In this document: in pieces, positions 1 through 64,000 of the stretch
How the letters are laid out: the number at the start of each line of letters is the position of its first letter
Numbering within the stretch: position 1 is the first letter of the stretch
Source of the DNA: Planoprotostelium fungivorum
Lineage: Eukaryota; Evosea; Variosea; Cavosteliida; Cavosteliaceae
Length of the DNA: 64,000 bases
Assembly (NCBI GenBank): GCA_003024175.1
Contig: MDYQ01000001.1
Location: 310,001 to 374,000 of the forward strand
Direction of reading: 5' to 3'
Position numbers and translations under genes: made by a program
The notes under the pieces: model-generated
Database searches by the model: none
The model's input: the letters and a program-made list of their open reading frames with translations, nothing else
Told to the model about the DNA's origin: nothing

Positions 1-1647
1 ATCGTCGTATTGTCACTCTACACTTTCAATCCTTTTATTTCCTCGGGTCAAGACAGTTACACGTGTGATTTCGATGAAATTTCGTCTCTTAATGAAGAGT
101 AGATACACCAGTGTAGTGTCGCTCTCGGTCCTCGATGGAAATTCCACAGAAATTTCAGTCTACAACACGTCATCTTCCATCGAAATCGGAATGAACTACA
201 ACGCTGTAGATTCGGAGGATCTCACTTGTGTGTGGTGGGACAAGACGGTGTCGTCATGGAAACCAGACGGCTGCCAGACTGATGTCACTAGCAAGCCCGT
301 AAAATGTCTCTGCAACCATTTGACCAGCTTCTCCCTGCAAATTGCACAGAAGAACAGCGTAGTCGGCGATACACCATCGCAAGCCTCCACATTTCCCGGG
401 AAATGTGAGGGAGAATTCGTGGGACAGACGTAACGTACGCAGGGATCGGCATCGGGATCGGAGGTTTCATCTTCGCCGCGGTGGTCGTCACGGTGATCAT
501 CCTCATCATCATGAAGAGGAGAGGCAAGAAGATCGAATTTCACGAGATCGATCTGGTCGAATCGTCGTCCCACTCCATTCCCACCAACCAGATTCATCTG
601 GCAAGTGAGTGACGTTTCCCACCGATTCTCCACCCTAATCTCATCGTTCAGGTGAACACCTGTCATCTAGATGTAAGATGGCCAAATATCAGGTGAGTTG
701 TAATCACGTGATATAAACTGATAAAATCAAGTTAGTCGATGTCGTATTGACCAAGAAGGAAGCCGATGGACAGAGTGACCTCCTCCTTCAGGTGGGTCTC
801 GTAGAGAGTGTCATCTACAACGGGTCTGAACCGCATCCAGCGAATCAGGCACGTCAACATCGCACAATATTTGGGATGCTGGATCAATACCATCGGAGAA
901 GCTTACCACGTGACCAGTTACGTACCCGGTGATCATCTCTCTCAGTGGATCAAATTAGGAGGGTACACGGATGATATGGCCAGACAGACGTGCGTAACCA
1001 CCACCTCTATATATGACATCATCTGACATCTTACGCAGAGTGCTGCAGCTGGCCAATGTGATGGCTCACTTGGTTCAGCAGGGGGTCAGAGATATCGATC
1101 TCACTGCGGAGAAGATCATCATGCAGCCTGACGAGAGAGGTTCTTATTCAGTCAAGCTGTGGGATTTTCGCTCGGTGTCCAATCTGCCTCCTCTGTACAC
1201 GGTGGGAACAGATGACGTCATCGTACGTCATGCTGACGGCTGTAGGCTCCAGAGAAGAAGAGCGGGGGAGTGGTCACAGAGGCATCGTTAGTGTGGGCGT
1301 TCGGAATCTTGGCATTACAGATTGCGGAGAGGAGATTGTATTTGAGAGGTGGGTGCCTCATGTCTTCGCAGGCTGATGATGCGACAGAGTCGACTTACAT
1401 TAGATACACGGACGGTGATGAATCGACGATCACAAGTATTGAATCATTCATCGCCGTGAGGTGAGAAGAAGATGAGAAGATGTGCTGTTGATCTGGTTAC
1501 AGCTTGCAGAAGAGTCCGAAGAGCAGAGCTTCGTTCATGGAGTTGTGTCAGAGGGGAAAGGAATGGTCGATCAGACCGAAACATGTATCATCAGACTTTG
1601 ATGATGACTTTGACGAAGAGCGTCAGTATAATACCAAAATGGCTTAA
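1..1647 (+). CDS. GPS-TM-pseudokinase receptor, 3' part (copy A)
   Basis: Only the C-terminal half lies in the window. It begins in the membrane-proximal ectodomain, where the GPS autoproteolysis motif is clear: a CVWWD..W...GC...C.C pattern followed by NHLTSFSLQ, with the expected HL/T cleavage site. A glycine/valine-rich membrane helix follows around 440-520 and then a basic stop-transfer stretch. The cytoplasmic part is kinase-like in several short exons: HVNIAQYLGC, then TAEKIIMQP where the catalytic loop should be, KLWDFR where DFG should be, VWAFGILALQI, and a C-terminal lobe ending at TAA 1645-1647. DFG is replaced by DFR and the HRD..N loop is not intact, so phosphotransfer is unlikely. 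A canonical AATAAA lies 23 bp after the stop. Introns are about 40-60 nt with GTGAG donors. It is followed head-to-tail by two full-length relatives. Confidence 0.8.
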
Positions 1648-1669
1648 ATCTACGATAATGTGTACCACC

Positions 1670-1675
1670 AATAAA
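1670..1675 (+). promoter_or_regulatory. Poly(A) signal of receptor copy A
   Basis: AATAAA, 23 bp downstream of the TAA of the first receptor gene and about 110 bp before the start of the next one. Assigned from the consensus and its position only. Confidence 0.5.
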
Positions 1676-1782
1676 ATGGATGTGTAGATTGACTTGAGAT
1701 CTACGGAAGAAAAATGCATTCTAGCGAGCCACCTGACCGCAAGATCATAACACATCGCGAGATGCAAAGAAGGTCTATTCGG

Positions 1783-4700
1783 ATGGAGGTATGGAGGAGA
1801 GGATGGCTCTCATCGATCTTCGCCTTGATGTCGATCCGAATGGCTGTCTCTCTGCCAACACAAGCACAACAGACGCAAGACCTCAACGATCTGTATACCA
1901 GCGCTGGAGGTACTATCCATCTTTGGTCTGTCACGCCTGATCGAGAATAGGAAGCTCCTGGTCAGGTAACAATGGGAACGGCTGGGGTGGCACCAATGCC
2001 TGTAACTTTCAGAATGTTAACTGCGACGGAAACGGTAATGTGATCGGAGTCCAGTTGAACAACATCGGCATGGAAGGAACTTTCCCCAGCACGTTTGGAA
2101 AGAACCTGTATTACTTGCAAACTCTATCCATCACCTTACATTACGCTCAAAATGGAAATCTGGGTGAGCTTCGGGCTGTCCATCGCGCCAACATTGCAGC
2201 CGATGTGATGATGCGAATCATTCAAGTGACGTACCCTCAGGTTTTCATGGCACTTTACCTTCCACCTTCACTCAGATGGTCAACTTACAGTACCTCTACA
2301 TCGATGCGAATGAGCTGTCAGGCATCATTCCAGACCTCTCTCCCCTCTCTCAGCTCAAACAGGTGAGTCGCACCCCTCCACCCCGTGATGAAGAATTCAA
2401 ACTCTTCAGGCGGAGCTCGAATTCAACCGTTTCATTGGTTTCTCTACACCCTCTGGCTTCTCCGCTTTAACTTCCCTCAACCGTCTGTGGCTCTTCCGCA
2501 ACAACTTCGCATCGATCCCTGCCGACATCATCAGCGCCACCTCATTGACATCCATAAGAGTGAATCGTACGTCACAGACGAAGCTGACGTGTACAGGCCG
2601 AGTGTAATTACCTGACGAGCGTACCCAGCGGAATATGGACCATGTCCAAGGTGAATCAGCTCAACTTTGGCTATCAAGTGACCGGGAACCAATACGCCGT
2701 GTATCCCACGGGAAATCGCATTCCTGGAGTCGTTCCCGCGTCGATCACGAGCAAAGATCTGTTGGACTTGAGTGGCAACGCTTTCGATGAATTCGAAGAC
2801 TACAACATGGCCAGTCCATTGAACAGTGGGGCGACGTGTAACATGACGAAAATGGGGTGATCGTTCGAGTTGGATGACGTCTGACGGGTTGTAGATCGCC
2901 GTCGGGACCTGACTTTGCCTGCCCCATTCCGTCTTGGGCGGTCAATAGTTGTAAAGCTTCTTGTACTTGTAAGACGCCCACGATAAGCAGTGTGAGTGGA
3001 AATCCACCGAATGCAGGAGGAGACATTGTTATCACAGGAAGGTACTGGGGGTGAGTCATCTTCATCATCCTCATCATCATCACGATCTCCATCATCGCGT
3101 CGATGAGACGAACGTTTCATAGAAGAGGGAATGACAGAGCCATAGAGGAACACCAAGTGTGACAGTGGATGGAAGGACATGCACCGTCGTGACATTCAAT
3201 CGTACATCTATCATCTGTACAGCCCCTGCATGTCTGAGCGCACAGAACACAGGAAGTGTGGTCATCAAGTCGGGATACTGCACTTACACGTCGAGCGCAG
3301 CTACGATGTCATACCGTGGGAAGAGAAAACGGATGAGTTTTCACTGAGATTTCTGCAGAACCTCCTACAACATCGAGTACAACATCATCCACGACATCTT
3401 CAACGACATCATCTACGACATCTTCAACGACGTCGAGTACGACATCCTCATCTACAACGATTGCCTCTACGGTATTCGTCCCCTTCTGTGAAAATATTCC
3501 CACCATCACATCATTCGACATCAATCAGCTGGTAGCGGTATGTCACCCGTTGCACTCTTTTTCTGACCAAGACCAGACGGACAACTTTGATCTTCTGACC
3601 AGCGAATGTCCCGACGAGATGAACATGCTCATTCTGAGAAGTGCGAATGCGAATCTGAAGACGAACGGCTCCTTCTCCATCGAATCCCAGAATGTCTCCA
3701 TTACGGCCTATCAGGTAGATGGAGTTAGATCTCATAGATTGAAATGAGATCAGATCGATGAAACACAACTGCACCTTATCTTCAAGAAGAACAATGCATC
3801 GGGTCTCATTCCATCTGATGTGGCTGAATCACTGCCTGCCAATAGTGCGGCCGTTCTGACTTCTTACTCTTTCAATCCATACGTGACACCATTATCCGCG
3901 GGCAACGTACAGTGAGTTTTCTTCGAGATTTCCACACGATTTGACTGACACGGCATCAGATTCACCAATCTGGTATCCCTGTCTGTCATATCTCTCAACG
4001 GCACAGAAATACATGTTCACAACACGTCATCAGCCATCGAGATCGGCATGGACTACAACGCTGTAGACGGCTATGAGATCGAGTGCGTGTGGTGGGACAA
4101 CAGCACAAGAGGCTGGAACAGAGAGGGCTGCACGACAGACACAAGCAGTCAGCCAGTCAAGTGTCTGTGCAGTCATCTCACATCTTTCTCTCTGCAAGTG
4201 ACGCCGAAAGAGGTGCCGCCGAGCGAGATAGCAGCGAAGCCATTTCCATGGAAGTGTGAGTGACCGAGTGGGAGAGTATGTACGAGATATAATATAAGAC
4301 AGGGGTGGGCGTAGGTGTGGGGATGTTTGTAGTATTTCTGGTTCTCATCGTGTTCACCATCATCATCATCATGAGGAAAGGAAGAGGAAGAGAACACGAC
4401 AGAATCGATCTGACATCCGCAACGGAGCCCCTGCTCATCCCTACAGACCAGATCCTCCCTCAAGGTACGTAAATACCTGTCAGGTACGTGTCAATCTGAC
4501 GTGATGATAGATTCTCTGTCATCGAGAGTGAGAAGAGCGAGATACCAGGTGAGAAGAGAAGAAGAGATGAGGTGCTAAATAATGTCGACAGCTGTCAAAT
4601 GTCGTCATTGTACGTACAGATGGGAGAGATGGTCAGAACGATCAGTTCATGCAGGTACGTTATTTCTTCGAAAATTCGTCTCATCTACAACGCAGAGACT

Positions 4701-5499
4701 GAAACACATCAATATCGCTCAGTATCTGGGATGTCACGTAGATCCCATCGGAGTTACGTACCTCGTCAACCATTACGTACCTGGCTGTAAGGGTTCCCAG
4801 TGGATCAACATGGGAGACTACAGCGATGAAACTGCAGAGTCTGTGTATGTATCGCACGCGATGCCACGTCATCTGATGTGATGCAGAGTGATGCAGCTGG
4901 CCAACGTGATGACATACCTGATCGATCAAGGGGTGACAGACAACATAGTGACGGCTGAGAAGGTCATCATACAGCCTGATAACGGTGGTCACCTGCTCAA
5001 GTTGTGGGATTTTAGAATCGGATCAAAACTTCCAAAATTGTACACGGTGAGAGGCTGTGATGCCGAATGATGTGGAAAACTGAAAGAGGGACAGCCACCT
5101 GAGAAGAAGCTGAGGACCGAGACTGCACAAGTGTGGGCTTTTGGCGTCTTGTCTATGCAGATCATCGACAAGACACTCTATCCACAAGGTGACTGAAAAT
5201 ATCTTTACTCGGAACTGACTGTTGCTGGCAGCATCGGGTTACACCGAGTCCTACGACGACAGGGTGATACCTGATTCACTGACCTTGTATTATGTCAAGC
5301 AGAGGTGCGGATCACGATTGAATTTGTGCTGATGATGAACAGCCTGAGGAGAGATCCGATGATGAGACCGACATTCGCGGACATCTGCAGGAGAGAAGTC
5401 CAAGTGTTATCGCAGTCGACTTTGTCCCCAGACCGATACGCGAACACCTACCAGAGGCAACACGTTGATCCTTATTCTCAGGTCAACATGATGGAATAA
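1783..5499 (+). CDS. LRR-IPT/TIG-GPS-TM-pseudokinase receptor (copy B)
   Basis: Predicted single-pass surface receptor, spliced from many short exons. The chosen start (MEVWRRGWLSS) gives a signal peptide ending near SLPTQAQQ; the TQAQQ..DL..LY..AGG segment is shared with the other copies. In-frame ATGs at 1714 and 1762 are alternatives. Order of parts: LRR N-cap with Cys, LRRs including an NRIPGVVP segment (about 2040-2860), a Cys-rich bridge, an IPT/TIG fold (about 2990-3320, SGNPPNAGGDIVITGRYWG), a TTSS stalk (about 3360-3470), a GAIN-like region, a GPS motif with SHLTSFSLQ (about 4080-4200), a membrane helix (about 4310-4375) and a pseudokinase to 5499. Kinase landmarks are degenerate: KLWDFR in place of DFG, VTAEKVIIQP in place of the catalytic loop, no glycine-rich loop. 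The stop TAA lies within an AATAAA. Ligand and partners cannot be inferred. Confidence 0.8.
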
Positions 5500-5500
5500 A
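5495..5500 (+). promoter_or_regulatory. Poly(A) signal overlapping the stop codon of copy B
   Basis: AATAAA at 5495-5500 contains the TAA stop (5497-5499), so the 3' UTR must be very short if this signal is used. Confidence 0.55.
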
Positions 5501-5642
5501 GAAAGCTCGAACGAAGGTTGACAACTTCTGAAAGAATCTGCCTCCGCTCTTTCTTCGACCCGCGAGAAATGACAAACCACGAAAACCGAAGACAGCGGGT
5601 ACACTCAGCAGACAATCGCTCTTTTGTCTTCCACGAGAGGAG

Positions 5643-8600
5643 ATGTTGGCAGTTCATCTGTTCGCTCTATTCCTCGTCTTCCTCGATAGAGTTGACGGTC
5701 AGACTCAGGCTCAACAGAGGAGTGATCTGATGCTTCTATACAATAGCGCCGGAGGTAATACGACTCTCACACTGGACTTCTTCTGATTATAGGACAGGCA
5801 GTAGCTGGACATCCAAAACTAACTGGGGTGGTAGTAATCCCTGTACCTTTTATGGGGTTACCTGTGATGGGAGTGGTAATGTTACTTCTCTCAGATTGGA
5901 AAACATCGGGATGCAAGGGACTATTCCAAGCGGATTCGGACAGAACCTTGGCTACATGCAGATTCTGGCGATCACGGGGCACTATGCCGTTTCTGGTGGC
6001 ACCAAAGGTGAGAGGCATTTCTGTGATTTGTGATCTGACGAATAGATCGAGAGATTAAACAAAACAATAGGAGTATATGGACCTCTGCCTTCCAGTATCA
6101 CCAGCATGGGCAACTTACAGAACCTGCACCTCAATTCGAACGAGTTATCGGGCACCCTTCCAAACCTCTCTGCGTTTCCCAAGCTCATCTACGTAACATT
6201 TCACTCACGCTATGCTTTCTGAAATTCCGCAGGCCGACTTCGAATACAATCGCTTCACAGGCTTCTCTAACCCCAGTGGTCTCTCTGCCTTGACTCAACT
6301 CAAGCGTCTGTGGGTGTACCGCAACTACTTTGCGTCCATCCCTTCTGATGTGACCAGCATGTCCTCTGTGACATCCATACGGGTGAGTGGCAGGTTGTAG
6401 ACGACATCTGACGTGTGAAGGCGGAATGTAACTACCTCACATCGAGTGTTCCCTCTGGTATATGGTCCATGCCCAACGTCAACGAGCTCAGCTTTGGATT
6501 TCAAGTCAGAGGTGATTCATCTGGTGATGGTAGCTATTCTCCGGCTGCAAATCGCATTCCTGGAATTGTTCCCAAGTCGATCTCTACAAAGACTCTGTTA
6601 GATCTGAGTGGTAACGCCTTCGACGAGTTTGAAGACTATACTATGGGCAGTCCGCTGGGCACTTATGCCGTCTGTGACATGTCGAGCAAAGGGTGATGAT
6701 AGTGTGTGTGTTGATGAGGTCTGACGGGTTGTAGAAAGCCATCCGGACCGAACTTTGCCTGTCCCATTCCTGCATGGGCCAGCAGCAGCTGCTCAGCCAC
6801 GTGCAGCTGTTACACACCGACTACATCCTCTGTGAGTGGAAATCCACCGAATGCAGGAGGAGACATCGTTATCACAGGAAGATACTGGGGGTGAGTCACC
6901 TTCTTCTCCATCTTCAGCCTGATCGACAAAGTCATCAAAGAAGAGATGAGAAGATATCGAAGAGAGACTGACAGAACACAGAGGAACGCCAAGTGTGACA
7001 GTGGATGGAGCGACGTGCACATACAAGTCATCGACTCGCACGACCATCACCTGTACAGCCCCTGCATGTCAGAGCTCACAGAACACGGGAAATGTGATCG
7101 TCACCTCAGGATGCAGTGGCAGTCAGAAGTCAACAGGGTACACAATGACATACCGTGAGAGGATAGAGAAGAGAAGACGATGACTGAACGAATGACAGAG
7201 GCACCCACGACATCGTCGACGACATCATCTACAACGTCAACAACATCATCCACTACATCGTCTACAACGAAGCCGACAACATCGACAACATCCTCAACAT
7301 CGTCGACGACTTCCTCCACATCGTCGACGACTTCCTCAACAACGTCGACAACATCCTCAACATCGTCGACGACTTCCTCCACATCGTCGACAACATCCTC
7401 TACGACGTCTACTACCAAACCGACCACATCTACAACGTCGACAACATCTTCAACAACGTCTACGGTTAATCCGACTACCTCTACAACGTCGACAACATCG
7501 ACGACTAAACCGACCACATCTACAACGTCGACTACTTCCTCCACATCTTCCACTACGAAGCCATCCACTTCAACAACTTCATCGACAAAGCCGTCGACCT
7601 TCACTACGTCTTCTACTACATCCAGCATCCCCTCTACCTCATCTACAACTATCGCCACTACCACTGACATTCCCTTCTGTGATCAGATCTTTCTCTCTTT
7701 CAATCGCTCTCTGTCCTCTTCTGTTCTGCAAGATCAGGTGAGAGTGCAGAGAGAAGGAAGGGCTGTGTGACTGACAGAGAGCAGCTGAGAGGGATACAGC
7801 CTTTTGCGACGCAGTGTCCTGAGCAGCTGAACGCAGTCGTGCTGCAGATCGCATCGACAAACTTGCAGAGGAACAAGACGTTTGTAGTGGAAGCAGGCAA
7901 CATCTCTATCGCTGCTGGAAAGGTGATGCGTCTACAAAGCTAAATGACCCTCTCTAATGAGACGACAGATTGCAAATGGAACACAGTTGCATCTGATCTT
8001 CGACACCAGTGCAGCCTCAGGTCTCATCCCATCTGACGTGGCCGATCTGCTGCCTGTTAACAGCTCTGCCGTACTCTCTCTCTATGCGTTCAATCCATAC
8101 GTGACGTCATCATCCACAGATACCGTACAGTGAGTACCATCGGTGATTGAAGTTGGTATGTTACTGATCGATGTAGATTTACGAACGTTGTGTCTCTGTC
8201 TGTCACCTCTGCCGATGGAACTGAAGTATCCGTCCATAATACGTCATCAGCCATCGAGATCGGCATGGACTACAACGCTGTAGACGGGTACGAGATCGAG
8301 TGCGTGTGGTGGGACAACAGCACAAGAGGCTGGAACAGAGAGGGCTGCAGGACAGACACAAGCAGTCAGCCAGTCAAGTGTCTGTGTAATCATCTCACAT
8401 CTTTCTCTCTGCAAGTTACGCCGAAGGAAGTACCACCCAGTAACATCGCAGCGAAACCATTTCCATGGAAATGTGAGTGATGCGAGATCGTCACACGCAA
8501 GTGACATAGATACAGGGGTAGGAATTGGGGCTGGAGGTTTCGTCTTCATCTTGGCAGTGGCTCTCATACTCATCATCGTGATGACCAGGAAACGTAAATT

Positions 8601-9721
8601 GAAGAGGAATGATAATGATTTCGACATGACTACGACAAATTCGACGACTCCTCATGTCATTCCCGCAGATCAGATCTTACCCGAAGGTGATCGTTAGATC
8701 TAGATCTGTCAAGACTGACGTGTCATGACAGGCTACCTGTCACCCAGAGTCAGAAAGGCTAGATATCAGGTGAGATGGGACGATGTGATGTGAGACTGAA
8801 GGATGTTGACAGCTATCGAACGTCATTGTAGTTCGAGCACAAGCGGGCGATGGACTGAGCGATCAGCTGCTGCAGGTGTGTTGGGTACTATCTAGACTGA
8901 AAGGAATGACGCTTGGACAGAGACTAAAACACATCAACATCGCACAGTATCTGGGCTGCTATGTCGACACGATCGGCGACACCTACTTTGTGACCTACTA
9001 TGCACCTGGTACAAAGATGACGGAATGGATAGGCATGGGCAACTATGACAACGAGACAGCACATCAGACGTGAGTGATGACGTCATGACACAGAAGAAGA
9101 CGAGTGACGCAGATGACAGAGTGCTGCAGCTGGCAAACGTGATGGCGTATCTGTTCGATCAGAACGTCAACGACTATCGACTGACAGCAGACAAGATCAT
9201 CGTGCAGCCAGACACAGGCGGCCACTTACTCAAGCTGTGGGACTTCCGTCTCGGCTCCAAGCTACCCAAGCTGTACACTGTGAGAGTCTGACGATACAGA
9301 GAAAAGACTGACAGAGAGACAGCCGCCAGAGAAGAAGATGAGGACAGAGGCAGCGCTTGTCTGGACGTTCGGCGTGTTATCTCAGCAGATCATCGACAAG
9401 CAGGTGTACACCCCAAACACCCCTTACACTGAGTACTACAACGGAGAGGACATACCCGAGTCGTCTGTAGAGTTCTCAGTCAAGCAGAGGTGTGTTCAGA
9501 CGAGTGAGAAGAAGAGAGTGACAAGAGACAGCTTGAGGAAAGATCCGACAAAGAGGCCAACTTTTGTTGAGCTATGCAGAAGAGGAAAGGAGATTGCCTC
9601 TGTAACATCCTACAATGCTTCTTCCACCTCGTACTTGCCAGCTGTTCCAAAGCGAGGAAAGTTTCCATCGGTCTACCAGCCAACGCAAACGTCTGATCCC
9701 TACTCTCAAATTCAGATGTAG
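5643..9721 (+). CDS. LRR-IPT/TIG-GPS-TM-pseudokinase receptor (copy C)
   Basis: Best preserved member. The start at 5643 gives a typical signal peptide (MLAVHLFALFLVFL) ending before QTQAQQ. It is followed by a Cys-containing LRR cap (WGGSNPCTFYGVTC), LRRs (SGTLPNLS, NYFASIPSDV, NRIPGIVPKSI), a Cys-rich link (about 6740-6830), an IPT/TIG domain (about 6835-7160), a very long Thr/Ser stalk (7204-7663), a GAIN-like region and a GPS motif (CVWWDNSTRGWNREGC, then CNHLTSFSLQ; about 8300-8415). A membrane helix at about 8520-8585 is followed by basic residues. The intracellular part aligns with kinase subdomains (LKHINIAQYLGC, LTADKIIVQP, KLWDFRLGSKLP, LVWTFGVLSQQI, LRKDPTKRPTF) but lacks the glycine loop, the HRD motif and DFG. 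It is presumably a signalling scaffold. AATAAA starts 2 nt after the stop. Only 143 bp separate it from copy B. Confidence 0.85.
7204..7663 (+). repeat. Coding Thr/Ser repeat (mucin-like stalk)
   Basis: Long run of ACA/ACG/ACT and TCG/TCA/TCC codons giving TTSSTTSS-type repeats with occasional Lys-Pro, in frame inside receptor copy C. Shorter equivalents occur in copy B (about 3360-3470) and in the 51.5 kb copy. Such stalks are usually O-glycosylated; here that is inference. The opposite strand shows a long Val/Asp open frame that is only its shadow. Confidence 0.8.
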
Positions 9722-9844
9722 GAATAAATGTTGTTCGCGACTCACAGTCACATACACCAAGAAAAATGCAGCAGCGTGTGAGACTACTTAAAACCGCAGT
9801 GCAAACAGCGAAACTAGTTGTACATCCGAAAAATTGTCATCACG

Positions 9845-9917
9845 GCCCGTCTAGCTCAGTCGGTAGAGCGCACGGCTCTTAACCGTGTGGTCGGGGGTTC
9901 GAGCCCCCCGGTGGGCG
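9845..9917 (+). tRNA. tRNA-Lys(CTT)
   Basis: A 73-nt cloverleaf: acceptor arms GCCCGTC and GGTGGGC pair (with G-U wobbles), D arm GCTC/GAGC, anticodon arm CACGG-CTCTTAA-CCGTG with CUU, T arm GGGGG-TTCGAGC-CCCCC, no intron. First of a Lys-Trp pair that recurs twice on the other strand. Confidence 0.95.
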
Positions 9918-10012
9918 CTACATTTTGTTTCCAGATGGAGCGCTCACTGACGGTAATGTATATATGAGGTAAATCTATATTTACATTGACTAATGCCGAT
10001 CACCAACACCAA

Positions 10013-10084
10013 GGCTCCTTAGCACAATGGCAGTGCATCCGACTCCAGATCGGAAGGTTGGGTGTTCAAGTCACTCAGGGGTCA
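10013..10084 (+). tRNA. tRNA-Trp(CCA)
   Basis: A 72-nt cloverleaf with acceptor GGCTCCT/AGGGGTC, anticodon loop CTCCAGA (CCA) and T loop TTCAAGT. A T-run typical of Pol III termination follows. It sits 95 bp after tRNA-Lys and is preceded by CACCAACACCAA, a flank shared with the other Trp copies. Confidence 0.92.
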
Positions 10085-10378
10085 GCCCTTTTTCACTACT
10101 CAACAGCCTTTTTATCTGCTTTTAATCCGTGGTCGATGTACGAAATCTCAATCACTTCAGGTGCAAGAAGTGGTTATACCAGAATCAAGGAGACATCATC
10201 ATTTATCCTCAAAAGCCGTCGTTGGCTTGTTTCACAACAGATGCAAAAGCGACTCGAAATTCAATATCCGTTGTGATCGAGTAGAGCCTGAACATCTGTC
10301 CGATCCTCCCCTCCTCCTGCTGTGATCCGACACTTCCTCTCCTCTTATTCTTCGTTTCTACTTCCTCTGTTTCGATCT

Positions 10379-13300
10379 TCAATCTCCATCTACATCGGTT
10401 GATTGTTCACCCCTCTCGATATTCCTCAGGACGAATTCTTTCGAATCGGGCGCGGGCAGTCTGCCCCTCTTTGCGGTGAATATGCGCAATACCTTCAACC
10501 TCTTCGTCGGGTGGACCTTGCACTCTTCCTTTTCCATGAGATCAGATACCATCTCGATCTCATTGGGTAGCTGTCACGTCTCAACCGTTTTCCTTCTGCT
10601 TCTCATCACCTTGGTTGACAGCGATTTCGCTTGGTACATTTTCATCTCTGCCTCTGCCAGGATAGACTTGATGCCCTCGAATCCCTCCGTCACCCTTTTC
10701 GAATGTCAACGAGATTTCGATCGATTCCACGCGAACGATCACCCTTCTACATCGCTCCAATCGATCCTTCTCATTTCCAAATTGAGCCGATCGAGTGCAG
10801 CTCGAACTGGAGACAGAGAAGCCACGGGCTGGCTCGTCAAGTTACCGTAAACGGTCGTCATACCAACCGCGATTAACCTGTCAGTGGGGTGAGACACACG
10901 AGATTTCCGTGAGATCTCACTGTCTGGTCAGATCGGAAGGGTTGATGGTCTCCATGTAATGTAAGATCTTCTCTGCTTCTCTGACCGAGTGGAAGAGTGG
11001 TTTCTGTTGGGAGGGTGGTCTGCCCTCACATTCGTCCCAGCACGTCTGCCAGAGATTTCCTGGAATTTTCATGCGTACGCTGAGGTCTCCACGGGGGTGT
11101 AGGGGATCGAAGGGCTGTTCTTCGATGAAATCTCGTGGACTATGCCATCGAATGAAATCAACCAATTGGGCTCCAGCATTGGCCGCCTTGAAGGATTGCA
11201 TGTCTGTATTCTCGTCACAATTCGATCGTCTACAACGTTGTAGACGCTCACCGGATACGAGGGAGCTGGACTGCATGACGGCCCTCTTTCTCTGACCCTC
11301 CTCTGAATCTCCCAATTTGAAGAAAATCTCTTCTTGCTCCATCAGCATGTCCTCCGTCATAAGTCCCTGCGTCTACAACGCGTCAGTGATCGTTTCATTC
11401 GTATGAGACTCCACCTGGGTGTTGGGGCACATCATGGGTCGACCGTTGGCACAGTAGGTGTCTGGAATCGTTGTAGATGTATCCTTGGCCTGCTTCACGC
11501 TGGACCTTGTCATCTTCTTTTTTTCCGGACTACCTGTGACGGGCTGTACGTCTCAGTCGCGTTGTAGATGAACCGACATCACCTCCTCGTCTTCACTGCT
11601 GGCGCCAGCTTCTTCCTTGTTCTCCGCATTTTGAATGCAATAATTCAACTGTGTCACCGTGTCAACGATGGAAGAGAAAAGTCGATGAAATCTCACGAGC
11701 TGGAGTTTTTGATGGATGAGGCAAGATCTGAGATCGATCCTGTCATATTTGACGTTGGGCAGAGGGATCTTACTCTCCCAACAGACTCTCGACTCTCTCA
11801 CAAATTCACCCCACAGAAGGCCCAGAGCTGCACAGTCGTCAGTGAGGTCACGTGATGCGCGCGCGTCGCATTCGCACATTTTAGATTGACGGGGGTATTG
11901 AGCAAGTGGACCAAGAAGAAGGCCAACAGGGACCTCGGGGGTGCTCCCTTGGCTGAAGGCAGGGTCTGAAAATTCCGTGAACATTCTCCGTCTCAATCTT
12001 TCGTGCCTCACCACGTCATCGCCTTCGATTTGGGTGAAATTTCGGTCTAATCTACGCCCCGTGGGAGAGATACCGAATACGTCTCTGATGCTGGTATCCA
12101 CCTCGGTGATGCTGGGAACCTTCTCTGATTCCAGGAATTCGGGGCCCAGAGATCTACGTTACGTGTCATTACGCTTGTAGATGCTCACTTCATCACCTGG
12201 TGACCACATTGACGGCGTTCATCATACCCGTGTTGACACTGTGTACGTAGTTCTGTGGCTCTGTAGGTGTCGACATTTCATTCTCGTCGACAGTGACAGA
12301 AGCAGGTGGCGATGCGAACAACTTCCCGATAGAATTGTAAGACTCGCTCCTCTTAGCCACTCGACAGAGGAAGTGCATCCGTTGAGATAAGAAGGCAGAA
12401 GGCCTGATTCACCTTCAGAAGATATCCAAAAGTCCTATACATCTCTCACTTTTCGTCAAAGACACAACGCAAGTCCCAACGTGGAGCCTTTAAAACTTGC
12501 TCGTCAGAGACATTGACACCATCTCGTATGACCGATAGACACTCGTGCAACGTCTCGAAATGCCAGCTGGCCCCGAAGTCGAGAGCTGCAATGAGGTTGG
12601 TGAATTGAATCTCACGTTACGCACTCTCTATTGGATCTTCGGGGGGGTACCACAGCAATCGGTTCGTCTCCAATCTGGTCGTTAATTTTGGTGTCTCTAC
12701 GATTCCCCTGCTACCAGCTGTCGTGACGTCACGATGATGTAGAACGGATGTCTTACTGGGCACGGCCGCTCCATCTCTGCCGGTGGACACGTTGGGTGAA
12801 GCCTTGAGTTCTGAAGAGGATGAATTTCGCATGTGGGTCGATGGTGATGCATACCCATCTTGGGATCTAATGATTGGAGATCATCTCGGGTGACCATGAA
12901 TGTGAATTTAGAAGAGAAGGTGACCGGATGGTGATATCCAAACCTCTCCTTGATGGGCGCACAATCAGTGTAAATGGATGAGATCTGATCCTGATGAAAG
13001 TAGTCAGAAGGTGGCGTTATGTGTGGACGACTTACGATGCGCTGAAGGAAGAGAGAAAGTAGTCCCTCCACATCAGATGCCGAGTCTGGAACGGATGAAA
13101 GACTGTCTGCATCGAAGCGAGCGGAGACTTCCGTGTATGGATCTAAATGAGGCGATGGAGTGATAATAGGGTTGTTGCACCATCCTAAATACTTTCCTTG
13201 CCATCTGGTAACCCGTCAGAATTCCGACGAAAAAAAGATGGAGACAGAGGGTATCGATCCCCCTACCCCTCGCATGCAAAGCGAGTGCTCTACCATATGA

Positions 13301-14215
13301 GCTATGCCCCCGAATGAATAGGCCAAAAAAAGTAAGCAAACAGACCACGCCGTCTTTGATTTACACGGTTCAACAACGCGTTTGGAGCACAACCACTCGA
13401 AAAGAATGCTTCTTACCTCTCTCCAACAGCAACGAAGCATGGTACGGTGAATCGGACGTCCTCTCTCATCTTTTCTCTCCTTCTAGCTGCCGGTAGTATG
13501 TTGTTGTAGGCCACAGCCATGACAGATAGGAGTGTGTTGGCCATGCTGGAAGAGATGCTCTCACTAGGATCGCTCGCCGTGACGATGATGTACTCTTTCA
13601 CTCCGAACCTGTAGATCGAATGAAAAAGATGGAGAGTGATGTCCACGAATCACCATCTCTGGAGATGATGCGTATTCGTTTCGAATTCGTTCTCTAAAGA
13701 TCTCATCGCGGTCACGACATCTTCTGTCGTTCTGTCTTTGACTTGGTGAAATGAAAAGTCGTATGAGGTGTCAAGATAGTTGATCTTTTTTGTTCTGTAG
13801 AGATGAGAAGGGCTGTATGTGACGCATCTTCGTTCACCTGCTGTTGTAATTCTTCCTCTCGCTGACATTATCTTCGACGATGCCCTCGTCTGTCTCTCCT
13901 ATCCACCATTGATTCAACAACTGCTCAACAGAGCTGACGAGTCTGAGCAATAATGAGTCTCCCATTTCGTTTTACAGCTGGCATAGAAGGTGATCAACTG
14001 ACTCACTTCTCCCAGGGAGTGACTGACGTATAATCTACGATTTCGAAAGGTTCTTCCTTGTCTGTGATGTCTTCTACATCCTCATCACTGATAGCCGGCT
14101 CAGCTGCTCTGACAGGAACGGCTTGCGGTTCTTCATCCCCTCTAGATCCTTCTGAGGCAGATTCGAACCCTTCATCATCGCTCCATTTGAAGGAGATGGC
14201 CCGCTTGGCGTTCAT
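10379..14215 (-). CDS. RAB3GAP1: Rab3 GTPase-activating protein catalytic subunit homologue
   Basis: The RAB3GAP1/RAB3GAP2 complex acts on Rab3 and as a Rab18 exchange factor in vesicle, autophagy and ER traffic. The translation follows the animal protein along its length: acidic N-terminus with FEIVDYTSVTPWEK, then MANTLLSVMAVAYNN, RWQGKYLGWCNNP across an intron, LWGEFVRESRVCWESKIPLP with SCLIHQKLQLV, and MTEDMLMEQEEIFFKLG with DMQSFKAANAGAQLVDFIRWHSPRDFIEE. The C-terminal KEFVLRNIERGE matches the family's KEFILR-type end. The ATG at 14213-14215 is chosen; an upstream in-frame ATG at 14329 would add a hydrophobic leader untypical of the family. The last exons below 10917 were found by splicing CAG-ended introns; stop at 10379-10381. 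Most introns are about 40-50 nt, but one of 212 nt (13205-13416) contains a tRNA-Ala gene. Confidence 0.9.
11227..11246. repeat. Intronic palindrome (CTACAACG motif, full form)
   Basis: Perfect 20-bp palindrome CGTCTACAACGTTGTAGACG inside a 45-nt intron of the RAB3GAP1 homologue. The splice junction around it is fixed by the conserved SDMQSFKAAN protein segment. Confidence 0.85.
13239..13311 (-). tRNA. tRNA-Ala(TGC) nested in an intron
   Basis: A 73-nt cloverleaf: acceptor GGGGGCA/TGTCTCC, anticodon arm CTCGC-TTTGCAT-GCGAG, T arm GGGGG-ATCGATA-CCCTC with one G-U. A T-run on the minus strand follows. It lies in the same orientation within the 13205-13416 intron of the RAB3GAP1 homologue. A nearly identical copy is at 38549-38621. 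Confidence 0.93.
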
Positions 14216-16430
<2,215 letters not shown>

Positions 16431-16431
<1 letters not shown>

Positions 16432-16436
16432 ATAAA
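16431..16436 (+). promoter_or_regulatory. Poly(A) signal overlapping the aspartic protease stop
   Basis: AATAAA begins at the last base of the TAA stop (16429-16431). The convergent ADCK2-like gene ends only about 110 bp further. Confidence 0.55.
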
Positions 16437-16541
16437 TGTTATCGATTGGATGTAATATCGTCTTTTCATATCATCATCGCGATCTTGACGTGTCATGTGT
16501 GTGATGCATTCGAGTGGAGAAGAAGGAATAGAGAGAGACTT

Positions 16542-19025
16542 TTATCGAGGATGTAGTCCTAGAGCCCTCTTCATCTGCGACACAGCTAAATCCCACGTGC
16601 CAGGTTTCTGAGAGACCGTGCCAATGTTCCTCACGATGAAGGGAACAGATGACTCGATGAGGTTGATCTCTGGATTCAGTGTTCTACCCAGACCTTCTAA
16701 CACGATGGTACCCAGCATCAAGGTCGAGAAATTTCCTTCCAGCTGCGAAACGTTGAGAGAGAAATGAAATGAAATAAATCACCTTGACTCCGTATTTTCG
16801 AACGGTTTGCATGAGGCTGGCGAGAAATTGCCCGACCTCGATTTCTGATAACTTCTTAGACCTGATCTTGACGAAATGAGCTCCCATCTCGTGAAGGTAA
16901 TCCGCTATGTTTTCCATCAGTCATCGTGTGGCATGGACACACGGCTTACCTTCACTCTGTGGTGTCTTCCATTTGGGTGGTTCTCTGGCGTATTTGTACA
17001 TCAGGGCGGCACCTCCCTCACCATCTCCCTCTACAACGGCTCGGAAGAGTGAGACGAATTTGAATGAATCTTCTTGTGTCATCTGAGTGATCAAACCCGC
17101 GTCCAAGACGACCAATTGGATCTATAACGAGCCAGAATCAGACGTGATGTCGTAAATGACATCTCACCTTGTTGATATCGTTGTGAGGGGCGGAGGGGTC
17201 TGCGCCTCGGACGAGAACGTTACCTGAGATTGTCACCATCTACAACCAGCCAATCCTCAAACTACAACGAGCCACTCACCGGGATGAAGGTCTGCGTGTA
17301 TGAAATGATCGACCAACATCATTTTAAGATAGCCGTTCAATCCAATATCCGCAATCTTCTTCTTCGCTTCTGTGTCCGGGGAGTCAAAGAACTGAGATAC
17401 AGTCCTTCCCTCCTCATAGCTCTCTACCAACACCGAAGGATAGCTCAGCTTGATGTAAGGCTTGGGAAACACGATCTGATGGTGAGTGAGCGTCGCGGAG
17501 GATGAGAAGGTGATGGATTACCCTCGTGTCTTTTCTAAAGTTCTTGCGGAAGCAGACGAGGTTCTGTGCTTCTCTCGCCAGATTGAGTTGATCCAACATG
17601 TTCACTCTGAATTGATCCTTTGCATCGTTCAAGCTGAGAAACTGCACGCCCGGAATGCGATTCATCTTTTTTGCGTTATTTTCCTCCGCAAACAGCGTTG
17701 TAGACTCACGACATCGACGATGGAGCTCATAAGAGATAGATCGACCAAGACAGAGACTCTCGTTCGGGGGTGTCTCACTTTGATCGCCACCTTTGTTCCG
17801 TCGTGAAGTGTGGCTACGTGGACTTGTGCAATAGCACCTGAAATGGTCACGTGACCCGAAATTCCGACGAAAATCACTCACCGGATGCCAATGGATGGGG
17901 ATCGATTGATCGGAAGACCTCCTGAGGTGGTCTACCCAATACACGTGTGATCTCCTCTACAACGCGTCAGATTCACGTCGTGATATCACGTGTGATATCT
18001 CTTGAGAATGGACTCACTCAGGGTATCGGCGAAGTCGTGGGTGGGACAATCAGAGTGTAAGGATGACACGTACTGACAGAATTCTTCCGAGAACAGATCC
18101 GGTCGAGTCGATATCCACTGGCCACCCTTGATCCAGCAGGGACCTGAGATTTCCATCAGATCTATGTGAAATTTCGCGGAGATCTCACCTGCCGCCTCCA
18201 GAGTCCACAGTAGAGCTGACCACCACCACTTCTCGACTCTCGTATTGTGAAAGAAGTAGAGAAGGGGAGACGTCAACAGAAGGGGTTGGAACAACAGCAA
18301 CAGCTGGACGGACCTCCAAACCTTTCTGAGGAAGAGGAAAGAACTATGGACGTCATGCTCTCTTCCATCACGGTGATCGACTCACATTTCGTCTGATTCT
18401 TGTAGTTTCAAGATCTCCTGTGCTTGTTCTGGCTCATCATCCGCTTCATTTGGGAGAGGAATCTCTCTTCCCAATAGTTTGTCGATGTATTCGGAAACGC
18501 TCTACACGGTGGTCAGGAGTTTTTCAAATTTGGATGATTCACCGGATTATTGTATAGATAAGCGGCACCACCGAGAGCCGCGATCAGGGCGAACAATGCT
18601 TCGTAGCCTCCTCTCTTCTTCCTTCCAACTTTTCTTACTGATGCGACAATGGGCTGACGAACAGCTCCCAAGTCTTTATCGAAAAAGACTGGGATTCGAT
18701 CAGATATGATGTGTCATGGATGGTAAAATAGAACCTGAGTGAGGTGGATCCGATGTTGTGTTGGCAGAAGTCTTGATTTCTGTGGCTTTCGTTGTGCGAT
18801 CTATATCGGTCGAAAAATGACGACCGACGTTTTGTTTTTGTGACAACGCCATGGGAGTAGATAGAAAGCATGTCTTTAGAGTATTGGATAGGGTAGATAT
18901 CTTCGTTTGTGTCGATCGAAAGTGGCAAGGTGCCAGACTGGGCCTAGAATACCGTCAGCACCTCATACTATTGAAATGCAATACCGATAAGGACTAAAGA
19001 GCCCTCTGGCTCTTAGTGTGATCAT
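16542..19025 (-). CDS. ADCK2-like ABC1/UbiB atypical kinase, mitochondrial
   Basis: The ABC1/ADCK family (COQ8 relatives) acts in mitochondrial lipid and coenzyme Q metabolism. The N-terminus (MITLRARGLFSPYR, then an Arg/Ser/Thr-rich stretch with HFSTDIDRTT) looks like a mitochondrial presequence, joined over a 41-nt intron. Family signatures: the KxGQ-type segment WIKGGQWISTRPDLF, FCQYVSSLHSDCP, the Ala-rich loop equivalent SGAIAQVHVATLHDG, the lysine segment VAIKVRHP, LAREAQN, FIHADLHPGN and, in place of DFG, VVLDAGLITQM. The LDAG form and the GQW.STR segment point to the ADCK2 subfamily. Stop TAA at 16542-16544. One acceptor (about 17957) is provided by the CGTTGTAG motif and other introns contain the same word. 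It is divergent from the helicase gene, with 94 bp between the start codons. Confidence 0.85.
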
Positions 19026-19119
19026 GATGTGGTCGTGCGATTTTCAATTTTCCCGGGATTCCCTCCGTTCTTGGTCTGGTTGTTTTCCGTTTTGATGTGA
19101 TCACATCACATCACCCACC

Positions 19120-21451
19120 ATGATCACGCGGTTGGCAGCAATAAGGTCACCTCTGCCCCTTTCATCTATCGGGAGTTGGAGATCATTTGCAACGGCCGCA
19201 GCTCCAAAGCATCCCAATGCATCGTTTAGAAGACCTGGCGTCACCGGCAGTGCTTACGGTCCATCAAAAGGAAAGAGTACCGACGAGGATAAGAGATTTG
19301 GAGAGGGAAAGAAGTATGAAGAGAAGAAGTTTGGTGATCCGAAAAAGTATGAAGAGAGGAAGTTTGGTGATCCAAAGAAGTATGAAGAGAGGAAATTCGG
19401 TGATCCAAAGAAGTATGAAGAGAGGAGATCTGGTGAAGAAAAGAAGTTTGGTGGAGAGAGGAAGATGGAGGTGAGAGACAAGAAGGACGGAAAGAGCTGG
19501 AAAGAAGCGAAGAGGGTTCCAAATACAGTGAAAACGAAGGCGTACGGATACAAACGTGCGTTCGAGAAAGTAGCCGAGCCATCAGTCCTCGTGAGTTTTT
19601 GATGCATCACATCGATCGACCTCACCAAATCACATCGAGCTCATCTCCTTCTCATATTCGAACTACAGTCTGGAAGATTATCTCATGCAACTGCCAGAGG
19701 AGGTTCCATCCTCTTTCCCCAGACTTCGCAGAAGATACGCACACCGGCCAAAGACTTCAGTCTCTTGGGACTCTCCCCCCTTGTCGTTCAAGGGATCTCG
19801 ACTGCCATACCCACCATCACACAACCCACTCTCATTCAGGTATCACATCGAATGGGTGATGCATCATGTGTGGAGACTGAAGGAGACAGACACAAGCCAT
19901 ACCCGAGATACTCAAGAGAGACAAAGACGTCATCATGGCGTCTCAGACAGGAACGGGAAAGACACTGTCCTACCTCCTGCCCATCATCCATCACATCAAG
20001 GAGGACGAAAAGAAGGTAATGGCTCGTTGTAGACCGACCACTCATCCTTTCAGGTTCCATCGAGAGATCAACGACCCGCAGCCCTCGTCTTAGTGCCCAA
20101 CCGTGAGCTGTGCCAACAAGTTGGAGTGCGTCCTCACTCGACCTCCCACACCAAAAACTCATTTTCCACAGGCGGTCGCCAAGCAACTGTCCCACTTTAT
20201 CAAATTTCGCACGACACAGCTGACGGGCGGTCAGAGCAAGCACAAGGAGAATCGGAAGACGGAAGGAAAAATCGATCTCATCATCGCTACACCGGGTAGA
20301 TTATTAGAGGCCGTCGAGAGAGGTGAGTCTCCTTGTGACGACTGAACGATGACGCTGACAGGCCACCTCTTTCTGACGGACGTACGGCACGTCGTGGTGG
20401 ATGAGGCGGACACCATGTTCGACAAAGACTTTGGAACTGAATTAGATAAGATCTTCCTGCCCATCAAGGGAAGGAAAACGGAGGTGAGAGTTGATGAAGC
20501 ACGCCTTTTTGTCATCTTTTTCATATTTTGAGATGGATTCGAATTGAAAATGTACCAGATAGAGACGTACATTCGACCCACTCAATTTGTAGTGTGCAGT
20601 GCCACCCTTCCAGAGAAAGTCAGAAATCTGATACAGAAACAATTCCAGGTGGGAGTCTCGTTGTAGATGGACTGACCGTGACAGCACATCACGGTGGTCA
20701 AGACACCGGATCTCCATCACGGTCTCAAAGGATTGAAACAAGAGTGGGTCACCATCCTGGGCAAGGACAAGTTCGGTTCGTTGTAGATTGATCATCAGAC
20801 GTGTCTCACGGCTGTCAGGTGCCCTGAACACGATCCTACTGGAGACACAGGGTAGACCGACCATCGTCTTCTGCAACACCATAGAGAGTTGTAGAGCGAC
20901 CGAGCATCACCTCAATGAATTAGGATTCGTCTGCTCGAATTTCCACGGCGAGATACCTTATAAGGTCAGTTATACATCCAGTCGTGACCTTTTCATCATT
21001 ACATCACAGGAGAGACAAGAGAATTGGGAGAGATTCAAGCGCGGCGAATCTAGAGTACTCGTGTGCACGGACATTGCATCCAGAGGTGATCGTCATCATC
21101 ATCACGTCCATCATCACGTCCATCATCACGTCCATCATCGCGAGACGAATCACTGACAGAGACAGGTTTGGATACGACCTTTGTCGATGACGTCATCCTC
21201 TTCGATTTTCCATCGAATTCTACGGATTACATCCATCGAGTGGGGAGGACAGCCAGAGCAGGAAGAAATGGAAAGGCCGTATGTTTCGTAGCTGCCAAGG
21301 ACAGACCTCTCGCCAACGAGATCAAGGTGAGCTCATCATCGGTGAGACGTCATCAGCTGATGGAGATGGATAGAAGGTCATCTTGTCGGGAGGTAGTATG
21401 GAAGATCTATTGGCCGCCGATCGTCTCAATCGACTGGGAAAGACAGAATAA
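19120..21451 (+). CDS. DEAD-box RNA helicase, mitochondrial, DDX28/MRH4-like
   Basis: ATP-dependent RNA helicase, probably for mitochondrial ribosome assembly. The start [16 protein letters not shown]...RSFATAAA is a plausible presequence, followed by a Lys/Glu-rich region with an 11-residue repeat. Helicase motifs spread over short exons: [14 protein letters not shown] (I), [11 protein letters not shown] (Ia), [13 protein letters not shown] (Ib), [13 protein letters not shown] (II), CSATLPEKV (III), IVFCNTIES (IV), [19 protein letters not shown] (V) and [13 protein letters not shown] (VI). The TDIASRGLD-T-V segment and the overall order resemble DDX28. I end the gene at TAA 21449-21451, which overlaps AATAAA. 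A Lys/Arg-rich open stretch at about 21515-21590 ([15 protein letters not shown]), preceded by a good acceptor, resembles the basic tail of DDX28 and could be an extra exon. Several introns carry CGTTGTAG, one at the donor (20778). Confidence 0.85.
19327..19425 (+). repeat. 33-bp coding tandem repeat ([11 protein letters not shown] x3)
   Basis: Three direct copies of a 33-bp unit with a few substitutions, flanked by partial units on both sides, in frame in the helicase N-terminal region. The encoded 11-residue repeat is Lys/Glu rich and probably disordered. Copy number may vary between strains. Confidence 0.85.
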
Positions 21452-21452
21452 A
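21447..21452 (+). promoter_or_regulatory. Poly(A) signal overlapping the helicase stop
   Basis: AATAAA contains the TAA stop of the DDX28-like gene; the same arrangement is seen at 5495 and 16431. Confidence 0.45.
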
Positions 21453-21647
21453 ATTGTTGGCTTTGGTGAATGGGTCTCTGTTTTCTTTGGCAAGATAATT
21501 CAAACCACAAACAGGTGTCGAAGAAGGCCTTGCCAGGATCACAGAAAATCCGTAGAAAACAGAGAAACTTGCCCGGGCAACTGCGTGGGTGAAGACACAC
21601 ACGTCGACGACGTTGCTACCATATTTTAAATCCGGATGAAAAAAGGC

Positions 21648-21719
21648 TGACCCCTGAGTGACTTGAACACCCAACCTTCCGATCTGGAGTCGGATGCACT
21701 GCCATTGTGCTAAGGAGCC
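21648..21719 (-). tRNA. tRNA-Trp(CCA)
   Basis: The same 72-nt tRNA as at 10013-10084, on the minus strand, with CACCAA immediately 5' and a T-run 3'. It is 87 bp downstream (in its own sense) of tRNA-Lys. Confidence 0.92.
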
Positions 21720-21806
21720 TTGGTGATGCAGGTGTCGAGTGGTGACACAAGATTCCCTACAAAATTTTTGCTTCCATTGACAGCAGATAATGAGAACAAA
21801 ATGTAG

Positions 21807-21879
21807 CGCCCACCGGGGGGCTCGAACCCCCGACCACACGGTTAAGAGCCGTGCGCTCTACCGACTGAGCTAGACGGGC
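21807..21879 (-). tRNA. tRNA-Lys(CTT)
   Basis: Same 73-nt sequence as at 9845-9917, minus strand. Its 3' flank GCTACATTTTGTT is shared with the other two Lys copies, so the pair behaves as a duplicated Lys-Trp unit. Confidence 0.95.
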
Positions 21880-22056
21880 CGTGATGACGATTGCCAACTG
21901 CATAGTGATTGTTAGATCGACCACAACCTACATTGACGGTGTTATGATCTCTAAATCGAAGTATTGAATTTTCGTGAAGAATCAATGTTCACTATGTAAT
22001 CATATTTATTTCCTCTGGTTAATATACATCTGATCACTCGTCAGAACCACACCACA

Positions 22057-23665
22057 TCACTTCCTCACCCTGGGAAGTATATGAACCAGATTGGGTGGAA
22101 CTTGGTTGTAGAAGGCGATCTTATACCACAGAGCGGCGCTAGCATGTCCATTACAGAAGGCCCACCAATATTGAATCCTCAAGTCTTCATAATTCACCTC
22201 GGCATGTTTCAGTGGCACGTTCGATTGAACCTCTCTACCTGCATGTACAGATTCATCTCTTCTTCGTTTGTGATCTGTTTCTTCATGTTCGTCAACTGCT
22301 CGCTGTATCTGATGTCCGCCCCCGGAATTGGAATCCTCTGCAGATCGACCGAATCGGAAATCTTCCACGCCTCTGCTTGTCTACAACGTTGTAGTCAGAG
22401 GAGATACGCTACAGTCAATTTCTCACCGATAAGGCGAAGTGAAGAGACAAAGGGCGGCGTACACTTTAGACATCTGATCCTCCGCCCCACTGTACGTCTC
22501 CACAGTTCCCTTGAACAATTCCGCCGCTTCCAAAAATCTGACGCGTTCGATCACACGGCCTCACTTACGTACGTACCTTCCCTGGGACATCGCCTCCGCT
22601 GCCCTCACGCATCTGTACCCCCTCATCCATTCTGCGTTCAAAATGGCGGCGATCGCAGAGCAAGTCAAGATCAAGCCGGAAGACGCGAGGCCCCACGGTC
22701 CTATGACGTCATCATTCATCATCACTTCTCCACTCACCCATGAATCGGTGGGACAGTCCCATGATGGCTCCAGAGAGGATGGCTCCCAGGTGGGCGTATT
22801 GATTCGGCTGTCTGTCATCCATCTCCGTGTACAAGAGAGAGTAGACGTAGTAGCTAGCCATCAGAGTGGCTACGCCGACCGGCCCAGAGATTCCACGTAA
22901 GAAAGTTCCCGCGCTATCTTTCGGTGTCACTCGTTCCCGCCAAACCGTGGCGAAGGCGTACAACCCCCAGCTGACGCTGGAGATGGTGAGTTTTCATCGA
23001 GTATTCTCTCCTCACGTTCCCAACCCCTTCGTGTCGTTTCTCGGTGTGGAGTCGTTCCTCTGTGTGGGTGTACACAGCTAGTTGTCGTTTGAGTGAAACG
23101 CCACTTCAAGTGCTGCATCATCACCTCCATCACGGTACCACACAGACCTACAACGATGGACACGAAGAGTAAAATGCGAGCCTTGAATCTTCCCTGAATG
23201 GCGTGGGCTATAACGATCCAAGACAAGACACTTCCGGCGAGGTGATAATAGCTATCGTGAAATAGAGGACAGGTGAACAATTTCATTATGTCCTGATGAT
23301 GTCAGATCATCAGGGGATGAGAATGAGGGAGTCACCAATGGAGATTCATTCATCCACAGATACAGTCTGAGGTGTTGATCGTATCCGGTGCTGTATAGAT
23401 AATGTAAGATACTGGTGGCGAGGGCGGTGACATAAGTGGTTCTGGCTCCTCTATCAGCCAGTGAATCCTTCAATTGAGGTGGAGTCAAGACGAACTCTAA
23501 TGGAACATTAGGATGTTCTTCGATGTTCACAAAACGGTCACCTGGAAATCCACCGGAAACAACAGTCTCTGGTTCATCGGTAAATCTTTGTGCTTTGAGA
23601 GGACGAGTTGTCGTGTGAGGACGGGAGGTCATTATGATCGGGACCAATCGTGATCGCTGTTTCAT
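22057..23665 (-). CDS. Rhomboid-like multi-pass membrane protein, probably inactive
   Basis: Spliced from several exons; start MKQRSRLVP at 23663-23665, stop 22057-22059. After a polar N-terminal stretch (FPGDRFVNIEEHP) come six hydrophobic segments in rhomboid order: helix 1 near THYV/ALATSILHYL, helix 2 with SYYHLAGSVLSWIVI, helix 3 ILLFVSIVVGLCGTVME, a helix-4 segment GLGTVSWGLYAF across an intron, helix 5 GPVGVATLMASYYVYSLLY, and helix 6 with YAHLGAILSGAIMG. Aligned with the 42.6 kb paralogue (GLSGIIFGLMGF), the catalytic Ser position appears to be Gly, while the helix-6 His is kept. The C-terminal region (FLEAAELFKGTVETY, DLQRIPIP) is helical and similar to that of the 42.6 and 45.0 kb paralogues. 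One intron ends in CTACAACGTTGTAG used as the acceptor. Family call is moderate. Confidence 0.6.
22381..22394. repeat. Palindrome CTACAACGTTGTAG forming a splice acceptor
   Basis: A 14-bp perfect palindrome at the 3' end of a minus-strand intron of the rhomboid-like gene. Splicing after its terminal TAG joins SPYR to QAEAWK in frame, whereas neighbouring AG sites shift the frame. Confidence 0.7.
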
Positions 23666-24000
23666 GTGAATTTATGCCCGACTTCTGAAGAGATCACGTG
23701 GCTCATCGACGTCTGTGTTGTGTTGAAGAGGGGAGATCTCTGCTTGATCGTCTGATTGATGGTAAAACGGCGTACATGTTGTTGGACAGGGAAGAACAGT
23801 TTCGATCTGGCACACTTTTGTGCCAGTGAAGAGATCATTACAGATGATTAGAGGAAGATCTGTGTGATGCTGATGTGTCAACACTTTCTGGCTCGATGTT
23901 TGCCCAAAATCTCCTGAAATATCGGGACGCAGTCGCAGCTGATGCTCGATCGTAAGCGGGCTATCCAACGCGTAATCAGCACCTAGCTGTCGATCAGAAG
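23666..24000. other. Intergenic, divergent promoter region
   Basis: Separates the start codons of the rhomboid-like gene (-) and the CASP-like gene (+). The minus-strand open frame here has no recognisable features; I see no gene or RNA. Confidence 0.45.
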
Positions 24001-27000
24001 ATGTCGGACGTATATTGGACGAGTGAGTCATTCACATTTTGCTGAGCAGACATCACCTTCACATTCGAACCCCTTTTGCACAAATAGAAGGACTGATGAT
24101 ATCGCGTCTGATATATTTCAATTAGATTTGAGATGGCAGGACAAAAAGCAGGAGATTGAGGAACACATCGGAAAGATCGACCACTACAAAGAAGATGCAG
24201 TTGTCAACCGCAAGAAACTCGTCGAAGTCACGAAAGGTATACAGTCTAATCGTCACCATGAGGGAATCCAATCGACTCCACACATCAACAATCGACTCCA
24301 TCTCACACGAGACAACAGAATTCAGGACGATTCCTGACGAACAGAAGATGGAGAAGTTTCCAGCCCTTCTGAAGACATACCAACAAGAAGTCGATCGACT
24401 CACCAAGAGAGCAACATCCACGGAGGAGTTCTTTCATCAGATGACTGATCAAGTGGGATACTTCTTTACATACATCATCTCTCCTGCAAAGTTGTTTCGA
24501 AAAGAACTGAGACAACAGCAGTACCTATTGAAGCCTGAGTTTGATGCAAACCAGATCATCGATAAGTTAAAGGTGTTCATCATCCAATTATATGTAGACC
24601 TATCGATCTCACATTTCTGCAGAGTCAAATTGTAGAGAAAGAAGAACAGAGTCGACAATTGAGAGGGGAAAACGAACAGTACGCTTCAAATATCCAATCG
24701 ATAGTACGTCAGGCGGTGAGATGTCTATAAATACCGCTTACTCACGTCGACAGAACGAACAGATGGAAATTGTGAAGGGAGATTTGGCCCAGAGGGAAGC
24801 AGATCTACAACAGTGTAGACAGGAGATGAAAGTTATGAACGAAACACACGCTTCTTCTCTTGAAGCTGAGGTGAGATGAGTTTTCTCACGATTTCTCACG
24901 AACAGTAGCGAGAGGAAGCGAATCGTTTGAAACAAACTGTGGCTGAGAGAGAGCGCGATCTACAACAGTGTAGAGAGGAATTAAATGCTTCAAGATCAGA
25001 GACAGATAACATTCAAGCCGAGGTGATCATTTCACAGAAGATGATGAGATGACGTCATCAGATGGACAAATTGTCCCAACAGCATCTGGAAGCGGAGAGG
25101 AAAGTCAACGAATATTATCAGAAGTGTTTGACCATGGAGGAGCAATTGTCATCTCGATCTGCACAGACCGATGAAATTTCAGTGAGATTTCATCCTACGT
25201 CAAAGTTGACGAGAAAAGGAGAAGGAAGATTCTGCCGTACAAGAGCTGCGCGATGAAATACAAATCCTGAAAGGTGTGATGATCTGCCTCGTTGTAGATC
25301 AAACGCCCACTCAATCGTCGACAGCCAAGGTAGCAGAGGGAGATCGAGCCATCGAAGAAAATTCACGGAACGTTCAACTATTGGATGATCTCCGTTCACA
25401 ATTGACTACCCTCCAAACTCAAGTGATTGTCGACATTGTCTACACCATACTGAACATTCGATCAGCCAAGTGAAACGGAGAGACACAACACAGAATGGTT
25501 GACCGAAAAGGAGGATCTGGAGGCACAATTGATCGAGACGAGAGGAAAATTGGAAGAATACAGGGAGAGGATGAAGCGAAGAGACAGAGAGATGAAAGAC
25601 ACGGTCAGTCTGATTCTAGTGATATCATTGACAAAGACAGATGACATCGGTGAAAGAGGAGAAGAACAAGCTGCTGTCGGACTTTGAGGTCTTACGAACT
25701 GAATTAGAGAGATTGAACAAGGAGATGAGTGAGGCTGAGATTTCTACGGAATCTCTGAAGCAGAATCTACAACGAACGACGGCGGAGAAGTCGCAGATTT
25801 CGGAAGAATGCGAAAGATTGAGGAGAGAGGTTCGTTGTAGATGGATTTGTATCTGTCGCTCATTCATGGTAGATTGCGGAGAGGAATGAAGGGGAGGATC
25901 ACAGTGCCGCATTGGCAGGTACAGTTGTCTGTACGATTCCCACTGAAATTTCACAGAAGACAGAGAGAAATTTCTCGTGGAATTAGAAGAGAAGAATCGA
26001 CAATTGGATGAGCTGAGAGATCAACTGTCTCGCACGAAAGTGAGATCCAAATCATCCGTTCTATCTTATTCTGATTCATTGTACAGAGAGAGATTGAAGA
26101 ACGAGAGAAGAGATATTCACAAGAAGAAAAGAGGAGTGCCGAAGAGAGGAAGACGATGAACCACGAGATGAATCAGTTGAACGAGGAGTTGGAAGCCAAG
26201 GAGAAGACGTTGCATAAGGCATCCACGGAAGTGCAGGAGATGAATCGAGAGATGACTAAATTGCTGAAAGAGAAGAACGATAGCATGCAGAGGTGAGAAC
26301 AATTCACCATGGCTGTGATGATCTGATGATCTGATGATCTGATGATGATGACAAATATTCAGGATCAATCAAACGGAAGAAGAGAACCGTATACTCCGAA
26401 ACAAACTGGAAAAATCACAGAAAGATCGAGAGGCATTGAACCAACAAGTCCTCAGGGAAGGCTCCTCCCTGACATCCGAGATCGAAGAATACAAAGCCAA
26501 GGCCGTTCGGTACGATATCTGACGTGACGTCTCACCGACCTCGTTGTAGAATCGAAAACGAGAAGGAACAGCTGGCACAATTATTGGAGACGAGAATGCA
26601 GAAGACGAAAGATGCTGTGACGCAGCGAGACAAGCTCATCGGAGAAAATATGAAATTATCCGAAGAGACGGGTGAACTGAGGGATCAGAACGTACAGTTG
26701 AGAGGTGAAGATCTACAACGCTGTAGACGCTCAATATTTACAGCCACAAATGCAAAGATGGAGAGGGAGGTGGCTGCTGTCAACGAAAAGTTGAATTCTC
26801 TCCTTCGATACGAGAAGACTTGCGCGGAATTATCGGTGAAATCTCGTCGAAATTTCTCGCAACTGAAGGAGAGAAGGTCAAGGTGAAGAGTCTGACCGAG
26901 GAAAATACTCGGATGAAAACGGAGGCCCTGAAGAAGTCACAAATGTCGAGCGGAATTTCCGAGGAACTCACGAGGACCAACGACGATCTACAACGAGCCG

Positions 27001-28134
27001 AACACATGGTCACCGTGCTGACGGCACAGAACACCCAACTGCTGTCGGAGATTGAGCACATGCAGGGGTGAGGCGATGTTTCGTGCGTGAATAACATGAG
27101 AAGGTCAACCGAATCTGTGGCAAAAGAATACACTCAGTGGAACATGGAGAGAGATTCATTGAAGGTGAGATGAACTTTTTCCTGATGACGAGACGATCAC
27201 GATGATGATGATGAGGACAGATCCAATTGGATGAAGCACAACAAGAGGCCAGGAGAGCTCTATCTAAGTGAGTTGTCATCCATCTGAATCCACGAGACTG
27301 ATCGCAAGCAGAGCGGACGAGTACAAGAACAAAGTCAAAAATTCCGAAGCCGAGAGGAACAGTGCATCTGCCGCGTTAGACAAGAGCGCAGCTGCGTCAC
27401 GTGATGCCTCCATCCGCCACCAAGAGATCGTCTCCAACTTCGAGGCTCGTTGTAGAGAGATGGAAACTGCCTCCATGCAGATGCAAGCACAGATCCAGAA
27501 TCTCATTTCGAAAGAGAACAGGTGAGAGTGATCATATCTGCACGATTCATCTCCTTTTAGATTGAAAGAAAAACTGAAGAGTGTGAGTGAAGAACTGTTG
27601 TCTGAGAAGGAGAAGAGCAAGGAGAGAGGTCCCCCCGAACCCTCTAAAGTCGATCAACTACAACGAGAACTACACAACGCCATCGTGAGAAGAGACGAAT
27701 TAGAGGCCAAACTGCAAGAGGTGAGACGATGAGACGATGAGTCGTCTCGATGACGTTGTCAGAGTCGAGAGCTCGTCAGACTATACGAAAACGATAGAAT
27801 GGCCAAGTCCACAGAGACCACTAGGAGGATGTCGACATCGACACCGTCGACGAGTCTCAGCGATTTCCCTCTATCTCTCCTCGTCACGGCGGGAAGAAGA
27901 TTCTTTGAATTCTTCCGGCCTCCATCAGATGGACCCACGGTGACGTGTACTGCTAGATGAAGAGACTCAATGTAGGCGTAGGTCGATCCAGTCTTTTCTC
28001 AGAACGCAGATGGCATCAGCTTCAGCTTACCCACGGCCGACAGTTACAACGACACGGCCATAGCGAGTCTTTCTATCAACAACCTCTTCCGAACGAGAGC
28101 TCCCATGTCACCCCCGATTGAAAATGAAGTCTAA
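24001..28134 (+). CDS. CASP-like Golgi coiled-coil protein
   Basis: Very long coiled-coil protein encoded by many short exons. Near the N-terminus the segments NRKKLVEVTK, then FRTIPDEQKMEKFPALLKTYQQEVDRLTKRA (given here in two parts as it spans an intron) match the N-terminal domain of CASP, the Golgi product of CUX1-type genes and its plant homologue (NRRKLAE.T..FK..., LLK.YQEEVD.LTKRAK). The rest is heptad-rich Glu/Lys/Leu/Gln. A clear C-terminal membrane anchor, present in canonical CASP, is not obvious; the end has a short hydrophobic stretch (FPLSLLV) and a last exon from about 28005 with SLPTADSYNDTAIASLSINNL and stop TAA 28132-28134. If that last exon is not used, the gene would stop at 27960. 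AATAAA at 28201 supports the longer form. Introns carry the CGTTGTAG word repeatedly (25291, 25833, 26541, 26712). Confidence 0.75.
26712..26727. repeat. Intronic near-palindrome TCTACAACGCTGTAGA
   Basis: Lies inside a short intron of the CASP-like gene (GTGAAG...TTACAG) whose removal joins QLR to ATNAKMER in frame. Confidence 0.75.
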
Positions 28135-28200
28135 CGAAGAGATGTTCTTCAGTCGTGTAAGTTGATGGGCTGAAGGGTGCTAGTAAGAGTGCCAGGATTG

Positions 28201-28206
28201 AATAAA
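28201..28206 (+). promoter_or_regulatory. Poly(A) signal of the CASP-like gene
   Basis: AATAAA 67 bp after the inferred stop at 28134; used as support for the longer gene model. Confidence 0.4.
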
Positions 28207-28647
28207 AGACCTGTGACGAGGCAGACATCACTCTCGCTGTATGGAGCACTTTGCCTACCCATTCGATTGAGAGCACATCTTCTAATAGCTCGACTGAAAT
28301 TACATCATCGTCACCGTGTTTATTGAGTGTACATCTGAGAGTAATATGACATGAGATATAGGTTCGGTATTCACCAGCAAATCTGGTCAATTCTGTGAAG
28401 AGTTAGGGAGTGTACTGCTCTTATCTGCAGAATGATCGGGCAGATCTCTGCACAATAACACCGTGCATAATGGCACAGACGTACGACCCTCCTTCGCAAG
28501 TTACGACGTGAATTCCAGAGCAATAGCGTCGAATTTGGTTGCTCACAGACCAAGCGCAAAGGCTGAAAGCGTCAAGTGCACACTACAGCGAGAGACGTTA
28601 CGGGTGCTTATTCAATGGACTGAAACATGGAAAGTACATAATAAATA

Positions 28648-28714
28648 GGGTTCGAAGAATGTTATGACCCTTGTTGGTTTCATGGGAACCAGGGTCATAA
28701 CATTCTTCGAACCC
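28648..28714. repeat. Perfect 24-bp inverted repeat (hairpin)
   Basis: Arms 28648-28671 and 28691-28714 are exact reverse complements. The 19-nt loop can itself pair further (GGTT with AACC). It lies in the gap between the CASP-like gene and the tRNA pair, 26 bp 3' of tRNA-Trp in that gene's sense. It could be a tiny MITE-like element, an RNA hairpin or a terminator; no transposase or clear target duplication is visible. Confidence 0.9.
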
Positions 28715-28740
28715 ATACTGAGTAGAGAGTAGAAAAAGAC

Positions 28741-28812
28741 TGACCCCTGAGTGACTTGAACACCCAACCTTCCGATCTGGAGTCGGATGCACTGCCATTG
28801 TGCTAAGGAGCC
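28741..28812 (-). tRNA. tRNA-Trp(CCA)
   Basis: Identical in sequence to the other Trp copies, 72 nt, minus strand, preceded in its sense by CACCAA. Confidence 0.92.
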
Positions 28813-28899
28813 TTGGTGTTGCAGATGTCGATCAATCCAACACTATTCCGTACGAACGCCCTTACTACGAGAGTAGCAGATTGTGAGAACAAAATGTAG

Positions 28900-28972
28900 C
28901 GCCCACCGGGGGGCTCGAACCCCCGACCACACGGTTAAGAGCCGTGCGCTCTACCGACTGAGCTAGACGGGC
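28900..28972 (-). tRNA. tRNA-Lys(CTT)
   Basis: Identical 73-nt tRNA, minus strand, with the same GCTACATTTTGTT 3' flank and the same 87-bp distance to tRNA-Trp as in the pair at 21.7 kb. Confidence 0.95.
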
Positions 28973-29703
28973 CGTGATGGCAGAAGCATGCTCTGACAAC
29001 ATGGATCGTGCATACAAGGAAATGAAAAAGCCCAGAATGATCATCTAGCGGATCAGAACTGACGCTGTTCATCAGACGATGAATGCTTACGATGGGTGTG
29101 ACGTAACTGAACCGACTTAAGGTGGCACTATCTGAGAGTTGGCGTGCACGGTGATCCCCAACAAATTCAAATGATAGTCATCAACTGTAGTGGTAACGAT
29201 ATCGAGGTGGGCACCGATATCTCTCGTGTCGTGGTCACATCCCTGTGAAATGGTAGCACAAGACATCCACCACGGAATCGGCTCTCTAGTTCATCGTATT
29301 ATGTTGGTGTCAGATAAGCTCCAGCAGCACCCGATTGAAGAATACGACACAAATCGTACGGGACATTTTCATTGTAGACTGCCGGATTCTCATCTCAAAT
29401 TTTCCGTCCCATTCATCGAAGCGGGATTCTTTCTTCCTTGAAATCCACAATAACTTCTGCATCCTCATCACTTTCTATCCGCACGCCAACCACACAGGCG
29501 CCAGCACACACCTTCAAACACCACACACCCTCGTTCGCTGCTGAAAGAGTAGACGAACACCAACAGAAACACTTTGCCTTTCATGCGATTGGCAACACAA
29601 AGAAGACCCCTCACTTGGTCTTTCGGTCACCCAAGCGCTGCTCACTTCGAGTAGCATCCCCGGAGCACATTCGACTCCGGCTATACACCAATACTCTTTA
29701 CAA
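28973..29703. other. Intergenic, upstream of ornithine decarboxylase
   Basis: Open frames in this stretch (for example 29190-29441 and 29438-29707) show no recognisable domain and have no supporting splice structure. The part next to 29704 is likely ODC promoter and 5' UTR. Confidence 0.4.
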
Positions 29704-31031
29704 ATGACCTCCATCATCAACAGAGCCGTCGCTAGAGTCTGCGAAAACGTCACAATGACTCAATACAAGGTAAGGAAGAAGAACATGATGAGCTCAGGAA
29801 TAACGATGAAAAGGTACCCAAGGATGTGAAGAACAAGTGGTCCGTCGAGGCCACAGGAGACAGACACATCGAAGAGATCCTTGCCGAGAAGGCCGCCGAT
29901 CGTGAAGATGCCTTCTTCATCATCGACCTTGGCAGAGTTACCGACAAGTACAAGAGATGGAAGGAAGAGCTTCCCACTGTTAAGCCTTTCTTCGCCATCA
30001 AGTGCAACCCCAACACCGCTATCATCCGCACACTCGCCTCTCTCGGCACTGGCTTCGACTGTGCCTCTATGGCAGAGATGAGACAGGTGACATCATTACC
30101 CTCTTAGACTCTCGACTGACTCTCATCAAAGGTCTTGGGATGTGGTGTCTCTCCCTCCGACATCATCTTTGCCAACCCGACCAAGATGCGCTCTCACATC
30201 GAGTTTGCAAAGAGCGCAGGCATCAAGCTGATGACCTTTGACAACAGAGACGAGCTGACCAAAATTCACTCCATCTACCCCGAAGCCGAGCTCGTCCTCC
30301 GCATCATCACCGACGACTCCCACTCTGTCTGCGGCTTCTCCTCCAAATTTGGCGCTCCCCTCTCGTCTGTCGACCACCTCTTGTCGACCGCCAGCTCCAT
30401 CGGCTGCACCGTCAGGGGTGTATCTTTCCACGTGGGCTCCAACTGCCTGTCTCCCCTCGCGTTCGAGAAGGCTATCCTATCCGCCGCCGCCGTCTTCCGT
30501 GTAGCAGAGGGATACGGTTACCGCATGGATTTTCTCGACCTCGGTGGGGGCTGGCCCGGTGTAGACGGAGCTGAAGTCACCTTTCCCGACATGGCAGCCG
30601 CAGTTCGTCCCCTACTGCCCCTCTTTCCTCCCCACGTTCGTGTCATCGCCGAGCCAGGCCGATACTTTGTCGCCGACTCACACACGTTGGCCGTCAACAT
30701 ATACGCCAAGAGGGCCACGGATGACGGAAGCTACCTCTACTACGTCAACGATGGCGTCTACCAGTCTTTCAACTGCATCTACTTCGACCACTACTCGCCC
30801 AGGCCCAGACTCCTCGGAGTCAGCGAGAAGGGAGAGGAACACCGCTCGACTCTCTTCGGTCCAACGTGCGATTCCATCGATTGCGTGGCGAAGGACATCT
30901 ACCTGCCGGAGCTGCACGTGGGCGACTGGCTCTACTTTACGAACATGGGAGCTTACACCGTGGCTGCCGCCAGCTCGTTCAACGGCTTCGATGCTTGTCC
31001 TACCACTTTCTACATCGAGTCGGACATCTGA
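29704..31031 (+). CDS. odc: Ornithine decarboxylase
   Basis: PLP-dependent enzyme making putrescine from ornithine, the first step of polyamine synthesis in the cytosol. Three exons: 29704-29769, 29814-30086, 30132-31031. Fold type III landmarks: PFFAIKCNPN with the PLP lysine, GTGFDCAS, IIFANPTK, VSFHVGSNC, FLDLGGGWPG, IAEPGRYFV, the substrate/catalytic FGPTCDSID and NMGAYT. Length is about 410 residues, shorter than the 461-residue mammalian enzyme, mainly at the C-terminus: it ends soon after FYIESDI, with no PEST-like degradation tail. Codon use is C-rich, as in the aspartic protease, suggesting high expression. An internal ATG in exon 1 (29755) is an alternative start. AATAAA at 31061. 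Confidence 0.96.
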
Positions 31032-31060
31032 AGCTATTCTCGTGCATACACAGAAAAGGA

Positions 31061-31066
31061 ATAAAT
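31061..31066 (+). promoter_or_regulatory. Poly(A) signal of ODC
   Basis: AATAAA about 30 bp after the ODC stop codon. Confidence 0.5.
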
Positions 31067-31577
31067 CGATAACGCGGCGATCCATATTTTATTTAATTTG
31101 CGTCTGTTTTAGTTGAGAGGAATTCGTCGCAGCTCCACAGCCGTTCCCGCGTTGACGTTCCGTGGAAACCGCCGCATTTCAACCATCATTGACCTAAAAT
31201 GCAAATCTAAGACCTCCCACTTTGTCCCCTGCCACCCATTTTAGAACAATAGAACCTATGAGTGGGGCATGTGCTCTCAATCGACCTCTTTGTCGTATCG
31301 AATCTGAATGAGGCTGCTCTCAGTTTCTAGCCAGGAAGATCAGTCAAACATCGGGCGGGGCTTGTGTCGATAGAGTCTCCCGCAGCGGCAGCGAAATATC
31401 TCTACGAAGGTAACTTGTTCGGAAACTCGAGCTGTCTCGTGTGACTGGAAGCGACTCAGCAGACGCGTAGGCCAGTCAATCATACGGACCAGGGAAGGGA
31501 TTCGATTATTTTGAAACCTTCGCGGAACACGATCACTCAAGTCACTCAAAGAGGTTAGGCTCTCTATCGGTTTTGAG
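31067..31577. other. Intergenic
   Basis: No gene, RNA or repeat that I can support; it must include the promoter of the downstream receptor kinase. Confidence 0.4.
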
Positions 31578-34500
31578 ATGGCGTCAGCTATGCTGGTCTT
31601 CATCGTGTTCTTTTCGGTCACCTTGGCGCATGGTGTGGTGATCGATGCTCAACAAGGAACCAAAGGACAATTGCAAGCTCTTCAAAAACTTTATTATTAC
31701 ACGGATGGTGAACGTTTGAATGCACTCATACAGTACGATTACATTACGCTCATTCTACGAAGGTCAAATGTGGACAAATAATTCGTATTGGACTGGAAAT
31801 GATCCATGTAAATACTATGGCATCACCTGCGACACAGACAATCAGACCATCATAAGCATCAATCTTGCTGGTGAGACATTCTGCTTCGATCTCAAAATGA
31901 CTTCTGGTAGACAATAACTTATGTGGTTACCTCCCCGACCTCTCTTCCCTCTCTGGTGGTTCGAATCATACTGCATCTGATTGACCCCTTCAGGTTTGCG
32001 TATGCTCAACCTCGGCCTGAACAACGTCACGGGCGTTTTTCCAGAGTGGATCGTAAACCTCACGGCCCTCACATATGTCGATCTGAGAGACACATACCTG
32101 TGGGGCAAATTGCCCGAAGACCTAGGACGCCTCCTCAATTTGACTCACTTCATCGTCGGAGACACTTTATTAGACGGGCTGTTGTACAGCCGAGTTCCGG
32201 TGAGGCGGAAGATGAAGAAGCGCGATGACACATGCTCAGGACTCGTGGGGCATGTTGGTTCAATTGGAGAAGTTTGACATATCAGGACACAGCTTTGACT
32301 ACATCAACCTCACCGCATTAGGTTTGAGTCACCATCTGTCGCATCGTCGGTTGACGTCTGCTCATAGGTGGCATGCAGCGATTAGAAACGTTCACCATCT
32401 TTGGTAATTCTTTCAGTGGAAATTTTCAAGATGAAGCTGGACCTTATCTCCCCCAGCTGAAGAGTCTCAAGTACATCGATATCAGGTGAGCTTTTCGGCT
32501 CGTTGTAGATTCACCGTTCAACCTAACAGTGTCAACCAATTCTATGGAGAAATCCCCGATCTATCCGCGAGTACAAGTACGTGATGACGTCATATGACAT
32601 CAACACTCATCCAGACAGGTCTCGAGTCATTTCAAATCGGTTATAACTCGTTCGTTGGAACGTTTCCAGAATGGGTCACACGAATGCAAAACATGTCGTC
32701 CATCATGATAGGCCCCAACTTACTGTCGGGACAACTACCTTCATCGATCAGTAACATGAAGAAGCTGGTTACGTGTGATGTCGTGGGCAGCGGCTTCGAT
32801 GGACCACTTCCGGTGACGATCGATCTACAACGAGACGACTTATTTGAGACAGGACATTTGGGACCAGCTACCAAACATCTCAGAGATGTTTCTATTCTCC
32901 AACAGGTACTGTCTCGCTATCTTTGCCCTCTTTGATTCTTTCTTTTCATCTTCTGACGTCAACAGCTTCAACGGCACCATACCCGAATCTCTATATCGTT
33001 CTCACAGCCTGACTTACTTGCAACTCACCTCTAACCGCTTCACCGGCACCATCTCACCATCCATCGGCAACCTCTCCCTCCTCCAGGTAACCCATCACCC
33101 ACACCTTCTCCACGATTGACAGGCGTCAGTCTTTCTACGTCGGATTCAATCAGATGGAAGGAACCATACCGGAACAATTGTTCTCCTGCACCAACCTCCT
33201 CTCCATTCAACTGGCCGGAAACAACTTCACGGGCAACATCTCGGCGGGATTTCAAAACTTATCTCAGATGAGAATCATCGCCCTCGGTCACAACAAGTGA
33301 GGGCGACAAGTTGCCAAGATCACGTCTGAATCATCGTCGCAGGTTCGTGGGCAGCCTGCCCGATAGTTTTGCGAGTATGCAGAATCTGACGACCATGGAT
33401 TTCTCTTACAACGGCTTCACTGGGTCCATTCCTTCTTCTCTGTCCACGTTGTCCAAACTACAATACCTCTCGTTGAATGACAATCAGGTCATCGTCTCGT
33501 CTCACCGATCCGATTCTGAATTTCTATTAGTTTTCCGGCTCGATGCCTGTCTTGTCACCGAGTTTGATCAACGTTCAGATTCAGAGGAATCGTTTATCAG
33601 GGACACTCTTTTGGATGCTTCAGCTCTCCTCACTACAACTCATCGACATATCGGACAACAAATTCATCGGTCCAGCTTCACCCATATCGGGAAAGTGAGT
33701 GTCTCGTTGTAGATGTCTGTTTACTCATCGTATCAGAAAATATCTGACACACTGTGACTTTTCGAGGAATCGTCTGGCGGGTGAGAACATACTGATGTCA
33801 CCATGGTTACAAGAACTGAGCTGAACTATCGTCAGGGAGAATACCTGTGGCATACACGAACATCATGCCTCTCACTTATCTAGATCTCAGTTCGGTGAGT
33901 GTACATCAAATGAAATGTGCTGATTTACGACGTCAGAACCAGATATCAGGTCCAATCGAGTACAGCCTCGGAAGGTGACGTAGATCTCCACCACTCTTCT
34001 GACACATCGTACAGACTGACGTTGATATCTTATCTGAATCTGAGCAACAACCATCTGTCTGGTAGTGTCGAGCCTAGATTAGCGCAATTGAGCACCATAC
34101 AGTATCTGGATCTGGTAAGTTTTCATCGAATTCTCCTCGACTGATCTGTGAAAAGTCGATGAATCGATTGGATGGATCCGTCCCTTCTGGTGTGTTGGGA
34201 CTCGCCAAACTACTCGAGCTCAGGTGAGAAAAATTTTCCGAGATTCTTCTCTTATTCTTCCGCGAATCTTCTTAACCTTCACAGATTGGACAACAACTTC
34301 CTCACAGGACCCATCGATTCGATATCGAACGCCAAGTGAGAGGAGATGAATCGAATCGTTCAGAAGACTCACTCGCACGTCATCAGATCACTCAACACGT
34401 TGATTCTATCCAACAATGCATTCTCCGGCGGACTGTCGAACATCTTCACCCTTCACAATCTCGTCAACCTCAACATCTCGTTCAATCAGATCAGGTGATG

Positions 34501-37404
34501 CCATTCGACCTCACACGATGTTCTGATCGAGTGCAGTGGAAGCATCCCCGACAGCATCGGACAGTTGAGTGGGCTGCAGGTATTAGATGTGAGCCACAAT
34601 CGATTGTCTGGTACCATACCGGATGCCATAGGTGAGTGACGAGACACGTGATGATGATACAACGATGACACGCGTAGGATCACTGCGTAACCTGCAAAGT
34701 ATCGGTCTGTCGAACAACAAACTGACAGGTAGATGTGATATCTGACATCATCTGACATCTGACAGGACAGATGCCATTCCTGAGATCAGATCCTAGATGG
34801 ATCGATCTATCCAGGTGATCACTCTCATCTGCAGTGATGACATCATCGTCCATCATCGAGATTGATTTCATCTCATTCTTTCGTCTACAACGCTTCTCCT
34901 GACGTCATCAGTAATTCGCTGAATGGGCCTTTGGATTTTCTCAACGCGTTATCGTCCCTTACGTATCTCAACGTCAGCAGAAATCAATTCGAAGAGGGCA
35001 TCGACACTCTAAATGGAATGAAGGGCCTTATTACCGTCGACATCAGTCACAATCGTATCACCGGCCTACCCTCCCTCTTTGGTGGATTTTATTTCATTTT
35101 ATTTGTTCTGATGAGAATAGGGCTATTCAATTTGGTCGAATTCATCGCCTCGAACAATCAAATTGAGGGAGCGTTACCCAATATGACACTCTGCTTCGCC
35201 CTCCGTCGTCTATTTTTAGACAACAACGCTCTCTCTGATGCCTCCCTGGTGCCCAACATGATGACACTCGACAGATGTGAGTCGTTGATTACAACGTGGT
35301 AAGACTGATCACCATCAGGTGACGTGAGGAACAACAGTTTCGTGTGTCCAGTGACAGCTCAAATGTCAGAGAGATGTGGTGCGACTTGCAGCATAGACAA
35401 CTTTGAATCCGCAGAGATGCAAATCCGCATAGCAGGTGGGCATCGAAACGACCGTAGATTAACTCTGACGCCACCAGGCGATCTCTCTACCTTCAGCCCC
35501 GACCAATTCACAAGTCAATTGGCCCAGGTGGCAGGAATCTCGATCAGCCGCATCCACATCTTGAAGGCAGTGTCAGGAAGTGTCATCGTCGATCTCAAGA
35601 TCGATCCCCCGCCAGGTCATCTTTTTCTCTCTTTGCGTATCTGAAGATGAACAGCCGGCTCGACGGAAGGATCAGCTTCCCGCGTCGTTCAGTATCTCAA
35701 CTCCATCGGTTCGAGCGTCTACAACCAGTCAGGAATATCCGTCTTGAACGTGTATCCAATGATACCCGATGCTCCACCGGCTCCCAGTACTTCCCTGTCG
35801 AAAGGTGAGACCGCGAGACATTCAGACCTGAAGGAGGTAGGGGTCATAGCGGGCATCGTCCTGGGTAGTCTGGTTGTCTTCATCGCCCTCGTCTTGTTGA
35901 TCGTCTTGGTCGTGCTCCGCCCCAGAAAAGTCTTATTGCAGAAACCGAATTTCGAGATGGTCGATTTCACCGTGGTCAGTAATTCGGAGACGAAAAACTC
36001 TGTGGTGAGAGATCTGATTCATCTCGATGGAGGTACTCACGGGATATGTAGATACCTTTCGACGAGATAGAGAACATGAAGTTGATCGGGTCTGGAGCGT
36101 TTGGTTATGTCTACAAAGCCGTTTGGAGAGCGAACACGGTTGCCGTGAAACAAGTGCGCAGCGAGAACGTGACCACGGAGCAAGTGTTAGACTTCTTGGT
36201 GAGCAATCTGCGACGATCACTCGTGATGTCTGACGAAGAGCTGCAGAAAGAGGCACAATTGATTCAGAACATGAGACCTCACCCGGTGCGTGATCGTAAA
36301 TGGATGATGAAATGTGATACGTGACAGAATGTCGTACTGTATCTAGGCTACACTTTTCCACCCGATCCACTATCCATCGTGACGTGAGTTCGATGTAGGA
36401 GGTAGAAATTGAACGAGGTAGTGAATTCTGCTTTGGAGGCAGTCTGCTGGATTATCTGAAGAACACACCGGACATACCTGAAGATCAGATTCGATCGTTC
36501 ATCGTGGGCACTGCCAGGGGTGTCCTCCACCTCCACCAGGAGAAGGTGACCTTCATCTCATTCTCGCATTCGATCATCCATCACGTCTCTGACGTCGTGC
36601 AGATCATTCACAGAGATCTGGCCGCCCGAAACATTCTATTGACGTGAGTTGTACAAGCTGAAATCTGTCAATGACAAATGTCAGGAAACACTTGGAGGCG
36701 AAAGTGAGTGATTTCGGCATGTCTAGACAAGTCTCTACCTACGAATCTCCCTCCGTAACTACCACTACCATCGGTCCCGTACGCTGGATGTCACCGGAAG
36801 GTGAGCGAATTTTCCATCGAATTTCGACTCATCACCGTGTCAGCCATTCAGAAGAGGGAGTACAGTGTCAAGTCGGACGGTGAGTGTGTTGTCTTCATAG
36901 CATCTTCTGATCGATCTCACAGCTTTTTCCTTCGGTGATGGATGCATGATGATGTGTGGGTCTAAATAGAGAATAGGTGTAGTTATGTGGGAGATTTTAA
37001 CACGAAAAGAGCCCTGGCACGATGTCAGTGCCGTCGATGTGGCCGTCAGCGTCACGATTCATCAAGAGAGGTAAGACATCATCTGACGTCATCCACCATC
37101 TGAAACCCTCGCAGGTTGCCGATTCCAGAGGACATACCATCGGACATGAGAGAAGTGATGGAAGGTGATGGTGATCATCGTGATGATGAGCTGAAGAGGT
37201 GCAGGTGTGTGGAAAGTTGATCCATCAGAGAGGCCAGATCTCGTGGAGATATGCAAGTTGCTGGGAGTGTCTGATATCGATGCCTCCGGACCTGTAGGGC
37301 TGCCCATCAGTAGTGTGGGACAGTACGTCTCTCACATCATCGCACCACCGTCTAGCAGCAATGCGTCACATGTTGAGATCCCTAAGATCGAATACAGCGG
37401 ATGA
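31578..37404 (+). CDS. LRR receptor kinase with complete TKL-type kinase domain
   Basis: Single-pass receptor kinase split by about two dozen short introns. The signal peptide MASAMLVFIVFFSVTLAHG is followed by a Cys-bearing cap (NDPCKYYGITCD), then many plant-type LRRs (SLTYLQLTSNRFTGTIS, LSNNHLSGSVEPRL, LDVSHNRLSGTIPDAI and others) to about 35300. A juxtamembrane region leads into a helix (VGVIAGIVLGSLVVFIALVL, about 35840-35925). The kinase is complete: LIGSGAFGYVYKA, AVKQV with the ATP lysine, KEAQLIQNM, FCFGGSLLDYL, IIHRDLAARNILL, VSDFGMSRQ, VRWMSPE and a WKVDPSERPDL end. HRDLAARN is tyrosine-kinase-like. It has no IPT or GPS motif, unlike the four pseudokinase receptors nearby, and could be a partner for them (speculation). 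Several introns carry the CTACAACG/CGTTGTAG word (32494, 32823, 33697, 34883). Confidence 0.88.
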
Positions 37405-37515
37405 GATTGAATGGTATCATCTTCTATTGTACCAAAAATGGCCTATGGTGTTGGCTCCCTGTAAGATGGCTATCTACTGTGTTGCAATTACAAATATACC
37501 AAAGACCAACACCAA

Positions 37516-37587
37516 GGCTCCTTAGCACAATGGCAGTGCATCCGACTCCAGATCGGAAGGTTGGGTGTTCAAGTCACTCAGGGGTCA
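37516..37587 (+). tRNA. tRNA-Trp(CCA), solitary
   Basis: Fourth Trp copy, 72 nt, with the same ACCAACACCAA 5' flank and a T-run 3'. No tRNA-Lys lies upstream, so this is a partial copy of the Lys-Trp unit or an independent gene. Confidence 0.92.
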
Positions 37588-37857
37588 TCCTTTTTTAACG
37601 GACATCCTTGTAATTCAGGAAGGAAATCTCCACTCACGTGATGGATGCACGCGTGGAATGTCGAGGATACTCAACAACAGCACGATGAATGGACCTTGTC
37701 ATCTGAATACTCTGGACACCTCACCCCATAACCGTCCACGTGATGCGGCTCTCGACCATCTTCTATTGGGACCCTCTAAAGGCGCGATGTGCAGAGGAAG
37801 ACCGTTACATTCTGACACTTTTAAGGCTTACATCCTCTCGTCAAGGCAGCATGGCAC

Positions 37858-38471
37858 ATGAGCAATCACGATCTGTTCAAAGCACACAGACTCATTCGCG
37901 GAGTTCAAGAGAGACCAGTCGCCATGTGGCTGCATGGGATCCTGCATCGGTTAGAAGGAGACTACTCGAACACGAAATGCTGGATCTTCGACATTGAATT
38001 GAAAGAATTTGAAGACTTCTGGAAGAGCAAAGAGGAGGCGTATAAATACGTAGACCGTGTGGCCATGTTGAGAGGATTATCAGATGAAAAGGTGATGTGA
38101 TACGTAACAAAGCCACTCATCGATCATCAGATATCTGAAACAGTATCTAAGACCAGCGAAAGAAAGAAACAGAAGGTGATCATCACATCGATCATCCCTC
38201 ATTGGACGTCAACTAAACAAGAACAGATTCCCTCTTATACTGAAGAAGAGTTGAAAAACTTGAGAGAAACATCATCAATGGAAAGAGAGGTGGAGTTTGG
38301 TGATCGAGAATTGGATGCTGCGCTCTGTTGTGCGTTGAAGCACTACCCTGGAGACTCATACGACGAGGCACAGGTGTGAACATTGTGATCATGAAGTGCT
38401 GATCAGATAAGGAGTTTGATCATACCGAGGAAGAAATTGAAGAGATGGACGCAGTAGAAAGGAAATTCTAA
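37858..38471 (+). CDS. Small protein of unknown function
   Basis: About four exons. From the chosen start (MSNHDLFKAHRLIRGVQ) the protein reads VAMWLHGILHRLEGDYSNTKCW, an acidic and basic helical part (FEDFWKSKEEAYKYVDRVAML), then ISETVSKTSERKKQK, TEEELKNLRETSSMER, LDAALCCALKHYPGDSYDEA and a very acidic tail ending RKF with TAA 38469-38471. There is no signal peptide or membrane segment. The AHRLIRG...WLHGILHR.EGD.SN..CW segment resembles uncharacterised small proteins I recall from fungi, but I cannot name a family. In-frame codons upstream of 37858 exist in other frames only, so the start is fairly secure; later exon joins are less so. Confidence 0.55.
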
Positions 38472-38548
38472 GTAAAGATCGAATCCTCACTTGCGCTTTG
38501 GCCACCTCATCACACATTTGTATATGTGGCTTTCAATCTCTTTCATTC

Positions 38549-38621
38549 GGGGGCATAGCTCATATGGTAGAGCACTCGCTTTGCATGCGAGGGGTAGGGG
38601 GATCGATACCCCCTGTCTCCA
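38549..38621 (+). tRNA. tRNA-Ala(TGC)
   Basis: 73-nt cloverleaf, the same as the intron-nested copy at 13239-13311 except for a T-arm C in place of T (CCCCC against CCCTC). Followed by a T-rich stretch. Confidence 0.94.
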
Positions 38622-38997
38622 TCTTTTCTTTCTCCCTTTGTTTTCTGTTATCCCAGCACACCATCAATGCTTGAAAAGATGAACAAAAGCTCTCCTCTTT
38701 GCGGCGCGAATGCATTCATTTCGTTCATTTAACAGTATTTCGTCTCACCATAATCAACACCCTTGCATTTGTAAACGAGTCGCACTGTGACGATGAGAAA
38801 AGATTAGGATAATCCGTCTTTTGAAGAAAACGCTGATCTGTAGCGTAGTCTCGAGCAAGGCGGGGAGAGTGAAGTGCAGTGGTTTTTAAGCCGGGAGAAC
38901 ATATAGGTGGCCCTAGTGCCAAACCCATGACTCTGTACTCCGGCAAGCTACTGGTAGATTCCAGCAACAAATCCAAAGACAAAGAGAGAAGGGAGCT
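38622..38997. other. Intergenic
   Basis: Downstream of tRNA-Ala and 3' of the DUF4211 gene. The minus-strand open frame at 38725-38982 is out of step with the gene's own stop and looks spurious; nothing else is seen. Confidence 0.4.
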
Positions 38998-41900
38998 TTA
39001 TATCGTCGTCATATTGTCCCCCTTGAAGTCATCCATCGCACCGAGGATGTCTTGGTACTCTAGAGACATCTGAAGAGGATGGATGTCAGTGGATGGTATG
39101 CGAGACGCAATGACTCACAGATCCCAACCATCTCTCGTCTGCCATTACTCGATCGACGATCTCGTTGGCTTCATCTTCCGCCTTATACTTTGATAACTTT
39201 TTTCTAACCAGAGAGTAGATGTGATACTTCCAATGTTGCAGTCGATGATACAACTGCGATCTCGCGTAACAGTATCTACCCAGAGCATACGTCTTCCTCT
39301 TTCCGCTCTCCTCTTCTGGCTCCGGTGGCTGATTCCATCGATTAGACCTTGCATTCGTCTCTCCTCACCATCTCTTTTCCCTTCCAAACCGCCGCGGCAT
39401 CATATTTCTGTCCGCTCAGAATCACGTCGAAGGTGGCGGGATGTCCTGATTTGTTGCATGCCTCACAGTCGACCATCTTTGACGATCTCTCCCATGATGA
39501 ATAGATCGGATAGGCGTCGAGATCTCTGGCAAAGCTTTCGTACCACACGCTTCCCCGAACAAAGTTCTGTCGGTCGATGATGGTGTTCTCGATCTTGTCC
39601 ACGGCAGGTTTGAAATAAGCCCTCTCTGTTTTTCTTCAGAGGATACCTCGCATGCGTTCGTGTCGCGTCTCACCTTTCACCCCGAGATCTTCGCTGAAGT
39701 CTGGGTCTAATAGATTACAGACGATCCACTGTATGTAGACCTTGTAGCTGTCTTCGTCACTGTATACTCCCTTTAGGAGACTGTCCAGCAGCACACCCTT
39801 CTCCTCATCTCCCATGATGGACCGACTGACGTCATCTCGTCTACAACGAGTCAAAATGAGTAGGAAGAAGGATGTACCTGTATATGGCCATGCTGTTCTG
39901 ACTTTCGTCCATGGAGTTTTCCTCGGAGTTTTCGAGGAGATTATCTACATCTTCCTCGGAAGATGCGTGGGATTTCTTGATCCTCTTCAATCTGAGAGCA
40001 TGAGATCCATCTACAACGTTGTAGATGCACCTCTTCGTCGGGTATTCCTCTTCACTGTCTGATCGGATGACCTCATCTTCCTCATCTTCTGAAACGACAA
40101 ATCCGTCTAAGCTGTCTTCGTCATCTTCTTCTGACCGATCAGATCTGTAGGACGTCAGTCTCGTTGTAGATGGAGCCACAGGGTAACTCACTGGTAGTCT
40201 GGCTTCTTCTTCCCTCTGCTTCCGTAAGTTGCTTTGTCTCTCCTCTTCAATTTCGGTGCTCCCTCTTCGTCAGAATTAGCCTGTGTTTTAGATTAGATTG
40301 TGCATCATTCAATGTGGCGATGCAATCTACAACGAGTCATACCTGTCTCTTCGATGGGGCGGCGATGCGTTGAGTATCGTACAATGACATGTCTCTGACA
40401 CTGTTCAGTGAAATTTCGTCGGATTTTCGCTCACTTTTGTCCGTTAGTATTCGAAGTCAAGACGAGTTGAGGCATGAAAGATCCCATTCGAGTCTGTCTC
40501 TGTCTCTTCTGAAGATGTCATCAGAACATCTTCACTCTTTCCTCACCTTTGGTTTCTCTACTATTTTCGATTTTTTGGGAGTTGTGATGATGACATCATC
40601 ATCATCATCATCAGATATGTACGTCACGTCTTTCTTCTTCTTCTCTTCTCTCTTCTGTGTCTTTTTCTCTCGTTGGTCATCGATTCGTTTCTTTTGAGAT
40701 TTCTGTGAAGTTTCTGATGCCCTCGACTTCCCTGACAATTCTAATTCCTCGTCGGCCAGGAGAGATGGCTCGTTGTAGTGAGAACAATTTGCCAAAAATT
40801 CTGCACCTTTTTCTCGGATAAAGTTCGCAGTCTCTTTCTCGGTGAGTTCTGCGTGGGCGACGTTGACTTGACCAAACCGATGAGATCATCATCAGAATCA
40901 TCATCTCCCATCAGTTCTTCCTGTGAATCCTGCGACTTCTTCGATGTAGCCGAGAGCTCCAACTCTTCGTCCGCGAGAAGAGATGGCTGGTTGTAGATGA
41001 ATTATAATTCGAACGTTCTTCCCACTTTCTGTGATAGACTTCTCAGTCTCTTTCTTGGTGAATCTTGTGGTGAAGTCATTTCGATCAATCCAATTTCATC
41101 ATCAGGTGATGATTTCGTTTTTTTCGATCTGCTGTTCGGTTTCATATGAGACAGAGGTGTCTGAAGGAAATCATCATCGTCGATGTCTTGTCTCTCCTTC
41201 TCCTTCTTCTTTGTCTCGAGAGACGAAGGTATGACCTCGAAATCGTCTGTTCGATTTAACACACTACAACGATGTAGATCAATTCACCTTCGAATATGGG
41301 TTTCATATGCGGGATGACGACTTCTTCATCTTCAGAAGAGCAGATGACAGAATCATCAGAGTCTATGGTGTCCTTATCGGCCTTCCCCATGTTCTTCTTC
41401 ACGGGTGAAGACTGTACCCTGACCACGTAAATCGAAATCCCCACGAAATTTCCCACTTTTCATGGTTCCGTTGGGTCTGCGTGTCCGGCAGAGGTTTTAG
41501 AGAGTTTTTCGGTCTCTGTTCCCTGACGATGACGATAGGCTCCACAGATGCTTCTTCTTCGTCACTCTCCCTCTCCATCTGTTCTTTTTCGGGTCGATAG
41601 TTAGAGACGAAGATCCTCTTCCTTCCGTCGTCGTCGCTCAGGTCGATCAACTTCTGTACAGTTTTGGCGGGAATCGTGCGGCTGAGAGGGTCAGGGGGGA
41701 GGGAGGGAGACGTTTCACCTCTTCTTCTCCTCTGCTGTCTCGCGGAACTGATCGAGACGAGAGGTTTTACCGATGAAATTTCCACCGAATTTCTGGCTGG
41801 GTGTACTGATTGACTTTTTAGGAGATTGGCTGCTGCTCTTCTGTGTGGCTGTAGGATGTCAATAAGGTGTAAATACTAGTGTCATGAGAATGAGACGATC

Positions 41901-42440
41901 ACATTGTCCGAATGACATCATCTCCTCTAATCTCGACTGTCGAACGTGATTGCTGCCGCCTTGTATGGTCAATGTTGATTTCGGTTGAGGCTTGTATGTT
42001 CTGGGACTGGTTGCATCTGATTTGGTGGGTGATGGAAAATTGGTCTTGTTATTCTTGGATTTAGATGAGGTCGGCGTCTCGTCATTGTCGCCGTCGTCGT
42101 CGATTAGCTGAAGATGTGATGAGATGCTTCAGACGCATCGACTCCCACCGTGATTACTTCCTGGCGTTTCTTGTGTACGATTCTATCGTTGATACTCTTT
42201 TCTGAGTGTTGTGTTTGAGAGATATCGCTCATCTCATCCGTGATAAGGTCTAAGATGTAATTTCAGAAACTTGTCAACGTTCAATGCTTCAGACCTCTTT
42301 TTGAAGCGAGTCCCTCCAGAGGTTTGATCTTTTTCACATTTGTCTTAGGCGAGCTCTCTTTGAGAGGTTTCAAGGAAGATGAACTCCTATTCGAAACCAT
42401 TTCTTCGTCAGAGGATGAGTTCTTTCGACTGGTGCTCATG
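38998..42440 (-). CDS. DUF4211-domain nuclear-type protein
   Basis: Start MSTSRKNSSSDEEMVSNRSSSS (ATG 42438-42440), stop TAA 38998-39000. The first two thirds are low-complexity, Ser/Asp/Glu/Lys-rich, with basic KK/KR clusters typical of nuclear proteins. An internal repeat appears twice: SPRKRLRSLSQK and SPRKRLRTLSEK, each followed, after an intron, by PSLLADEELELS. The C-terminal third holds the recognisable domain: YIQWIVCNLLDPDF, then IIDRQNFVRGSVWYESF, VDCEACNKSGHPATFDVILSG and HWKYHIYSLVRKKL. The CxxCxxSG..A.....LSG pattern is that of Pfam DUF4211, found in fungal proteins and in animal QSER1/PRR12. Function is unknown; a chromatin role is inference from those relatives. Introns are rich in CTACAACG/CGTTGTAG, including a 20-bp palindrome at 40008 and an acceptor at 39840. 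Confidence 0.75.
40008..40027. repeat. Intronic palindrome (CTACAACG motif, full form)
   Basis: Perfect 20-bp palindrome CATCTACAACGTTGTAGATG in the middle of a 39-nt intron of the DUF4211 gene; splicing joins YPTKR to LKRIKK in frame. Confidence 0.85.
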
Positions 42441-42570
42441 TTGTGTCAGGAGATCTGTTCTTCTTTGTTCGCGGGTCAATTCACGGAATTGATTTGTAGA
42501 TGGTGGAGGTACAAATATTTGAAACATCACGCGTGACATCAGCACATACATCACCTAACACCTCAGAGCG

Positions 42571-44700
42571 ATGTTCAACCTACCACGCCATGGATGGCGT
42601 GCCATATCGTCACAATACAAAAACAATTCGAGAATCTTGCCTCGAGCTCCTCTTTCTAATCAGAGCGCTCTCACATTTCAAAGACCCAAAAACAGCCCTT
42701 CCTATTTCCAACCATCTATCAAGGTTATCTATTGAAAAATTCACCATTGTTATATCTGAACATCACACCAGGCACGCCTCTATTCGGCGGATCCAAAAGC
42801 TTACGGCCTTTCTTCACTAATAGAAGGTCTGAATAACAAGAATGTAGCTACCGATTCTACTCAACCGCAAGACGCTCAGTTGTTAGATGCTGCACTGACA
42901 GAAGCATTGAAGGACAGACATCCCTCCATTCGAGACGCGATCAACAACATCCTCAGTAAATCAGAGAAATTTATTCCAGGGGCAAAGACAGTGTCAGGTG
43001 AAAGCAAATGATGCGATTTCATCACCATCTGATCCACATCAGAGCTGATCGCCGAAAGATTCAACGCCCAATTGCTTCGTCAGGACGTAACAACGGCTTG
43101 TTCACCGTTTTCTTATTTTAAGTTCGGAAAACTCCTCGACATGTGGAAGATCGCACCTTTTCCCCTCACGGCAGGTGTGCCCGTGTTGACGACTGCCATA
43201 TACACAGCAACGTGGCTGTGTCCAGAGTACATCAGTCCTTTGATAGCTCGAGCAGACCTGCTGTGGTCGAGTGACGTGAGTGTATGATCGTTGTAGACGG
43301 ACGTCACGTCTCGTTGTAGATAGACAGTAACGCATCGCAGGCCTTTCTTCCCCTTTTCACGACGCAATTCGTCCATTTGAGTTTCGCGCACCTCTTTGCG
43401 TGCAGCGCGGCCTGGTTCGTCTTCGCTCGCGCCATCGAAATTGCCTACGGGTGGCATACATTGCTCATTCTCGTTCTCGTCTGCGGAGCGATGGCCTTGG
43501 ACTGTCAGGTGAAAGTTGGACTCGAACGTGAAACTCACCGAACTAGTTGACTTCGAACACAGCCTTATCAGATGACTTGGCACGTTCCAGACCCGTCGTA
43601 GGATTATCCGGGTGAGTTTGCACATCGCGATGATCGTTCATGTCCACCGATCTCATCATCACGACTCGTTCATCATCGACATGATCGACTCGAATGACCA
43701 TCACGATCATCACATCTCAATCTTCCAGAATCATCTTCGGTCTCATGGGCTTCGGTCTCTGCGCCGGCAGTTCATATCGTACGGCCCTCCATCAGCTCAG
43801 CCGCTACGGTCAGAGACACACTCGCTTGGTTTGGAAGCAACTCTTCAAGGGCTATATGCCCGTAGCCCTCTCAACCGTTATTCTCACTTCCATTCTCGAC
43901 GTACTGATCTCTGTGAGTCGCAGATCCATCGCATATCTCACATCTGCGTAGTACACCCCGATTCCCATCGCCAGCGTCGCTCACTACACCGGTCTACTGA
44001 TGGGTGCTATTTTGGGCATCACTTACCGGAGGAGTGAGTCACGTGACCCTTCCCCCCTGACCTCTTCAGTCGCACCCCTCTTCTACCCCATCGCCATCTC
44101 GTTCTTCGGCTTCACCTTAGCCGGTGCGAAATTTCCGCTGGATGCCAGAGGTTACGATGCCATAAAGGGAGTGCAATGCATGGAAGATGAAAAGTGAGAG
44201 GAGAGGAGGGAGAGAGAGTGACACGCGTCAGGTACGAAGTAGCAGTCGAACACCTGAAGAAGACGACGCGAACGCGCTCACGCGATGAAGACGATCAGTG
44301 GGGACTCATGCTGTATGCCATCAGTCTTCGCAAGGCGGGAAGGTGAGTTGGCTCGTTGTAGATGGAGTCGAGGGTGTTGACGAGATGTGAAGGGAGAAGG
44401 AGGCGCTGAGCGCGGCGGAGAAGGTGAATCTACAACGGATACCTGATTTCGAGAAGAAAGGCTACGACGAGAAGAAGGAGAGTTGGCAGCAGTACAGGCA
44501 GAAGACACACTGGAGTTTCATTGATCCAGCGCTCACTCTGGCCGTGTTCACGGAGGAGTTCAGGGGAGGAATGAAGAGGGGAGACGCCAAGGGGGTGAGG
44601 ACGATGAGAGGACGATGAGAGGTCTGAACGGCAGTAGATCTATCAGAAGCCACAGCCGGTGGTGATCTCTGGCTTATCGAATGACAAGGACATTGTATAA
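42571..44700 (+). CDS. Rhomboid protease, mitochondrial type, catalytic Ser present
   Basis: Intramembrane serine protease candidate. The N-terminus MFNLPRHGWRAISSQYKNNSR...ARLYSADP resembles a mitochondrial presequence (PARL/Pcp1-like setting). After a soluble stretch (LKDRHPSIRDAINNILSKSE) come the helices: WKIAPFPLTAGVPVLTTAIY, the helix-2 signature FVHLSFAHLFACSAAWFVF with RAIEIAYGW, helix 4 with the catalytic motif GLSGIIFGLMGF assembled over an intron, and helix 6 with the His, ASVAHYTGLLMGAILG. A C-terminal soluble region (MEDEKYEVAVEHLKK, QWGLMLYAISLRKAGR, HWSFIDPALTLAVF) looks TPR-like. The last exon IYQKPQPVVISG ends at TAA 44698-44700; the tandem paralogue has the same exon (IYQEPKK). 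The Ser and His make this one the likely active member. Confidence 0.75.
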
Positions 44701-44754
44701 ACGGATTGTTTGCTTTCATGGTATTGGGTGTTGTTGTTAGAAGTGGACGCCACG

Positions 44755-44800
44755 AAGCGATATTCAACCTAACACGCCTCGCCTGGAATGCACAATACAT
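44755..44800 (+). pseudogene. Possible relic of a rhomboid first exon
   Basis: Around 44760 the sequence ATATTCAACCTAACACGCCT resembles the first exon of the gene upstream (ATGTTCAACCTACCACGCCA) and of the gene downstream (ATGTTCCACCTGCCGCGCTC), but has ATA in place of ATG and diverges after about 35 bp. It lies between the two paralogues and may be left from a further duplication. The similarity is short. Confidence 0.35.
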
Positions 44801-44994
44801 ACATCCAGATAATGTCATCTCGAACAGCCATCTCATATTCACGACCCATCGGGGTTTAATCCTAAGACTTCTCATGCTCCAATCTACTCTACCAATGATC
44901 GTGATTGGCTGGGAGTTTTGAATGGTTCAACCGTTTGAGACTTGTCACGTGTCCACATCACCTCATCTCAGTTTTCGTCGAGCCACAACAGACT

Positions 44995-47049
44995 GATGTT
45001 CCACCTGCCGCGCTCTGCCTGGCGTGTCATACCCTCACAGTGCAAGAATGGGACAAGAGTGGTAGGTCTCTCTTGTCACAGTCCCTTCTCAGTTCAACAA
45101 TTCACGAAGAGTTCTTTACACTTTCCATCGCCCATCAAGGTGAGATGGTCTTCTACTCGATCAACTTATCAACGCATCTCAGGCTCGCATCTTTTCCACC
45201 AATCCAAAAGACGTTTTAGACAATCGTGCAGGAGGGATAGAAAAGAATCAAGATCCAACTCCACTTCTAGCCGCTCAAGCATTACAAAGCAAGTTGAAGG
45301 ACAGGCACCCCTCCGTTCGAGCCGCCATCAACAGTCTTCTCTCTGAAACAGAGAGATACTATCCAGTCACAAAGACGGCATCAGGTCAGAGGAGATGTGG
45401 TTCGATCATAATCCATCTGACCGTCGTCACAGAATTGATCTCTGACAGAAAGACCTCTGATCTGTACCGTCAGGATGTCGAGACGGCCACGTTTCGACAC
45501 ATCCCAGATGTAGAATCTCTGCGTAAACTGTGGAGACTCGCACCCTTTCCTCTGACAGTGTCTGTGACCCTCACTACCACCATCCTCTACGCGGCATCAT
45601 TCCTTTATCCACGACTCATCGATCCTCTCTTAGCGCAATCGCTTTACATCTGGCTGACCGGGGTGAGTCTACATGCAGATGGTCAATCACCATCGTCGAT
45701 CGTGATGTTGATTCAGGACATCTCTCCCATCCTCACGACCAACTTTGTCCATCTCAGATGGTGGCATCTTCTTCCGTGCTGCCTGACCTTCACTGCGGTC
45801 GCCCGAGTCATCGAGATCTCCATGGGATGGAAGGTGTTGCTCGCCGTCATCATCACCTGTGGTTTAGCCGCGACGAGCTCTCAGGTGTGCTCTCTATTCT
45901 ATCTTGAGAATTAATTCGAATAGATCTGGATGAATACATCTGGTGGGGATGATATGAACCGCCGAGCACCTGTGTTGGGGCTGGCAGGGTGAGTCCATCG
46001 CGTCCATCATGGTGTGCATCACGATCCATCATCTCATCGATCGTCGTCTGTCGCACAGATATCCGCCTGAAATCTCCCAATAGAATCGTCTTCGGTCTCA
46101 TATCCCTCGGGTACACGTCCGGCAGCGCGTACCGCAACAACATCCGTCACCTCAGCCGCCACGCTCAATTACACTTGCGCTATCTATATCCCCTGTTCAA
46201 GATCATCATCTTGGTATCTATGTTTGTTTACTCTCTCGATTTGTTCCTCATGGTGAGTTCCACGCTCTTCTCTTCTAATATGTGGCAGACGTCACATCCA
46301 CCGGCTTCTCCTGCCACTCTCTTCGGTGGTGCCTTGTCTGGTGCTCTCATCGGTCTGTCGTTACGTTTAGGTCGGTCATCATCATCACCCTCCCTCACCT
46401 CTTCAGCTCCGGCAACCTTGTGGCCCGTCTGTGCCGCCATCTGCTGTGTGTCCATTTACAAGGCCCGCTATCCAATTAGATCAAAAGGGTGGAATGCCAT
46501 CAGAGGTTTAGAATGCATGACAGAAGAGAGGTGAATCACACGCGAAGGAAGAGAGGAGATGACACGAGAGAGATACGACGAAGCGGCAGAGCATTTCAAG
46601 AGGTCAACGAGGAGCTTTAGTCACATCGATCTGAATGACCAGTGGGGTCTCATGTTACATGCCATCTGTCTTCGTAGAGCTGGAAGGTGGTACAGATGTT
46701 TTTCATAGGATGAACGATACGACAGGGAGAGTGAAGCGCAGACCGTGGCGAAGCAAGTCCAATTGGAACTACTGCCGGCTTATGAAAAGTGGAAAATAGA
46801 ACAAGTGAGAAACAATGGTGAGAGACTCTTCCAGGTCATATATAGAGCTTCACATTGGAGTATCATCGATCCGGCTTGTACTGTCGCCGTGTTTCGACAG
46901 GAATTTGAAGGTCTCGAGAAGAGAAGAGATATCAAGGGGGTGAGACATCGACGTGGAAGATGAGACGAGCTGATCAACTGTAGATCTACCAGGAACCGAA
47001 GAAATACTCCATTCCTCCCTATAGCTGGAGGAATCGTCCCAATCTGTGA
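44995..47049 (+). CDS. Rhomboid-like protein lacking catalytic residues (pseudoprotease)
   Basis: Tandem paralogue of the preceding gene with the same exon layout. Start MFHLPRSAWRVIPSQCKNG, a presequence-like region, ARIFSTNPKD, then LKDRHPSVRAAINSLLSETE. Helices: LWRLAPFPLTVSVTLTTTILY, helix-2 signature NFVHLRWWHLLPC with RVIEISMGW, helix 4 GLAGIVFGLISLG, helix 6 ASPATLFGGALSGALIG. Against the sister gene, the catalytic GLSG is GLAG (Ser to Ala) and the helix-6 AH is AT (His lost), so proteolysis is not expected. The reading through the helix-4 intron was checked by phase. The C-terminal soluble region (QWGLMLHAICLRRAGR, HWSIIDPACTVAVF) and last exon IYQEPKKYSIPPYS are retained, stop TGA 47047-47049. 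Likely role, by analogy with iRhoms: regulator or partner of an active rhomboid. Confidence 0.72.
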
Positions 47050-47482
47050 GCATAAATGGAAGTAGGCCTCTGTTGTCTCTTCGATTGTCGTGAGATGAAG
47101 GAATTTCTTTGCAGAACGAGTACCAATCACGACCACAGCGAGGACGACACATCACAAACTTTAAACTTTTAAACTTGAATCTATACTATGAGTGCTCCCC
47201 GGGTGCGATTCATCATCTTATGGATGCTCGGATGATGATTGATGTGTCTCATACGTGGTCACAACGCGAAGACGAAGAAGAGAATTTGCATCTCATCAGA
47301 TGTACGTGGTCTATTTTGTCTATTGCGTTAATCGAGTATCACACCATCGGCGTGACGAAGAGATAGTGAAGAAATACTCCCGGTTTCTTCTATAAACGAA
47401 GACCTCATTTCCTGCGTCATGTCAACCTCATTTACCACGTCCTCATCGGTCATCTTCTCACCGTGGTCAACTCATCAACATC
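47050..47482. other. Intergenic between convergent genes
   Basis: 3' flanks of the pseudorhomboid (+) and EF-hand (-) genes. On the minus strand an open stretch of about 40 codons (MTDEDVVNEVDMTQEMRSS..., about 47330-47450) is present but could not be joined in frame to the EF-hand gene. Confidence 0.35.
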
Positions 47483-48895
47483 TCACTGTCGACTCTTGAT
47501 TAATGCGTCGAGATACATCGTATCCATGCCTTCCATGTAATCATTCAATGAGATGACTCCATCTCCGTTCGTGTCCATCTGATGAAAGACTCTCCGCAAT
47601 TCTTCTCGTGGAAGTTGTGATAGGTTATTGGTGATGAATTGGGTCAACGTGATGGATCCCAAGTTGTCTGACATATTCAGAGGCATCCGGAAACGTTGAC
47701 TCACTGTAGTCGTAATAGTGCCACGTCTGTTCGATCTCTGCAATCTGCTCGTCGTTGAGATTCGGTCGATCACTGTGAGGAAAAGCCTGTAACAGGTGAG
47801 AACATGATCTCGGGAGATGATGTGATGAGATGGAGATGATGTGGTGAGATGATGTGATGAGACTGACCCAATCCTCGATGTCTTTCAACTCTTGTGTAGA
47901 AGCTGAAGGATGGAAGGAGATGACCAAGTCTCTGAAAGATATGTATCCCCTCTTCTTGGTGTCCATACGGTTGAACAGCGTCTGTGCATCGGGTGTATCT
48001 ACGCTATCATTCGACTGTAAAGATTCAGATGACAATGAAGTGTCTATCCGTCATCACCTTGCCATACAAACGGCTGATACCTGTCAAGACGTTCAGATGC
48101 AGGTGGTGAATATTTAGCTCACCATTTTTCGAGTAGCCCGCACGCCATTCCTCGCTGCTGACCCTTTTATGAGCAGTCAGCCCACGGAAGTAATCTCTCA
48201 TCGCACAGAGATGCTCGATATCGAATTGCAAGAGGCTGTAAGGTAATGCTGTTTCGATTCAGTGACGACACGGAGACCAGCTCACGTTTCTCTTCGACTG
48301 GATGGATGTCTAAGACGTGACCCATGGTCATTTGGACCAGATTCGTCGTCAATGTGTTGTGCTGCGTGATTCAGAAAATTTCGTCAAGAACCACTCACGG
48401 TCTTCTTCATTCCGTCTGATGATGCGATAGATCTGGGTGTGAGTGGAACTAGACGACCTGATCGACCAGTCGGTCTGGATCTGGCAACGCAACTCACCGA
48501 CGCCTCGTGGTGTCCGAAGATCTTCGTGATATGGTGAATATGGCATTCCGATGGACGGTGTCGGTTTCGTGTGACCCTCACTCCAGGCGAAAAGGCTGCT
48601 AGACGGTGGTTCTACCACTATAGAGAACGTGTCACGCGATCGTCTCGTCACAGACATCACCTGTTGCACCGAAACTCTTGCTTCTAGACGATCCGAACTT
48701 ATTCGGTGACACCTCTTCTCCGTAAGGCTGATAGTGTCTCGCCGCAGATTTCGCGGGCCCCCTGGCGCTAATCGACCCATCCTGCGTTCTCTTAGCTGAA
48801 AGAGGAGCTTCATCGTCACAAGACAGGTTAATCTTCGGAATATTTAAAGGTGGAAGATGGAAGCTCTCCTTCTTCTTCAGCTGCGATGAAGCCAT
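47483..48895 (-). CDS. EF-hand-like calcium-binding protein of unknown role
   Basis: Start MASSQLKKKESFHLPPLNIPK; the N-terminal part is polar and Ser-rich (SARGPAKSAARHYQPYGEE). The middle is mixed alpha/beta without a family I recognise (QIQTDWSIRSSS, FDIEHLCAMRDYFRGLTAHK). The C-terminal half has EF-hand-like units: TLFNRMDTKKRGYISFRDLV (degenerate loop), a middle segment, and a canonical loop in FHQMDTNGDGVISLNDYMEG (D-T-N-G-D-G-V-I-S-L-N-D; the usual acidic residue at loop position 12 is D). The last codons ALIKSRQ precede TGA 47483-47485; the same bases could be a GTGAG donor, so an extra 3' exon is possible. Divergent from the WIP-like gene with 245 bp between starts. Confidence 0.65.
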
Positions 48896-49140
48896 CGTTG
48901 TGGCCGGGGAGAAGCTTCTCCGTTCTAGGTATCGCAGGCCTGAAATCTGCGAATGACTGGCAATTGCGACTCACCACACATACAAGCTCGAGGTGAGCAA
49001 CGCGATGGATTACCTTCTCTCATAGATCCCATTATTTCCATTTGATCGTGTGTCTAATATGTTGTCACCGTGCCGACGCCTCATTTTCGAATTCGAGAGT
49101 TGATAAATACCGATCTCTTTACAGATTTATAGCTAACAAG

Positions 49141-51215
49141 ATGGGAGGTCCTCCACCTCCACCCCCAGCAGCGCCTCCTGCGCCGAAGGTGAGAATGCAT
49201 TCGGTCTACAGACCGCTCTAGGCAATTGTCTCACACATTTCAGTTCAATCCTCCTCCCAAGACGAAAGACCGAAATGCCTTGTTAGGTACTTGACATCAT
49301 CGAATCGGCACTCTTATTGCGACAAAACATCTGATCTCGTCTAGGACAAATCCAAAACGGAAAGAAAGAGGTCAAATTGAAGAAAACAGTCACCGTCGAT
49401 AAGTCAGCACCCGATCTTGCTGCCTGTAAGAAGGGAGGAGGTAACACCATCCGCTCTCATTTTTCATCTCACGTTCACAGGTGGCGGCGGCGGTGGCGGT
49501 GGTATGCCTATGGGCATTCCAGGTGAACATCCATTTTCCATAGATAATCACTTCCGGATCGTGACGCGACGCAGGAGGCGGCCCAAGAGGTCCACCCATG
49601 GGAGGTCCAAGAGGTCCACCGATGAGCTCTTCACCCAGCCGAGGTCCTCCGATGACGGCTCCAATGATGCCCGGCGGTGCACCTCGACCATCCCCAGGCG
49701 GTCCATCCATGGGAATGGGCGGTCCTCCACCCCGACCTGCAGGTGAGACACGAGTGGCTCGTTGTAGATGGTCGGTGACGTCATCAGCTCCATCTGCCGC
49801 TCCTCCCATGAGAGCGCCTCCCATGTCTAACAGTAATTATGGATCGGCCCCTCCCAGACCGTCTCCACCTGCATCAGCACCCCCTCCTCCCCGTTCGGCC
49901 CCCGCTCCACGTGAGGCATCTCACATCCTCTGATGACATCACTGACGTCGATCAGCTCCATCAAGAGGTCCTCCCATGTCTGCTCCTCCTCCACCAGGTA
50001 CGATGTTCTATTTCATCTCGCCACGTCACATCTCATCTCGTGCATCGTATTTCGTCTTACGATGTCACACTCATCGTTGCAGGTCCCAGTCGAGGCCCTC
50101 CCATGTCTGCGCCTGCACCACCGGGTAAGACATCACATCTCATTGCACACATCACATCTCATTGCACACATCACATCTCATTGCACACATCACATCTCCA
50201 TCCATCTCATTACACACCACACACTGATCACCTGCAGCACCCAATCGAGGACCACCTATGTCCGCCCCACCACCGATGAGAGCCGCTCCTCCACCCATGA
50301 GAGGCGGTGGACCCCCTCCCCCACCAGGTAATGTATGACGTCACGCTGACAGGTGATGACGTCATCCAGGTCGAGGACCTCCCTCTTTTGGTGGTGCTCC
50401 TCCCCCTCCCCCTCCCTCGGGTGGCCCGCCCCCGCCGCCCCCGGCCGCACCGAAGGCCCCATCTGCCCCCGCGGGCGGCGGCGGCGGCGGCGGCGGCCGC
50501 AACGCTCTCTTATCGTCCATCCAGCAGGGCGCCAAACTGAAAAAGACCGTCACGGTCGACAAGTCAGCACCCATACTGAGTGAGTGAAAGAGGGAAGAGG
50601 ATCTGACGTGGAGTAGAACAAGAGAAGGGCAGTGGTGGTGGTGGAGGAGGTGGTGGTGGATTGTTTGCCGGGGGTGTACCGTCCCTTCCCGGTAAGAAAT
50701 CTTCCATGGCATCTCCCAAGATGGCCGCACCCCCCTCGAAATTCTCCGCCCCCGCGCAGAAATTCTCCGCACCAGCTCCCAAGGCAGCTCCATCTTTCAC
50801 CCCACCGGCTCCCAAGGTGGCTCCATCTTTCACCCCGCCGGCTCCATCGGTACCGGCACCCGGTCGAATTCAAACGATGAGGGCTCCCAGCACGTCGGCA
50901 CCCGCACCACCCGCCAATCGCGGCATGCCCATGGCCCAATCTTTCAGGGGCCCCCCGGCACCAAAAATGGCGGCACCGGCCCCTCCCCCACCCTCCCGTG
51001 GTCCCCCGAAGAGTGAGGTGGATTACGTGTGAGAGTACTGAAGAGACGCAGGGACTTGCACTGCATTGTACGATTTCTACGGAGACCAAGAGGGAGACCT
51101 GTCGTTTAGCGCGGGTGATACGATCACACTGCTGGACACGAGTCAGTCGTGGTACAAGGGAGAGCTGTATGGTACCGTAGGAGTATTTCCAGCCAACTAT
51201 ATTCAAGAAAATTGA
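49141..51215 (+). CDS. WIP/verprolin-like actin regulator with two WH2 motifs and an SH3 domain
   Basis: Actin-binding, WASP-associated protein family. Order: N-terminal polyproline MGGPPPPPPAAPPAP; first WH2 (RNALLGQIQNGKKEVKLKKTV, about 49280-49410); a Gly/Pro-rich core in many short exons (GGPRGPPMSS, RGPPMSAP repeats, polyproline); second WH2 (RNALLSSIQQGAKLKKTVTV then DKSAPIL, about 50500-50580), which closely follows the WIP/verprolin consensus RNALL..I..G..LKKTV; more Ala/Pro repeats (KFSAPA, PSFTPPAPKVA); and a C-terminal SH3 domain (TALYDFYGDQEGDLSFSAGD, WYKGEL, VGVFPANYI). Both WH2 units carry the TVDKSAP tail. Canonical WIP ends in a WASP-binding segment and has no SH3, so the SH3 is unusual. 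Stop TGA 51213-51215. Exon joins in the proline-rich core are tentative. Confidence 0.82.
50132..50188 (+). repeat. 19-bp tandem repeat in an intron
   Basis: Three direct copies of ATCACATCTCATTGCACAC plus a partial fourth, inside an intron of the WIP-like gene. It makes that intron longer than its neighbours. Confidence 0.8.
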
Positions 51216-51506
51216 AATCAAATGTAATTTTGCAAGTTCAATGAAGGTTTCGATTCTTCTTTCGTATCTGTTATCTGCGGTACGAATCCAAATAGGCTGT
51301 GTTCCATATTTCTAACCCCACAGGTAGTTATTTTGTACAGGAATATTTAAGTCGCTCATACTGCAAGGCGAAAAGTGTGGCACATCCTTACGACTTGTCA
51401 CAGACCACGGAAGTGACAGGTGTGCGAAACGGCACACCCTTTTTACCGTTTTCAAACCGCAGTGTACTCTCAGCGGGACAGAATCCTCTCAAAAGCGCTC
51501 GAAGGG

Positions 51507-54500
51507 ATGGCCATGAACGTGCTGCTTCTGTGTCTCTTAAGTCTCTCTATTCATGGGGTCCATTCACAAACACAAGCACAACAGAAAGGAGACCTGATGG
51601 GGTTGTATAATATTGTTGGAGGTTCGTAACATCGACGGTCTCAGGTAATTGAACAATTTGGATAGGTTCTTCATGGACAACGAAGACGAACTGGGGAGGC
51701 AGTAATCCCTGCTCTCCCACTTACTCAGGAATCACTTGCGATACAGCGACAAACACCAACATCAAGCAGATCAACTTGGACAACAATAATCTGCAGGGTT
51801 CCGTCCCTGACTCGTTCGGCACAAACCTCGGATATGTGACCGTACTTCACCTCTCACAAAACTCAGGTGAGATCATGTTTGTTTCTCCTCCATCGAAACT
51901 GGAATGACGGTGGAAAAGGTCTGACTGGATCAATCCCTTCCGGCTTGAACAGCATGACTCAGCTGCAGTATCTATACATCAACAGTAATGGGCTCACTGG
52001 AACTATTCCAAACCTCTCAAATTTGGTCAACCTTGTCTTTGTGAGTTCGCATCTCGACACTGGTCCGTCTGATGTCGACTAGGCGGATTTCGAATACAAC
52101 CAGCTGACAGGTTTCGCTTCGCCCGTAGGCTTCGCACAGATGGCTTCCCTTACTCGTTTGTACTTGCACCAAAATCTATTCACTTCCCTACCAAACGAGA
52201 TCGTGAACGCACCCAAACTGAACAACTTGAGGGTGAGATGAGATGCGATGACGCTCGACGACGCCTCTGATCTCGACACAAGGCCGAATCCAACCACCTG
52301 ACTTCTGTGCCCTCAGCCATCTGGACTTCCAGCGTCCTCACGAACCTCAGCTTAGGTTTCCTTGATTTGGGCTACCCTGGAGGAGCTTATTCCGTGTCCA
52401 ATCGTATCACTGGCTTCATCCCGGCATCCATATCAGCCAAGTTGTTCTTAGACTTGAGCGGTAACGCCTTCGATGAGTTTGCTGATCCCAACATGGCCAG
52501 TCCCCTCATTTCAGGGGCTTACTGTAACATGGCTACGAAAGGGTGAGAAATCATTCCGAAAGACGAAGATTGACACATTGTAGATCGTCACAGCCGGGTC
52601 CCAATTTCGCCTGTCCCATCCCCAGTTGGGCCCAGGGTCAATGTCAAGCCACGTGCAGTTGCTTTACACCTACCATATCCTCTGTTACTGGAAACCCTCC
52701 ACCATCAGGAGGAGACATCGTCATCACTGGCAGATATTGGGGGTGAGTCATCACATCATCACATCATCACATCATCACATTACCACATCAGAAGAATGAC
52801 AGAGACACAGAGGAACGCCAAGTGTGACAGTGGATGGAAGGACATGCACATACAAGTCATCGACTCGCACGACCATCACGTGTACAGCCCCTGCATGTCA
52901 GAACACACAGAACACGGGAAGTGTGGTGGTGAAGTCAGGGTACTGCTACAACCCTTCCACGACCTTCACTATGAACTACCGTGAGTTAGCGGGAATTCGG
53001 TGAGAATTCACGCCTCGCAGAGCCCGCCACGACATCGTCCACAACTTCCTCTACATCCTCTACAACATCAAGGACATTATCAACCACCTCCAGTACATCA
53101 TCAGCATCATCCAGAACAACATCAACGACATCTTCCACATCATCAACGACATCATCAACTACGTCTTCCACGTCATCCACATCGACGATCGCTCGATCTA
53201 CAACGAGCACCTCTTGCTCTCAGATTCTCCTCAGCATCGACCACTCTCTGCCTCTCAGTGATCAGGTGACACGACTGCCTGTCGCTGTTCTCATCTTCTT
53301 GTCAGATCGATCTGCTGGGTAGTCAATGTCCGAGCGAGCTGAATCGACTGATCTTGCAAGCGTCTACTGCAAGTTTACAGAAGAACCAAACGTATGTCCT
53401 GGTGACCCAGAACGTTTCCGTCACAGCCAGCAAGGTGGGCCGTCTACAACTCTTCTCATCAGTGATGAATGTTGCAGGTCAAAAATGGAACGGAAGTGTA
53501 TCTCACATTCGAAGGCAGTGCAGCTACAGGTCTCGTTCCTTCTGACGTGACTGATCAACTTCCTGCCAACAGCTCTGTCATCTTGTCCTCTTACACTTTC
53601 AATCCCTACGATACATCATCTGATCCAAGCGTCAAGTGAGTTATCCGTGACATTTCTTCGTCTGACTGGGACAGATACANGGTGAAGTCGGGGTACTGCT
53701 ACAACCCTTCCACGGCCTTCACTATGAATTACCGTGAGTTAGCGGAAATTCGGTGAAAATTCATGATCCGCAGAATCAACCACGGTCACTTCCACCTCTA
53801 CTGCGACATTCAAGACATCATCAACGCCATCCAAGACATCATCAACGATATCCAAGACATCATCCGGAACAGCTTCTGCACCATCGACGATCGCTCCATC
53901 TACAACGAGCACCTCTTGCTCTCAGATTCTCCTCAGCATCAACCACTCTCTGCCTCTCAGTGATCAGGTGACACGAGTGCCTGTCGCTGTTCTCATCTCC
54001 TTGTCAGATCGATCTGCTGGGCAGTCAATGTCCGAGCGAGCTGAATCGACTGATCTTGCAAGCGTCTACGACAAGTTTACAGAAGAATCAAACGTATGTC
54101 CTGATGTCCCAGAATGTCTCCGTCACAGCCAGCAAGGTGGGCCGTCTACAACTCTTCTCATCATGACGAATGCCGCAGGTCAAGAATGGAACGGAAGTGT
54201 ACCTCACATTCGAAGGCAGTGCAGCTTCAGGTCTCGTTCCTTCTGACGTGACTGATCGACTTCCCGCCAACAGCTCTGTCATCTTGTCCTCTTATACTTT
54301 CAATCCCTACGATACATCATCTGATCCGAGCGTCAAGTGAGTTATCCGCGACATTTCTTCGTCTGACTGGGACAGATACACACATCTAGTATCGCTGTCC
54401 GTCGCTTCACTGAACGGCTCGGAGATCTCAGTGCAGGACACATCGTCACCCATCACAATCGGCATGAACTATGAGCCAAGAGAAGGACAAGACTATGTGT

Positions 54501-55911
54501 GCGTGTGGTGGAACGATGCACAGGAAGGATGGAGCAGGGAGGGATGTCAAGTGAACGTCGCCGGCAAGTCTATCACGTGTCTGTGCACACATCTGACGAG
54601 CTTCTCACTCCAAGTGTCACAGAAGCAGGCTGTTGATAACTCATCGTCCTCTGGTTACGGAAAATGTGAGTTACATGAATACGTACGGAGGTAACAGAAC
54701 ATCAGGGATTGGCATCGGAGTGGGAGCGTTGGCCTTGCTCGTGATTGTGGTGGTGGTGGTTGTCATCGTCGTGGCCAGAAGAAAGAGAGGAAATGCTCAG
54801 TGGAGTGGACTAGAAATGAAGGCGGAGGGACAAGCCGTGGCACAACATGCCATCCCTCAGGATCAGATCTCAGCACAAGGTGAGAGTCGAGAAAGGAGTT
54901 GGATCTGATCTGTGACAGAACACTTGTCGTCGAGAGTTAGGAAGGGAAGATATCAGGTGAGAAGGAAACGCAGAAAATATGTGAGCTGATGAATGTCGAC
55001 AGCTGGCTAACGTTGTAATCGTACGATGTGATGAAAGAGACGGACAGAGTGATCAGCTGATGCAGGTGAGAAGCTTATACTGTACATCACCTCACACTTG
55101 ACAGAGATTGAAGCACGTCAATATCGCCCAGTACCTGGGGTGCTATATCGATGCAGGTAACACGCACCTGGTCAGCAGCTATGTACAAGGTACCAAGCTC
55201 TCCCAATGGATCGATTTGGGAAATTATACCGAGGAGACCGCAGATCTAGTGTGAGTTTCTTCTGAGGGCCGTGACGTCATCTGACGTCATCACAGTATCA
55301 TGCAGTTGGCTAACGTCATGCTGTTTTTGGTCAGTCAAGGCATATTGGACAACATTCTCACGGCTCAGAAAGTGCTGATCCAGCCTGACAGTCGCGGCTC
55401 TCCTGTGGTGAAACTGTGGGACTTTCGAATAGGCAAGAAGCCGTCTAAGCTGTACACGGTAAGGTCTCAAGGTACAGCGACATCAGATTGACTGTTGAGC
55501 AGGCACCAGAGAAGAAGACAAAGACAGAGGCAGCGCAAGTGTGGGCGTTTGGCGTGTTGTCACTGCAGATTATAGAGAAGAGACTTCTTCCAGCAGGTGC
55601 ACACCTCTCTTCACATCTCATTCTCACCATTGTCTCAGATGCAGCCTTTACCGAATACTATGACGATCAAGTGATACCTCTCTCCCTGACCGAGTACTCT
55701 GTCAGACAGAGGTGTGTAGAACGAACGTAACACAAAATGACAACGACACAGTTTGAGAAAGAGTGCAGAGAAGAGACCCAAGTTTGCTGACATCTGCAAC
55801 CGAGGAAAGAAGGCACCAACGGATGCCACACACTCTCTCTTTCCTCAGCCCAGACGTTCCACCGTCAGGGGAGGCGACAACTTCGACCCTTACTCCCAAA
55901 TGGACATGTAA
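51507..55911 (+). CDS. LRR-IPT/TIG-GPS-TM-pseudokinase receptor (copy D), with assembly gap
   Basis: Fourth member of the family at the left end. Signal peptide MAMNVLLLCLLSLSIHGVHS then QTQAQQ (start 51507; ATG 51513 also possible). Cys-bearing cap (WGGSNPCSPTYSGITCD), LRRs (NGLTGTIPNLS, NRITGFIPASI), IPT/TIG region (about 52660-52980, GDIVITGRYWG), Thr/Ser stalk, GAIN-like part, GPS motif (CVWWNDAQEGWSREGC, CTHLTSFSLQ; about 54490-54620), membrane helix (GVGALALLVIVVVVVVIVV, about 54715-54780) and pseudokinase (LKHVNIAQYLGC, LTAQKVLIQP, KLWDFRIGKK, VWAFGVLSLQI) ending SQMDM with TAA 55909-55911. DFR again replaces DFG. An N at 53680 separates two near-copies of the stalk/GAIN region, so the model between 52928 and 54380 is unreliable. 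Confidence 0.78.
52928..54380 (+). repeat. Near-duplicate segments around an N (possible assembly artefact)
   Basis: Segment 52928-53679 recurs as 53681-54380, split by a single N at 53680. Copy 1 breaks off at GACAGATACA, exactly where copy 2 continues into the rest of the gene, and copy 2 begins mid-exon with GGTGAAGTC. Exons outside the Thr/Ser stalk are almost identical; the stalks differ in length and sequence. Confidence 0.85.
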
Positions 55912-55995
55912 ACGTCCAACTTTTGTACGACTAAAAACCATCTCACATCACGAACCATGAGCCTTCTCTTTCGGTTGTTTTTATTCGTCACGAGC

Positions 55996-57706
55996 TTACA
56001 GAGGCAGCTGGAAGGATACATCGAGTCTGGCGTCCTCTGCAATCTTCAATATCTGCACGGCGTTCACTGCCTTCTGTGCGGCCTCGTCTAAATCGTCGGC
56101 CGACAGGATTCTCAGGCCGGAGTCGACCATGATTCTCTTTGCCTCGGCCACGTTCGTGCCCTGCAGTCTGACGATGAGAGGGATCTTCAGGGAGAGCTCC
56201 TGGACGGCGGCGATGAGACCCAATGCGATGATGTCGCATCGCATGATGCCTCCAAAGATGTTGATGAGGATGACCTTGACCTTGGGGTCGTGGGAGAGGA
56301 TGCGAACGGCGTCTGTCACCTGCGTCTATATCAGTCCCCTCGCCCGAAAATGGGTCTCACCTGCTGCTTCGTGGCGCCACCTCCGACGTCCAAAAAGTTG
56401 GCGGGGGTTCCACCGTGCAGCTTGATGATGTCCATGGTCGACATAGCGAGACCGGCACCGTTGACGAGGCAACCAATGTTACCGTCTAAACCGATGTAGT
56501 TGAGATCTGACTTGGCAGCCTCCACTTCTCTCTGATCCTTCTGTGTCAAGTCCTCCATACCAGCGATATCCTTCTGTCTAAACAGGGCGTTCTCGTCGAA
56601 AGAGATCTTGGCATCCATGCACATGACTTTAGAGTCAGATGATGATGATGATGATGGGACACCTTCTCCGTTGGAGGTCTCGGCCATGGGGTTGACTTCG
56701 ATGAGAGTGACGTCCTTCTCTACGTACAATCGGAACAAGTTTTGGATCTGATGGATGTGAGGAGATCGACATCGGCATGATCCACGATGGTCACCTGTTG
56801 CTGTACCTGAGAAATTCTCTCTTCGGGGAATCCCATAGCTCTGGCGACTTTTTCCGTCTGCTCGTTCGTGGGGCCCTTCTCTAAGTCGAATCCCTCCTTG
56901 TGAATGGCGCTGGGGTTCTCGTGTGCGACCTTTCGTCGTGAATAAAATGGAATAAAAGGTATCTTCGGACACCTTTTCGATGTCCATGCCTCCCTGAGAT
57001 GAAGCGACCATGACAGCGCCACCGTATCCTCTGTCTAAGAGGATGGCGAAGTATGTCTCTCTTCTCAAAAAGTGTCGGTTGGCAACGAGGACCTGCACAT
57101 GTTCGAATGGACATCCATCGTATGTCATCTGCTCACCTTGTTTACGACTCTGCCGCTGGCGCCAGTCTGCTTGGTGACGAGTGTATGGCCCAACATCTTC
57201 TCTGCGTAGCTGCGGATCTGCTTGGGACTAGTGCACAGCTGGACTCCACCCTTCAATCCGTTCTCAAAGACACCGAGGCCACGACCACCGGCCAGAATCT
57301 GAGCCTTGATCACGAGATCTTGGGTGTCTGCAGATCGTTTCAGAATGATTCCATATCTGATTTTGGAAATCGCCATTGGGCGGAAAGAAGAGGGGAGAGA
57401 GGGAGGATGTCAGTGTGTTGGTCACACGGGACACAATGCGAGGATGAAAGGTCTCTCACGTAATGCCTCGGCGATCTTTTCTGCCTCGTCGGGGGTGGTA
57501 GCTGCAGAACCAGCAGGGACATTGATTCCATATTGCTTCATCAGGGCCTGTCCCTGATATTCGTGCACATTCAAGTATCTCTATTCATTTCGTCTCAGAG
57601 GCAATCCGCGATGTTCTTCATCTCTATTTACCTTTGACACGGGGGCTTTGTTGACCTTTAGAAGGTTTCTGCTGAGTGCATTTTGAGTGAGTAGTCCTCG
57701 ATGCAT
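55996..57706 (-). CDS. Succinyl-CoA synthetase beta subunit, mitochondrial
   Basis: TCA-cycle enzyme that couples succinyl-CoA cleavage to nucleoside triphosphate formation. The N-terminus [20 protein letters not shown] is a presequence, joined over a short intron to [18 protein letters not shown] and [20 protein letters not shown]. The ATP-grasp region follows: [49 protein letters not shown]. Then INPMAET and [52 protein letters not shown], and in the C-terminal part [15 protein letters not shown] and VRLQGTNV. The end VSFQLPL is close to animal SUCLA2 (FQLPI), so the ATP-specific form is likelier than the GTP form, but specificity cannot be fixed. Stop 55996-55998, convergent with the receptor, 84 bp apart. 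Confidence 0.95.
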
Positions 57707-57936
57707 GATCGTTTTTCAAGTGAAAAGAAGATAAAGAATAGGTTATAGGAGGTCAGAGAGCAAGATGCTGCCTGTCCCTACCCGCCTAAAGAAAACAAGG
57801 CGGAGAAGCGGACGGGAGCGTTGTAGACTCTCGGAACGAAATTCCGGATGATTCCAATTGTTCCTCTTTCTTCCTCCAGTGGTGTTCGAAATAAAATAGA
57901 ATAAAATCCATTTCACATCATCTATTCATCACCGTA
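57707..57936. other. Intergenic
   Basis: Short gap holding the promoter of the succinyl-CoA synthetase gene and the 3' flank of the beta-galactosidase gene. One CGTTGTAG word occurs at about 57820. Confidence 0.4.
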
Positions 57937-60712
57937 TCACCACCGAGTGTGGATGGTTCCGTTGAGAATGGGCTCATCGACCAATTGAACAACGGGCGCG
58001 GTGAATTGGTGCAGTTCTAACAGGATGATCTCGTTTTTACCCCTCTTCAATACGACATTGGGAACGTATAGAGTCTTCTGTGGGCCAACAGCCGGCCAAT
58101 AGCGACCTGATGTTCCATCAGATGACGTTGCATTAGACGACGTTGCATCAGATGAAAGAGACAAGGGTGTAGGTAAAGATGGAGAGTATGCACACCCAGA
58201 TTGAAACCGTTGATCCAGGCTTGTCCTTTCGTCCAACCATCGAGCAGGAGGTACGTGTTCTGGGGCTGTCCTTGCACGTTGAATTCCGCACGATAGAAGG
58301 TGGGATGATCGTGAGGTGATGACACCTGCATCATCGTCCATCAGACGATCGATGGATGATGACATGATGAAGACTCACATCTTGAGACGTAAAATTGAGA
58401 GAAATTACGTCCTCATCTCTTAATGGTAGAGACCAAGATGTCCAGTTGAAGACGTAATTACCGTCTGCGGTCACACCTCTGATGATGCCCTTCTGGTCGT
58501 ACTACAGAAAGTCAGTGAGATTTCTCGTGTCTCTCCTCTTCACTTGTGATCCCAGCCAGAAACCAATTCTGCCCATGTTTTCCACGAGAATGTCCACGAT
58601 GGGTCCTTCCAATGTGGCATTGATCTATCATGATTGAGTTCTACTTCGACCCGTTACATCATGATGACGTCATGTCTAATGATGCGGATGACATGCTGAT
58701 GTGTGATGGATGAGATGAGCTTCATCATCACCTGAACTCGGTTGTTTCCATCGTTTCTAGAGATATTCCCGATGTACTCACCATCCGACCATATCAAAGC
58801 CCTACGTCACGTCACGTCACGCCACGTCATCCTCCACCTCACCTGTCCCTGAGTGCGATGGTCTGTATGTCGATGAGTCCATCATCGATGTGTGGGAGGA
58901 TTCTCGTTCGGTACAGCATGAAACCGTAGTCCTGCCCGTTCTTCTCGAAGGTGGGCGGCCAGTTGGTCTGATTTGGCTGGTTGTAGAGGGACAGGTGGGA
59001 GAGGGTATCGGGGTCTAAAAGTCTGACTGATGACGTCATCTGTATGCTTCCGTAGTTCTGTAGAACGATCAATGGATAGGAGATGATTGTAGACTCACCC
59101 TACTGGTCCGTTCGGGGTAGATTTTCGTCGAAATTTCCTCACCGACGTTATTAACGTATTTTCGGATGATTTCTCTGTACGCGTAATATTTGGGAGTGGG
59201 GTCACCTGCTTCAGACAGTGGTGCTGGACAAGTGTCAGAGATGCATGAGATAGAGATTTCGAATGAAGGAGATGAGACGTCATTCACCGTCATAGTCGTA
59301 TGATGTAGTGATGGGCTGGTAATTCAGATTGAAATAATTGTTGTCGCTGGTGGAATCTCCGTTCGCCCCGTTGTAGAAGCCGAAATTGGTACCACCGTGG
59401 TACATGTAAAAGTTGACGGAGATTCCGTTCTGGAGGAGTTCGGCAAACTTTGCGGCAGTGTCCTTGAGTGATCTCGTCTGATGAGGTTGACTCTGATTCA
59501 TGTTAGATGATGATCATGATCGCGATGATGCGTGGTGACCGCGATCGCGATGATGATGACGATGATTGCGATCGCAACGATGTGTCACCCAGTGGTCGAG
59601 CCAACCCGGGTAATATTCTGTGACCAACGCAGGCCCTTCCTTCTGATACGACCTTTTCTCAATTCAGTCGTCCGATCGAAATGTCCACGAAATTCACCTC
59701 CAATCGCTCAGCAGTTGAGTGACGTTCGTGTCTGATCCGGCGTTGATAGTTCTGAGAGTATCTGAGAGAGAAGTCGCCGCCATCTTTGGTGAAGGTGCAC
59801 CACACATGATGGAGATGACCTGTCATCGGTTCACATCGTCATGGACGTCACACGGACAGCACGTCCCCTCACCTTGTTCATGCCCCTCGACTCGAATGCA
59901 TCTTTGAGATATCGAATGTAACCCAGATCTGTTCCGTAATAGACGTACTCGTTCTCGATCTGAAGAGGTCGAGTCGGCATGGAGATGGAATGTGATGTCA
60001 TTTCGCACCTGATTGATGATGATTGGACCTCCATTGAGATTGTATTGGAATCTAGATACTCGGGGGATGAATTCGTCCAAGAAACGATCGTGAGTGGAGA
60101 GGAAAACGGGATCACTGCTTCTCTGTGCGACGTCGCTGTGATGTGTGAACATGTGAAATGAGATGGGAGAGCTCACGGTTTGGCCAGTAGCCAATATGGA
60201 ATGCCTCCACCTTCCCATTCTGCGTGGTGTTCATGATGGGATTGGGTGATTGAATGGATGACACACCTGCACAAATGTATGGAGTGGGCCTAAAGATGAC
60301 CAACAGTCCGATCTTTTGACAGAGAGTGAGGAACTTCTCGATGTCTCCTAATCCCTCCCAATTGTATTGTCCCTCCTCAGGTTCATGGACATTCCAAGCT
60401 ACGTACGTCTCGATCTGTAAAAATGAGATGGATGATGTGGTTAGTTCTGTGATCGTGCATACCGTGTTGAGACCTCCATCCTTTGCCTTCTGTAATCGAT
60501 CGGCCCAAAGAGAAGGATGGATGCGAAAATAGTGGAAGGACCCTGATGGAGGTGAACCATTGCAACATGTCTGACGACTTCTCACCTGAAACGATGGTGT
60601 ATGGGTTTCCATCTTTGACAAATTGGTCACCTACGACAACAAAAGACTTCTGTTGACAAGAGACCAGGAGACATAGACTGAGGAATAAGACGCATGCGAG
60701 TTGCATCCTCAT
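57937..60712 (-). CDS. Beta-galactosidase, glycoside hydrolase family 35
   Basis: Secreted or lysosomal exo-beta-galactosidase. Signal peptide [19 protein letters not shown]. Family landmarks in order: [83 protein letters not shown] (acid/base Glu), [14 protein letters not shown] (nucleophile Glu region, about 59590), [36 protein letters not shown], then the C-terminal beta domains with [31 protein letters not shown] and [15 protein letters not shown]. These are typical of animal GLB1 and of plant and amoebal GH35. Multiple introns of about 40-60 nt. Stop TGA 57937-57939. The glutamates and substrate-pocket motifs are intact. Confidence 0.92.
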
Positions 60713-60968
60713 GGTTGTTCTGTTGGTTTGTATCTGAACACCACAGAGAAATTGCCTCCGACGTCATAATATTATCCCAATTACCTGAGGGCAAACACAT
60801 GCGGATGGTGTGCAGCCTGTTTATCGCCCACGATATCACGTATGTTCTTGTAATATAGACACTGGCTAGGCACTCGCGCTGTTGATCATCACCATCTCGG
60901 CCATTTTTACTAGACAACTACTTGTGAAAGAACTAGATTCAGTGTCATAGACGCAGGGAATATCGCGT

Positions 60969-63759
60969 CTATTGTTTTCGAACGGCTGCACCGTGTATAC
61001 TCTGCAGGTTCTTCACTTCCAGTCTTCGTGGATACTTCTCATGGTGATGGACGTCCATCATCATGCGATAGGACTCCTCCAAGTGTTTGACAAAGAGGAA
61101 CGTGTCGAAGAGAGGGTTGGTCATGCGATTCGTGGTCAAGTGTTGTCTCATGCGTTCGATGTCGGCCCTGCCTGCGGGTGTGCTGTAATAGATGGCCTTC
61201 TCTCTGTATTCTGTCCACGAATGGGTTACCCTGGGTGAATCTTTAGAATAATATTTTATCTGATGTGGATGATGTGGATGATGTGGATGCATTGATGATG
61301 AGCGTGAGGGTGGTGATGAATGGCAGTGATGACGTTGAGATCGTACATTTCGGGTAGACCAGAAGCCGATACAAACGAGGCTGCTGCTCTAGCTGCCATC
61401 GATTCGAGAGGGTAAGTCAGAACGGGCACCCCACCCCACAGCAGATCCCCCGTGGTAGAGTGTCCGTTATACTTGGGTATCTACAACGATCAATCTCCCT
61501 CCCCTCTATCTCTCTCACGTCCAAGTGTAGATCGCAGACGCTCTTGTGCTTCACGTGATCTAATCCCGCCCCTCGCATGTACATGATCCTGGGCCATCCC
61601 AGGGAATTCCTCGAATTCCTGGGAATGCCCAATTTCTCCGCTTCCCTCTTGAAGATTTCCGTGCTGTCTTCCGTGTGGTGCTTGAGTATGAGAGTGCTGT
61701 CGTCGGTCGATTTGATGATGGTGAGCCTGGTAGGGTGAATTTTGATGACGTCATCACACGTCACCATTCATAGAAGATGATGGGATCGAATCGGTAGTTG
61801 TTCTGGAAGTTGCAGTAGAAGAACGGGAGTTTTCCGTCGAAATTCTGTGGAATTTCACCCTGAAAGAAGTCGTGTCTAGGTCTCATTCTGTCTCCAGGGT
61901 TACCATAGTATTGTTTGTGGTCGAAAATGTGATAGCTGTGAGGCATCCACACCGCCTTCTCTGTGGTATGTCACGTGATGCTGGAACGTAACGTACGTAC
62001 CGGAATAATACTCCTCCATTTCTTCCGGCAGAGAGATCTTATCTGCGATGATGTAATCGTAGTGATACGCTCCAGTCGTGACAGCCAAACCTGATCCAAT
62101 CAGTTCATACATCTCACCATCCGTCGTCCACTAACAAACGATCACTCACCCAACCAGCAGGCCTGTATGGGTGCCGGCTTCGCAGCGAAAATATCCATTC
62201 TAGAATAAGCCGTGAAGAGTCCCATGTCAATCAGAATGTCGACTTGAGCGTCGTTGATCATCTGCCCGGCGGACTCCCACGTTTGAGTCGATGGCAGGTC
62301 GATCATGTGCTCCACGTGGGGTTCGATCGTCTTGTAGATGAAATCGTGGTTCTTTGGATCTGTCGTGGCGCTGTACACGAAGATCTGACGTGAGAAGTGT
62401 GACGAGGCGGAAGACATTCACCTCGAACTGATCGCGATCGTGGTATTGGAACATACTGCGGATCTGAATGCCCACGGCGTGGTGACGAATGTCCGGGCTG
62501 GTGACGGTCAAGTGGGCTCGTTGTAGATGGACGCTCACGATAAGTAGCCCACACGGATCCTCCTCTTACCGTCGTAGGTGGGGTATTTGTAATTCATCAT
62601 GGCGGGGTAATACAACTGGGGGGTGTCACGGGATCAGTCGGTGCGTACGGTACGTACGATGGAGGAGGGGTCGTGGCTCATGGCTGAATCTCGACTGATC
62701 TGGAAGATCTCGTTCATGGAGAAGGGGAGATGGATGGCCAGATAGGGATTCATCGGTACCCTCTGTTTCTTCGACAGGTAGATCTTCGATTCTGAGAAAT
62801 TTCTTAGAAGGGGGGAATCCGATGAGATGTCACCGTCTACAACGGAGCCGGCGAGCCAGTAGTAATCCTCCCACAGGTTGTGTTTCCAGGAGACATCGAG
62901 AACAGCGACGAGGGCGTTCAACTTCTGTCCCACGTAATGCACCTTCTTATACATCTCTCTGACGATGCAACGTCATCACATGTAGATGATCACATCAGAC
63001 TCTCACTTGGACTTGACACCTTTTTCTAGATGTCGATAGACCCAAGCCAATTGGTTGGCGTAAGAGGGATGCATGGGATCGAGTTCCTCTGCCCTCTCAT
63101 ACAAGTGCATGGACTCCTCATACTTTCCAATATCTTTGCAGTAGGATGCTTTGTGTCCGATGATATCTGGATGGTCTGGGAAGCGAATCAAGGCGGTGTC
63201 CAGTACCTGATGATTTGTAAATCAGATGATGGATGAATGTGGATCACCAGCAAGGCCTCTGTGACATTGTTCTTCTTTTTTAACGTCTGATATTCTTTGA
63301 CAAGAGCATCGACTTCATTCTTATCATCGATGAATTTGGCTTTGTTACTTCTGGATATTTCTGTCCAAGTCTTCAACGTAGCACGCCGAATTTGGTCTTC
63401 TCTCAACAAATCCTCTTCGATGTTGATTCTACCTGATGTTAATGGAACGAATGTGATCAAGTCTTGACTTACGAGATGGGAAGGAGAGGTTCGGGAGTGT
63501 ATCTCATCCATAATTCTTCAGATACAGCTGAGTTCTCCCAGCTTCCGAAGATGAACAGAGCACAAGTGGATAACAGGCAATAGCAGAGAATGGCTGCGAT
63601 CATAGATCTCGTCTTTGACGATGTGACCCAGACGACTGATTCGAAGATGCATTCTCCAAGGGCCGCGAAACATGATAGGCAATTACAGCTGCACCTACAT
63701 CCTCGTTTGGATTTGTCTCTCGTCGTGTACGGTAATGATGGGTTATTCCATCGGTTCAT
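60969..63759 (-). CDS. GT41 glycosyltransferase (OGT/SPY-like) with N-terminal membrane anchor
   Basis: GT41 enzymes transfer GlcNAc or fucose to Ser/Thr of intracellular proteins. Here the N-terminus has a Cys-rich stretch (KRGCRCSCNCLSC) and then a hydrophobic segment (MIAAILCYCLLSTCALFIFG) that reads as a signal anchor; the start may be 63759 or 63603. One or two TPR-like units follow (KYEESMHLYERAEELDPMHP). The catalytic part matches OGT: RIRVGYLSPDIRHHAVG (assembled over an intron, with the equivalent of the catalytic His), FAAKPAPIQACWLG, YDYIIADKISLPEEM, VWMPHSYHIFDHKQYYG-type segment, FFYCNFQNNYRFDP, YNGHSTTGDLLWGG and AARAAASF. TAG stop at 60969-60971. Far fewer TPRs than animal OGT. 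The 41-nt intron at about 62505-62550 contains TCTACAACGAGCC. Confidence 0.82.
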
Positions 63760-63874
63760 TGCTGCTCGGATGATACCGCATGGGGTACGATCTGCGTGAA
63801 ATGATGAGATAAACTCGATTTCGTTGTAGTGGGAAACGACAATCTACATTTGCATTGCTTTATGAAAAATTGTC

Positions 63875-64000
63875 TAAGCAGTGGGGACGAGGTCTACCTT
63901 CTTCACTTCCTCTTTCTCTCTCCGGAACGCCCACGTGGGATATAAGATATTGAATATACCCATGCAGATGAGCATCATCACTCCGTCAAAGATGATGAAG
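63875..64000 (-). CDS. RTA1-like membrane protein, C-terminal end only
   Basis: Last exon of a gene continuing beyond the right edge. The sequence reads FIIFDGVMMLICMGIFNILY, then PTWAFRREKEEVKKVDLVPTA and TAG (63875-63877). The hydrophobic segment with FD..MML...FN..(H/Y)P resembles helix 7 of fungal RTA1/RTM1-type lipid-transport or stress proteins. Family call rests on about 40 residues. Confidence 0.45.

Follow-up and report, generated by a model that had tools for sequence, protein, structure and literature searches.

The window analysed here is a 64-kb stretch of the Planoprotostelium fungivorum genome (GCA_003024175.1, contig MDYQ01000001.1, positions 310,001-374,000 of the forward strand). 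Its genes include those of a DDX28-like helicase, an ABC1 kinase-like protein, an O-GlcNAc transferase-like protein and an LRR-kinase-like protein. Throughout the window we find an 8-mer, CTACAACG in one orientation and CGTTGTAG in the other (hereafter the word), with 34 and 25 copies, respectively: 59 in total, where 1.26 are expected from trinucleotides. The sequence-only reading had estimated about 48 copies by eye against about 2 expected, hence the excess is stronger than was claimed; each of the 18 intron positions listed there lies at most 8 bases from a real copy. The 59 copies occupy 56 places, three of which are perfect 14-bp palindromes (11230, 22381 and 40011). Perfect palindromes had been proposed to extend over 14-20 bp, and the upper figure is indeed reached at 40008-40027 and 11227-11246. 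Predicted introns hold 39 of the places (a few in doubtful models at 169-209, 4026-4066 and 7465-7560, which look coding from paralogous copies) and predicted exons 15; one place is on a boundary and one outside. Individual copies are given in Table 1.

Table 1. Selected copies of the word in the window and the introns or exons that hold them
Position	Strand	Feature	Context
815..822	+	Half-site	Intron paralogous to 4655-4695, offset different; boundaries uncertain (792-840 or 810-848)
4685..4692	+	Half-site 3 nt before acceptor	Intron 4655-4695; paralogous intron 8876-8920 lacks the word
11227..11246		20-bp palindrome around CTACAACGTTGTAG	Intron 11204-11251, gene on -
17262..17269	+	Half-site near donor	Intron 17240-17279, ABC1-like gene on -; protein alignment
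17696..17703	-	Half-site after donor GTGAGT, gene-relative orientation opposite	Intron 17666-17709, ABC1-like gene; protein alignment
17957..17964	+	Half-site, intron-internal	Intron 17932-17989
20025..20032	-	Half-site near donor	38-nt intron 20016-20053, helicase gene on +; junction backed by DDX28 alignment
20659..20666	-	Half-site	36-nt intron 20649-20684, helicase gene; DDX28 alignment
20779..20786	-	Half-site 3 nt into intron, donor GTTCG atypical	Intron 20776-20818, helicase gene; DDX28 alignment
22381..22394		14-bp palindrome, CGTTGTAG (gene sense) is the acceptor	Intron 22381-22426, gene on -
25290..25297	-	Half-site	Intron 25274-25324, coiled-coil gene on +
25833..25840	-	Half-site across predicted donor boundary	Intron 25837-25904; gene model uncertain here
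26542..26549	-	Half-site as acceptor	Intron 26510-26549; partial copy on C1 has CGTTGCAG there
26713..26720	+	Half-site with imperfect partner half	Intron 26705-26743; two partial genomic copies have CTACAACGTTGTAG and GTACAACGTTGTAG
26988..26995	+	Exonic copy, followed by AGCC	Same letters in two partial genomic copies
32501..32508	-	Half-site	Intron 32486-32529, LRR-kinase-like gene on +
32825..32832	+	Half-site, orientation opposite to 32501..32508	Intron 32813-32852
33705..33712	-	Half-site	Intron 33695-33736
39841..39848	+	Half-site as acceptor in predicted model	Intron 39841-39877, gene on -; NCBI acceptor 15 nt downstream
40008..40027		20-bp perfect palindrome CATCTACAACGTTGTAGATG	Intron 39992-40030, gene on -
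40162..40169	-	Half-site	Intron 40145-40191
40327..40334	+	Half-site	Intron 40281-40342
43289..43319	-	Two half-sites, the second as acceptor	44-nt intron 43276-43319
44354..44361	-	Half-site, TGGCT before it (gene sense)	Intron 44343-44392; paralogue intron at same position and phase lacks the word
49760..49767	-	Half-site	Intron 49743-49787
61481..61488	+	Half-site as acceptor	Intron 61481-61518, O-GlcNAc-transferase-like gene on -; protein alignment
62519..62526	-	Half-site	Intron 62498-62538, O-GlcNAc-transferase-like gene; protein alignment

About 363 kb of the assembly, the window included, was read directly, and detailed intron and exon statistics were obtained on 324 kb of the genome, 264 kb of which is a single contig. 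The gene models were predicted in this analysis and trained on the same 324 kb; they comprise 175 genes, 114 of high confidence, and these 114 have 1723 introns of which 756 are classed as strong. In three genes (the helicase, the O-GlcNAc transferase-like protein and the ABC1 kinase-like protein) word introns have independent backing from alignments with solved or curated proteins. For PROFUN_00142 the NCBI protein agrees with the predicted model across five of the six word introns; in the sixth (39841, a flush acceptor) the NCBI model puts the acceptor 15 nt downstream. The word is carried by 105 of the 756 strong introns of the 324 kb, in which it occurs 126 times; shuffled introns give 0.6. 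Genome-wide we count 7188+7183 copies (1037/1085 for the reversed word used as control), 750 dispersed 14-mer palindromes and, with up to three mismatches, 1736 matches to the 20-mer palindrome against one for its reversed control. The pattern is that of an iterated DNA word: exact, short, dispersed, in both orientations and far over expectation. The exact 20-mer yields 0 and 0 matches in viral and prokaryotic sequence collections. A literature search produced no match for the 14-mer CTACAACGTTGTAG, though the 8-mer string does occur (855 papers), and a search by topic no title on such a word in the titles and abstract openings among the matches listed (both searches covered papers available without subscription).

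The claimed concentration in introns holds per base: density is 3.35/kb in the strong introns, 0.31/kb in strong exons and 0.17/kb outside high-confidence genes. The comparison of introns, exons and gaps over the 324 kb leaves the enrichment standing, though exons show an excess too, and on both strands (39 and 13 copies in the 114 genes, where synonymous shuffling gives means of 9.7 and 0.57). A new finding is that density rises stepwise with distance into the gene. It is 0.11, 0.14 and 0.11 words per kb in the initial three 250-bp bins and 0.61 in the fourth, and from 1 to 3 kb it is about 1.25 per kb (individual bins up to 2.75 kb range from 0.76 to 1.54). The first 750 bp contain only 10 words, whereas 500 circular shifts give a mean of 53.3 and never fewer than 34. 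The intron fraction is steady along the gene (0.29-0.38), and 60 scrambled words show no comparable rise. Introns follow the same tendency, the word being present in 1/147 early against 100/544 late ones (those starting at 600-800 bp left out), as do genes: it occurs in 27 of the 29 genes of 3-9 kb and in none of the six below 1 kb (length classes cover 113 of the 114). Because TGACGTCA, GAAATTTC, GGCGGGAA and GATGATGA also rise about 1 kb into genes, less steeply than the word, the step may partly reflect something general to the 5' zone. Among 59 genes above 2 kb, word density shows no relation to coding score, GC or length.

The word is highly exact. Strong introns hold 126 exact copies, whereas all 15 single-base changes at positions 1-5 together account for 11 words; some single-base variants are present (13 CTACATCG, 9 CTACAACC and 7 CTACAACT). 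Flank preference is graded, as in a binding-site matrix (T in 94% at -1, A in 67% at -2, C in 54% at -3). Compared with TTGTAG, the right half is bimodal: among 229 strand-wise copies (a palindrome counting twice) 46 have no mismatch, 15 have one, 2 have two, 10 have three and 156 have four to six. The word is either a half-site or a full palindrome, with zero spacing fixed between the halves, as in a dimer site. The proposed independence of orientation stands for copies that are neither flush acceptors nor palindromes (25 vs 31 copies), but not overall, where CGTTGTAG in sense is commoner (81 vs 45). Sense and antisense words do not pair in excess inside transcripts (34 vs 37.5 expected). Three palindrome pairs at 146-147 bp initially stood out, and a direct search gave six pairs with centre distances of 139-147; nucleosome-length spacing is not claimed, since the distances over 324 kb show no significant period (the best, 148 bp, is under the 95% jitter level).

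The sequence-only reading considered the word a possible remnant of introner-like insertions, meaning that the introns would have been made by transposon-like elements ending in the word. Its concentration in introns, its role as acceptor in 32 strong introns and a palindromic form resembling terminal inverted repeats point that way. Introners, by the criterion of Gozashti et al. 2022 (PMC9860276), are groups of at least four introns alike to near both splice boundaries, and the likeness is that many introns of one genome share sequence. The difference is that none of the 44 similar pairs of word introns (E<=1e-5, 756 introns) reaches near both boundaries; match length is 20-26 bp among the matches listed (20 of the 44). 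In one word/no-word pair and seven no-word pairs similarity does extend close to both splice ends, which fits introners, though these could be paralogous introns. With the word masked, similarity among word introns of up to 80 nt (102 of the 105) does not exceed that among length-matched introns free of the word, and intron length is equal with and without the word. Besides the compact palindrome, the 324 kb contain one convergent CTACAACG...CGTTGTAG pair within 60 bp, and no intron is flanked by a word pair. Paralogues keep intron position and phase without the word, thus the intron is older than the word where this is testable. At 116 intron positions common to paralogues the word is in one copy in 11 rows and in both in 2, these 13 rows being about nine distinct word introns (about three of them doubtful models) in a comparison limited to introns with a paralogue; judged in this way, the word is mostly not common to paralogues. 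One position has it in opposite orientations in two paralogues, and the copies at 8640-9220 and 54830-55400, paralogous to the intron region of 815..822, are without it. A segment present in three copies has one or both halves of the same palindrome intact in each of them, which favours the binding-site reading given below; against that reading, one partial genomic copy has the word broken in a flush acceptor and in one palindrome half. The word has been gained or lost inside pre-existing introns. Given that neither similarity to both boundaries, nor (among introns with a paralogue) intron creation by insertion, nor terminal inverted repeats at intron ends are found, and that exons show an excess as well, the introner reading is mostly refuted and we give it very little credence. 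It is also improbable that the word is a scar of tiny palindromic insertions of 14-22 bp, mobile or templated, that entered existing genes with a preference for gene bodies. Full palindromes are common and dispersed, and an integration bias could give the gene-body preference; however, introns with a palindrome do not exceed word-free ones in length (medians 44 and 43 nt), the majority of copies consist of one half-site whose right half varies, and decayed copies are so scarce that nearly all insertions would have to be very recent.

A signal in the pre-mRNA, either a splicing enhancer or an RNA-protein site, would account for the intron bias, the word-ended introns and the overall sense excess. 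The word had been described as the acceptor of several introns, which is correct at 22387-22394, 26549 and 61481 and, with the caveat given above, at 39841, but at 17957 it is intron-internal in the predicted model. Flush acceptors are one-sided by nature. Those formed by the word are followed by AT in 20/31 cases, against 14/78 for other TAG acceptors, and the word continues past the 3' splice site. Against an RNA signal, which should favour one orientation in the transcript, stand the neutrality outside flush acceptors and palindromes, the both-strand copies in exons, an equal donor strength with and without the word (medians 5.19 and 5.14, p=0.54) and the near absence from early introns, whose donors and acceptors resemble late ones. 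We regard this explanation as quite improbable; the neutrality, the exon excess and the continuation across the splice site bear out the alternative suggestion of a DNA-level element. Such an element might be an ordinary transcription-factor site (enhancer or promoter) of a regulon, located inside genes because intergenic space is small. The enriched words TGACGTCA, TCACGTGA and GGCGGGAA resemble factor sites, and some share the interior bias weakly; moreover, the word reaches 0.23 per kb in the 300-bp upstream flanks (8 in 34.2 kb) against about 0.03 per kb for scrambled words. Nonetheless, it is far scarcer there and downstream (1 in 33.5 kb, 0.03 per kb) than in gene interiors, it is scarce in the first 750 bp, and clumping by gene is modest (dispersion 1.6; one gene has 21 copies). 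As 27 of the 29 genes of 3-9 kb have the word, the regulon would not be a small one, and an ordinary factor site seems unlikely.

Five sampled loci are without the word, and the word-free compartments are apparently CpG-depleted. Decay of the word at CpG does not explain these loci, as they hold no surplus of CTACAACA or CTACAATG (one of each in 26 kb); inside the word-rich region word density does not correlate with CpG (32 bins of 10 kb, rho 0.17, p 0.35). A mixture of two amoeba genomes is not favoured either: the helicase is without a second close copy, and C200 has a word-free sample as well as palindromes. On these two grounds a mosaic genome is preferred over a mixture, although this is not proven.

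We consider it fairly likely that the word is a genome-wide cis DNA element of gene interiors, the putative binding site of a probably dimeric DNA-binding protein, under continuing selection; the latter we infer because the word is so exact. A candidate sequence-specific protein would bind the half-site (C)[AG]TCTACAACG, alone or as the full palindrome CATCTACAACGTTGTAGATG, from about 0.75-1 kb past the start codon onward. The sites would lie mostly in tiny introns because these tolerate them, with others in exons wherever coding permits. Once bound, the protein would most likely target chromatin or polymerase within the elongation zone of long genes, possibly organising nucleosomes or blocking internal (cryptic) initiation. 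A wider claim, which we put forward tentatively and hold to be possible rather than probable, is that a eukaryotic nucleus marks its gene bodies with one DNA word reserved for this and recognised by a reader of its own. The mark would be confined to DNA that polymerase reaches after about 0.75-1 kb, would occur in almost all long genes within one genomic compartment but not in a second compartment, and would be read as DNA in either orientation, with introns as its main carrier. We know of no counterpart to a sequence-encoded gene-interior mark as a class of cis-element.

Several known systems share part of this pattern. HIP1 (the highly iterated palindrome) of cyanobacteria and the DNA uptake sequences of Neisseria and Haemophilus are exact short words with thousands of copies in both orientations, with a sharp core, softer flanks and palindromic or inverted pairs. 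The amoeba word has all these features, but those systems are prokaryotic whereas the word is nuclear, eukaryotic and dependent on distance from the gene start. Plant intron-mediated enhancement motifs are likewise short and intronic, yet they favour promoter-proximal introns, which the word avoids. PATCs (periodic An/Tn clusters of C. elegans) resemble it in being intronic, non-coding DNA; they are A/T runs with a period of about 10 bp, whereas the word is exact, palindromic and itself no A/T run. According to PMC7725773, PATCs are non-coding DNA that can prevent transgene silencing.

Words common to many introns need not signify introners. If our reading of a bound gene-interior element is true, the tiny introns of this amoeba are not inert: 100 of the 544 late introns would carry an exact DNA signal. 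This would offer a selectable reason for keeping introns together with a sequence-coded marker of gene interiors, and it makes testable the question of how chromatin or polymerase tells the start of a gene from its body.

Together with its complement, the 8-mer CTACAACG (the word) occurs 59 times in the window (34 + 25, against a trinucleotide expectation of 1.26) and 7188 + 7183 times in the genome (against 1037/1085 for the control, the word read backwards). The over-abundance reported by the sequence-only reading is thus real, very strong and extends beyond the window. Two copies fused as half-sites form palindromes, with 750 copies of the 14-bp form genome-wide (control: 0) and 1736 of the 20-bp form at up to 3 mismatches (control: 1); a literature text search found no paper naming the 14-mer. 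According to a passage in Larue and Roy 2023 (PMC10639083), Planoprotostelium fungivorum is really Protostelium aurantium. Match coordinates or scores are identical for C298/C393, C153/C376, C53/C130 and C362/C367, which suggests duplicated or haplotype contigs of the assembly. Six palindrome pairs genome-wide (C39, C48, C109, C130, C268, C392) have centre distances of 139-147 bp, close to nucleosome core length; these may be due to chance or include duplicated contigs.

Gene models were obtained with a gene finder trained on 324 kb (C1:110001-374000, window included, and C2:20001-80000), in which the word was masked and therefore unable to steer the predictions. The 756 strong introns are tiny (median 43 nt). 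Alignments run continuously across all three word introns of the DDX28 helicase gene and both of the O-GlcNAc transferase gene, an ABC1 domain covers three word introns, and NCBI protein PROFUN_00142 agrees with our model at 5/6 word introns (one acceptor is off by 15 nt). The word is present in 105 of the 756 strong introns (126 copies, 3.35 per kb), where dinucleotide shuffling yields 0.6 on average and 3 at most (20 shuffles). Strong exons hold 42 copies in 134 kb, and a further 8 lie in the 48 kb not covered by high-confidence genes, though exonic words may partly reflect mis-predicted introns and a few intronic ones mis-predicted exons. Coding sequence (189 kb) carries 39 and 13 words on its two strands, against 9.7 and 0.57 after synonymous-codon shuffling. 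Several exonic CTACAACG copies come from low-complexity coding repeats of the tandem LRR/kinase-like genes.

Density also depends on the distance from the predicted start codon: it is 0.11, 0.14 and 0.11 per kb in the three 250-bp bins up to 750 bp, 0.61 at 750-1000 bp, and 1.31, 0.76, 1.34, 1.48, 1.41, 1.54, 1.32 and 0.98 between 1 and 3 kb. The intron fraction is steady along these bins (0.29-0.38), scrambled words show no comparable rise, and the first 750 bp contain 10 words against an average of 53.3 (minimum 34) for circular within-gene shifts. Towards the 3' end avoidance is weaker: genes >2 kb hold 0.54 and 0.81 per kb in their final two 250-bp bins. Nor does it deepen before the start of a tandem neighbour (14 in 16 kb, against 10 in 18 kb before a convergent one), so that the distance rule appears to be counted from the start of the gene itself and not from just any promoter. 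However, TGACGTCA, GAAATTTC, GGCGGGAA and GATGATGA are likewise commoner past ~1 kb, with a gentler slope, which counts against the step being special to the word. Among other words enriched window-wide and in loci L001-L026, an intron bias is seen for TGACGTCA, GAAATTTC and TCACGTGA, which are palindromes, but not for GGCGGGAA.

It had also been proposed that the words are remnants of introners, transposon-like elements that create introns. This reading fails. Late introns are no longer with the word (44 nt with a palindrome, 41 with a half-site) than without it (43 nt), and outside the word, word-bearing introns resemble each other no more than matched word-free introns do. Four tandem LRR-kinase-like copies share one intron, with the word at different offsets in two and absent from the other two. 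Paralogues have 116 intron positions in common, and the word appears in 13 rows of this comparison (27-43% identity): in 11 a single copy carries it, and in 2 both copies do, once in opposite orientations and once in a doubtful model. The rows overlap and represent some 9 different word introns, of which about 3 are doubtful. Because paralogues keep intron positions with and without the word, this small set indicates that words are gained and lost within introns that were already there.

Neutral relics would be expected to leave a halo of variants; instead, core variants are scarce in introns, where the 15 one-base variants at positions 1-5 total 11 against 126 exact words. Those that exist lie mainly at A6 and G8 (13 CTACATCG, 9 CTACAACC, 7 CTACAACT), and at least some are partner halves of imperfect palindromes.

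The right half matches TTGTAG with 0-1 mismatches in 61/229 strand-wise copies and is mostly unrelated to it (4-6 mismatches) in 156/229. A second mode, [AC]GYCA, is found in 40/229 (against 18/3395 after other CG in introns); at flush acceptors, where the word itself forms the 3' splice site, it coincides with a branch-point-like TGAC peaking 8-10 nt from that site. Exon AT directly follows 20/31 flush acceptors against 14/78 other TAG acceptors; the motif in the DNA therefore continues past the splice site into the exon.

The genome looks compartmented, since C1:1-110000 is word-poor (3 plus-strand words among the matches listed, compared with 94 over the 264 kb that follow) and CpG-poor loci lack the word. 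Five such loci (26 kb, CpG ratio 0.58-0.74) contain 0 words and three others (12 kb) contain 13. The first holds a reverse-transcriptase fragment and another of them part of UTP20; most other reading frames in these loci have no Pfam match. Companion palindromes, too, are nearly absent from the CpG-poor, word-free L027, L028, L029, L032 and L033.

Location of features in the window and in word-free DNA
Feature	Location	Remarks
Tandem LRR/kinase-like gene copies	window 1-9781, 51507-55911	related copies on C196 and C335
Repeat, looks tRNA-like by eye	window 9832-9929, 21795-21892, 28888-28982	near-identical inverted copies; more dispersed genome-wide
Coiled-coil gene	window 26537-27076	partial copies on C1 (95%) and C109 (90%), with changes within one half of an intronic palindrome
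Word-free loci	C1:50-58 kb, C1:80-86 kb, pieces of C10, C150, C200	
Reverse-transcriptase fragment, PF00078	L027:5480-5971	GC-poor, word-free part of C1

The earlier suggestion of an element acting at the DNA level stands, and gains a positional rule in the density step along the gene. On balance, we infer that the word is rather probably a selected site for a putative DNA-binding protein, which would be active in gene interiors.
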